Assembly: GCA_017395215.1 (NCBI GenBank)
Contig: JAFPVW010000196.1
Coordinates: 1-40,190, forward strand
Origin: Prevotella sp.
GTDB taxonomy: Bacteria > Bacteroidota > Bacteroidia > Bacteroidales > Bacteroidaceae
Direction of reading: 5' to 3'
Length of the DNA stretch: 40,190 nt
Shown: positions 1 through 40,190 of the stretch, one piece after another
Layout: each line of letters starts with the position of its first letter
Numbering within the stretch: the first letter of the stretch is position 1
Program-made: the position numbers and the translations under genes
Notes under the pieces: generated by a model
Told to the model about the DNA's origin: nothing
The model's database searches: none
Seen by the model: the letters and a program-made list of their open reading frames with translations, nothing else

Positions 1-895
1 AAATTGAAAATTGAGAATTGGTTTGCTCAACATGTTCCGCGCCTCGGACATCGGGGAAATACGGCATTTCCAGGCAGTCGGGCATGTGGCATGTGAAGCT
101 CACGTCGAGGATGGCGGTGCGGATTCCCTTGTCCTCGACGATGTCGACGACGTGGCTGACCAGCGGTCCCGTCTGCCAGGCGAAGGCGCTGCCGGGCTCG
201 AGGATAATCTTCAGCCAGGGATAGCGGTCGTGCAATCCTTTTAATACACGTATAAGGAGTTCCACGTCGTAGTCCTTGCGTGTCATCAGGTGGCCGCCAC
301 CCAGGTTGAGCCACTTCAGCTGTTTGAACCAGGCTGAGAACTTGTCTTCAATGTGAGCGAGTGTCCGTTCCAGCACGTCGGCACCACTCTCGCAGTGGCA
401 GTGGCAATGGAAACCCTCGATGTCCTTCGGTAATAACTCAGGCAGCTTGTCGGCTGTCACGCCGAACCGTGTACCGGGAGCGCAGGGGTTGTATAGGGCT
501 GTCCCCACTTCCGAATACTCGGGATTCACCCGCAGACCGATACTGACATCCTCTCCGACCCGTCGGTGCAGATGCTCATACTGCGATAGCGAGTTAAACG
601 TCAAGTGGCTGGAGCAGTTTACTATCTCGTCGAATTCCCAGTCCGTGTAAGCCGGTGAATAGGTGTGCGCTTTCTGCCCGAACTCCTCATAGGCCAGCCT
701 TGCCTCGCTCAGCGAGCTGGCCGTTGTCGACCGAATGTATTCTCTGAAGATGGGGAATGTCTTCCATAGTGCAAATGCCTTGAAAGCCAAGATGATTTCC
801 ACATCGGCACGGCGCGCCACATCGGCTATCAGCCGTAGGTTTCGCCTGAGCCGCTCCTCCTCTATGACGTAAATAGGGGTGTTCTTCTCTGACAT
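1..895 (-). CDS. nspC: Carboxynorspermidine decarboxylase, 3' end outside window
   Basis: PLP-dependent decarboxylase that converts carboxynorspermidine or carboxyspermidine to norspermidine or spermidine, the last step of the alternative polyamine route; cytoplasmic. About 298 residues are visible, with no stop before the window edge; the family is about 370-390 aa. The ATG at 895 gives MSEKNTPIYVIEEERLRRNL, a normal NspC start. The PLP lysine is expected at about K39 in AFKAFALWK. Other family landmarks are FNSLSQY, LNPCAPGTRFG-like (here YNPCAPGTRFG), EGFHCHCHCESGAD, LNLGGGH and ILEPGSAFAWQTG. The last visible residues, GAEHVEQTNSQFSI, fall in a variable loop and are partly encoded by a 7-nt tandem repeat at 2-20. 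The gene lies 26 nt after the DUF4861 gene on the same strand and may be co-transcribed with it. The partner carboxynorspermidine dehydrogenase is not in the window. Identification is by motif recall. Confidence 0.9.
   Translation of the reverse strand, partial: MSEKNTPIYVIEEERLRRNLRLIADVARRADVEIILAFKAFALWKTFPIFREYIRSTTASSLSEARLAYEEFGQKAHTYSPAYTDWEFDEIVNCSSHLTFNSLSQYEHLHRRVGEDVSIGLRVNPEYSEVGTALYNPCAPGTRFGVTADKLPELLPKDIEGFHCHCHCESGADVLERTLAHIEDKFSAWFKQLKWLNLGGGHLMTRKDYDVELLIRVLKGLHDRYPWLKIILEPGSAFAWQTGPLVSHVVDIVEDKGIRTAILDVSFTCHMPDCLEMPYFPDVRGAEHVEQTNSQFSI
2..20. repeat. Heptamer tandem repeat at window edge (site A)
   Basis: Units aattgaa, aattgag and a partial aattg follow each other at exact 7-nt spacing. 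The array lies inside the nspC reading frame and may continue beyond the window edge. It belongs to the period-7 repeats seen elsewhere in this window. Confidence 0.7.
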
Positions 896-921
896 GTGTC
901 CGCTTTTAATCTGGTAAAATT

Positions 922-2133
922 TTAAAACTCCACTTTGACGGGTTGCTCCACTTCGCGCTTCCAGGCTTTCAGGTAGTCGAACCACTCGCGGGCGGTGTGG
1001 TAGCCGAACTCCTCGTTGGCCGAGGTGTAGTTAATCTTATAGCTTAGGCGGCTGCCGTCGGTCTTGACGACAAAGGCGTAATTGTCCTTGTTGGCTGCCT
1101 CTTCGCTGGCAATGTGCTTGTTGGGGATGCAGATGGCGAGGCCGACAGTCTCGCGGTTCCACTTCACGGTGTCGGTCGAGGGGTAATCGGTGCCCCAGCA
1201 GGCGCGCAGTCCTTTGTGGTCGCTGAACTCCTCGGAGTCTTTCACGTTGATGATGCCCGTCGAGAAGCGGTAGCCGCTGACATCCTTGTTGAACAGCACG
1301 TCGACATCGGTGTCGCGGTGGCCGGCGTACTGGGTGTAGCGGAGAGTCATGTTAATGGGAGATTTAGCTGCATCGGCTTTCCATCCTCGGTCAATAACCT
1401 CGACGATGGTGCGGAGCGGACCGTAGCTGATGATGCGCTGTGTGCGCGAGCGGACGGGGTCGATCATGGTGGGTTCCTTGCCGTCCCAGCCGCGGAAGGC
1501 ACCAAGGCCGAAGGTGTTGCCTACCCAAAGCACGTCGTCGCCGTAGCCCTGCGTCTTCTGCTCGTCGGATGTGTAGAACTGAGTCTCTTTCAGCTCCAGC
1601 CGCTTCTTGAACTTCCCATAGAGGTCGAGCGTCTGCCGCTTGTCAAAGTATATGCGGATGCCGTTGAGCTCGCTTTCGAAGTCGACGCCGTGGTGGTGCT
1701 GCAGGTTATAGGAGTTGGCGCAGTCGCCCCGTGCCGTAATACTCTCGATGTAGTTGTCGTGGCGGTTCTTTTCCTTCACCTTGTCGTTGCGCATCAGCAT
1801 CTCGGCATAGACGCGGGCGGGGTAGGGGCGTGGCTCGCCCTGCTGATAGAGCTGGACGGTGTACTGCTTCTTTTCCTTACCCGCGAGGTCGGCCAGGAAG
1901 CAGAGCTCGTCGAACTGCTCGTCCTGATCGAGGTCATCCAGCTGGCAGGCAATCTCCTTGCCGTCGGAGGTGACCAGAGCCGAGCGGATGTCGCCGTATT
2001 TAGCTAAGGGAATGACCACCGGCTGGTCCGTGCGGTTGGTATTCACAGGATTGCTTACGCTTACGGTGATTGTCTGTTGCGCCATCGTTGTGGTGCTGAC
2101 GGCCAAAAGGGCCCAGAATAAACTTCGTTTCAT
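922..2133 (-). CDS. DUF4861 family secreted protein
   Basis: A 403-aa exported protein that resembles the DUF4861 family, found in Bacteroidota polysaccharide-degradation loci and often near pectin or uronate enzymes. Its biochemical activity is not something I can state. I place the start at ATG 2133, which gives the signal peptide MKRSLFWALLAVSTTTMAQ; an upstream in-frame TTG at 2160 lies against the -7 promoter box and is unlikely. The mature part starts with a beta-rich segment (NPVNTNRTDQPVVIPL) and continues with the GVDFESELNGIRIYFDKRQ region and a C-terminal AREWFDYLKAW segment. No membrane segment follows the signal, so periplasmic or surface location is likely. It is transcribed away from the GldB-like gene, and nspC follows 26 nt later. 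Confidence 0.75.
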   Translation of the reverse strand: MKRSLFWALLAVSTTTMAQQTITVSVSNPVNTNRTDQPVVIPLAKYGDIRSALVTSDGKEIACQLDDLDQDEQFDELCFLADLAGKEKKQYTVQLYQQGEPRPYPARVYAEMLMRNDKVKEKNRHDNYIESITARGDCANSYNLQHHHGVDFESELNGIRIYFDKRQTLDLYGKFKKRLELKETQFYTSDEQKTQGYGDDVLWVGNTFGLGAFRGWDGKEPTMIDPVRSRTQRIISYGPLRTIVEVIDRGWKADAAKSPINMTLRYTQYAGHRDTDVDVLFNKDVSGYRFSTGIINVKDSEEFSDHKGLRACWGTDYPSTDTVKWNRETVGLAICIPNKHIASEEAANKDNYAFVVKTDGSRLSYKINYTSANEEFGYHTAREWFDYLKAWKREVEQPVKVEF

Positions 2134-2157
2134 GTCTTTTGATTGTTTAGTAGAGCG

Positions 2158-2165
2158 CAAAAGTA
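2158..2165 (-). promoter_or_regulatory. Bacteroidota -7 box for DUF4861 gene
   Basis: On the minus strand the box reads TACTTTTG, matching TAnnTTTG, 25 nt upstream of ATG 2133. No good TTTG -33 element sits 19-21 nt further upstream, so this is a partial promoter match. Confidence 0.5.
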
Positions 2166-2204
2166 ATTATTTTCAAACTATTTTTTATCTTTTTTAGGTT
2201 AAAA

Positions 2205-2236
2205 TTTGGATTTTACAATATTATTTAGTAATTTTG
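2205..2236 (+). promoter_or_regulatory. Bacteroidota promoter for GldB-like gene
   Basis: TTTG at 2205-2208 is followed by exactly 20 nt and then TAATTTTG at 2229-2236, a full match to the sigma-ABfr consensus. It supports ATG 2276 as the start and rules out the in-frame TTG at 2234, which lies inside the -7 box. Confidence 0.8.
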
Positions 2237-2275
2237 CAGTCGAATTTAAACAAAATTCACTCTATAACGACGAAA

Positions 2276-3112
2276 ATGCGAAGGATATACATACTGCTCT
2301 TGGCCGTGATGCTTGTCTGTATTGGCTGCGAATGGCGCCTCACTTCTTCTGACGACAAGCAGGAAGTGCGGGTTGCCGTCGAGCGGTACGACCGTATCCA
2401 GAGCCTGTATCTGACGACGGGCGACTTCTCGGCCCTGCAGCAGATGAATACCGTCTACCCACAGCAGACGCGAACGCTGATAGAGGACGTCTTGAAGATT
2501 GGTCATGTGAACGACTCGGAGATTAACCTGAAGTTCCTGGCTTTTTATCAGGACTCCACCCTTCAGACCTTGCTTGCCGAGGCTGAGCAGCAATATGCCA
2601 ACATGGACGACATCAACCAGGAACTCACCGATGCCTTTGCACGTCTGCAGGAGATGATTCCCGATATTGAGGTTCCGCTGATATATGCCCAGATAGGTTC
2701 GCTCGACCAGAGCGTCATCGTCGGCAATGGCCTGTTGGGCATTTCGCTCGACAAGTATCTGGGCAAGGACTATCCGCTCTATCTGCGCGAGGACTATGGC
2801 TATACCGCTGAACAGCGCCAGGTAATGACTCGTCAGAACATCGTGCCCGACTGCATCGGCTTCTATCTTCTGAGTCTCTTCCCGATGCCTTCAGAGTATG
2901 CGCAGAGCCAGCTTGGGCGCGACATGCACATCGGGAAAGTGCAGTGGGTCGTCAACCAGGCTATGAACGAGACAGTGTTCAATACGCTCTACACCCGTAA
3001 TGTGGGCCATTACATGAAGAGCCATCCTGATGTGACGACCACTGAGTTGCTTCAGAAGAACTATTTCATCAATTCAGCTGAGATTTCAACTGGCCTTACA
3101 GACTCAGACTGA
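2276..3112 (+). CDS. GldB-like lipoprotein
   Basis: A 278-aa lipoprotein that resembles the GldB family (gliding-motility-associated lipoprotein, also kept in many non-gliding Bacteroidota). The N terminus MRRIYILLLAVMLVCIGC is a type II signal peptide with lipobox CIGC; the lipidated Cys is residue 18. Family-like segments include the helical RYDRIQSLYL region, PDIEVPLIYAQIGSLDQSVI, LLGISLDKYLGKDYPLY and the C-terminal KVQWVVNQAMNETVFN. ATG 2276 follows a full promoter at the right distance. The gene converges with valS, whose stop lies 11 nt downstream, and there is no room for a long terminator. No other gliding gene is nearby, so the motility role is doubtful here; GldB relatives are thought to act in the envelope. 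Confidence 0.75.
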   Translation: MRRIYILLLAVMLVCIGCEWRLTSSDDKQEVRVAVERYDRIQSLYLTTGDFSALQQMNTVYPQQTRTLIEDVLKIGHVNDSEINLKFLAFYQDSTLQTLLAEAEQQYANMDDINQELTDAFARLQEMIPDIEVPLIYAQIGSLDQSVIVGNGLLGISLDKYLGKDYPLYLREDYGYTAEQRQVMTRQNIVPDCIGFYLLSLFPMPSEYAQSQLGRDMHIGKVQWVVNQAMNETVFNTLYTRNVGHYMKSHPDVTTTELLQKNYFINSAEISTGLTDSD

Positions 3113-3123
3113 GCCGTTGCCGC

Positions 3124-5835
3124 CTACTTACCTTGTAGGGCGGCAATCGACTCCTTCAGTGAGGCGATCTTCTCCTCGGCATCACTCTGCTTCTTGCGCT
3201 CCATAGCCACGACGGCTTCGGGGGCATTCTGCACGAAGCGCTCGTTCGACAGTTTCTTCTTCACGCCGGCCAGGAATCCTTCCAGGTGCTGCAGTTGGGT
3301 TTCCATCTTCTGAATCTCGGCTTCCACGTCAATGAGGTTGCCTAAGGGCACGGCAAACTCGTCGGTGCCTACCATGAAGGTCGAGGCGGTGGCGTCCTTC
3401 TCGCTGACAATGCTAACAGCCGTTGTGCCCGACATCTTCATAATTGCGGCATTGTACTGCTCGTAGTCATTTTTGCCTACCACCTGTAGTTCCAGCGGCT
3501 CCTTCTGTGCGATGTTCTTCGACGAGCGTACGGTGCGCACACCCGAGACAATCTGCTTCACCTGCTCAATGGCGCTGGTCAGCAGCTCGTCTTCGGCAGT
3601 GGGAGCCGGCAGCTCCAGCTTGTCGCGCATGATGCTCTCACCGGGCTTGCGGTCGTACAGGTGCTGCCACAGTTCCTCGGTGATGAAGGGCATGAAGGGG
3701 TGGAGCATCTTCAGTAGTGTCTCAAAGAATTTGAGCGTCTTGTCGTAGGTCTGTCGGTCGATGGGCTGAGCCTCGCCGTTGATGTAGGCAGGCTTCACCA
3801 TCTCCAGGTACCAGCTCGAGAACTCGTCCCAGAACAGTTTGTAGACGGCCATGAGGGCTTCCGAGATGCGGTACTTCTTGAACAGGTCGTCGACTTCGGC
3901 ATTCGTCTGGCGCAGCTTAGCCTCAAACCACTTCGTGGCAATCTTGCCAGCCTCCGACTGCTCGATGTCGGCCACCTTCCAGCCCTTGACCAGACGGAAG
4001 GCATTCCAGATCTTATTGTTGAAGTTGCGCCCCTGCTCGCAGAGAGCCTCGTCGAAGAGAATGTCGTTGCCTGCGGGTGCAGAGAGCATCATGCCCATGC
4101 GCACGCCGTCGGCACCGAACTTCTCAATGAGCTCGATGGGGTCGGGGCTGTTGCCTAATGACTTCGACATCTTGCGGCCCAGCTTGTCGCGGACGATACC
4201 GGTGAAGTAGACATTCTTGAAGGGGAACGTGCCCATATACTCCTCGCCGGCCATGATCATGCGTGCCACCCAGAAGAAGATGATGTCGGGGGCGGTCACC
4301 AGGTCTGAGGTGGGGTAGTAGTAGCTGATTTCCTCGTTGCCGGGATTGCGGATGCCGTCGAACAGCGAGACGGGCCACAGCCAGCTTGAGAACCATGTGT
4401 CGAGGGCATCCTCGTCCTGACGCAGGTCAGCGTCCGTCATTGCGGGATTCTTCTGCTGGGCCAGCTTCAGGGCTTCCTCGCGGGTTTCGGCGACGACAAA
4501 GTCGTTGTCGCCCTCACCATAGTAGTAGGCGGGAATGCGGTGGCCCCACCAGAGCTGGCGGCTGATGCACCAGTCCTGAATGTTCTCGAGCCAGTTCTTA
4601 TAGGTGTTGACGTACTTCTGCGGATAGAAATGCATCTCGCCGTTGAGCACGGGCGGCAGGGCGATGTCGGCGAAGTGCTTCATCGACAGGAACCACTGCA
4701 TCGACAGGCGCGGCTCGATGGCTGTGTCTGGGTTGCGCTCCGAGTAGCCCACCTTATTAGTATAGTCCTCGATTTTCTCCATCAGTCCGGCCTCCTTCAA
4801 GTCTTTGGCAATCTGCTTGCGGCAGTCCATGCGGTCCATGCCGACGTAGATGGGCGACTGCTCCGAGATGGTGCCGTCGGGGTTGAAGATGTCGATGGTC
4901 TCAAGGTTATGCGTCTTGCCCAGCATGTAGTCGTTGGTGTCGTGGGCGGGCGTCACCTTCAGACAGCCCGTACCGAACTCGATATCCACGTAGCGGTCCT
5001 CGATGACGGGGATGACGCGGCCCACCAGAGGTACGATGACCTTACGGCCCTTCAGCCACTGGTTCTTCGGGTCTTTCGGGTTGATACACATGGCGGTATC
5101 GCCCATGATGGTTTCGGGACGGGTGGTGGCGACGACGGCGTAGTAGCCCTTCTCATCCTTGTGGATGACGTCGCCCTCGCTGGCTGCGATGGTATCGCTG
5201 CATACGGAACCGTCGGCGTTGGCTACGTAGTATTTCAGGTGGAAGAGGTGGCTCTGCTCCTCCTTGTAGATGACTTCCTCGGTGGAAAGGGCGGTGAGGG
5301 CCTTGGGATCCCAGTTCACCATGCGCAGGCCGCGGTAGATGAGGCCCTTGTTGTAGAGGTCGACGAAGACCTTGATGACGCTCTCCGAGCGCGTCTCGTC
5401 CATCGTGAATGCCGTGCGGTCCCAGTCGCAGGAGGCACCGAGCCGACGCAGCTGCTTCAGGATGATGCCGCCGTGCTCATGGGTCCAGTCCCAGGCGTGC
5501 TCCAGGAACTGGTCGCGCGTCAGGTCGTGCTTCTTGATGCCCTGCTCGGCCAGCTTCTTCACTACCTTGGCCTCGGTAGCAATCGAGGCGTGGTCGGTGC
5601 CCGGCACCCAGCAGGCGTTCTTGCCCTCCATGCGTGCGCGGCGCACCAGGATGTCCTGGATGGTGTTGTTCAGCATGTGTCCCATGTGGAGCACGCCAGT
5701 CACGTTGGGCGGCGGTATGACGATGGTGTAAGGCTCACGGCCGTCGGGTTTGCTACTGAAGAGTTTGTTGTCCAGCCAGTACTGGTACCATTTCGATTCG
5801 ACCTCTTTCGGGTCGTATTTGCTTGCTATTTCCAT
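3124..5835 (-). CDS. valS: Valyl-tRNA synthetase
   Basis: Class I aminoacyl-tRNA synthetase charging tRNA-Val with valine; cytoplasmic and essential. The protein is 903 aa, in the normal range. The HIGH signature is HMGH at residues 50-53 within [16 protein letters not shown], and the KMSKS loop is at residues 555-559 ([10 protein letters not shown]). The editing domain lies between them ([20 protein letters not shown]), followed by the anticodon-binding domain with [10 protein letters not shown]. The C-terminal coiled-coil tRNA-binding arm has the usual [16 protein letters not shown] and [18 protein letters not shown] segments. ATG 5835 is chosen because [20 protein letters not shown] is the usual start. 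A TTG 45 nt upstream would lie close to the promoter. The gene is divergent from mazG. Confidence 0.98.
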
Positions 5836-5857
5836 ATACCTATTTATAAATTGGGTG

Positions 5858-5865
5858 CAAAGGTA
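5858..5865 (-). promoter_or_regulatory. Bacteroidota -7 box for valS
   Basis: The minus strand reads TACCTTTG 22 nt upstream of the valS ATG. A weak -33 match (GTTG) is found about 19 nt further upstream. It is divergent from the mazG promoter. Confidence 0.6.
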
Positions 5866-5904
5866 CAACTTTTCTGCCAAAACTCAACAAGATTTTGCCA
5901 AAAA

Positions 5905-5936
5905 GTTGGCTGTTTGGAAAATAATGCTTACCTTTG
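5905..5936 (+). promoter_or_regulatory. Bacteroidota promoter for mazG
   Basis: GTTG at 5905-5908 (one mismatch to TTTG) is followed by 20 nt and TACCTTTG at 5929-5936. The -7 box overlaps the alternative ATG at 5924, so that upstream start is unlikely. Confidence 0.6.
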
Positions 5937-5968
5937 CGGTTGAAAAACAGAATAACGACGCAAGAAAA

Positions 5969-6841
5969 ATGCATACACGAGAAGAACAGATGAAGGCTTT
6001 CGGGCGCCTGCTCGACGTGCTCGACCAGTTGCGCGAGAAGTGTCCGTGGGACAAGAAGCAGACCAACGAAAGCCTGCGGCCCAACACGATTGAGGAGGTG
6101 TACGAACTGTGCGATGCCCTGATGCGCGACGACCGGAAGAACATCTGCAAGGAGCTGGGCGACGTACTGATGCACGTGATGTTCTATGCCAAGATTGGCT
6201 CCGAGACGGGCGACTTCGACATGGCCGACGTGTGCCAGATGCAAGCCGACAAGCTGATATTCCGCCATCCCCACATCTACCATCCATCGCAGGTGGGCGC
6301 CGAGGAGCCCAGGCCGCTGCCCTACGTCCCCGAGGAGGCCGCTGCCGACGAGTCACGTCGCGAGTTTTCGGATGCCAAGACCTCGGAGCAGGTGCTGCAG
6401 AACTGGGAGCAGATCAAACTGAAGGAGAAGGACGGCAACAAGACCGTGCTCTCGGGCGTTCCCGCCTCGCTGCCCTCGCTCATCAAGGCCTACCGCATAC
6501 AGGACAAGGCCCGTAACGTAGGCTTCGACTGGCAAAAGAAGGAGGATGTCTGGCAGAAGGTCCACGAGGAGCTGGCTGAGCTGGAGGCCGAGCTTGCCCG
6601 CGACGACAAGGAGCGCTCTACCAATGAGCTTGGCGACTTCCTCTTCTCGGTCATCAATGCGGCCCGGCTTTACAAGCTGAATCCCGAGAATGCGCTGGAG
6701 CGTACCAACCAGAAGTTTATTTCGCGCTTCGGCTACATCGAGCAGCACAGCATCCGCGCTGGTAAGCCACTGACGGAGATGTCGTTAGAGGAAATGGATG
6801 AACTTTGGAATGAAGCAAAGTGCAAGGAGCAGGAAGACTAA
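5969..6841 (+). CDS. mazG: MazG nucleoside triphosphate pyrophosphohydrolase
   Basis: Hydrolyses (d)NTPs to NMP and pyrophosphate; a house-cleaning enzyme in the cytoplasm. The 290-aa protein has two MazG domains. The first (about residues 25-125) has CPWDKKQTNESLRPNTIEE and KELGDVLMHVMFYAKIG. The second (about 180-275) has GFDWQKKEDVWQKVHEELAE and STNELGDFLFSVINAARL. The acidic metal-binding EE/E clusters are present in both. The C-terminal RTNQKFISRFGYIE is typical. ATG 5969 (MHTREEQMKAFGRLL) suits the family and the promoter. A lipocalin-like lipoprotein gene starts 16 nt after the stop, and rnz follows, so the three may form one transcript. Confidence 0.95.
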   Translation: MHTREEQMKAFGRLLDVLDQLREKCPWDKKQTNESLRPNTIEEVYELCDALMRDDRKNICKELGDVLMHVMFYAKIGSETGDFDMADVCQMQADKLIFRHPHIYHPSQVGAEEPRPLPYVPEEAAADESRREFSDAKTSEQVLQNWEQIKLKEKDGNKTVLSGVPASLPSLIKAYRIQDKARNVGFDWQKKEDVWQKVHEELAELEAELARDDKERSTNELGDFLFSVINAARLYKLNPENALERTNQKFISRFGYIEQHSIRAGKPLTEMSLEEMDELWNEAKCKEQED

Positions 6842-6857
6842 AAAAGATGACAATACT

Positions 6858-7448
6858 ATGAGCAAGAACAATTTCGTTTGGCTGATGATTGCCGTAGCCG
6901 CGATGACGGCCAGTTGTGACAACAAGAGCTCCCGTCAGACGACGGAAGTAGTCCCAGACTCGACGGCTGCCGACGTGGTGGACCGTGACTTTACGCTCTA
7001 TGGCGTCTGTGGTGACGGTTCGGCCATGAACACACTGCAGCTGATAACCGACGAGGGCGATACGGTGGACTTGAGCATCGGCGACGCTAACGACAGAGGC
7101 CTGTGCTTCGGCGGATTCCAGAGTGGCGACCGCATGGCAGTCATCCTGGAAGAGAACGAGACAACCGCCAGCCAGGTCATCAACCTGACGGCCTTGACGG
7201 GCGACTGGGTGACCTCTGCCCCCGCCAACTCGCCATCGGGCATTCGCCTGAAGGAGGATGGCGTGGCCGAGAACATCGGTGACGGGACGGTGGAGTACCG
7301 GTCGTGGCGTCTCTTCAACGGCCGGCTATTGATAGAGTGCGTGCGCGACGGGGCAACGGAGACAGGCTCCTACGAAATCGTGTCGATAGGTCCCGACTCG
7401 CTCGTGTTCAAGGACAATGCCAGGAGATTTGAATTTAGCCGTAAGTAG
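6858..7448 (+). CDS. Lipocalin-like lipoprotein
   Basis: A 196-aa putative lipoprotein. Residues 1-20 (MSKNNFVWLMIAVAAMTASC) are a type II signal peptide; the Cys at 20 is followed by DNKSS. The mature part is beta-rich. A GDWVTSAPANSPSGIRLKEDGVAEN segment (about residues 115-140), followed by RSWRLFNGRLLIEC and the C-terminal DSLVFKDNARRFEF, looks like the lipocalin-like/META-type barrels common in Bacteroidales. That assignment is from pattern memory. ATG 6858 starts just before the signal peptide. The gene sits between mazG (16 nt upstream) and rnz (start 5 nt after its stop), which suggests one operon but does not suggest a function. Confidence 0.75.
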   Translation: MSKNNFVWLMIAVAAMTASCDNKSSRQTTEVVPDSTAADVVDRDFTLYGVCGDGSAMNTLQLITDEGDTVDLSIGDANDRGLCFGGFQSGDRMAVILEENETTASQVINLTALTGDWVTSAPANSPSGIRLKEDGVAENIGDGTVEYRSWRLFNGRLLIECVRDGATETGSYEIVSIGPDSLVFKDNARRFEFSRK

Positions 7449-7452
7449 CGCT

Positions 7453-8367
7453 GTGGAGCCGTTCAGAGTCCATATCTTAGGCTGCGGCAGCGCGCTGCCC
7501 ACGCTGCGCCATTATCCCTCGGCCCAGATAGTCGAGGTGCGCGAGAAGCTGTTCATGGTCGACTGTGGCGAGGGCGTGCAGATGCAGCTGCGCCGCTGTC
7601 ATGTACGCTTCACGAAGGTGAGCCACGTGTTCATCTCACACCTGCACGGCGACCACTGCTTCGGACTGATAGGCATGATTTCAACCTTCGGGCTGGTGGG
7701 TCGCACGGCCACGCTGCATATCCATGCCAACGAGTTGCTGAACGACATGCTGCAACGGCAGATGGCCCTCTTCTGCCACGACCTGGGCTACGAGGTGGTG
7801 TTCCATCCGCTCGACGCCACGCACCGTGACATCATCTACGAGGACCGTTCGCTGACTGTAGAGACCATACCCCTGACCCACCGGCTGCCCACCTGCGGAT
7901 TCCTGTTCCGCGAGAAACCCCTGCTGCCTCACATTCGCCGCGACATGATTGACTTCTACCAGATTCCAACCTCGCAGATACAGAACATCAAGAACGGTGC
8001 TGACTGGACGCTCAGCGACGGCACCATCGTGCCCAATGCCAGGCTGGTCACCCCAGCCGACGCTCCCCGCAGCTATGCCTACTGCAGCGACACTCGCTAC
8101 ATGCCCGAACTGCACAAGCAGCTCAAGGGCGTCAGCACGCTCTACCATGAGAGCACCTACGGCGAGGACAACCTCCAGATGGCTCAGAAGTACAACCACT
8201 CGACGGCCCGTCAGGCGGCAATGGTGGCCCGCGACGCCGGCGTCGGTCAGCTCGTGCTGGGTCACTACAGCTCGCGCTACGAGGATGAGACGGTGCTGCT
8301 CAATGAGGCCCGCGAAGTGTTCGAAAATGTGCGTCTGAGCAACGAAATGGACGTCATAAACGTCTAA
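7453..8367 (+). CDS. rnz: Ribonuclease Z (GTG start)
   Basis: Metallo-beta-lactamase-fold endonuclease that trims tRNA 3' ends; cytoplasmic, zinc-dependent. The 304-aa protein has the phosphodiesterase motif HLHGDHCFGL (about residues 63-72), preceded by LGCGSALPTLRHYPSAQ and MVDCGEG. Later ligands are in CSDTRYMPELHKQ, YHESTYGEDN and KYNHSTARQAAMVAR, ending with LVLGHYSSRY. GTG 7453 is chosen because VEPFRVHILGCGSALPT matches the family's very short N terminus. An in-frame ATG at 7417 would add 12 residues and overlap the lipoprotein gene by 32 nt. Downstream, 8384-8401 is a short AT-rich palindrome just before the next promoter. Confidence 0.95.
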   Translation: MEPFRVHILGCGSALPTLRHYPSAQIVEVREKLFMVDCGEGVQMQLRRCHVRFTKVSHVFISHLHGDHCFGLIGMISTFGLVGRTATLHIHANELLNDMLQRQMALFCHDLGYEVVFHPLDATHRDIIYEDRSLTVETIPLTHRLPTCGFLFREKPLLPHIRRDMIDFYQIPTSQIQNIKNGADWTLSDGTIVPNARLVTPADAPRSYAYCSDTRYMPELHKQLKGVSTLYHESTYGEDNLQMAQKYNHSTARQAAMVARDAGVGQLVLGHYSSRYEDETVLLNEAREVFENVRLSNEMDVINV

Positions 8368-8400
8368 AAAGGGCAAATATTGCATTTTTTCGTGAAAAAA

Positions 8401-8432
8401 TTTGGTAGTTAATCAGAAAAACCGTATATTTG
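8401..8432 (+). promoter_or_regulatory. Bacteroidota promoter for CTD-like/LDT/sigma operon
   Basis: TTTG at 8401-8404, a 20-nt spacer, then TATATTTG at 8425-8432: a full consensus match. It lies 24 nt upstream of ATG 8456 and could drive the whole 8456-11832 gene run. Confidence 0.8.
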
Positions 8433-8455
8433 CACAGGAAAAAATATATGCATAT

Positions 8456-8767
8456 ATGACGAAAAGACTACTTATAATTTCATTAGCAGGGCTTTTGACG
8501 GCCTTTGCGCCTCAGAAAGTGCTGGCCTCCGAGATAGAATCCGTCGCCGTTGAGCAGACGGAGGATCAGGTCGAAGTCAGCGTTGAGGGGCAGACGGCAT
8601 ACGTTACCGGAGCCCAGGGGAAGGAGTTGATTGTGGTTTCGCTTACGGGCCGTCAGTTGCTGAAAGTGAAGATTGACAGTGCCTCGCAGCGTATAGAATT
8701 AAACATTCCAAAAGGTTGCTACATTTTGAAAGTTGGCAAGGTGGTAAGAAAGATTCAGGTTCACTGA
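8456..8767 (+). CDS. Small secreted protein, CTD-like only
   Basis: A 103-aa exported protein. Residues 1-24 (MTKRLLIISLAGLLTAFAPQ plus KVLA) form a signal peptide, probably cut after VLA. The rest is short and beta-rich. Its second half (VVSLTGRQLLKVKID, then IPKGCYILKVGKVVRKIQV) resembles the C-terminal sorting domains of Por/T9SS cargo, where a DxxGR-like turn is followed by GxYxLKV and a basic end. Here that domain makes up almost the whole mature protein and there is no cargo. ATG 8456 fits a full promoter 24 nt upstream. The last 52 nt overlap the L,D-transpeptidase frame. The family is not known to me; a degenerate or stand-alone CTD is inferred. Confidence 0.7.
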   Translation: MTKRLLIISLAGLLTAFAPQKVLASEIESVAVEQTEDQVEVSVEGQTAYVTGAQGKELIVVSLTGRQLLKVKIDSASQRIELNIPKGCYILKVGKVVRKIQVH

Positions 8768-10317
8768 TTTCTGCGCTGCTCCTTCTGGCAGTTCTGTTCG
8801 TGCTGGCAGCCTGTGAGGACACTGCAACCCCTGTGAAGCGACAATTGTCATTAGAATCCTTCGACGACATGAAGGAAGACGGATATGCTCTAAACTCTCA
8901 ACTGATAAGAGAGTATTTAGAGCATATTTCGCGTGCAGACAAGGACAGCAACCTCTCGGCCAGCCGCGTCAGGAAGTACTACCGCGACAAGGGAGGCATC
9001 GTCTGGATTGACACCAAGGGCGTCGACGGGCGTCCAGGTGCGGTGGTCAGCACTCTGCAGGCCCGACTGCCAGAGATGGGTTTTAGTACCAAAGTCTTCA
9101 ACGTGAAGCAGATTAGCGACGACCTTGAGCGCATGCAGACGCTCAACTTCGACGAGAAGAACGACATCAACCACGTAGCAGCCCGGCTGGAGTACAACCT
9201 CACCAAGGCCTACCTGCGCTACGTCACCGGTCAGCACTTCGGATTCATCAACCCCGACTACGTCCTGAACCACTTTGAAGCCCAGGACCGCGACACCGCT
9301 GGCCGCGTGCGCTCCTACCGCCACCTGTTCGACGTCGACATGGAACACCCTGACGATGCCTATACGAAGGCAGCCCTGCAGCGGGCCACCCCCGACAGCC
9401 TCGACGACTACATGACCCGCGTGGCCAGGCACGGCGACCTCTACAACCGGCTGATGGAGAAACTGGCCGCAGCCACCGACTCGCAGAAGCGCCGCATACT
9501 CATCAACATGGAACGCTGCCGCTGGAAGAGCAAGATACAGCCCAAGGCCGACGAGAAGTACGTCGTGGTCAACGTGCCCGCCTACCACCTCTGGGCCGTC
9601 AGCCCCGACACCGTCATCGACATGCGCGTGGCCTGCGGGGCTTTGAGGACCAAGACGCCGCTGCTCTCGAGCCGCATCACTCACATGGAGGTCAACCCCG
9701 AGTGGTCGATACCCATGAGCATCATCCGTGCCGACGTGGCCCGGCATGGCGGCGACGAGGGCTACTTTGCGCGCCGGCGCTACTACATCGTCAACCGCAA
9801 GACCGGCAAGCGCGTACCGGCAAGCCAGGTGTCGGCAGGCTCGCTCTACAGCGGCAACTACCGCGTCATTCAGCAGGGTGGGGCGGGCAACTCGCTCGGG
9901 CGTATCGTCTTCCGCTTTGCCAACAACTTCTCGGTCTTCCTCCACGATACGTCGAGCCCGGGAGCCTTCGGACGCGACAATCGCGGCGTCTCCCACGGTT
10001 GCGTCCGCGTACAGCGGCCCTTCGACCTGGCGCGCTTCATGATGGAGAAAGACGCCGACGAATGGCTCGTCGACAAACTGCGACTCTCAATGGGCCTCGA
10101 TCCCGAGACTGACCAGGGCCGCGCCTATCGCGACTCACTGCCGCCCGGCGCCAAGTCTCCGACACTTGTCCACCGGCTGGACGTCACCCCGCGCGTACCT
10201 ATTTTTATAACATATTATACATTGTTCCAGACTCCCGACGGACTGCTCCAGTCGTACCCCGACGTCTACGGCTACGACAAGCCCATCGGCGAAGCCCTAA
10301 GACCCTACATACAATGA
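8716..10317 (+). CDS. L,D-transpeptidase lipoprotein (YkuD/YcbB type)
   Basis: Probable L,D-transpeptidase making 3-3 cross-links or anchoring proteins in peptidoglycan; periplasmic side, lipid-anchored. In the 533-aa frame the lipobox is VLAAC with Cys 33. A long N-terminal region (about 60-270) precedes the catalytic YkuD domain, beginning at KYVVVNVPAYHLWAV (about 280). The active-site segment is HDTSSPGAFGRDNRGVSHGC, with the catalytic Cys in SHGCVRV. The layout resembles YcbB-type enzymes with a scaffold domain, though no peptidoglycan-binding repeat is clear. No ATG or GTG precedes the signal peptide; TTG 8716 is the best start and overlaps the previous gene by 52 nt. The sigma-factor gene begins in an ATGA overlap with its stop. 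Confidence 0.88.
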   Translation: MLHFESWQGGKKDSGSLISALLLLAVLFVLAACEDTATPVKRQLSLESFDDMKEDGYALNSQLIREYLEHISRADKDSNLSASRVRKYYRDKGGIVWIDTKGVDGRPGAVVSTLQARLPEMGFSTKVFNVKQISDDLERMQTLNFDEKNDINHVAARLEYNLTKAYLRYVTGQHFGFINPDYVLNHFEAQDRDTAGRVRSYRHLFDVDMEHPDDAYTKAALQRATPDSLDDYMTRVARHGDLYNRLMEKLAAATDSQKRRILINMERCRWKSKIQPKADEKYVVVNVPAYHLWAVSPDTVIDMRVACGALRTKTPLLSSRITHMEVNPEWSIPMSIIRADVARHGGDEGYFARRRYYIVNRKTGKRVPASQVSAGSLYSGNYRVIQQGGAGNSLGRIVFRFANNFSVFLHDTSSPGAFGRDNRGVSHGCVRVQRPFDLARFMMEKDADEWLVDKLRLSMGLDPETDQGRAYRDSLPPGAKSPTLVHRLDVTPRVPIFITYYTLFQTPDGLLQSYPDVYGYDKPIGEALRPYIQ

Positions 10318-10859
10318 CAGACGACAGACTCCTCATCGAACAGCTGTCAAACCCCAAGACACAGCGCAGGGCATTCGAGACAGTGGTACGCCAGTACAGC
10401 GAGCAGCTCTACTGGCAGATACGCCGTTTCGTACTGTCACACGACGATGCCAACGACGTGCTCCAGAATGTCTTCATTAAGGCATGGCAGGGCATCGGCT
10501 CTTTCCACGGCGACTCCAAACTGCTCACCTGGCTGTCGCGCATAGCCATCAACGAGAGTCTCGACTTCCTGCGACATCAGAAGAACATCGTCACGCTGAG
10601 CACCGACGACGAAGAACTCACGGTAGCCAACACCCTCATGGCCGACGAGTACTTCGACGGCGACGAGACCGAGGCACAACTGCAGGAAGCCATCGCCCGG
10701 CTGCCCGAAGTGCAGCGCACCGTCTTCCTGCTGCGCTACTACGACGACATGAAGTACAGCGACATCAGCCGCCAGCTCGGAACCAGCGAGGGAGCCCTCA
10801 AAGCCTCCTACCACATAGCCGTCAAGAAAATATCCGAATTTTTTAAGTCACGCGATTAA
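10314..10859 (+). CDS. ECF-type RNA polymerase sigma factor
   Basis: A 181-aa sigma-70 family factor with only regions 2 and 4. Region 2 spans about residues 20-90 (ETVVRQYSEQLYWQIRRFVL, DDANDVLQNVFIKAW, LLTWLSRIAINESLDFLR). Region 4 spans about 125-175 (IARLPEVQRTVFLLRYYDDM, YSDISRQLGTSEGALKASYH), with the helix-turn-helix at its end. The ATG overlaps the TGA of the L,D-transpeptidase (ATGA), so translation is probably coupled. A small one-TM protein and a CpxP-like protein follow. By analogy with other sigma/anti-sigma/Spy-type groups it may answer envelope stress; the target promoters are unknown. Confidence 0.95.
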   Translation: MTDDRLLIEQLSNPKTQRRAFETVVRQYSEQLYWQIRRFVLSHDDANDVLQNVFIKAWQGIGSFHGDSKLLTWLSRIAINESLDFLRHQKNIVTLSTDDEELTVANTLMADEYFDGDETEAQLQEAIARLPEVQRTVFLLRYYDDMKYSDISRQLGTSEGALKASYHIAVKKISEFFKSRD

Positions 10860-10889
10860 ACCTTTCAACATAAATAGCGTCAATAGAGT

Positions 10890-11246
10890 ATGATGAACGA
10901 AGAAATGTATATCAAGAGCCGTATGGGCCAGGAAAATCCCTTCCGAGTGCCCGATGGGTATTTCGACAGCTTTGCTGCTGAAATGATGAAGAAACTGCCC
11001 GAACTGCCCGAACAGTCCGAACAGCCGAAGACAGGCCTGCTCGTCAGGCTAAGGCCGTGGATGTATGCAGCTGCTTGCATGGTAGTCGCCATCTTCACAG
11101 CCACTCTCTATTTCGTCAACGATACACCGAGCCAGGATGTGCCGGCAGCAGTCGCAGCAACCAATGATACATACGTTGAAGACGTTGCCGACTACATGAT
11201 GGCCGATAATCTTGACATCTACGCATGTCTGGCAAGTGAGTACTAA
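10890..11246 (+). CDS. Small single-TM protein, possible anti-sigma factor
   Basis: A 118-aa protein. The cytoplasmic N terminus has MGQENPFRVPDGYFDSFAAE, a segment I recall from small proteins coded directly after ECF sigma genes in Bacteroidales. One TM helix lies at about residues 54-75 (WMYAAACMVVAIFTATLYFV), followed by a short acidic tail (YVEDVADYMMADNLDIYACL). No zinc-binding anti-sigma motif (HxxxCxxC) is present, so anti-sigma activity rests on topology and position only. ATG 10890 is used; ATG 10893 is equally possible. The gene is 30 nt after the sigma factor and 13 nt before the CpxP-like gene. Confidence 0.8.
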   Translation: MMNEEMYIKSRMGQENPFRVPDGYFDSFAAEMMKKLPELPEQSEQPKTGLLVRLRPWMYAAACMVVAIFTATLYFVNDTPSQDVPAAVAATNDTYVEDVADYMMADNLDIYACLASEY

Positions 11247-11259
11247 CTGATTCGATGCA

Positions 11260-11832
11260 ATGAAACGACTAACTACTATCCTGTTCACACTCCTGATAGC
11301 CACCGCCGGAATGGCGCAGGGGTTCGGCCAGCGCCCGCAAGGCTTTGGCCAGCACTCACAGGGCTTTGGCCAGCGTCCTCAGGGCTTCGGCCAGCATCCA
11401 CAGAAATTCTCGCCTGAGAAGTTCCAGGCCGACCTCGAGCAATTCATTACAAAGGAAGCCTGCCTCACACCGCAGGAGGCAGCCAAGTTCTTCCCCATCT
11501 ACAAGGAGATGCAGGCCAAGCAGCGCACCGTCTATGAGCGCCAGCGCCAGCTGGGCTTCGGCAAGCCCGCCGACGAGAAAGGCTGCGAGAAGAACATCCG
11601 CCAGCGCGACGAGTACGACCTCGAGCTCAAGCGCATCCAGCAGACCTACCACAACAAGTTCCTCAGCGTCATCTCAGCCTCCAAGCTCTACGACGTTCTG
11701 AATGCCGAGGACCGCTTCCACCGCCAGATGCTGCGCGGCTGGAACCAGGGTGGCCCTCAGATGATGCGCGGCTGGAACCAGCGGAACCAGAACCAGCAGG
11801 GTGGTCAGGGAAAGAAACGCGACGGGAAGTAA
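11260..11832 (+). CDS. CpxP/Spy-like periplasmic protein with GFGQ repeats
   Basis: A 190-aa exported protein. Residues 1-19 (MKRLTTILFTLLIATAGMA) are a signal peptide. Four 7-residue repeats of the form QGFGQ(R/H)(P/S) follow (residues 20-47). The helical core (about 50-155) contains EACLTPQEAAKFFPIYKEM, resembling the LTxxEAxxFxPxY motif of Spy/CpxP-like Bacteroidota proteins, followed by KQRTVYERQRQLG and LKRIQQTYHNKFLSVISASK. The tail repeats RGWNQ twice and is rich in N, Q and G. It is the last gene of the sigma-factor operon and may buffer misfolded periplasmic proteins. Function is inferred from the motif and context only. Confidence 0.78.
   Translation: MKRLTTILFTLLIATAGMAQGFGQRPQGFGQHSQGFGQRPQGFGQHPQKFSPEKFQADLEQFITKEACLTPQEAAKFFPIYKEMQAKQRTVYERQRQLGFGKPADEKGCEKNIRQRDEYDLELKRIQQTYHNKFLSVISASKLYDVLNAEDRFHRQMLRGWNQGGPQMMRGWNQRNQNQQGGQGKKRDGK
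11317..11400 (+). repeat. Four 21-nt coding repeats (QGFGQ motif)
   Basis: Four in-frame 21-nt units (11317, 11338, 11359, 11380) each code QGFGQ plus two residues, which alternate RP, HS, RP, HP. This suggests duplication of a 42-nt dimer. Confidence 0.85.
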
Positions 11833-11851
11833 CAGTCAGTGGTCATTAGGC

Positions 11852-11921
11852 GACGCAAGCTTACAGATTACCAGTGCCATCAAGCTCATTGGCGCACACT
11901 GGGAGGCTGTAAGCTTGCGTC
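11852..11921. repeat. 70-nt hairpin after the sigma operon
   Basis: Perfect 15-nt inverted arms (gacgcaagcttacag at 11852-11866 and its complement at 11907-11921) enclose a 40-nt loop. The loop holds a second stem, ccagtg at 11871-11876 with cactgg at 11897-11902. It begins 20 nt after the CpxP-like stop codon. There is no T tract on either side, so it is not a standard terminator; it may protect the mRNA end or be a repeat element. The rest of 11833-12172 holds no gene that I can see. Confidence 0.75.
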
Positions 11922-11999
11922 TCTCGTTGTGGTGCTTCCCCGAAAGACTTTCAATCCCCATCCAGCCGCCATGTTGATGTAATCCATTTTGTTCAGCCT

Positions 12000-12039
12000 C
12001 TCTACCCGCCGGGTTGAAGCCCTCTACCCGCCGGGTTGA
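12000..12039. repeat. Two 18-nt direct repeats, 22-nt period
   Basis: The 18-mer ctctacccgccgggttga occurs at 12000-12017 and 12022-12039. Each copy has an 11-nt imperfect palindrome, acccg-c-cgggt. It could be a tandem operator or small structural repeat; no function is evident. Confidence 0.7.
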
Positions 12040-12105
12040 TAAAGTGCACGCGGAACCACTGAATGTTGTTATAGTTTGCGTGAAGGAGGCTTGGCGGCTT
12101 CAAAA

Positions 12106-12153
12106 GATTGTTCCCACGGCCTGGGACAAACATCCCAAGGCGCGGGAACAATC
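12106..12153 (-). terminator. Rho-independent terminator of uxuA
   Basis: Arms gattgttccc (12106-12115) and its complement (12144-12153), with an inner imperfect stem, form a hairpin. Read on the minus strand it is followed by TTTTG. It starts 20 nt after the uxuA stop. Confidence 0.7.
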
Positions 12154-12172
12154 AAAAAGGGGCACCTTTCGC

Positions 12173-13426
12173 TTAGTCGAAGAAGCCGGGCTGCTTGTAG
12201 GGGAGGCCCAGTTCGCGGTCGACGGTGGCGAGGATTCCCTGCACCTGACCGAGGGCGAACATTCGGCCAAGGAGCGTGTAGCCGGCATTGTGGCCGTGAC
12301 TCGACTCGTCCATGATGCCGCCGGGCTTGTCGGTGAAGGTCATGCCGTGATCGACGCGCATGGGCAGCTGCGGGTTCTCTTTCTCAAAGATTTTGCAGAG
12401 CTCGATGATGTCGGCACGCCCGCCCAGGTGGCTGGCCTCGGTGAAGTCGCCGTTGGGGAAGATGTGGCACGAGCGGAGGTGGACGAAGTGGGTGCGCGAG
12501 GCAAACTTGCGGGCCATCTCGACCACGTTGTTATAGGCTCCGGCCGAGAGCGAACCGGCACAGAACGTCAGGCCGTTGTGCTTGTTGGGCACGGCGTCGA
12601 GGAACCACTGAATGTCCTCCTCGGTGCGGACGATGCGCGGCAGTCCGAGAATCTCGATGGGCGGGTCGTCGGGGTGAACGCACATGTTCATGCCGCACTC
12701 CTCGCAGACGGGCATGATGGCCTCGAGGAAGTATTTCATGTTCTCGCGCAACTGCTTCTTATCGATACCTTTATAGAGGTCGAGGAAGTCGCGGAACTTC
12801 TGTATGGGTGCTTCGTCGTTCTCGCTGAAGTTGCCGCTGACGAAGCCCTGTGTCTTGATGATGATGTTCTCGACGAGCTTGTGCTCCTTCTCGGGCGTCA
12901 TCGTCTTGGCCAGTTCGTCGCACTCAGCCAGCACGTTGCGGCCCTGACCTACGCCGGCAGGAAATTCAAACTGGCTCCACTCCTCGCGAGCACCCTCGCG
13001 CTTCAGGATATAGATGTCGAAGTAGGCAAACTCGGCGTAGTTGAAGTAGAGGTTTGTCGAGCCGTTGGGATTCGTGTGCAGCAGGTCGGTACGTGCCCAG
13101 TCGAGCACGGGCATGAAGTTGTAGCAGATACAGTGAATGCCCTCAGCCGAGAGGTTGCGCAGCGACTCCTTGTAGACCTCAATCTGGTGGTCGCGGTCAG
13201 GGCCGCCGTACTTGATGGTCTCCACCACGGGCAGGCTCTCGACGACGCTCCAGCGCATGCCGTAGCTCTCGATATACTCGCGCAGGTCGCGAATCTTCTC
13301 GCGGGTCCATACTTCGCCAAGGGGCACGTCGTGCAGGGCGGTGACGATGCCCTCGACGCCGATTTGTCTTAACATGGCAAGCGTAATCTTGTCTTTCTTG
13401 CCAAACCATCTCCAGGTTCTTTCCAT
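12173..13426 (-). CDS. uxuA: Mannonate dehydratase
   Basis: Dehydrates D-mannonate to 2-keto-3-deoxygluconate in hexuronate (glucuronate) catabolism; cytoplasmic, metal-dependent xylose-isomerase-like barrel. The 417-aa protein is full length for the family. Segments seen are MERTWRWFGKKDKITLAMLR and GVEGIVTALHDVPLGEVW at the start, then CICYNFMPVLDWARTDLL, MCVHPDDPP (metal-binding His), LTFCAGSLSAG, HFVHLRS and the C-terminal RVDHGMTF and GYTLLGRMFALGQVQG. It follows a GHL10 glycosidase gene with a 15-nt gap on the same strand and has its own terminator. No fructuronate reductase (uxuB) or uronate isomerase is in the window. Confidence 0.97.
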   Translation of the reverse strand: MERTWRWFGKKDKITLAMLRQIGVEGIVTALHDVPLGEVWTREKIRDLREYIESYGMRWSVVESLPVVETIKYGGPDRDHQIEVYKESLRNLSAEGIHCICYNFMPVLDWARTDLLHTNPNGSTNLYFNYAEFAYFDIYILKREGAREEWSQFEFPAGVGQGRNVLAECDELAKTMTPEKEHKLVENIIIKTQGFVSGNFSENDEAPIQKFRDFLDLYKGIDKKQLRENMKYFLEAIMPVCEECGMNMCVHPDDPPIEILGLPRIVRTEEDIQWFLDAVPNKHNGLTFCAGSLSAGAYNNVVEMARKFASRTHFVHLRSCHIFPNGDFTEASHLGGRADIIELCKIFEKENPQLPMRVDHGMTFTDKPGGIMDESSHGHNAGYTLLGRMFALGQVQGILATVDRELGLPYKQPGFFD

Positions 13427-13441
13427 AGTCTTTACAGGGTT

Positions 13442-14935
13442 TTAGTGGGTTTTGTTGTATTTCTTTTGTTGTTTCTTGCTCCAGAAGTAGTAGAAGGGGG
13501 GGATGTGGGTGTCGTTGGGGGACAGGGATTTTCTGGCGGCAAAACCGCCAGACACAGTTGGGGCGTCGGTGTAGACGGGGCTGCTCTCGTTGCCGTAGCG
13601 GTCGAGTGCCGTGACGGCGTAGTAGACGGTCTGGCCGTTGGTGTGCGGCACGTAGAGCTGCTGGCTCTGCAGTCGGGTGGCTATCAGGTTGCGCGGTTCG
13701 CTGACGTCAACATCGGGCGTGGTCGATGCATACACATTATATAATAGGTAGGAAGCCCGCGAGCGGTCGACGGCTCCGCTCCACGTCAGGCGGTCGGTCG
13801 ATGAGCCGCGGCTCAGGTCGAGTCGGGTAGGGGAGTCGGGGGCTTCGTTCCAGGCCCACGTCATGGGCGGAATGAGTGCCGGCGTGTCGTCAAAATGGCG
13901 TGCGAAGTCGTAGATGCCGCGCGTGTTGTCGGTCAGGAACTTCGAGCGGAAGTAGCAGTGGCCTATGCCGTTCTGGCGCACGAAGTACATCTCGCGGCTC
14001 ACGTCGTTGAGAGTCCAGTTGCCTTCGCGGGGCGAGAGGAAGTAGATGCCGAGTCCGCTGACGATGGTGCGGCCGTAGGAACGCTCCTGCCAGTCGAGGG
14101 CGAAGGGGAAGAAGTTGTTGTCGCGGAAGTACATCATCGGGTAGAGCTGGTCCATCAGTCCGTCGCGTAGCCAGCCCTGAGCGTCCTGGAACACGGCGTT
14201 GTAGGCATTCCAGCCGCCACTACGGTAGCGGCTCAGGTCGCCTGATTTGCCTATGGGCGAGCACGACAGCTTGACCCAGGGCTTGAGCGACTTCACGGCC
14301 TGGTTAATCTTGCGCACGATGCTGGTGATGTTGAGGCGGCGCTCGTGGGGCTTGACTCCCTTCTTGGGCCACGTCTCTGGGTAGCGGATGTAGTCGAGGT
14401 GAATGCCGTCGATGTCGTAGTTGCGTGTCACCTCGGCGCAGATGCGTGCTATGTAGTCGCCCGTAGCGGGGGCTTCAGGATTCATGAAGCCGTCCTGCCC
14501 GATGCAGCGTGCCAGCTTCGGGTTCTTGCGTTTGAACTCCTTGAAGCGTGCCTCGTTGGTCTTGCCGACGGGAATGGTGACTATCCATGCGTGGCACTCC
14601 ATTCCGCGCTTGTGGCACTCGTCGACGATGAACTTCAGAGGGTCGTAGCCGGGATTGCGGCCGTGCGTGCCCGTCAGGCACATGTCGAAGGGCTCAATGG
14701 CCGAGGGATAGATAGTCGATGCGCGTACGCGCGTCTGTATAAGTACGGTGTTGATGTTCACCCGCTTCAGCTGGTCCAGAATCTGCGTCATCTCGCGCCG
14801 TTGCTCTGCTGAATTGTGCGACCTTGGCCAGTCGATGCCGCCGATGGTGGTGAGCCAGACGGCTCGCACTTCATGCTTCTGAGCCTGCGCCGACAGGCAG
14901 AGAAGTGCCAATATAAAGATGATTTTTACTCTCAA
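13442..14935 (-). CDS. GHL10 (DUF187) family glycosidase-like protein (TTG start)
   Basis: A 497-aa exported protein with a glycosyl-hydrolase-like barrel of the GHL10/DUF187 family; natural substrates are not settled. Signal peptide MRVKIIFILALLCLSAQAQ. The barrel begins with EVRAVWLTTIGGIDWPRS (about residues 22-40) and contains NINTVLIQTRVRASTIYPS, HAWIVTIPVGKTN, and DGIHLDYIRYPETW (about 175-190). A fibronectin-III-like region follows (about 385-475), then a Lys-rich tail. No ATG exists near the start: TTG 14935 lies 27 nt after a full promoter and directly before the signal peptide. uxuA follows after 15 nt. The pair may handle uronate-containing glycans, but this is inferred. Confidence 0.85.
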   Translation of the reverse strand: MRVKIIFILALLCLSAQAQKHEVRAVWLTTIGGIDWPRSHNSAEQRREMTQILDQLKRVNINTVLIQTRVRASTIYPSAIEPFDMCLTGTHGRNPGYDPLKFIVDECHKRGMECHAWIVTIPVGKTNEARFKEFKRKNPKLARCIGQDGFMNPEAPATGDYIARICAEVTRNYDIDGIHLDYIRYPETWPKKGVKPHERRLNITSIVRKINQAVKSLKPWVKLSCSPIGKSGDLSRYRSGGWNAYNAVFQDAQGWLRDGLMDQLYPMMYFRDNNFFPFALDWQERSYGRTIVSGLGIYFLSPREGNWTLNDVSREMYFVRQNGIGHCYFRSKFLTDNTRGIYDFARHFDDTPALIPPMTWAWNEAPDSPTRLDLSRGSSTDRLTWSGAVDRSRASYLLYNVYASTTPDVDVSEPRNLIATRLQSQQLYVPHTNGQTVYYAVTALDRYGNESSPVYTDAPTVSGGFAARKSLSPNDTHIPPFYYFWSKKQQKKYNKTH

Positions 14936-14961
14936 TTCGTTATTTGTTTTTAATTTGCCTG

Positions 14962-14992
14962 CAAAATTACGATATTTTTTTCATTTCTCAAA
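14962..14992 (-). promoter_or_regulatory. Bacteroidota promoter for GHL10-uxuA operon
   Basis: On the minus strand TTTG (14992-14989), 19 nt, then TAATTTTG (14969-14962): a full match. It supports the TTG start at 14935. Confidence 0.8.
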
Positions 14993-15001
14993 TAAAAGTA
15001 T

Positions 15002-15009
15002 TACTTTTG
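15002..15009 (+). promoter_or_regulatory. Bacteroidota -7 box for CstA-type gene
   Basis: TACTTTTG lies 30 nt upstream of ATG 15040. No convincing TTTG -33 box was found at the right distance. Confidence 0.5.
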
Positions 15010-15039
15010 CAACACAAAACTTTAATGAACTCTTGAAAA

Positions 15040-16506
15040 ATGATTTCTTTTACGCTGAGTCTTGTGGCTCTTGTTTTGGGTTATCTGCTCTACGGACGCT
15101 TCGTTGAACGAGTGTTCGGTCCTGATGACCGTGTGACGCCCGCTGTTGCCAAGGCCGACGGTGTTGACTTTATCGTTCTTCCATCATGGAAGATTTTTAT
15201 GATTCAGTTCCTGAACATTGCAGGAACGGGGCCCATCTTCGGTGCCATCATGGGCGCCGCGTTCGGTCCTGCAGCCTATCTGTGGATAGTGCTGGGCTGT
15301 ATATTCGCTGGTTCTGTCCACGACTATCTGTCGGGTATGCTGTCAATACGTCTCGGGGGTGCCAACCAGCCGGAAATCATTGGCCGCTATCTGGGTAAGA
15401 CCACCAAGCAGGTAATGCTGGTGTTCTCGGTTTTCCTGCTGATGATGGTGGGTGCCGTTTTCGTGTTCAGTCCTGCCAAGATTCTGGGCGACATGTGGGA
15501 GCCTGCCTATATGATTGAGACCTTTGGGCAATACACGTTCTGGATTATTATCATCTTCATCTACTATATCATCGCCACGATGTTGCCTATCGACAAGATT
15601 ATTGGCAAGGTCTATCCGCTCTTTGCCTTCTCGCTGCTGTTTATGGCTGCAGCCCTGTTGGTGATGCTGCTGGTGAAGCAACCTGATATCCCTGAGATTT
15701 GGGAGGGACTGAGTGTTCCTGCCTTGACGCCGAAGAGCATCTTCCCCTGTCTGTTCATCACCATTGCCTGTGGGGCCATCAGTGGTTTCCACGCTACGCA
15801 GAGTCCTCTGATGGCGCGTTGTATGAAGAGCGAGCGCATGGGCAGGCCCATCTTCTACGGTGCGATGATTACTGAAGGCATCGTCGCCCTCATCTGGGCT
15901 ACGGTGGCCATGTATTTCTTCTACGACCAGCCTACACCAGGCTATGAACTGATGGAAGGAGGTCTTGCAGCCAAGAATGATGCCCCTTCGATTGTGAATC
16001 TCATCTGTAACGACTGGCTGGGTGTCTTTGGAGGCGTTCTGGCCCTGCTGGGTGTGGTGGCAGCACCGATTACGAGTGGCGACACGGCCCTGCGCTCGGC
16101 TCGTCTGATCATTGCTGACTTCGTCAAGCTCGAACAGCGAACCATCCGCAAGCGTCTCTATATCTGTATCCCCATGTTTGCTGCTGTTATCTCCCTGTTG
16201 GTATGGCAGATGTCCGATAAGTCGGGCTTCGCAAAGATATGGAACTGGTTCGGATGGAGCAACCAGACGCTCTCCGTCTTCATGCTGTGGGCGGTGACAG
16301 TCTATTTCGTTCAGCAGAAGAAGCCTTATGTCATCACGCTGATTCCTGCAGTCTTTATGACGGCGGTATGCACCGCGTTCCTCTTGTCAGAGCAGCTGTT
16401 CAGTCTGGGTCAGTATTATGCGTGGATTGTTGCAGCTGTTGCCTGTGTGGTTTCCCTGGCGTGGTTCGGCCTATGGTATCGTAAAAATTCTAATATTAAC
16501 AAATAA
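15040..16506 (+). CDS. cstA: CstA-type carbon starvation/peptide transporter
   Basis: An inner-membrane transporter of the CstA family, which takes up peptides or pyruvate in characterised members. The 488-aa protein is shorter than E. coli CstA (about 700 aa) but normal for the short form. About 12 or more hydrophobic helices are seen. Family segments are YGRFVERVFGPDDRVTPA, NIAGTGPIFGAIMGAAFGPA, AGSVHDYLSGMLSIRLGG, ISGFHATQSPLMARCM and GVVAAPITSGDTALRSARL. An outer-membrane barrel gene starts 12 nt downstream, so the two may be co-transcribed. The substrate cannot be told from the sequence. Confidence 0.93.
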   Translation: MISFTLSLVALVLGYLLYGRFVERVFGPDDRVTPAVAKADGVDFIVLPSWKIFMIQFLNIAGTGPIFGAIMGAAFGPAAYLWIVLGCIFAGSVHDYLSGMLSIRLGGANQPEIIGRYLGKTTKQVMLVFSVFLLMMVGAVFVFSPAKILGDMWEPAYMIETFGQYTFWIIIIFIYYIIATMLPIDKIIGKVYPLFAFSLLFMAAALLVMLLVKQPDIPEIWEGLSVPALTPKSIFPCLFITIACGAISGFHATQSPLMARCMKSERMGRPIFYGAMITEGIVALIWATVAMYFFYDQPTPGYELMEGGLAAKNDAPSIVNLICNDWLGVFGGVLALLGVVAAPITSGDTALRSARLIIADFVKLEQRTIRKRLYICIPMFAAVISLLVWQMSDKSGFAKIWNWFGWSNQTLSVFMLWAVTVYFVQQKKPYVITLIPAVFMTAVCTAFLLSEQLFSLGQYYAWIVAAVACVVSLAWFGLWYRKNSNINK

Positions 16507-16518
16507 AACCCAACCCTT

Positions 16519-17022
16519 ATGAAAAAGAAGATTTTAACTCTGATTGTCGGCCTCATGTCCACAATGGCTGTTAACGCCCAGTCAACTTACGACACTCCTC
16601 CATTCGGACAGGGTAAAACCTATGTCGGTGCTTCCATGTCGAGCTTCGATATCGGCAGCGTGATGTCGACATTCCATATCGACCTCAGTGCCAAGGGCGG
16701 CTATATGATATCCGACAATATCCTGGCGCTTGGCGACGTGTCGTACAATTACATGAAAGATGCCGACGGCATTTTCTCTGTTGGTGCCGGCCTGCGCTAT
16801 TACATTGAACAGAATGGCATATTCCTCGGTGCCGGAGCCAAGCTGGCTGACATGACCAACGACCTGGACTTCCAGCCTAACATTTCTTTGGGCTACGCCT
16901 TCTTCCTCAACCGCACCGTAACGATAGAGCCGGAGTTGTACTTCAATCTTTCCACCAAGGACATCGACAACTCCAACTACGGTTTCCGCGTTGGCTTTGG
17001 TATTTACCTTTTTAATGAATAG
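16519..17022 (+). CDS. Small outer-membrane beta-barrel protein
   Basis: A 167-aa exported protein with signal peptide MKKKILTLIVGLMSTMAVNA and a mature part of alternating hydrophobic and polar residues. Repeated strands such as TYVGASMSSFDIGS, AKGGYMISDNILALGDVSYN, FSVGAGLRYYI, IFLGAGAKLADM and the C-terminal YGFRVGFGIYLF suggest an eight-strand OmpA/OmpX-like barrel. The aromatic residue near the C terminus fits outer-membrane insertion. It sits between the CstA-type gene (12 nt) and nadC (6 nt) in one co-directional run. Exact function is unknown. Confidence 0.8.
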   Translation: MKKKILTLIVGLMSTMAVNAQSTYDTPPFGQGKTYVGASMSSFDIGSVMSTFHIDLSAKGGYMISDNILALGDVSYNYMKDADGIFSVGAGLRYYIEQNGIFLGAGAKLADMTNDLDFQPNISLGYAFFLNRTVTIEPELYFNLSTKDIDNSNYGFRVGFGIYLFNE

Positions 17023-17028
17023 TGGCTT

Positions 17029-17877
17029 ATGCTGAGTGTTGAAGAATTAGTCGACAGGCTCATCGACCTGTCGTTTGCCGAAGACATCGGTGATGGCGAC
17101 CATACCACCCTCTGCTGCATTCCCGAGGATGCTATGGGCAAGAGTCATCTGCTCATCAAGGAAGATGGTATACTGGCAGGTGTGGAGATAGCCAAGGAGG
17201 TGTTCCGCCGTTTCGACCCTACGATGCAGGTGGAGGTGCTGATGGGCGACGGAAGTCGGGTGAAGAAGGGCGACATCGCCATGATCGTCACGGGCAAGGT
17301 GCGCTCTCTGCTTCAGACCGAGCGCCTGATGCTGAACATCATGCAGCGCATGAGCGGCATTGCCACCATGACCGATAAGTACGTGAAGCGTCTGGAGGGA
17401 ACGGGCACCCGCGTGCTCGACACCCGCAAGACCACTCCCGGCATGCGCATGCTCGAGAAGCAGGCCGTGAAGATTGGCGGCGGCTGCAACCACCGTATCG
17501 GTCTCTTCGACATGATTCTGCTGAAGGACAACCACGTCGACTTTGCCGGCGGCATTGTCAATGCCATCGACCGCTGCCACCAGTACCTGAAGGAAAAGGG
17601 CCTCGACCTGAAGATTGAGATCGAGGTACGCTCGTTCGACGAACTGCAGCAGGTGCTCGACCACGGCGGCGTTGACCGCATCATGCTCGACAACTTCTCC
17701 GTGCCCGACACGAAGAAGGCCGTCGACATTATCAACCACCGCTTCGAGACCGAGTCGTCGGGCGGCATCACCTTCGACACCATCCGCGACTATGCCGAGC
17801 AGGGTGTCGACTTCATCAGCGTCGGCGCTCTGACGCACAGCGTCAAGGGCCTTGATATGTCGTTTAAGGCATGTTAA
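17029..17877 (+). CDS. nadC: Quinolinate phosphoribosyltransferase
   Basis: Forms nicotinate mononucleotide from quinolinate and PRPP in de novo NAD synthesis; cytoplasmic. The 282-aa protein is the usual length. Typical segments are AEDIGDGDHTT (about residues 17-27), RTEL-like QTERLMLNIMQRMSGIATMT, LDTRKTTPGMRMLEKQAVK, GGGCNHRIGLFDMILLKDNH, EIEVRSFDEL and MLDNF. ATG 17029 follows the barrel gene after 6 nt, and the M23 peptidase ATG lies 7 nt inside the nadC end, so the genes are tightly packed. No nadA or nadB is in the window. Confidence 0.97.
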   Translation: MLSVEELVDRLIDLSFAEDIGDGDHTTLCCIPEDAMGKSHLLIKEDGILAGVEIAKEVFRRFDPTMQVEVLMGDGSRVKKGDIAMIVTGKVRSLLQTERLMLNIMQRMSGIATMTDKYVKRLEGTGTRVLDTRKTTPGMRMLEKQAVKIGGGCNHRIGLFDMILLKDNHVDFAGGIVNAIDRCHQYLKEKGLDLKIEIEVRSFDELQQVLDHGGVDRIMLDNFSVPDTKKAVDIINHRFETESSGGITFDTIRDYAEQGVDFISVGALTHSVKGLDMSFKAC

Positions 17878-19574
17878 GGAAAATTGGTGGAGGGTGGAAG
17901 GTTAAAGGTGGAGGGAGAATACTCTGCCGACTGTTTTGCGCGTTGTTTTTCGTGCTGGCACTATCCTCCTTTAACCCTCAACCCTCCACCCTCCACCAGT
18001 TCAAGAGCCCCATCGACTTTGAAATCTCGCTGGCGGGGAACTTTGGTGAACCGCGGCCGAACCATTTTCACGGCGGACTCGACATTCGTACCGAGGGCGT
18101 CGAGGGCAAGCATATCTACGCTATTGGCGACGGCTATGTGTCGCGCATCACCGTCGGAAAGGAGGGCTTCGGCAATGCCGTCTACATCACCCATCCCACG
18201 GGCCAGACGTCAGTCTACTGTCACCTGAAGTCGTTCTCGCCCCGTATCAGGCGTGCCCTCCGTAAGTATCAGTACAGTCACGGCACCAACGAGGCCGATG
18301 CCCGTCTGACGCCGCTCGACGTACCCGTGAGCCAAGGGCAGTTCATTGCCCTCAGCGGCAACACTGGTGCCTCGACAGCTCCCCACCTGCACCTCGAAAT
18401 CCACGACACGCGCACGTGGAACATGCTCGACCCCTACCAGTTTCTGAATGACTTTATCCAGGACACCGTTCCCCCTCAGATTCACGACATTATGGCCATT
18501 CCACAGGGCGGAACGTTCAACGGCAGCCCTTCACCCTTCACCCTTCACCCTTCCCTTGATCACACTGCCTGGGGCCGTGTCGGTTTCGCTGTCTGGGCCG
18601 ACGACTATATGCAAGGCTCCTACAATCACTACGGCATTCACCAGACGCAGCTCTTCGTCGATGGCGAACAAGTGTTTCAGAGCACAGTCGACGACATCCC
18701 CGTCAGCATGAACCGCATGGTCAACTCCTGGGGCTACTACGACCATTGGCTCCACACCCGCCGCTGGTACATGAAATCCTTTATCGAACCAGGCAACACG
18801 CTGCCCTTCCTCACTGCCGACAGCAACTGCGGCATCGTCGACTTCAACGAGGAGCGCGACTACCACCTCGAATACGTCCTCCGCGACTACAAGGGCAACG
18901 AAGTCCGCCACGCCTTCACCGTTCATGCCCAGCCTTCTTCGTATGCTGTGACTGTGTCGCAGCCCGATATCCTCCGCTGGAACCGCACCAACAGCATCAG
19001 CCGTCCTGGCGTTCAGCTGATTGTCCCCTACGGTCTCGTTGCTGCCGATACGCCAGTCAGCCCCATCATCACGCGCAATCCCGACAGTTGGTCGGACGTC
19101 TGTCAGTTTTCGTCCACATCGCTGCCCTTGATGCGCGATGCCTGGCTGAGCATCTGTATTCGCCCGCCTCATCATGGTGATTATAACCTGACAAAGCTCT
19201 ATATCATCGACGAGCGCGGCCGCAGCACAGGTGGGATCTATCATAAAGACGGTTGGGTAACAGGCCGTATCCGCGAGTTGGGCAGTTGCTATCAGCTGGC
19301 CTACGATGACCAGCCTCCCAGCGTCGCCCCGATCACCCTGACGGGCGATGTCTTGAGACTGAATGTCACTGATGCGGGAAGTGGTGTCTCCACATGGAAG
19401 GCTACTGTCGACGGCCGTTTCATAGTCTTCGACGCTATTGAGAAGACCACCACCTTCGCTTGCGAACTGCGTGAGTCGTGGCTTCGTCGAACGGGAACTT
19501 CCCATCGCCTGTGCTTCGAAGTGTTCGATAATTGTCTGAATAGACAAACCTACGAGACAGCCTTCGACTATTGA
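17871..19574 (+). CDS. M23 family metallopeptidase with repeat-bearing N terminus
   Basis: A 567-aa exported zinc endopeptidase of the LytM/M23 type, probably acting on peptidoglycan. The catalytic domain is at about residues 45-190. Ligands are in NHFHGGLDI (His and Asp) and in HLHLEIHD (HxH), with HPTGQTSVYCHLKS between. The remaining two thirds is beta-rich without a domain I recognise. The N terminus is odd: the hydrophobic core (LFCALFFVLALSSF) is flanked on both sides by heptamer repeats in opposite orientation, coding GGGWKVKGGG before it and SSFNPQPSTLH after it. A third heptamer array codes SPSPFTLHPSLDH at residues 220-232 in a loop. ATG 17871 overlaps nadC by 7 nt; no other ATG precedes the signal core. 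Confidence 0.88.
   Translation: MLRKIGGGWKVKGGGRILCRLFCALFFVLALSSFNPQPSTLHQFKSPIDFEISLAGNFGEPRPNHFHGGLDIRTEGVEGKHIYAIGDGYVSRITVGKEGFGNAVYITHPTGQTSVYCHLKSFSPRIRRALRKYQYSHGTNEADARLTPLDVPVSQGQFIALSGNTGASTAPHLHLEIHDTRTWNMLDPYQFLNDFIQDTVPPQIHDIMAIPQGGTFNGSPSPFTLHPSLDHTAWGRVGFAVWADDYMQGSYNHYGIHQTQLFVDGEQVFQSTVDDIPVSMNRMVNSWGYYDHWLHTRRWYMKSFIEPGNTLPFLTADSNCGIVDFNEERDYHLEYVLRDYKGNEVRHAFTVHAQPSSYAVTVSQPDILRWNRTNSISRPGVQLIVPYGLVAADTPVSPIITRNPDSWSDVCQFSSTSLPLMRDAWLSICIRPPHHGDYNLTKLYIIDERGRSTGGIYHKDGWVTGRIRELGSCYQLAYDDQPPSVAPITLTGDVLRLNVTDAGSGVSTWKATVDGRFIVFDAIEKTTTFACELRESWLRRTGTSHRLCFEVFDNCLNRQTYETAFDY
17886..17913 (+). repeat. Heptamer repeat (site B) in M23 gene
   Basis: Four 7-nt units (ggtggag, ggtggaa, ggttaaa, ggtggag) lie upstream of the signal-peptide core. 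It is inverted relative to site C. Confidence 0.85.
17968..17997 (-). repeat. Heptamer repeat (site C), inverted copy of site B
   Basis: Read on the minus strand the units are ggtggag, ggtggag, ggttgag and ggttaaa, then gg. Units match site B in reverse orientation, so sites B and C form inverted repeats around a 54-nt centre. Confidence 0.85.
18527..18554. repeat. Heptamer repeat (site D) in M23 gene
   Basis: Unit cccttca occurs three times and cccttcc once at exact 7-nt spacing, inside the reading frame. Confidence 0.85.
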
Positions 19575-19654
19575 TTTCTGACGGCAAAATGCAAAAAGGA
19601 ATCGTAGCGAGACGAAAATGATGGCGGGAATAAAGGAAATTGCGTCTTTTTTAT

Positions 19655-19662
19655 TACCTTTG
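19655..19662 (+). promoter_or_regulatory. Bacteroidota -7 box for GH43 gene
   Basis: TACCTTTG lies 28 nt upstream of ATG 19690. No good TTTG -33 box is present at 19-21 nt. Confidence 0.55.
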
Positions 19663-19689
19663 CACCCAGAAAACCAAAACCTGAAAAAG

Positions 19690-21378
19690 ATGTATAAGAA
19701 ATTCTTTCTGGCAACAGCTCTTATGGCTGTTTGCATCCAGACCAACGCACAGACTCTCGGTACCGACTACAAAGGTACCAGCAACGCCAACCCCATTAGT
19801 GCCAGCGTGTTCTGCGCCGACCCGACAGCCATCGACTACAACGGCCGGCTCTATGTCTTTGGTACCAACGACCACCAGCAGTTCATCGTCAACAAGAAAT
19901 CGGGCTCTAACGGCTACGGCAACATCAAGTCGCTGGTTGTCTTCTCGACCGAGGACATGGTGAACTGGACGTTCCACGGCACCATCGACGTGGGCAAGGT
20001 CTGCACCTGGGCCGGACAGTCGTGGGCACCGTCAGCCGTGTGGCGCACAACTGCGGCCGGCAATGATGAGTTCTTCATCTTCTTCGCCAACGGTGGCGGC
20101 AGCGTGGGCGTCATGAAGAGCACGGTATCGCCTGTAGGTCCTTACAAGTCGCCAAGGTCGAGCGCGATGATTACACAATCCACGCCTGGCGTAAGGCCCT
20201 GCAACTGGGTGTTCGACCCGGGTGCCGTCATCGACTCTACCGGTACTGGCTGGATAGCCTTCGGCGGTGGCGACCCGCAGTCGACGGGCTCAAAGCTGTG
20301 GCCGGGCAACTCGCGCATCGCCAAGCTGAAGCCCTCGTTGACCGCTATCGACGGCTCGGCCGTCAACATGCCCGCTCCCTATCTGTTCGAAGCCAGCGAG
20401 CTGAACATCATTGGCGGGCGCTTCGTCTATACCTATAATACGTCGTGGAGCGACCGCAACGACTGGTCGAAATACGAGAAGCGCGGCTCAAATGCTGCCC
20501 CCTCGTCGTGCAGCATGTGTTACATGGTGACCGACACCCCGCTTGACCCTGAATCGTGGGAGTATCGCGGCGAGTACGTGCCCAATGAGGGTAACTTTGG
20601 CATGGGCTGGGGCAACAACCATACCCACCTCCACAAGTTCAAGGGCAATTACTATCTGTTCTACCACTCTACATTGTTGGAGTCGTCGATGAATACCGGT
20701 GCATCGGGGTTCCGCTCTATCGGCGTTAACAAGGCCACGGTAAACGAGCCGAAGCAGAATATCAACAAGATGACGCTCAGCAAGACAGGTGTCACCGCTA
20801 TCGCCAACCTGAACCCCTACGTGCTGCAGCAGGCCGAGACGATGGCCACCTGCGGCGGCATCGCTTACGAGGACTTCAGCAACATTTCCAAGAACACCAG
20901 TATCAGCTCCTTGGGCAACGATGCCTCTCGTGAGCTGCAGGTGAAGATGAAAGCTGGTGCCTGGACCCAGCTGCGCAAGGTCGACTTCGGTAGTCAAGGT
21001 GCCGTAAGCCTCAAGATCCGTACAAAGGGAACGGGCACTATGGAGGTACGTCTCGGCAGCAAGACAGCTAAGGCTGCCGCTACTGTCGACTTCGAGTCGA
21101 CGGCCTATGCCGAGCATACCATCGAGGTGGAGCCGACCGTTTTCACCGGCGTCAAGACCGTCTTCTTCGTCTGTACCGCCGGCACCAATGTCTATTTTGA
21201 CTCCTGGCAGTTCAGTGAGACGCTTCCCGATGCCGTTGCCGCCCCGGCCGTCCCCGTTGCAACGACGCCTGACCGCACCTACCGTCTTGACGGTTCTGTC
21301 GTTACAGGCAATGCCAAGCGACGCGGCCTCGTCATCGAGCGTAGAGCCGGACAAAGTCGCAAGCGGATTGTCAGGTGA
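19690..21378 (+). CDS. GH43 family glycosidase with CBM-like C-terminal part
   Basis: A 562-aa exported five-bladed beta-propeller enzyme, likely an arabinofuranosidase or xylosidase acting on plant hemicellulose side chains. Signal peptide MYKKFFLATALMAVCIQTNA. The catalytic base is the Asp of FCADPTAIDYNGRLYVFGT; the pKa-setting Asp is in FDPGAVID; the acid is Glu in LFEASELNIIGGRFVYTY. The blade segments DMVNWTFHG and GNNHTHLHKFKGNYYLFYH are typical. After about residue 375 a beta-sandwich region with carbohydrate-binding-module character follows (AETMATCGGIAYEDF, VYFDSWQF). The end (TYRLDGSVVTG, then RGLVIERRAGQSRKRIVR) looks like a diverged C-terminal signature. ATG 19690 follows a -7 promoter box. 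The subfamily cannot be set here. Confidence 0.9.
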   Translation: MYKKFFLATALMAVCIQTNAQTLGTDYKGTSNANPISASVFCADPTAIDYNGRLYVFGTNDHQQFIVNKKSGSNGYGNIKSLVVFSTEDMVNWTFHGTIDVGKVCTWAGQSWAPSAVWRTTAAGNDEFFIFFANGGGSVGVMKSTVSPVGPYKSPRSSAMITQSTPGVRPCNWVFDPGAVIDSTGTGWIAFGGGDPQSTGSKLWPGNSRIAKLKPSLTAIDGSAVNMPAPYLFEASELNIIGGRFVYTYNTSWSDRNDWSKYEKRGSNAAPSSCSMCYMVTDTPLDPESWEYRGEYVPNEGNFGMGWGNNHTHLHKFKGNYYLFYHSTLLESSMNTGASGFRSIGVNKATVNEPKQNINKMTLSKTGVTAIANLNPYVLQQAETMATCGGIAYEDFSNISKNTSISSLGNDASRELQVKMKAGAWTQLRKVDFGSQGAVSLKIRTKGTGTMEVRLGSKTAKAAATVDFESTAYAEHTIEVEPTVFTGVKTVFFVCTAGTNVYFDSWQFSETLPDAVAAPAVPVATTPDRTYRLDGSVVTGNAKRRGLVIERRAGQSRKRIVR

Positions 21379-21445
21379 CCCCCAGCTATCCTCTCCGGTA
21401 GTGAGGGCCCGACCCTCGCGTTGTTCATAATCCCTATAAATTAGG

Positions 21446-21477
21446 ATTGTGTACAACGAGAAATCTTTGTACCTTTG
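21446..21477 (+). promoter_or_regulatory. Bacteroidota promoter for M28 peptidase operon
   Basis: ATTG (21446-21449, one mismatch), 20 nt, TACCTTTG (21470-21477). It lies 27 nt before ATG 21505. Confidence 0.65.
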
Positions 21478-21504
21478 CACCCGATTTCAAACAACTCAAG
21501 ATTC

Positions 21505-22770
21505 ATGAGAAAATATATAATGGTGTCCTTGGCTCTTGCACTTTTCGTGCAGACATTTGCACAAGGTCAGGATGACATGAGACGAACGGTGGAATATCTG
21601 GCTTCGCAGGAACTCGGCGGCCGGTTCCCAGCCACCCGTGGCGACACCCTCGCCTCAGAATTCATTGCCGGCAAGCTGCGCAAGCTGAAGTTCAAGCGCG
21701 TGGTCAAGGACAAGAAGAACAAGGGCTACTATCATGACTTCACATACGGGAAGACGGAGCAGAGAACTACCCATAACATCATCGCCGTCGTCCCTGGAAA
21801 AGACAAGCGCCTCAAGCACGAATACATTGTCGTTGGTTCGCATTACGACCACTTGGGCATGGGCGGCGAAGGCTCCGGCTCGCGTCGGCCCGACACGTTG
21901 GGCGTTCACCCTGGTGCCGACGATAATGCCAGCGGCGATGCCGTAGTGCTTGAGCTGGCCCGCCACTTCAAGAAGGCTCGCCCGGCGCGCAGCATCATCT
22001 TCGCCTTCTTTGGTGCCGAGGAGCAAGGCCTCGTCGGTTCCAAGCAGTTCCTCGAATGGATGAAGCACGACGACCGTCGCCGCATCAACCTCCCCAAGAC
22101 CAAAGACGGGATTGTGGCGATGGTGAACCTCGACATGGTGGGACGCATGCGCGACAAGGCCATGAGCGTTTCGGGCACGGGAACCAGCAGCAGTTTCAAG
22201 GCGATGGTCGAGGAGGTGGCCGAGCAGAACGGCCTGCACGTCACCTGCATTCCCGACGGCTACGGCCCCAGCGACCATGCGTCGTTCGTGGCTCAGGACA
22301 TTCCCGTCCTCTTTCTCACTACGGGCGGTCACATGGAGTATCACACACCAGCCGACGTTCCCTCAACCCTAAACTATGACGGTATGCAGCAAACCTTGGA
22401 CTTCTCGCAGGAGCTGATTACCCGACTGGCGTCCATGCCCGAGACGCCCGACTACATCAGCGTGCCGAGCAGTCAGAAGATGAGCCATGCCAAGTTCAAG
22501 GTTACGCTGGGCCTGATGCCCGACGTCATGGGCGCAAGCACCATCCCCGGTCTGCGTGCCGACATCGTGGTGGCAGGCAAGCCTGCCCATAATGCCGGTA
22601 TCCGCAGCGGCGACATCATTCAGGAAATCAACGGCAAGCCGCTGAAGGACATCAATGAGTATATGGAACTCCTGGCCGAGCTTCAGCCTGGCACCACCAT
22701 TCCCGTGAAGGTGCTTCGCGGCGAAGAGACCATTGTTTTTCAGGTTCACTTAACTCCCCCTGTCAGATGA
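21505..22770 (+). CDS. M28 family zinc peptidase with PDZ domain
   Basis: A 421-aa exported aminopeptidase-like enzyme. Signal peptide MRKYIMVSLALALFVQTFA. Zinc ligands and the active site are in VVGSHYDHLGMG, HPGADDNASGDAVVLELA, FFGAEEQGLVGSKQFLEW, NLDMVGRM and GGHMEYHTPAD. A C-terminal PDZ domain (about residues 335-420) has GLRADIVVAGKPAHNAGIRS and GDIIQEINGKPLKDINEYM, with a C-terminal VFQVHL strand. The PDZ may bind substrate or regulate. ATG 21505 is chosen over the TTG at 21475, which overlaps the promoter. The following membrane-protein gene begins in an ATGA overlap. Confidence 0.93.
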   Translation: MRKYIMVSLALALFVQTFAQGQDDMRRTVEYLASQELGGRFPATRGDTLASEFIAGKLRKLKFKRVVKDKKNKGYYHDFTYGKTEQRTTHNIIAVVPGKDKRLKHEYIVVGSHYDHLGMGGEGSGSRRPDTLGVHPGADDNASGDAVVLELARHFKKARPARSIIFAFFGAEEQGLVGSKQFLEWMKHDDRRRINLPKTKDGIVAMVNLDMVGRMRDKAMSVSGTGTSSSFKAMVEEVAEQNGLHVTCIPDGYGPSDHASFVAQDIPVLFLTTGGHMEYHTPADVPSTLNYDGMQQTLDFSQELITRLASMPETPDYISVPSSQKMSHAKFKVTLGLMPDVMGASTIPGLRADIVVAGKPAHNAGIRSGDIIQEINGKPLKDINEYMELLAELQPGTTIPVKVLRGEETIVFQVHLTPPVR

Positions 22771-23558
22771 AGAAATCCCTCTATTGGCTTTTGGCCGTCG
22801 TCATCACGTTGGTGCTGAGTGTCTATCAGCGCATGACGGGTCCTACCCATCCCAAGAAAGTGACTGTCGAACTGAATGGGGAAAGCTACAAGATTAAGTT
22901 GCCCCGAAGTGGTGTCCAGCACGACGAAGTGGTGACGCTGAAGGGCGTGCCCCAGGATGTCAAGTCGCAACTGCATTACCGACGCTATCCTACGGCGGAC
23001 GCCTACACCACCGTGGATTTCAGTTGGGAGGGTGACGCATGGCAGGCCCCATTGCCCGTGCAGCCAGTCGCCGGCAAGCTGCAGTATTACATTACGGTTG
23101 ACGGGAAGAACTACACTGCCGACGACCCCATCGTGATACGTTTCCGCAACGATGTACCAGCCGGCATCCTGGTGCCACATATCCTGCTGATGTTTGCGGC
23201 CATGCTGCTGGCTGTCTATACACTGCTGCTGGTCATCACCGGCAAGTCGTACAGCCGTTGGCTGAAGGCGACGGTAGTCACGTTGTTTGTCGGCGGCTTC
23301 ATCTTCGGACCGCTCGTGCAGCATGAGGCCTTCGGCCCTTGGTGGACGGGATTCCCCTATGGCACCGACCTGACCGACAACAAAACCCTCCTGTCGTTCC
23401 TCTTCTTTGTGGCGGCCCTTGTCACGCTGAAGTGGAAGTACAACCGCTGGGTTGTCGGCCTTGCTGTGCTGTTCATGATTGCTATCTTCAGCATTCCCCA
23501 CAGCGCCTACGGTTCGGAGTATGACTACGCCAACCAGCAGTTGAGTACAGAGAAATAG
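22767..23558 (+). CDS. Multi-pass membrane protein of unknown function
   Basis: A 263-aa protein I do not recognise. Residues 1-20 (MKKSLYWLLAVVITLVLSVY) form a signal anchor. A soluble beta-rich domain (about 28-130; VTVELNGESYKIKLP, PVAGKLQYYITVDGKNYTAD) is followed by four or five hydrophobic helices (HILLMFAAMLLAVYTLLLVI, ATVVTLFVGGFIFGPLV, LLSFLFFVAALVTL, VVGLAVLFMIAIFSI). The long extracytoplasmic domain plus C-terminal helices suggests an inner-membrane protein facing the periplasm. ATG 22767 overlaps the M28 stop as ATGA, so it is translationally coupled to the peptidase and may work with it. The lipoprotein gene starts 45 nt downstream. Confidence 0.8.
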   Translation: MKKSLYWLLAVVITLVLSVYQRMTGPTHPKKVTVELNGESYKIKLPRSGVQHDEVVTLKGVPQDVKSQLHYRRYPTADAYTTVDFSWEGDAWQAPLPVQPVAGKLQYYITVDGKNYTADDPIVIRFRNDVPAGILVPHILLMFAAMLLAVYTLLLVITGKSYSRWLKATVVTLFVGGFIFGPLVQHEAFGPWWTGFPYGTDLTDNKTLLSFLFFVAALVTLKWKYNRWVVGLAVLFMIAIFSIPHSAYGSEYDYANQQLSTEK

Positions 23559-23603
23559 AAACTATACTAGACATTAAGTAATCATTTAATCAGTTAAACA
23601 TTT

Positions 23604-24107
23604 ATGAAGTTCAAAAGATTTATGACGGTAATGGTTGCCACGATGGCAATCGTGTTTGGAATGAGTTCATGCAGTAGTGATGACGACGATCAGGAGGCAG
23701 CTTTGTCCGCACAGGTAGTCGGCTCCTATACAGGTCCGGAGGTCATCATGGTTATGGGCGAAGAGTCGTCGAGCGGCACCTCAACCTATGCCTTTTCCAA
23801 AGCCTCTGACACGTCTGTTGACATGGTCATCCCCCAGTCAGGCGAAAGTGGCATGATGGTTATCCCGGCACTCCCTGTGAAGAACATCCCCTTGTCAAAG
23901 GTTGGTAACAGCATTTTCGGAACGCTTGCTTCGTACACAGGAACGGTGACCAACGCCGCCGGACAGGAGAAAGCCTATACTATCAGTGATTTGGCCGTAG
24001 CCTTCGAAGATGTTCCTAAAGGCAAGGCCGTTGCCGTGACATTCTCTTTGAAGTACGGTACTATGCCGATGGCGATGGAAACCACTTTTACAGGAGACAA
24101 GAAGTAA
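23604..24107 (+). CDS. Calycin-like surface lipoprotein
   Basis: A 167-aa lipoprotein. Residues 1-23 (MKFKRFMTVMVATMAIVFGM plus SSC) are the signal; Cys 23 is followed by SSDDDD, an acidic stretch of the kind that exports lipoproteins to the cell surface in Bacteroidota. The mature part is beta-rich (VVGSYTGPEVIMVMG, GTLASYTGTVTNAAGQE), fitting the calycin-like beta-barrel proteins of Bacteroidales; this is a loose match. Its stop codon (TAA 24105-24107) touches the next start (GTG 24108), so it probably works with the TonB receptor as a surface ligand-binding partner, as HmuY does with HmuR. Confidence 0.75.
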   Translation: MKFKRFMTVMVATMAIVFGMSSCSSDDDDQEAALSAQVVGSYTGPEVIMVMGEESSSGTSTYAFSKASDTSVDMVIPQSGESGMMVIPALPVKNIPLSKVGNSIFGTLASYTGTVTNAAGQEKAYTISDLAVAFEDVPKGKAVAVTFSLKYGTMPMAMETTFTGDKK

Positions 24108-26114
24108 GTGGTGACAGCGTGCTTGAAGAAATCCCTTTTAGCTGGCATGGCTTTGGCCGTGCCAGCTATTCCACTCTCTGCACAGACCACCATCCGCGAC
24201 TCAGTCAACCTTGACCCCGTCGTCGTGACGGCCACCCATTCGCCCAAGGCACTGAAGGATGCCCCCGTCGTCACGCGGCTGATTACGCTCCACGACATCA
24301 AGATTACCGATGCCACCAATATCCAGGATATGCTGACATACGAGATTCCGGCCTTGGAGTTCGGCTTTGCCATGAGTCAGGAGACGTCGCTCCGCATGAG
24401 CGGCTTCGGCGGCAATGCCGTCCTCTTCCTCGTCGATGGCGAGCGCATGGCTGGCGAGACGATGGACAACGTCGACTACAACCGTATGAATCTCGACAAC
24501 GTCGGGCGCATAGAGATTGTGAAGGGGGCTTCGTCGGCCCTCTACGGCTCCAATGCCGTGGGCGGCGTGGTCAACATCATCAGTCGCGAGAACCTGGAGC
24601 CTTGGACGGCCAATGTCAACTCACGCTACAACTCCTTTGGCCACGAATGGCGCCACGGGGCCGGCTTCTCGTTCAATACGGCGAAATGGAACTCGCAGAC
24701 CAGCTTCCAGCACACCAGCATCGACCCGGTCAACCTGCCTAAGGCGCACTCCTCAGAAGAGATTGCCATCGAACTGCTGAAGAAGGCGCAAGGCTTGCCC
24801 TACGACGAGTCGGTACTGCAGGACGACTCCAACCTGAGCCGACTCTACGGACAGAAGACCTACAACGTCAAGGAGCGGCTGACGTGGCGCGCCACCGACC
24901 AGCTGACGCTGACTGGCCGGGGCAGCTACTTCTTCCGCACCAGCGAGCGCGACACCCACAACTATCATTTCAACGGCTACAGCGCCGGTCTGAAGGGCCG
25001 GTACGCCTGGGACTATGACCGCCATCTGGAGCTGTCGTACGCCTTCGACCAGTACGACAAGGCCAACTTCATGCCCGACGGTATACGTACCCACGACCAC
25101 GACTACACCAATCGGCAGCACGTCGTGCATGCCCTTTACAGCCATTCGTTTGGCAAGAACAGTCTGCTCGTGGGGGGCGACTACCTCAACGACTACCTCT
25201 CGACCTATCAGTTCGTTGCAGGCACCAGCCACGCACAAGGCAACATCGACGGCTACGCCCAGTTCGACTGGAACATCACAGAGCGGCTGAACGTGGTGGG
25301 CAGCGTCCGCTACGACTACTTCTCGGCCTCTTCGCAGAAGGCCCTCACCGAGCGCCTTGCCGTGGTGTACAAACAGCCGTGGATGACCTTCCGTGCCAAC
25401 TATGCCAGCGGCTTCCGCGCTCCCACGCTGAAGGAGATGTACATGCACTTCGACATGGGCAATATGGGCTATTTGCTCCGGGGAAATCCTGACTTGAAGC
25501 CTGAGAAGAGTCACAACTTCAACGTTGCCGTCGAGCGCACGAACCGCATCAGCAACAGCGGATTTCTTTTAGACGGACGCTACAACTTCACACTTATGGG
25601 CTACTGCAACATCTTCGACAAGCGCATCACCACCATCGACGGCGGAATCTACGAGGACATGGAGAGTGCGCTCTACTGGAACGAAGACGGTATTACGGTC
25701 TGGGGCGTGGACTTCAGCATGGGCCACATCTGGGACTGGGGGCTATCGCTGAAGATTAACTATTCTTGGCTGCACGAGTCCGGCAGCGTCTTTTTCTCGC
25801 AGTTCAATCAGCCCCGCTCGCATTCCTGCACGTGGCGCATCGGCTACGACCACCGCTTCTCGCGCCACTATGCCATCGATGCGGCTCTCTCGGGGCGCAG
25901 TCAGGGCAAGCCGCAGTCGGGGCGCACCGACGTTGACCAGGGCTACACCATCTGGCGACTGATGTTGCAGCACCACCTCTGGCGCGGCATCAACGTGAAC
26001 ACGGCCATCGACAACCTCTTCAACTACAAGCCCAAGTCATATTACTACAGTTCGCCGCTGACCACGGGCACATCTTTCAGCGTTGGCCTGTCGGTTGATT
26101 TGGATAAAATATAA
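24108..26114 (+). CDS. TonB-dependent outer-membrane receptor (GTG start)
   Basis: A 668-aa outer-membrane receptor importing an unidentified ligand with TonB energy. A signal peptide (KKSLLAGMALAVPAIPLSAQ) is followed by a TonB-box-like stretch (LDPVVVTATHSPKALKDAP) and the plug domain (about 45-170; SLRMSGFGGNAVLFLVDGER, IEIVKGASSALYGSNAVGG). The barrel ends in SFSVGLSVDLDKI. It lacks the long N-terminal extension of SusC. FRAPTLKEMYM followed by GNPDLKPE resembles the HmuR-type haem receptors, so haem or a metal chelate is possible. GTG 24108 directly follows the lipoprotein stop; GTG 24111 or TTG 24123 (MKKSLL) are alternatives. No ATG is available upstream of the signal core. Confidence 0.88.
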   Translation: MVTACLKKSLLAGMALAVPAIPLSAQTTIRDSVNLDPVVVTATHSPKALKDAPVVTRLITLHDIKITDATNIQDMLTYEIPALEFGFAMSQETSLRMSGFGGNAVLFLVDGERMAGETMDNVDYNRMNLDNVGRIEIVKGASSALYGSNAVGGVVNIISRENLEPWTANVNSRYNSFGHEWRHGAGFSFNTAKWNSQTSFQHTSIDPVNLPKAHSSEEIAIELLKKAQGLPYDESVLQDDSNLSRLYGQKTYNVKERLTWRATDQLTLTGRGSYFFRTSERDTHNYHFNGYSAGLKGRYAWDYDRHLELSYAFDQYDKANFMPDGIRTHDHDYTNRQHVVHALYSHSFGKNSLLVGGDYLNDYLSTYQFVAGTSHAQGNIDGYAQFDWNITERLNVVGSVRYDYFSASSQKALTERLAVVYKQPWMTFRANYASGFRAPTLKEMYMHFDMGNMGYLLRGNPDLKPEKSHNFNVAVERTNRISNSGFLLDGRYNFTLMGYCNIFDKRITTIDGGIYEDMESALYWNEDGITVWGVDFSMGHIWDWGLSLKINYSWLHESGSVFFSQFNQPRSHSCTWRIGYDHRFSRHYAIDAALSGRSQGKPQSGRTDVDQGYTIWRLMLQHHLWRGINVNTAIDNLFNYKPKSYYYSSPLTTGTSFSVGLSVDLDKI

Positions 26115-26174
26115 AAATATTAAAAAACACGCCGATAAACCGTTGCAAACGTGCGTGGAACAAAATCTTTTTCG

Positions 26175-26182
26175 TACATTTG
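26175..26182 (+). promoter_or_regulatory. Bacteroidota -7 box for Lys-rich protein gene
   Basis: TACATTTG lies 32 nt upstream of ATG 26214. No good -33 TTTG was found. Confidence 0.55.
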
Positions 26183-26213
26183 CAGCGGTTAAACTATTTT
26201 AAAGCAGAAAACT

Positions 26214-26666
26214 ATGAAGAAAATCTTTATGACAATGGCGCTGGCCGTCGGCATGCTGATGGCAGCGCAGAGCGTTCAGGCTCAGGAGGTGCTGACGCCC
26301 GAGCAGCAGGCTGCAATGAAGGAACAGGCTAAGATCCAAAAGGAAGCCGAGAAGCAGGCAAAGCAGGCCGAGAAGGAGGCTAAGGCTGCTGAGAAGGCTC
26401 AGAAGAAGAAGGAGAAGGAAGCCAAGAAGAAGGAAAAGGAAGCCGAGAAGAAGCAGAAGGCTGCCGAGAAGCGGAAGAAGCTGGCCGACAAGGCCAAGAA
26501 GGCTCAGAAAAAGGCTGAAGATGCTCAGAAGAAGGCTCAGAAGGCCGTACAGAAGGCAGCCGAGAATCCCGGCGACCTGAAGCTGCAGGCCAAGTCGATC
26601 AAAGCCCAGCAGGCAGCGCAGAAAGCAGCCGACAAAGCGGCCAAGGCGGCCAAGAAGGCAGACTAA
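26214..26666 (+). CDS. Lys/Ala/Glu-rich secreted coiled-coil protein
   Basis: A 150-aa exported protein. Residues 1-23 (MKKIFMTMALAVGMLMAAQS plus VQA) are a signal peptide. Almost all the rest (about 30-150) is built from K, A, E and Q with no Pro except near residue 118 (ENPGD), so one long charged helix or coiled coil is expected. It is strongly basic, and the codons AAG, GCC and GAG dominate. No domain is recognised. Related AKE-rich proteins can be envelope spacers, but none is matched here. It stands alone: its own -7 box, then a strong bidirectional terminator 1 nt after the stop. Confidence 0.8.
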   Translation: MKKIFMTMALAVGMLMAAQSVQAQEVLTPEQQAAMKEQAKIQKEAEKQAKQAEKEAKAAEKAQKKKEKEAKKKEKEAEKKQKAAEKRKKLADKAKKAQKKAEDAQKKAQKAVQKAAENPGDLKLQAKSIKAQQAAQKAADKAAKAAKKAD

Positions 26667-26667
26667 T

Positions 26668-26697
26668 AAAAAAGCTCACCAGACGGTGAGCTTTTTT
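26668..26697. terminator. Bidirectional intrinsic terminator
   Basis: Arms aaaaaagctcacc (26668-26680) and ggtgagctttttt (26685-26697) with loop agac. The A/T ends provide a U tract in both directions, serving the Lys-rich gene and pgk. Confidence 0.92.
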
Positions 26698-26717
26698 AGT
26701 TAGGGTAGGGGGCGAAC

Positions 26718-27989
26718 TTACTCGCCCTTGATGGCTGCTACGCCGGGCAGCACCTTACCCTCGATAGCCTCGAGCAGGGCACCGCCGCCGGTAGAGATGT
26801 AGCTCACCTGGTCGGCCAGACCGAACTTGTTGACACAGGCCACAGAGTCGCCACCGCCAATCAGCGAGAAGGCACCCTCAGCCGTAGCCTTGGCAATAGC
26901 CTCGCCGATGGCGCGGCTACCAGCCGTGAAGGCGTCGCACTCGAACACACCGGCAGGACCGTTCCACAGGATGGTCTTGGCTCCGGCGATGGCCTCCTGG
27001 AATGCCTTTTGGCTCTCAGGACCGGCATCGACGCCCTCAAAGCCTGCGGGCACCTTGTTGGCGGGGCAGGTAATGATCTGGGCACCCTCCTTGACGGTCA
27101 TCGTACCGAAGTCCAGGCCGTTGGTAGCCGTGCAGTCGCTGCCGAGCACCAGTTCAACGCCGTTCTTCTTGGCCAGCTCCTCAACGCCGAGGGCAACATC
27201 CAGCTTGTCGAGCTCGACGATAGAGTCACCGATTTCGCCGTCGTGGGCCTTGGCGAAGGTGTAGGTCATACCGCCGCAGAGGATGAGCTTGTCAACCTTG
27301 CCGAGCAGGTTCTCGATGATACCAATCTTCGAGCTGACCTTCGAGCCACCCATGATGGCCACGAACGGGCGCTTGATGTTGCTGAGCACGTTGTCGACAG
27401 CCTGCACCTCCTTCTCCATCAAGAGGCCGAGCATCTTCGAGTCGGCGTCGAAGTAGTCGGCGATGACAGCTGTAGAGGCGTGCTTGCGGTGAGCCGTGCC
27501 AAAGGCGTCCATCACGTAGCAGTCAGCGTATGAAGCCAGCGTCTTGGCAAACTCCTTCTGCGAAGCCTTCATGGCCTTCTTGGCCTCGTCGTACTCAGGC
27601 GTACCCTTCTCTACACCCACGGGCTTGCCTTCCTCCTCGGGATAGTAGCGCAGGTTCTCGAGCAGCAGGGCCTCGCCCATCTTCAGGGCGGCGGCAGCCT
27701 CCTGAGCCTTGGCGCAGTCGGGAGCGAAAGCCACGGGAACACCCAGAGCCTTCTCCACAGCCTCGCGGATCTGACCCAGCGAGAGCTTCGGGTTCACCTT
27801 GCCCTTGGGCTTGCCCATGTGCGACATGATGATCACGGCACCGCCGTCGGCCAGAATCTTCTTCAGCGTGGGCAGGGCACCGCGGATGCGGGTGTCGTCA
27901 GTAATCTTACCATTCTCATCGAGGGGCACGTTGAAGTCAACGCGCACGATTGCCTTCTTACCGGCAAAGTTCATTTCGTTAATTGTCAT
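26718..27989 (-). CDS. pgk: Phosphoglycerate kinase
   Basis: Glycolytic enzyme, 1,3-bisphosphoglycerate plus ADP to 3-phosphoglycerate plus ATP; cytoplasmic. The 423-aa protein has the family landmarks [16 protein letters not shown] (about residues 12-27), [68 protein letters not shown] and the C-terminal [13 protein letters not shown] and [18 protein letters not shown] 27989. It lies 40 nt after the stop of the 47-aa gene with no promoter seen in the gap, so it may be co-transcribed with it, or a weak promoter was missed. It ends at the bidirectional terminator. Confidence 0.98.
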
Positions 27990-28029
27990 AACTTTGTTTT
28001 ACTGTTTATAAAGATGTGTTGTCCTTCAA

Positions 28030-28173
28030 TTATTCTTCGTCGAAGATGTCGAGGCGGCTGTCCTTATAGTATCCACCTTCAACATCTGCTTCTTCATTAA
28101 CGATACTGACATCCATTAACTGTTCAGTCTCAACCTCAAGCACCTCGATGCTTGGCTTATCGTATTTCTTCAT
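28030..28173 (-). CDS. 47-aa small protein, unknown function
   Basis: A 47-aa ORF with ATG 28173 and TAA 28030-28032. It starts MKKYDKPSIEVLEVETEQLM, continues DVSIVNEEADVEGGYYKDSR and ends with LDIFDEE. It is acidic, without a signal peptide or TM helix. The start pattern, KKYxKPxIExxExxxxxLM, recurs in short Bacteroidales ORFs that I recall only as hypothetical proteins. A strong Shine-Dalgarno, rare in this phylum, lies 8 nt upstream. It follows the 863-aa secreted protein by 21 nt and is probably co-transcribed with it; pgk follows after 40 nt. It shares the lower GC of the 863-aa gene. A peptide precursor or small regulator is possible but unproven. Confidence 0.75.
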   Translation of the reverse strand: MKKYDKPSIEVLEVETEQLMDVSIVNEEADVEGGYYKDSRLDIFDEE

Positions 28174-28180
28174 AATCTTG

Positions 28181-28189
28181 TCCTCCTTC
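28181..28189 (-). promoter_or_regulatory. Strong Shine-Dalgarno before the 47-aa gene
   Basis: Minus strand reads GAAGGAGGA; the AGGAGG core ends 8 nt before ATG 28173. Other genes in this window show no such site, apart from the octamer repeat at 35226-35302. Confidence 0.8.
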
Positions 28190-28194
28190 TCTAA

Positions 28195-30786
28195 TTATTT
28201 AACAATCATTTTCTTACCATTGATAATATACAGACCCTTCTGTGGAGCAGCCACCTTGCGGCCCTGCAGGTCGTAGACGTTCTTGTCTGCAACGGTCTCA
28301 ATAGTCTTGATGCCAGTTGTCTCGCCCTCGACAACAATCTTCAGCTCGCGGGCACCGGTTGCGGTCACGTCGTATTTAGTAGACAGATATGCCTTGCCAG
28401 CCTTCAGTGTGGCACCAGCCTCAGTTGCCTTCTTGAATACGCCATTCTGCAGGATGTAGTTGTACTTGGAGCTTTCCTCCTCATTGTAAACCACCTTAGT
28501 GTCTTCTGTCACGCCGAATAGTTCGTTGTTCTTCAGTGCCTCAGCAGATTCAATCAGCTTTACAGTGTGTTCTCCGGCAGTTCCCTTCAAAATAACGCCT
28601 CTGTTGGCGGGAACCTCACCACTTTCCACCTCAGTCAGAACGACGACACCATCGTTTACTTTTGCGGTGTAGACAGCGATGCCTGACTCACTAAAGTCGA
28701 GTGCCATTTTGCTACTAAAAGCGGTGTAATCACTACCTATTTCCATGGTGAATTCTGGCTGTGTGTAGGTTACCTTGAGACTGCTCATAGCAGCGTTCTT
28801 CGATGTGCTTTCGTATGTGAATGTCACTTCCTGAGCCATACCTGACCATGTGCCAGAGCTAATTTTTCCTGTATTAGCCTTCAGAGAACCGGCAAGTCCA
28901 TCGATGGCAGAAATATAATAGCCCTCGGGAGCCGACAATGTCATATATGAATAGGGTTCAGTTTTTCCATAAAGTCTTAGAGTGTAGGTGGTCACGCCTT
29001 CAGACGAACCAATGTACCAGCGTACTTTACCTCCAGTCTTCATTGTGATGTTGCCGGCTGTCCAAGTTCTCTCTTCTTCCACATAAACATTCTCAGAAGT
29101 AGGAGCCATTCCCGAACCATAGTCCTGGAACAGGCTGAAGTCGAACACGGCATCCTCGGACTCAGCAGCAGCTACGAGGATTGTCAGCGAAGCGGTGCTT
29201 GCAAAGAAGTCGTTGTTTTCCTTTGTCACAGCAGTAATCTTGGCCACACCAGGAGTACCCGTAAGCGTGATGTTTCCATCGGCATCAACAGTAGCGACCT
29301 TTGTGTCGGAACTTTCAAATGATTTTTCACCTGTAGAATTCGTGGTGTAACTTACAGAAATGCTATTGTTGGTCAATACACAGATAGACGAAACCTCTTC
29401 ACTGCCAGAAACCCAAGCACTGACAGGAGCCTCTTGTTCAGCACTTACAACCTCTACAACGTCATCTGTGTTAAGCGGGCTAATTTCTAATGTTTCGTTG
29501 AACACGATGACAACGCCAGTGACATCGTAAACTTTACCATTCTCCAAAGCGGGATCTGAAGAAGTGAAATTTTTGTAATAGGCAATCTTGTTGGTTCCAT
29601 CAGTGAAAGTCTTGTCCGTGCTATTATAGGTCAACCCTTTTAGTGTAACCAGAAGGCTTTGGTTGGCAGCGGTAATCTCGCTAAGTGCCTTCTCAACCGG
29701 AGTTACTGTGCCAGTAGTAATGGTCAAATTTTCATCGCTAGCTTTAACTCCTGTGATTTCAGTCTGTCCTCTATAGAGTACCAAAGTGGTCTCTATGGTT
29801 CCGTTAATAATGTTTCCTGCATTCAGACCATGTCCGTCTGTATAAACCAAGGCACCGTACGTTCCGTCTGTAATATATGCATTCTTTCCTTTTGCAGCTG
29901 TCACCAAAATGTTGTTGAAAGTAAACTTGATGGGAGTCTCTGTTGCTGTGGCATCTTTCTGTAGATCGTCAATCGTGTTATATTCAGGAAGTTCCGAAGC
30001 GGCTGCTTTGACGGTCAGTTCGTAGCTGGCTTCGCTTGGTTCGTAGTCATCATCGCCTTCGAAAGTAGCCTTGATTGTAGTCGTGCCAACTGCTACAAGT
30101 GTGATTTCACCCGTCTCCTCGTCGATCGTGGCAACAGATGGATCAGAGCTGCTCCACTTCACATTGGCTTTCAGAATTCCTTCTCCTGTTTTGACTTCTG
30201 CCCATGGAGTAGATAATTTACCATCCATAGTTACCTCAGTATCATTATCAACGATATTTACTGTGGTCTCGGCGCGGGTATCTGTTTGTCCATTATCAAA
30301 TGTTATGGCAATACTACATAGATATATAGAGTTTGTGGTGGTTTTAACCGTGACATTGACATTACCACTTTGTGCTACTTCGTAATTATACTCAACTTGG
30401 TATGAAGCTGTCCTTCCGTCTCCGCTACCTGAGTATGAAACTTCTTTGCTTGTAGCATCATTGCTACCAATTTGAATGTCAATTGTTCCTGCTCCTGCAG
30501 ACTTGTTGGTATTATATATGGCTACAATCTTCGAAATATTAGTGAAGGTAGTAGGAGAGGTAGCATTTGCGCCACTTGCATTTGCTGTTACTTGTACACC
30601 GTTGTTCGAGAAACCGGCACCATTTTTTACACTAGTCCAATTTGCCTCTTCGCCATCTAGGGTTGCGGCCCATGAAGCTGAAGTAAAGACGTATGTCTTT
30701 GTAACTTTGTCGGCCCATGCCGAACTAACTCCAAATAGCATAGCAGCCAAGAGGAGCAACAATTTGAAATGTAGTTTTTTGCTCAT
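28195..30786 (-). CDS. Large secreted protein with bacterial Ig-like domains
   Basis: An 863-aa exported protein. Signal peptide MSKKLHFKLLLLLAAMLFGV plus SSAWA (about residue 25). Domain order by eye: a beta-sandwich (about 28-165); an Ig-like BIG2-type domain (about 173-260; VKWSSSDPSVATIDEETGEI, ATFEGDDDYEPSEASYELTV); an OB-fold-like region (about 268-448; KNAYITDGTYGALVYTDG); a second BIG2-type domain (about 454-540; SFESSDTKVATVDADGNITL); another beta domain (about 545-690); and a C-terminal region ending YDLQGRKVAAPQKGLYIING and then KKMIVK. That end is common to many secreted Prevotella/Bacteroides proteins. The gene is clearly lower in GC than its neighbours. A full promoter lies upstream. 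Surface adhesion is a guess from the Ig folds. Confidence 0.85.
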   Translation of the reverse strand: MSKKLHFKLLLLLAAMLFGVSSAWADKVTKTYVFTSASWAATLDGEEANWTSVKNGAGFSNNGVQVTANASGANATSPTTFTNISKIVAIYNTNKSAGAGTIDIQIGSNDATSKEVSYSGSGDGRTASYQVEYNYEVAQSGNVNVTVKTTTNSIYLCSIAITFDNGQTDTRAETTVNIVDNDTEVTMDGKLSTPWAEVKTGEGILKANVKWSSSDPSVATIDEETGEITLVAVGTTTIKATFEGDDDYEPSEASYELTVKAAASELPEYNTIDDLQKDATATETPIKFTFNNILVTAAKGKNAYITDGTYGALVYTDGHGLNAGNIINGTIETTLVLYRGQTEITGVKASDENLTITTGTVTPVEKALSEITAANQSLLVTLKGLTYNSTDKTFTDGTNKIAYYKNFTSSDPALENGKVYDVTGVVIVFNETLEISPLNTDDVVEVVSAEQEAPVSAWVSGSEEVSSICVLTNNSISVSYTTNSTGEKSFESSDTKVATVDADGNITLTGTPGVAKITAVTKENNDFFASTASLTILVAAAESEDAVFDFSLFQDYGSGMAPTSENVYVEEERTWTAGNITMKTGGKVRWYIGSSEGVTTYTLRLYGKTEPYSYMTLSAPEGYYISAIDGLAGSLKANTGKISSGTWSGMAQEVTFTYESTSKNAAMSSLKVTYTQPEFTMEIGSDYTAFSSKMALDFSESGIAVYTAKVNDGVVVLTEVESGEVPANRGVILKGTAGEHTVKLIESAEALKNNELFGVTEDTKVVYNEEESSKYNYILQNGVFKKATEAGATLKAGKAYLSTKYDVTATGARELKIVVEGETTGIKTIETVADKNVYDLQGRKVAAPQKGLYIINGKKMIVK

Positions 30787-30847
30787 TTTTGTATACTTTT
30801 TAGTTAATAATATGGTTATTCAGAACAATAATCATTGTAATACCGTG

Positions 30848-30879
30848 CAAAGGTAATCATTTCTGCTGAAACCACCAAA
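30848..30879 (-). promoter_or_regulatory. Bacteroidota promoter for 863-aa gene
   Basis: On the minus strand, TTTG (30879-30876), 20 nt, TACCTTTG (30855-30848): full consensus. It leaves a 5' leader of about 55 nt before ATG 30786. Confidence 0.8.
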
Positions 30880-30933
30880 CATTTTAATCTTTTTCACACA
30901 CGTATGCGCGTATAGTGAATAGGCAATGGTGGA

Positions 30934-31275
30934 AAAGAACCGACACTTCCTACACCTGTTCTGATTTTCAGCAGGTTACGGACCGTTAACCTACACCTGA
31001 ACCAACACTTGAACCTACACCTAAGAAAGAAGCGCCGGAGGTTTCGACGTTCCGCCGTTCTGAATATTCATACAGTTTGTGGCGCGGCGATTTTGGTTTG
31101 TAAACCGCCGCCTTTTGTCCGAAACCCGGTGCCTTTTTCACGAAACCTGCCGCCTTTTGCCGAAAATCTGTCGGCTGGCCGTCATTTTCTGTCGATTCTG
31201 CTTAAATATACATTTCGGCGAATAAATATTCAGTTGTGGCGCAGGTGTAGGAAGTGTAGGAAGTGTGGGTTCTTT
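30934..31275. mobile_element. 342-bp inverted-repeat element, MITE-like, no gene
   Basis: The left arm (30934-30958) pairs with the right arm (31242-31275). The perfect core is caggtgtaggaagtgt at 31242-31257 against its complement at 30943-30958. The outer parts are aaagaacc and ggttcttt. The right arm has one extra 9-nt unit (aggaagtgt). Inside are more copies of cctacacct and a 21-nt tandem repeat. No real coding sequence is visible: an open frame across it on the plus strand only reflects the repeats and the antisense of the next gene. The rest of 30787-31303 is the promoter above and AT-rich spacer. Confidence 0.55.
31086..31169. repeat. 21-nt degenerate tandem repeat in the element
   Basis: Units of 21 nt start at 31107, 31128 and 31149, with a weaker one at 31086. 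The best-kept core is gccgccttttg followed by cgaaa. Confidence 0.65.
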
Positions 31276-31303
31276 TTTTATTTCCCTATCATTCGCGCGC
31301 GCA

Positions 31304-32032
31304 CTAAATCAAATTCCGGGGCATCAGCTCCTGGGCGCGGCGGAAGTCGTCGGGGGTATCAAGCTCATAACTGAAGAAGTCGGTGGTGTCGACCACGCGG
31401 AAGGTGTGGCCCTGAGGGATGAGGCGCTCGAAGGCACGCTCGTAGAAGATGTCGATGAGCCCCTCACGCTCAATCATCAGGTCGAGTTCGGCAGCAAGCG
31501 CCTCGCCATAGGCAGGCGTGATGTGCTCGATGCCCACACTCTCGCCCATCGCATCGGCGGGGTTGCAGGTCTTCGATATCTCGGTGATGCGGCATTCGGC
31601 ATCGACGACGACCTTCATCTCCTCCTCGCCAAGCTCGTGGCGGTTGACCGCGAGGGCAGCCTCGGGCTGTGAGGCAATGGCGCTGACGGCGGCCGGGTCG
31701 CAGAGGATGTCGCTGTCCATGAGCAGCACCTCCTGACCACGAACGTGCCTCATGGCGAGCCACAGCGAGTAGATGTTGTTGTTGTGCTCGTAGTCGGCGT
31801 TGTGTAGGAAGTGAAAAGTGAAATGTGAGAAGTGAGAGGTGAGGAAGTCGCGTATCTGGTCGGCGCAGTAGCCGGTGACGACGACGAACTCCGTGATGCC
31901 GGTCTGGTGCATGGCATCAACGGTGCGCTCCAGGAGAGTACGCTCGCCTACCTTGAGCAGGCACTTGGGTTTGTGGTCTGTGAGGGGGCGGAGGCGCTTG
32001 GCCATTCCCGCTGCGAGTATTACACCTGTCAT
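31304..32032 (-). CDS. LicC-like sugar/choline-phosphate nucleotidyltransferase
   Basis: A 242-aa nucleotidyltransferase of the NTP_transferase fold; relatives activate phosphocholine, inositol phosphate or sugars with CTP. The nucleotide-binding start is MTGVILAAGMAKRLRPLTDH with KPKCLLKVG (residues 1-29). NADYEHNNNIYSLWLA and LLMDSDILCDP (about 77-110) carry the metal/nucleotide aspartates, and YELDTPDDFRRAQEL closes it. Residues 63-74 (FLTSHFSHFTFH) are coded by a heptamer repeat. It is the last gene of an operon with a flippase-like protein, CDP-alcohol transferase and PLP enzyme, so a CDP-alcohol product is the most natural guess. Specificity is inferred. Confidence 0.85.
   Translation of the reverse strand: MTGVILAAGMAKRLRPLTDHKPKCLLKVGERTLLERTVDAMHQTGITEFVVVTGYCADQIRDFLTSHFSHFTFHFLHNADYEHNNNIYSLWLAMRHVRGQEVLLMDSDILCDPAAVSAIASQPEAALAVNRHELGEEEMKVVVDAECRITEISKTCNPADAMGESVGIEHITPAYGEALAAELDLMIEREGLIDIFYERAFERLIPQGHTFRVVDTTDFFSYELDTPDDFRRAQELMPRNLI
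31811..31845. repeat. Heptamer repeat (site E) inside nucleotidyltransferase gene
   Basis: Five exact-spaced 7-nt units: gtgaaaa, gtgaaat, gtgagaa, gtgagag, gtgagga. It is read in frame through a loop of the protein. Confidence 0.88.
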
Positions 32033-32034
32033 GG

Positions 32035-32063
32035 GATTTTCGATTTACGGATTTTCGATTTAC
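32035..32063. repeat. Heptamer repeat (site F) at gene junction
   Basis: Units of the gattttc/gatttac type arranged 7-7-1-7-7 nt. It fills nearly all of the 34-nt gap between the flippase stop and the nucleotidyltransferase ATG. Confidence 0.88.
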
Positions 32064-32066
32064 TGT

Positions 32067-33110
32067 TTATTTGTCGGGCAGCCGCATGATGAGCATGCCG
32101 ATGGCAATCCAGATGATCTCGCGCACGCGGCAGATGATGCTGACGAAGATGCCGAGGGCGGCTGAGAGGCCGAGGGCAGCGATGGACAGCACGAAACCAC
32201 CCTCCTGAACGCCGAGCTGCATGGGCAGGATTCCGATGAGGTTGGCAAAGAGCGTGGTGAACGAGACGATGAGGATGCTGTGCAGATAAGTGATGAAGAT
32301 GCCCGTGAAGCCCCCGCCGTTGTCGATGCCGAAGAGCAGTAGCATGAACAGCACCTCGCTGCTCTGCACGATGCGCGAGAGATACTCCAGTATCAGGCTC
32401 TTGTAGAAGGCGGCCTTGTCCTCAGCGTGGAGGGCAGCTATCTGCTCGTCGATGTTCGTCAGCGTCTCGGCGTGCTTCTCGCGGAAGCGGGTGCTCCAGC
32501 CCTTCAGGCCCGGAATGTGGCCTATCCACCGTAGCGTCTTCACTACCAGTCCGTTGCGGTAGCCCTTGGCAAAGACGTAGAAGGCCACGAGGCAGAACAC
32601 GATGATGATGCCCAGCACGGTGGCGATGGCGGTGTTGATGGGCAGGTCGCCGACGGCAGCCAGCGCCAGGTAGATGAAGATGCTGGTGAACCAGAACCAG
32701 AAGTGGGCGAAGAAGTGCATCATCGCATAGAGGATGACGCTCGACGTGGCGTGCTCGTTGCTGACGTCCTTCGACAGTTCGAGTATGCGGTAGGGCTCGC
32801 CGCCGAGTCCGCCGACGGGTGTGGCGTAGTTCAGCGCATAGCCCGTGACGGTGAGCCGGTAGACGCGCAGGAAGCTGACGTGCTTGCTGGTGCCGCGCGT
32901 CTTGCTGCGGATGATGGTGAACCACGACCAGGCGTTGATGGCGTAGATGAAAATCCAGACGCCGACGATGGGTATGAGCCAGTAGCCGGCGTGGCAGAGG
33001 TGCTGCCACAGCTCGTTGAAACTGACATCGAACGTCAGCAGCATCACCACGCAGGCCAGTATGCCTACGACGAAGAAGAGGTTGTTAAGACGCTGCTTGG
33101 TCCACCGCAT
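32067..33110 (-). CDS. Flippase-like membrane protein (LPG synthase TM family)
   Basis: A 347-aa inner-membrane protein of the lysylphosphatidylglycerol-synthase-TM (UPF0104/AglD-like) family, with about seven or eight hydrophobic helices. The family motif TPVGGLGGEPYR is at about residues 97-108, followed by a long cytoplasmic loop (FREKHAETLTNIDEQIAALH) and then the QLGVQEGGFVLSIAALGLS helix (about 290-308). Such proteins accompany lipid-linked glycan or phospholipid synthesis and may move a lipid across the membrane. It lies between the CDP-alcohol transferase (27-nt gap) and the nucleotidyltransferase (34-nt gap), both gaps filled by heptamer repeats. Substrate unknown. Confidence 0.85.
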   Translation of the reverse strand: MRWTKQRLNNLFFVVGILACVVMLLTFDVSFNELWQHLCHAGYWLIPIVGVWIFIYAINAWSWFTIIRSKTRGTSKHVSFLRVYRLTVTGYALNYATPVGGLGGEPYRILELSKDVSNEHATSSVILYAMMHFFAHFWFWFTSIFIYLALAAVGDLPINTAIATVLGIIIVFCLVAFYVFAKGYRNGLVVKTLRWIGHIPGLKGWSTRFREKHAETLTNIDEQIAALHAEDKAAFYKSLILEYLSRIVQSSEVLFMLLLFGIDNGGGFTGIFITYLHSILIVSFTTLFANLIGILPMQLGVQEGGFVLSIAALGLSAALGIFVSIICRVREIIWIAIGMLIMRLPDK

Positions 33111-33112
33111 AT

Positions 33113-33141
33113 GATTGACGATTTACGGATTTCCGATTTAC
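33113..33141. repeat. Heptamer repeat (site G) at gene junction
   Basis: Units gattgac, gatttac, a single g, gatttcc, gatttac: again 7-7-1-7-7 nt. The TAA stop of the CDP-alcohol transferase (33138-33140) lies inside the last unit. Confidence 0.88.
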
Positions 33142-34118
33142 AATTTGTCGGCAAGTTGCTTGCAGAACGACTCGTGGCTGCGGTTGACATACTTCCAGAG
33201 CAGGCCCATCGCGACAATCTCGAACACGAAGTGGCAGACGGGCACGTCGAGCAGGCAGAACAGGAAGAGCCACGACTCGCGGAAATTGAACGTCAGCAGA
33301 CCGTTCCAGAAGATGACGGGCAGCGACTTCTGCCGGAACTCCTCGCGAAACTCCTGCGGAATGTTGTCGGTAGAGCCGTACTTCTCGCGCAGCTTCGAGA
33401 GCAGGCGCTGGAACTGCGGCGTTATCTTCTCCTGCTTCCGCGTGTAGTCGATGTACGACTTCTGGAACAGCCGCTCGTAGGCCGGCGCATGTGGCGGCAT
33501 GTGGTCGTAGATTTCCTGCTGCTGGACGGAGTTGTCGAGCTCGCTGCCCTTCTCGCCCTTCAGGAAGAAGAGGTGCACCTGAATGTAGTAGTCGGCCAGG
33601 CGCTGCTGACCAGCCATGCCCCAAAAGCCCGAGATGAAGCCAAGCACGGTGACGACGGCGGTAGCTATCAGGGCGTTCTCGGGTGTGTCGTCAATGCCGA
33701 GCCACCCGAACTCTATGGTGTGGTGCTGATAGAAGCGCCATACCAGAATGGCGTAGATGGGCACGAACCACGTGAAGCCCGCCACCCCGTCGAGTATGCG
33801 GCCTATGCGGCTCTTCTTGCCCGTCATGCGTGCCAGCTGGCCGTCGGTGCAGTCGAGTATGTCGGCCACCATGAGCAGCACGATACCGATGATGTTGTAG
33901 ATGAGTCCCATCGTGCCGCCGTAGTAGAAGCTGGCGCAGCCGAAGAAGACGGCGCTGGCAGCGCCGATAATCATCGACCAGATGGTCACCGTGTTGGGGT
34001 GAATGTCGAACTTGGCAAAGAAGACAGCGCAGTAGTAGCAGAAGGGTCGTATGACGTGCAGGTCGAGCCAATCTTCTGTGTCGGTTGACTTCAGCGTTGC
34101 TCTGTATTTTTCGTTCAT
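33138..34118 (-). CDS. CDP-alcohol phosphotransferase with altered motif
   Basis: A 326-aa integral membrane enzyme of the CDP-alcohol phosphatidyltransferase family, which swaps CMP for an alcohol acceptor to make a phosphodiester lipid. The signature is DCTDGQLARMTGKKSRIGRI followed by LDGVAG (about residues 85-114). The canonical DxxDGxxAR(8x)GxxxDxxxD is complete except that the last Asp is Gly 114; that Asp is usually the catalytic base. A long hydrophilic segment (about 185-265; EIYDHMPPHAPAYERLFQKS) separates the N- and C-terminal helices, longer than in simple members. The gene sits in the operon between the PLP enzyme and the flippase-like protein. Acceptor and headgroup are unknown. 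Confidence 0.85.
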   Translation of the reverse strand: MNEKYRATLKSTDTEDWLDLHVIRPFCYYCAVFFAKFDIHPNTVTIWSMIIGAASAVFFGCASFYYGGTMGLIYNIIGIVLLMVADILDCTDGQLARMTGKKSRIGRILDGVAGFTWFVPIYAILVWRFYQHHTIEFGWLGIDDTPENALIATAVVTVLGFISGFWGMAGQQRLADYYIQVHLFFLKGEKGSELDNSVQQQEIYDHMPPHAPAYERLFQKSYIDYTRKQEKITPQFQRLLSKLREKYGSTDNIPQEFREEFRQKSLPVIFWNGLLTFNFRESWLFLFCLLDVPVCHFVFEIVAMGLLWKYVNRSHESFCKQLADKL

Positions 34119-34123
34119 CAGGC

Positions 34124-34159
34124 TATTTTCTATTTACGGATTATCGATTGACGATTGAC
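34124..34159. repeat. Heptamer repeat (site H) at gene junction
   Basis: Units tattttc, tatttac, a single g, gattatc, gattgac, gattgac: 7-7-1-7-7-7 nt. It fills the gap and touches the TAG stop of the PLP enzyme (34159-34161). Confidence 0.88.
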
Positions 34160-35199
34160 TACTTGACTTCCTGGTAAACGCGCTTGATGGTGTCGACGAC
34201 CGTCTGTGTCTGCTCGCGGCGGCCCAAGGTGATGCGCAGGCACGACTCAAGTCCGGGGTCGCCCATGAACTTGATCTTGTAGTCCTGAATCTTCAGGGCC
34301 TCCATCAGCCGCTCCTTCATCTCTAACGGGTACTTGATGAGTATGAAGTTGGCCACCGACTTGTAGACCTTGAAGCCGGGCAGTCCGCCGAGCTCCTTCT
34401 TGTAGAGCTGGCGGCCCCATTCCATCTCGTCGGCCACGTGGCGGTAGTGCTCGTCGCTCTCTAAAGCAGCGATTGCAACAGCCTCAGCAAAGCGGTTGAA
34501 TCCCAGGTACTTATTCGAGTAGCTGAGGAACTGGTCGTGCCCTTTTCCGATGAAGCCGAAGCCCGTGCGCAGACCGGGCAGACCGTAGAACTTTGAGAGC
34601 GTTCGCGAGATGATGAGGTTGTTGTACTTGTTCACCAGCGGAGCGATGTAGTCGGTGTCGGTGGTGATGAAGCTGGCGTAGGCCTCGTCGACGAGCACCA
34701 TCGTGTCGCTGGGAATATTCTCCATGATGCGGCCAATCTCCTCGCTGGTCAGCGAGTTGCCCGTCGGGTTGTTGGGCGATGCCAGCAGCAGCATGCGGGG
34801 GTGAATGCGGTTGGTGTACTCAATGACCTCGCCGACGTTGTAGGCGAAGGTGTCGTCCTGCTCGTAGAGGGGGTACATCTCGAACGTGCCGCCGCACTCG
34901 CTGGCCACCTTATTATAATACCACCACGAGAACTGGGGTATGAGAATCGTCTTGTTGTCGCCCTTCATCAGGAAGTAGTGTATGGCGTTCTTCAGGATTT
35001 CTTCACCGCCGTAGGCCAGGAGCACCTGTTCCTCGGGTACGCCGTAGATTTCGCTGACGCGGACGCTGATGACGCTCTTCTTGCCCTGATCGTAGATGCG
35101 GGTATAGAAGCACAGCTCCTTCGGGTCGAAATTCTTTACTGCGTCAAGCACTTTCTGGCTTGGCTCAAAGTTAAATTCATTTCTGTCAAGATAGTTCAT
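34159..35199 (-). CDS. HisC-like fold-I PLP enzyme
   Basis: A 346-aa PLP-dependent enzyme of the histidinol-phosphate aminotransferase/CobD group; cytoplasmic. Seen are YGGEEILKNAIHYFL (about residues 68-82), LLLASPNNPTGNSLTSEE (about 140), VLVDEAYASF (about 168), and the PLP lysine in SRTLSKFYGLPGLRTGFGF (about 197-215). The C-terminal region has SVANFILIKYP and CLRITLGRREQ. No other his gene is near, so a histidine role is not supported. CobD-type decarboxylases share this fold and make amino-alcohol phosphates, which would suit the operon. ATG 35199 (MNYLDRNEF) is preferred to an upstream TTG at 35235 at the edge of the octamer repeat. Confidence 0.82.
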   Translation of the reverse strand: MNYLDRNEFNFEPSQKVLDAVKNFDPKELCFYTRIYDQGKKSVISVRVSEIYGVPEEQVLLAYGGEEILKNAIHYFLMKGDNKTILIPQFSWWYYNKVASECGGTFEMYPLYEQDDTFAYNVGEVIEYTNRIHPRMLLLASPNNPTGNSLTSEEIGRIMENIPSDTMVLVDEAYASFITTDTDYIAPLVNKYNNLIISRTLSKFYGLPGLRTGFGFIGKGHDQFLSYSNKYLGFNRFAEAVAIAALESDEHYRHVADEMEWGRQLYKKELGGLPGFKVYKSVANFILIKYPLEMKERLMEALKIQDYKIKFMGDPGLESCLRITLGRREQTQTVVDTIKRVYQEVK

Positions 35200-35225
35200 A
35201 ATATATGTTTTTTCTTTTATTTTCT

Positions 35226-35302
35226 TACTCCTCAACTCCCCATCTCCTCAACTCCTCATCTCCTCATCTCCTCATCTCCTCAACTCCTCATCTCCTCATC
35301 AG
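35226..35302. repeat. Octamer tandem repeat (site I) between two operon genes
   Basis: About nine 8-nt units, catctcct or caactcct, on the plus strand (minus strand aggagatg). It fills the gap between the DUF5686 stop and the PLP-enzyme start. Each minus-strand unit offers an AGGAG and often ATGA. Confidence 0.85.
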
Positions 35303-37866
35303 AACGTCAGCGACAGCGAGTAGCGCAGGCCCCACTTCGGGCTGGTGGGCAGCTCGTTGTAGTTCAGACGGCGCACATAGTCGATGTTGAAGAACTTGAA
35401 GATGTTGTGTATGCCCACCATCACCTCGACGTACGGCTTCTTCGGGTCCATCACGCTGACGCCCTCGGGGAAGAGCATCAGGCGGTCGCTGCCGGCATTC
35501 TGGGCCAGCATCGGGTTGTTCTTGTCGCTGAGCGAGCCCCAGAGTGTGCGCACGCCGATGAACTCGCGCCAGTGCCAGCGCTTGATGATAGGCGTACGGT
35601 TGAACAGTCGGCCGCTCAGGTCCCACGTAATCATCAGCGAGGCGTAGCGGTCGTTCATGAACTCCATGTTGTTGACCAGGCTGAACGTCTCGCGCTGGGC
35701 GAAGTACGACAGGTTGCTGGCGGGATGGATGAGCAGCAGGAATGGCACCTGGTCCCATTGCACGCCGCCTTTCAGCGTGACGTCGGCCTTGCCCCAGCTG
35801 CTGAGCCAGAATCGCTTGAAGATGGTGGCCTCGGTGTAGTTGTAGTTATACTCTCCGTCGAGCAGTCCGCTGAAGCCTCGGGTATGCGAGAGCGTGAACA
35901 CCGGTGCGTCGAGGTTGATGACGCGGCGGCGCTGCTTGTTGTTGATATAGGTCTCGTCGGGGGCATAGCGCAGGCTGGCTGTGACCTCGGTGGTGCGCAT
36001 CTTGGCGGTGGGAAGCTCGGCTGCTGCCGTCTGCGGGTTGACGAACGACAGGGGCGTGAGGCGCAGTTCGCCGGCACCCTCGTTCTCCTCGTGCTTACCG
36101 CTGACGATGGCGCGCAGGCCCCAGTCGGTCTCATACTCGAAGGCCAGCTGCTGACGCTTGTAGAACATCATCTTGTCGACCTTTGCCCACTTCATCGACA
36201 TGAACACGTTGTCCTTGTCGTGCTCCAGGAAGTGGTCGCCGGGCGAGCAGACGTCGTGCGACATCTGCAGGGTGACGGTACGTCGCGGGAACTCGTGGAC
36301 GGAATAGTTCTTCGGATTCAGCGAGTAGGTGACCTCAGCGTTATAGTAGTTCTTGCGGCTGTCCCAGCCCCGTGCGTAATAGCCTGAGAAGAAGAGGTGC
36401 CTGTTCAGGTTGGCCGTCGTCCGGAGGCTCAGGCGTGTGCGCCAGCCGTCGACGAAGTTGCGGCTGACGAGCGTCGTGATGGGGCAGAGGTCGATGTAGT
36501 TCGGATTGCTGGTCTCGATAGAGTTCTCCATCAGCGTCTTCAGGCCAATCATGATGAACTTGAAGCCCTTGATGGTCTCGAAGCCCTTGACGAACTTGTC
36601 CATACGCTCCTCGCCGCGTGTAAGGTCGGCGTTCTTGCGGTAGTTGCTCCAGTAAGCGGTGTCGTGCATCTCGACGTCGGGGCTGATAATCTCCTTGGCG
36701 CCGCCCTTGAAGAGCTTTGCGGGCAGCTCGTTGAACGAATAGTCCGACATGCGTGTGGCACGTGTGACGACGACGCTCTCCTGGATGAATTCAAACAGCT
36801 TCAGCACCGTCACCATGTCGTTGCGGGTGAGCACCCACTGGCCGTCGTCCATGCGCTCAAACTCCTGGTGGACCTGCATCGAGTCGACGAAGTTCACGTT
36901 GCTCTGCGTGGGGATGGTCAGCTGGCAGCTGCGCACGTGCAGCGTCGAGTCGTTCAAAATATAGAGGTCGCCCCTGAAGCCCCGGTCGTGCTGGTTGTTG
37001 GGGAGGAAATGTAGATGGATGCACGAGTCGCGGCCCACCTGGAGCGTGTCCTCTATATAGTAACGGTAGAAGCTGAGGCCCTCCTTCGAGATGGGCGAGG
37101 TAAAGGGTCGCTGCAGCAGGCGTATCTGGTCCTCGTAGAGGTCGATGTCGGTAAACACGTCCTTGACGACGGTGTTGATGATGTCGCCCGTCTGGAACAT
37201 ATCGTTGACGCCCGACGAGGTGCGGCCCTCAATGTGTGTCTTCTCGGAGTGCGGCTTCTTGCGGTACACCTTCCTCGACACCGTCTCATCGACCGAGACG
37301 GGGATGGTCAGCTTGTTGGTGAAGGCGTTCACCTCAATCTGGTCCATCAGGAACTGGTGGTTGCTGAAGGGCTTCTTGGCCAGCTGCTCGGGCTTCAGGT
37401 CGTTCAGCGACACCGTCAGTTTCTCGTATTTATGGTATTCGTAGAAGTCGTTCACGGCGAGGTCGGTCTTCTTCTTCGCCTCCACCACGCGCTTCATCAG
37501 CTCGACGGCGGGGTTGTTCTTGCGGCTGTACTTCCTGCGCTTGGCCTTCACCTTCACCTCGCCCAGCTGCCGGCGGTCGGGCTTCAGGCGTATGTTCAGC
37601 TGGCCGCGCGTCTTCTCGCCCACGCGGATGGTGCGCTTCTTGTAGCCGACGGCGCTGAACGAGAGGCTCCACCCCTGATGGCGCGCTATGCGGTAATGAC
37701 CGTTAACGTCGGCCACCGTAGCAATGCGATGACCGTCGTACACCACGCTCACGCTGGCGATGCTGTCACCAGTATCGGCATCGATGATGACCCCCGTCAG
37801 GTACTCCTGGGCGTGCAAAGGCAGCATCACCCACAATAGAAGTATCGGAAAAATATATTTTTTCAC
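35299..37866 (-). CDS. DUF5686 outer-membrane protein with carboxypeptidase-like domain (GTG start)
   Basis: An 855-aa exported protein. Signal peptide MKKYIFPILLLWVMLPLHAQ, then a carboxypeptidase-regulatory-like domain (about 22-100; YLTGVIIDADTGDSIASVSV, WSLSFSAVGYKKRTI), then the DUF5686 region and a predicted outer-membrane barrel to the end, whose last residues (WGLRYSLSLTF) end in Phe, as outer-membrane barrels do. The family has no settled function. The start is GTG (37864-37866), about 24 nt after a -7 promoter box. It is the first gene of the apparent five-gene operon, separated from the PLP enzyme by the octamer repeat. Confidence 0.85.
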   Translation of the reverse strand: MKKYIFPILLLWVMLPLHAQEYLTGVIIDADTGDSIASVSVVYDGHRIATVADVNGHYRIARHQGWSLSFSAVGYKKRTIRVGEKTRGQLNIRLKPDRRQLGEVKVKAKRRKYSRKNNPAVELMKRVVEAKKKTDLAVNDFYEYHKYEKLTVSLNDLKPEQLAKKPFSNHQFLMDQIEVNAFTNKLTIPVSVDETVSRKVYRKKPHSEKTHIEGRTSSGVNDMFQTGDIINTVVKDVFTDIDLYEDQIRLLQRPFTSPISKEGLSFYRYYIEDTLQVGRDSCIHLHFLPNNQHDRGFRGDLYILNDSTLHVRSCQLTIPTQSNVNFVDSMQVHQEFERMDDGQWVLTRNDMVTVLKLFEFIQESVVVTRATRMSDYSFNELPAKLFKGGAKEIISPDVEMHDTAYWSNYRKNADLTRGEERMDKFVKGFETIKGFKFIMIGLKTLMENSIETSNPNYIDLCPITTLVSRNFVDGWRTRLSLRTTANLNRHLFFSGYYARGWDSRKNYYNAEVTYSLNPKNYSVHEFPRRTVTLQMSHDVCSPGDHFLEHDKDNVFMSMKWAKVDKMMFYKRQQLAFEYETDWGLRAIVSGKHEENEGAGELRLTPLSFVNPQTAAAELPTAKMRTTEVTASLRYAPDETYINNKQRRRVINLDAPVFTLSHTRGFSGLLDGEYNYNYTEATIFKRFWLSSWGKADVTLKGGVQWDQVPFLLLIHPASNLSYFAQRETFSLVNNMEFMNDRYASLMITWDLSGRLFNRTPIIKRWHWREFIGVRTLWGSLSDKNNPMLAQNAGSDRLMLFPEGVSVMDPKKPYVEVMVGIHNIFKFFNIDYVRRLNYNELPTSPKWGLRYSLSLTF

Positions 37867-37889
37867 TCCCGTATTCTATTTATCGGCTG

Positions 37890-37897
37890 CAAAATTA
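37890..37897 (-). promoter_or_regulatory. Bacteroidota -7 box for DUF5686 operon
   Basis: Minus strand TAATTTTG, 23 nt upstream of the GTG start. The -33 element is weak. Confidence 0.55.
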
Positions 37898-37937
37898 CTC
37901 ATTTTTGTCGAAATAATCGCACTTATTCCGTTTTTTT

Positions 37938-37969
37938 CTTGGTAAACACATTATTTATTATTATATTTG
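37938..37969 (+). promoter_or_regulatory. Bacteroidota promoter for GH51 gene
   Basis: CTTG (37938-37941, one mismatch), 20 nt, TATATTTG (37962-37969). It supports ATG 38003 as start. Confidence 0.65.
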
Positions 37970-38002
37970 CAGACGTTTATGAACCCAAAACCAGCTAAAG
38001 TA

Positions 38003-39592
38003 ATGAAAAGACTATTTCTCCTGACAGCTATTGCCATCAGCTCAGTATCGGCTATGGCCGACACCCCCCTGAAGGCAACCATCCACGCCGACAAGCCCGG
38101 CGCAAAGATCAACCGCGAAATCTACGGACAGTTCTCCGAGCACCTCGGCTCGTGCATCTACGGCGGACTGTGGGTAGGTCCGAAGTCCAAGATTCCCAAC
38201 ATCAACGGCTACCGCAAGGACGTCTTCGAGGCGCTTAAAGCCCTCCAGATTCCCGTCATGAGATGGCCCGGCGGATGCTTTGCCGACGACTACCACTGGA
38301 TGGACGGCATCGGCCCGCAGGAGCAGCGGCCCTCGCTGCGCAACAACAACTGGGGCGGCACCATTGAGGACAACTCCTTCGGCACACACGAGTTCCTGAA
38401 CCTCTGCGAGATGCTCGGCTGCGAGCCTTACATCAGCGGCAACGTCGGCTCGGGCACCGTCAAGGAAATGGCCCAGTGGGTGGAGTACATGACCAGCGAC
38501 GGCGACACACCCATGGCCCGCCTGCGCCGCCAGAACGGCCGCGAGAAGGCCTGGAAGGTGAAGTACTTCGGCATCGGCAACGAGGCCTGGGGCTGCGGCG
38601 GCAACATGACGCCCGAATACTACTCCGGCGAGTTCCGCAAGTTCAACACCTACCTGCGCGACCAGCCCGGCAACCGCCTCTACCGCATCGCCAGCGGTGC
38701 CAGCGACTACGACTACAACTGGACCGAGGTGCTCATGAAGAGCATCGGCAACCGCATGCAGGGCATCTCGCTGCACTACTACACCTGCTCGGGATGGGAC
38801 GGACCGAAGGGCTCGGCCATCAACTTTGACAACAACCAGTACTACTGGGCGCTCGGCAAGTGCCTCGAAATCGAGGAGGTCATCAAGCGCCATAAGGCCA
38901 TCATGGACGAGGCCGACCCGAAGAACCAGATCGGACTGCTCGTCGACGAATGGGGCACGTGGTGGGACGAGGAGCCCGGTACCATCAGCGGCCACCTCTA
39001 CCAGCAGAACGCCCTGCGCGATGCCTTCGTGGCCTCGCTCTCGCTGAACGTCTTCCATAAGTACACCGACCGCATCAAGATGGCAAACATCGCCCAGGTG
39101 GTCAACGTGCTGCAGTCGATGATTCTGACCGACCAGAAGGGCACCGGCCACATGGTGCTCACCCCCACCTACCACGTGTTCAGGCTCTATACGCCGTTTA
39201 TGGAGGCCACCTACCTGCCCGTCGACCTCGAGAGCGAGACGATGGCCGTCAGCAAGGCCTACTTCCGCCAGAAGGAGGGAGCCAAGGATGCCGGCTACCG
39301 CCCCTGCCCGATGCTCTCGGCCTCGGCCGCCAAGACCAAGGACGGCAGCATCATCCTCGCCGTCACCAACGTCTCGCTCGACAAGGAGCAGACCGTCGAC
39401 TTCGACATTGACGGCTTCACGCCCCGCCAGGTCAGCGGACAGATTCTCACCTCGCGCAGCGTAGCCGACTACAACGACTTCAGCCATCCCTCAGTCGTTG
39501 CACCCGCCGACTTCAAGGATGCCACCCTGAAGAAGGGTGCCGTCAGCGTCAAGATTCCTGCCAAGTCGCTCGTCGTGCTTAGCATCAAATAG
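38003..39592 (+). CDS. GH51 alpha-L-arabinofuranosidase
   Basis: A 529-aa exported retaining glycosidase that releases L-arabinose from arabinan or arabinoxylan. Signal peptide [19 protein letters not shown]. The (beta/alpha)8 barrel includes [20 protein letters not shown] (about residues 36-55), [16 protein letters not shown], the acid/base Glu in [11 protein letters not shown] (about 190-200) and the nucleophile Glu in [15 protein letters not shown] (about 313-327). The C-terminal beta domain ends [13 protein letters not shown]. Length and motifs are normal for the family. An upstream ATG at 37979 is possible but leaves an unusually long N terminus. The promoter is just upstream, and a hairpin follows the stop. 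Confidence 0.96.
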
Positions 39593-39601
39593 AACAGCAA
39601 G

Positions 39602-39629
39602 CGGGCTTCCGATGAGAATCGGAAGCCCG
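39602..39629. terminator. Hairpin between converging GH51 and galE
   Basis: A perfect 12-nt stem (cgggcttccgat, loop gaga, and its complement) lies 10 nt after the GH51 stop. There is no T tract on either side, so it is a probable but atypical terminator for one or both genes. Confidence 0.65.
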
Positions 39630-39680
39630 TAACAACACAAACACAAATAACGGTCAGAAACCGTTTTATCTCATATCGCT

Positions 39681-40190
39681 TTACTGTATGCCGTCTTCGC
39701 GCAGCTTCTCTTGCCACTTCCACGCTGAGCGCAGCACGTCCTCAGTAGGTGTCTCAGCCTTCCAGCCAAGTACCTCGTTGGCCTTCGTGACGTCGCCCCA
39801 TACTTTCTCGATGTCGCCCTCGCGTCGCGGAGCGTAGGTCCAGTTCACCTTCACGCCGGTAGCCTTCTCGAAGCCCTCGACCACCTCCAGCGTCGACAGT
39901 CCGCGACCCGTTCCGATGTTGAACACCTCGACGGCATCAGTCTCGGGCTTGTCGAGCACGCGCTCCATAGCCTTGACGTGAGCCTTGGCCAGGTCGACCA
40001 CATAGATGTAGTCGCGTATGCAGGTGTGGTCGGGCGTGTCGTAGTCGTTGCCGAAAATCTTCAGCTGGCCGCGAATGCCCATAGCCGTCTGCGTGACGAA
40101 GGGAATGAGGTTCATGGGCACGCCGTTGGGCAGCTCGCCGATGAGCGCCGTGGGGTGGGCGCCGATGGGGTTGAAGTAGCACAGTATGAT
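39681..40190 (-). CDS. galE: UDP-glucose 4-epimerase, C-terminal part only
   Basis: Interconverts UDP-glucose and UDP-galactose; cytoplasmic NAD-dependent epimerase. Only the last 169 residues are in the window; the frame is open to the edge. Seen are YFNPIGAHPTALIGELPNGV, MNLIPFVTQTAMG, IFGNDYDTPDHTCIRDYIYV, FNIGTGRGLSTLEVV and WTYAPRREGDIEKVWGD, all typical of the GalE C terminus. It ends at TAA 39681-39683 and converges with GH51. The N-terminal Rossmann domain and catalytic Tyr lie outside. Confidence 0.96.
   Translation of the reverse strand: MILCYFNPIGAHPTALIGELPNGVPMNLIPFVTQTAMGIRGQLKIFGNDYDTPDHTCIRDYIYVVDLAKAHVKAMERVLDKPETDAVEVFNIGTGRGLSTLEVVEGFEKATGVKVNWTYAPRREGDIEKVWGDVTKANEVLGWKAETPTEDVLRSAWKWQEKLREDGIQ

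Follow-up and report, generated by a model that had tools for sequence, protein, structure and literature searches.

The window analysed here, 40,190 nt of Prevotella sp. (GCA_017395215.1, contig JAFPVW010000196.1; genome G000), contains several short tandem arrays within and between its genes (Table 1). A sequence-only reading had proposed eight separate arrays with exact 7-nt spacing and one of 8 nt, and this observation was partly confirmed. All nine arrays were located where they had been placed or a few bases off. In a strict lag test (match +1, mismatch -2, score ≥10), four period-7 arrays passed (1-20, 17973-17997, 18527-18553 and 31809-31843), compared with a mean of 0.10 and a maximum of 1 in 30 local dinucleotide shuffles. 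Periods 4, 5, 10 and 11 yielded no arrays in the window, periods 6, 9 and 12 (multiples of 3) yielded 2, 4 and 2, and period 8 yielded one. Exact spacing did not hold for 32035-32063, 33113-33141 and 34124-34159, which consist of 7-nt units plus one additional base; for 32035-32063, TRF also gives a 15-nt unit (7+8). Moreover, 17886-17913 and 17968-17997 are not independent sites, because they form the two arms of a single inverted repeat. At gathering score, Rfam yielded no match within the window.

Table 1. Short-unit arrays, inverted repeats and associated genes in the window
Feature	Position	Strand	Remarks
Array AAATTGAAAATTGAGAATTG	1..20	+	Window/contig end; antisense to the reading frame called there
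nadC	17029..17877	+	TIGR00078; host gene left of hairpin
Left hairpin arm, heptads GGTGGAG/GGTTAAA	17882..17921	+	nadC end / M23 peptidase gene start
Peptidase M23 gene	17943..19574	+	PF01551; start per home-made caller; holds right arm and 18527 array
Right hairpin arm CCTTTAACCCTCAACCCTCCACC...	17962..18001	+	Within M23 reading frame; 40 nt separate the arms
Heptad array, TGAAGGG on - strand (CCCTTCA on coding strand)	18527..18553	-	Single, within M23 gene
Inverted-repeat element, arms of 9-12-nt repeats CCGACACTTCCTACACCTG / CAGGTGTAGGAAGTGTAGG	30933..31276	.	~300 nt between arms
Operon: nucleotidyltransferase-like, HpnL-like, CDP-alcohol phosphatidyltransferase-like and HisC-like genes	31304..35235	-	Matches below NCBIfam cut-offs
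Heptad array AAGTGAA/AAGTGAG	31809..31843	+	Single, antisense within - strand nucleotidyltransferase-like gene
TAAATCG-type heptad array	32035..32063	-	Single; fills stop-to-start codon spacer
TAAATCG-type array	33113..33141	-	Single; fills the operon's next spacer; includes upstream stop codon TAA
TCAATCG/TAAATAG-type array	34124..34159	-	Single; the operon's third spacer
Octad array GATGAGGA/GTTGAGGA	35226..35302	-	Single, between aminotransferase-like gene and upstream SusC/RagA-like gene

Beyond the window, similar arrays were found around small genes of two families. The flanks of IVP/four-helix-bundle genes (PF05635) were inverted (score ≥12) in 20 of 27 genus loci and direct in one, compared with 3 and 6, respectively, of 437 control genes (IVP versus control, Fisher p 2.6e-26); in a phylum draw of 30 IVP loci, 12 were inverted and three direct. 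For GxxExxY genes (PF13366), inverted flanks were detected in 19 and direct flanks in 12 of 26 loci. The strongest array had a period of 7 or 8 in 20/27 genus and 17/30 phylum-draw IVP loci, the latter being all of the phylum-draw loci with an array, and a period of 9 in 13/26 GxxExxY loci. Arm period tracks the gene, being mainly 7-8 for IVP and mainly 9 for GxxExxY. IVP was matched in 157 of 198 genomes of the phylum-wide draw and GxxExxY in 66 of 100 genus genomes. The cassette genes of L129 and L169 match PF05635 above the Pfam cut-off. A scan of G000 itself gave three IVP matches, all on contigs other than that of the window, whose hairpins and single arrays carry no IVP gene. The G000 IVP gene at C97 lies inside inverted octads, to which the octad of 35226..35302 is close, 5' of a gene named by eye as an RND-type permease; a motif scan upstream of 30 orthologous permease genes found no IVP gene in 29, the exception being G000. 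This octad was matched in 12 of 100 genomes, most often in G009 (71) and G000 (54), two of the genomes whose sampled IVP cassette carries it as a flank.

Some ends of these arrays are multicopy. The array end TGAARAATTTGCTNCCGC occurs in 57 of 150 genomes with up to 60 copies per genome, and its reversed pattern had no copies in the genomes listed. In the stretches read, 11 tail-to-tail pairs of array and tail were observed, with an IVP-type gene inside two of them. Similar arrays near each other form 17 inverted versus six direct pairs, and L300 and L301 share a closely similar 46-bp interior in opposite orientation. The nonad of the 30933..31276 element also builds multicopy short hairpins in G000. 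Multiple copies with inverted ends, as in MITEs and foldback elements, are thus present.

In 80 orthologous Prevotella-type loci (1.42 Mb), 162 period-7 arrays were detected compared with 1.0 in shuffled sequence, while periods 5 and 10 gave 4 and 12 arrays. The suggestion that period 7 is special was borne out as an excess but not as an exclusive one, since period 8, and period 9 between genes, are also in excess outside the window. Of the 162 arrays, 117 are intergenic, although ~10% of the DNA is, and 86 canonical units were counted among 166 arrays. Period-7 density was higher in genomes with 6-15 IVP matches (39 in 364 kb) than in genomes with no IVP match (7 in 400 kb; Mann-Whitney p 0.0014, 9 vs 11 genomes). 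Among relatives with a mean flank identity of ~91-97%, some arrays are missing or have another unit and others are retained. The unit is swapped outright in L118/L100, L102/L106, L159/L167, L119/L113 and L098/L097; L097 and L114 share a unit with a length difference of 14 nt, and L124/L132 and L146/L150 keep both unit and length. At L129 and L110, the corresponding sites of relatives hold another array rather than a clean empty site, and at the place orthologous to 31809..31843, L089 has a decayed period-7 array of the same length. One explanation is replication slippage, by which heptad microsatellites would arise anywhere, be purged from genes by selection and accumulate in spacers; the preference for 7 would reflect the footprint of the polymerase, an idea put forward for prokaryotic long simple sequence repeats. 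The intergenic preponderance and the close pairs that retain the unit, differing by whole units or not at all, are consistent with slippage, as is the statement that in most of the genomes surveyed by Mrazek 2007 (cited in PMC4679880) heptanucleotides rank first among long simple repeats. However, slippage preserves the unit, in conflict with the outright replacements, and it yields neither matched inverted arms at two gene families nor a constant tail behind the array at up to 60 places per genome, and we regard it as unlikely. The proposal of a process that inserts or expands arrays is supported by the excess and by the lack of fixation at orthologous sites, in a refined form: the phenomenon extends to periods 8 and 9, and many arrays are inverted arms around a small gene or around nothing.

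The orientation of the arrays is biased. When only units with a stop codon on one strand were counted (units with stops on both or neither, 12/37 in G000 and 36/137 in the 80 loci, being omitted), the stop-carrying orientation prevailed in co-directional gaps by 23 to 2 in G000 (13:1 for period 7, 10:1 for period 8) and by 71 to 30 in the 80 loci. Within genes, as called by a home-made caller, the window arrays 1-20, 17973, 18527 and 31809 are antisense to the host gene, so their units have no stop codon on the coding strand. Of the 45 period-7 arrays sampled from G000, 7 have AAGGGTG, the canonical unit of 18527..18553. For the type at 32035..32063, TAAATCGTAAATCG gave 38 one-mismatch matches in G000 versus one for the reversed pattern, and in 20 fetched stretches inspected by eye TAAATCG arrays lie in sense directly 5' of start codons, which may indicate leader function or an orientation bias. 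Arrays before start codons could be selected as unstructured A/G-rich translation leaders or, because neither 7 nor 8 is divisible by 3, as spacers with a stop in every frame; Bacteroidetes lack Shine-Dalgarno use (PMC3155529, PMC6847099, PMC9976891), and a similar idea has been published for TAACTGA repeats (PMC4679880). Such a function may well be true of arrays already in place. As their origin it is rather unlikely: many orthologous spacers are array-free (18 of 30 pre-permease stretches had neither array nor cassette at the threshold used), arrays also occur in divergent and convergent gaps and within genes, and the inverted arms and tails are left unexplained.

The hairpin at the nadC/M23 boundary has 40-nt arms with 80% complementarity, and the stretch has a predicted folding energy of -62.1 kcal/mol (z -7.6, 200 shuffles). 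Tandem, matched inverted arms are present at this place in four of 30 loci with a different unit in each, the other three being L061, L063 and L069. Left arms score 15-22 against their own right arm and 3-12 against those of other species; that is, the arms agree within species and disagree between species. Regulation by mRNA pairing that hides or processes the start region, with arms co-evolving to stay paired, would fit these four matched units and the strong predicted fold, and the 23S rRNA intervening sequence is cut in its stem by RNase III (PMC4990558). Such regulation is nevertheless very unlikely as the explanation, given that tandem arms are absent in 26/30 orthologues, the four units lack stepwise intermediates, and single arrays cannot pair.

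On balance, the arrays are probably the repeat ends of small inverted-repeat elements of the foldback type, together with single copies or remnants of such ends. Drosophila foldback elements likewise have arms of short tandem repeats. A full element would consist of a short IVP (23S_rRNA_IVP) or GxxExxY nuclease-fold gene between inverted arms of tandem units, mostly 7-8 nt or 9 nt, respectively; in some families an invariant tail would follow on the inner side. Without a gene, the element would be a two-arm hairpin, and lone arms would be common. The window would then hold a gene-less heptad hairpin, a nonad-armed element, an octad array and single heptad arrays. Copies would move, single arrays would derive from element ends, and the arms would act as a DNA or RNA hairpin that is recognised or copied; selection would then set the locations, favouring the stop-carrying orientation between stop and start codons and the stop-free one inside genes. 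Several observations count against these foldback-type elements. No array was found at 13/30 phylum-draw IVP loci, 54 of 76 array-plus-tail sites had no partner in the stretch read, and no cassette was found that is built on TAAATCG, the unit in the window's three spacers. Period-8 density does not track IVP number (6 in 400 kb without IVP, 3 in 364 kb with many), and G101, with zero IVP (68% complete), is rich in arrays. No target-site duplication was evident at the clean presence/absence pair L102/L111, and no protein lengthening was visible for the in-gene arrays at 18527 and 31811. At nadC/M23, host coding sequence rather than cargo lies between the arms, and plain inverted repeats, with scores of 10-14 that exceed those of the respective shuffles, are present in five of the 26 loci lacking tandem arms. 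More tentatively, it is possible that these are selfish cassettes that receive newly made ends with every insertion: on either side of its cargo, a mover would write two matching inverted tandem arrays, their period being dictated by the protein that the cargo encodes (7-8 nt for IVP, 9 nt for GxxExxY), spacer heptads, octads and nonads would be footprints, and both arms would be rewritten together at one site in different species. Such a mover might be based on RNA and reverse transcription, because one IVP protein matches, below threshold, bAvd, which serves diversity-generating retroelements as an accessory protein.

The elements are best read as akin to 23S rRNA intervening sequences in gene and shape. 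That of Coxiella burnetii, 428 nt long and encoding S23p/IVP, belongs to a class termed selfish, for which mobility is proposed but unproven (PMC4990558). The cassettes share the family by name (PF05635, 23S rRNA-intervening sequence protein), a size of ~430-500 bp and terminal inverted repeats folding into a stem; L129 and L169 encode the protein, whereas the window elements do not. Unlike insertions in a 23S rRNA helix, the cassettes of L110, L129 and L169 lie between protein genes, their arms are tandem short-unit arrays varying by copy and species, and both the gene-less hairpins and the lone arms occur in multiple copies. TAACTGA heptamers occur in Beggiatoaceae, Cyanobacteria and a few Bacteroidetes; in BOGUAY they lie mainly directly 5' of start codons, in sense, are strain-specific and are rarely within genes (PMC4679880), a forward placement near start codons that is also seen here. 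Their unit is fixed while many occur here (TAACTGA was the consensus of 0/45 period-7 arrays in the G000 sample), and inverted pairs, tails and cassette genes set the present arrays apart from that system as described. The multicopy heptanucleotide elements of Geobacter metallireducens, read as global regulator sites or regulatory RNA, also have four or five tandem heptads in and between genes and are mostly paired, with one class drawn as a strand-switching loop; their description states no IVP or GxxExxY link (PMC2700814). REPINs and other MITEs (PMC3116915, PMC6382973) are similarly small and multicopy, with inverted arms and gene-less forms, but here, unlike in those or in foldback elements, the arm unit varies by site and the period goes with the cargo gene.

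Reports of heptanucleotide arrays in bacteria go back to at least 2007, with polymerase slippage or regulator sites offered as explanations (PMC4679880, PMC2700814). The 7-8-nt arrays scattered over the genome of this gut bacterium are similar to the paired ends of small hairpin cassettes that carry a gene and vary in position and sequence among close relatives; this may supply a source for these long-noted repeats. If true, their connection with two common gene families would make of what has been a curiosity a class of mobile elements open to testing. The mechanism could be tested directly through the dependence of period on cargo and through the way in which both arms are rewritten to match. 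IVP and GxxExxY proteins would gain a context, and the divergence of spacers and of some protein ends among near-relative Bacteroidota would in part be explained.

All nine arrays named in the sequence-only reading, eight of period 7 and one of period 8, were found in the window; the exact 7-nt spacing ascribed to the former did not hold at 32035, 33113 and 34124, where heptads carry an extra base. Under a strict test, the window contained four arrays of period 7 (0.10 on average over 30 local dinucleotide shuffles), one of period 8 and none of periods 4, 5, 10 or 11, while the two, four and two arrays of periods 6, 9 and 12 are expected because of codons. A set of 80 loci from other species (1.42 Mb of one orthologous region, with arrays common by descent counted more than once) yielded 162 arrays of period 7 versus 1.0 in shuffles, together with 69 of period 8 (2.5), 52 of period 9 (0), 4 of period 5 (2.5), 12 of period 10 (3.5) and 26 of period 11 (0.5). 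The period-7 excess over shuffles and over periods such as 5 and 10, for which a check had been proposed, was thus seen both in the window and in these loci. The named orthologues of the window belong to Prevotella and Prevotellaceae, mostly of ruminants; loci of the cultured rumen Prevotella strains tc2-28 and tf2-5 were among those used.

The genome that contains the window (G000; metagenome-assembled, 3.6 Mb in 211 contigs, 85% complete, 5.9% contamination, the window being contig 149) was sampled in two ways. In 626 kb, 46, 19, 40, 1, 7 and 6 arrays of periods 7, 8, 9, 5, 10 and 11 were counted, densities that are biased upward because half of this sequence comes from contigs chosen for matches to TAAATCG or to IVP genes (23S_rRNA_IVP/four-helix-bundle, PF05635). 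In 235 kb taken without such selection (20 sampled contigs plus the window), period 7 gave 15 arrays, period 8 gave 11, period 9 gave 18, and periods 10 and 11 gave four each, with at most 0.6 in shuffles whatever the period. A composition artefact is ruled out by the local dinucleotide shuffles, and a single universal unit by the 86 canonical units held by 166 arrays. By eye, no Shine-Dalgarno-like motif was seen in units such as TAAATCG and ACATCGAA.

Arrays were found to form the inverted arms of gene cassettes. In two loci of other genomes, L129 and L110, an IVP/four-helix-bundle-type gene, assigned to PF05635 by Pfam in L129, is enclosed by two AAGTGAA/AATGAAG arrays that point towards each other, and each array ends in AATTTGCT(A/T)CCGC. 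The best IVP gene of G000 (contig C97) lies within inverted octads, AGTTGAGG. The flanks of IVP genes showed inverted similarity in 20 of 27 loci of the genus (score >=12; direct, 1/27) and in 12 of 30 phylum-wide loci (direct, 3/30), versus 3 inverted and 6 direct among 437 control genes of 80-300 aa. A second family, GxxExxY (PF13366), was recognised through one of its genes that lies within an octad pair of G000; its flanks were similar in inverted orientation in 19 of 26 loci and in direct orientation in 12. Both sets consist of best-scoring matches rather than a random draw. Five of 32 IVP loci of the genus were dropped for having no usable ORF (L170, L179, L181, L191 and L200; inverted arrays were seen in L179 and L181), as were four of 30 GxxExxY loci in which the motif was absent (L367, L370, L381 and L384); L241 (phylum-wide IVP set) and L360 (GxxExxY set) were retained despite doubtful-looking ORF calls.

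The strongest array per locus had period 7 or 8 in 20 of 27 (genus) and 17 of 30 (phylum) IVP loci, and among the 26 GxxExxY loci it had period 9 in 13, period 8 in two, period 10 in three and period 12 in one, with none in seven. Array period therefore largely goes with the cargo gene, the exception being the GxxExxY copy of G000, which has octads. Heptad arrays were also denser in genomes with 6-15 IVP matches (39 in 364 kb) than in genomes with none (7 in 400 kb; p 0.0014 over 20 genomes, with G101 as an exception); octad arrays showed no such difference (3 versus 6). Array-associated features with coordinates are listed in the table.

Coordinates of array-associated features in the window and in sampled loci
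Feature	Coordinates	Context
Inverted-repeat element, arms of 9-12-nt repeats ~300 nt apart	window 30933-31276	between two minus-strand genes
Gene-less inverted-repeat hairpin (arrays 17886 and 17968 as its two arms)	window 17882-18001	nadC/M23 junction
Operon of nucleotidyltransferase-, HpnL-, CDP-alcohol phosphatidyltransferase- and HisC-like genes	window 31304-35235	gene order different in part of the 80 loci
Loop of the nucleotidyltransferase-like gene	window 31809-31843	length and sequence vary with arrays (orthologues L135, L142, L161)
Period-8 array	window 35226-35302	
IVP cassette	L129:9184-9683	
GxxExxY cassette of G000 (contig C85)	L017:13781-14343	gene flanked by a block (octads AAAGATTT plus tail GGCCTTGGAGG) that is present four times on one side and once, inverted, on the opposite side

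The ends of such elements also occur in many copies and around no gene. Of 150 genomes of the genus, 57 contain end TGAARAATTTGCTNCCGC, with up to 60 copies in one (G057) and one copy in G000, and its reversed pattern was found 0 times in the genomes listed. In the stretches read, 76 of 84 sites of its tail (the constant sequence after the array) were preceded by a period-7 array, an association in part built into the search, and 11 tail-to-tail pairs were seen, of which two enclose an IVP-type gene and nine are separated by 21-115 bp; these figures are descriptions, not rates, because the search pattern requires the last half-unit ahead of the tail and several stretches were chosen for inverted neighbours. 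Of the 76 sites with an array, 54 had no partner in the stretch read. In one genome (G072), the 46-bp interiors of two gene-less copies closely resemble each other and lie in opposite orientation. A nonad hairpin, TCCTACAC...GTGTAGGA, was found at 13 places in G000 among the matches listed (28 matches per strand versus 1 for the reversed pattern) and twice in locus L089, and is absent from 94 of 100 genomes of the genus; the inverted-repeat element of the window at 30933 has the same nonad. For the octad ending the IVP cassette of G000, 54 matches were obtained in G000, and only G009, where this octad is also found at the sampled IVP cassette, gave more (71); these counts, like those of TAAATCG-type patterns in G000, are overlapping placements rather than arrays, and the reversed-pattern control is void because reversing this octad merely rotates it. 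Where like arrays lie close together in the 80 loci and the G000 sample, 17 pairs were inverted and six direct (13 to 6 and 8 to 2 at other thresholds), with locus L017 of G000 alone supplying two of the inverted and three of the direct pairs.

At the nadC/M23 junction, where the host gene start lies between the arms, inverted tandem arms were present in four of 30 orthologous loci, window included, with four different units; five of the other 26 have plain inverted repeats. Left arms gave 15-22 when compared with their own right arms versus 3-12 with those of other loci. Because there are four units and each left arm fits best with its own right arm, these sequences suggest that the two arms were made, or remade, jointly on more than one occasion at one place. 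No other observation points as strongly to a process that generates matched arms, and none is harder to reconcile with slippage.

Comparison of orthologous loci, proposed on the basis of sequence, revealed arrays absent or swapped between near relatives and others kept. A relative with comparable flanks was available for 73 of 166 period-7 arrays. Different units occupy the same spacer in the locus pairs L118/L100, L102/L106, L159/L167, L119/L113 and L098/L097 (mean flank identity ~91-97%); an array of 44 nt, followed by a tail, separates stop from start codon in L102 and is missing in L111, and the array is unchanged in L124/L132 and L146/L150. The spacer before the nucleotidyltransferase-like gene holds TAAATCG heptads in the window and ATTATCA-, CATTAAG- and AATTATG-type units in L095, L102 and L108, respectively. 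The operon containing this gene presumably represents a lipid head-group pathway. In the stretches upstream of 30 orthologues of an RND-type permease gene (identified by eye), we found one IVP cassette (in G000), 11 arrays of period 7 or 8 that adjoin the start codon and have several units, and 18 cases of neither. At the site of the L129 cassette, six loci without it (L101, L104, L110, L115, L124 and L132) show by eye other short arrays, with units centred for example on CCTAGG, ACTAGT or TCTAGA, the kind differing between species.

Ordinary coding repeats are ruled out by placement: 117 of the 162 period-7 arrays in the 80 loci are intergenic, and 36 of the 45 in genes have no stop on the coding strand (23 antisense-stop, 13 no stop, 8 sense-stop, 1 both). 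The stop-free orientation prevails over the stop-carrying one within genes for period 7 (23 to 8 in the 80 loci, 9 to 5 in G000), so that in-gene arrays survive where they can be read through; period 8 showed no lean (3 and 3 of 16 in the 80 loci). In-gene period-7 arrays yield heptapeptide repeats, and the LNSQLST repeats of L135 are the CTCAACT heptad read in three frames. In co-directional gaps the stop-carrying orientation is commoner (G000, 23 to 2; 80 loci, 71 to 30; periods 7 and 8 pooled, counting units in which just one strand carries a stop codon). Because gene starts were set by a home-made caller, the spacing between arrays and start codons is approximate, and some arrays counted as 'genic' probably represent leaders. 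For the TAAATCG arrays, which lie in sense orientation before start codons (by eye) and have no cassette of their own in the stretches read, a leader function or orientation-biased insertion is a possible rival explanation. One inverted TAAATCG pair was seen in 20 stretches (L320), each array being sense to its own divergent gene.

TAACTGA heptamer arrays ahead of start codons (PMC4679880), a heptanucleotide excess in many prokaryotes (Mrazek 2007, as cited in PMC4679880) and paired heptad elements in Geobacter metallireducens (PMC2700814) have been described, and four-helix-bundle genes are simply listed among the strain-unique genes of an Arthrospira (PMC8700078) and in a predicted phage region in Flavobacterium columnare (PMC5524665). 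Among the matches listed, no open-access title or abstract beginning linked arrays to IVP or GxxExxY genes. The Coxiella 23S rRNA intervening sequence, described as a selfish element of 428 nt whose terminal stem of 28 bp is cut by RNase III in vitro (PMC4990558), resembles the array-ended elements in gene and shape. The IVP protein of locus L169 has a sub-threshold bAvd match, on which a route through RNA and reverse transcription is proposed; it is conceivable, as a guess, that the elements would move in this way. Most likely, the array-ended elements are small foldback-type elements, kin to 23S rRNA intervening sequences in gene and shape.
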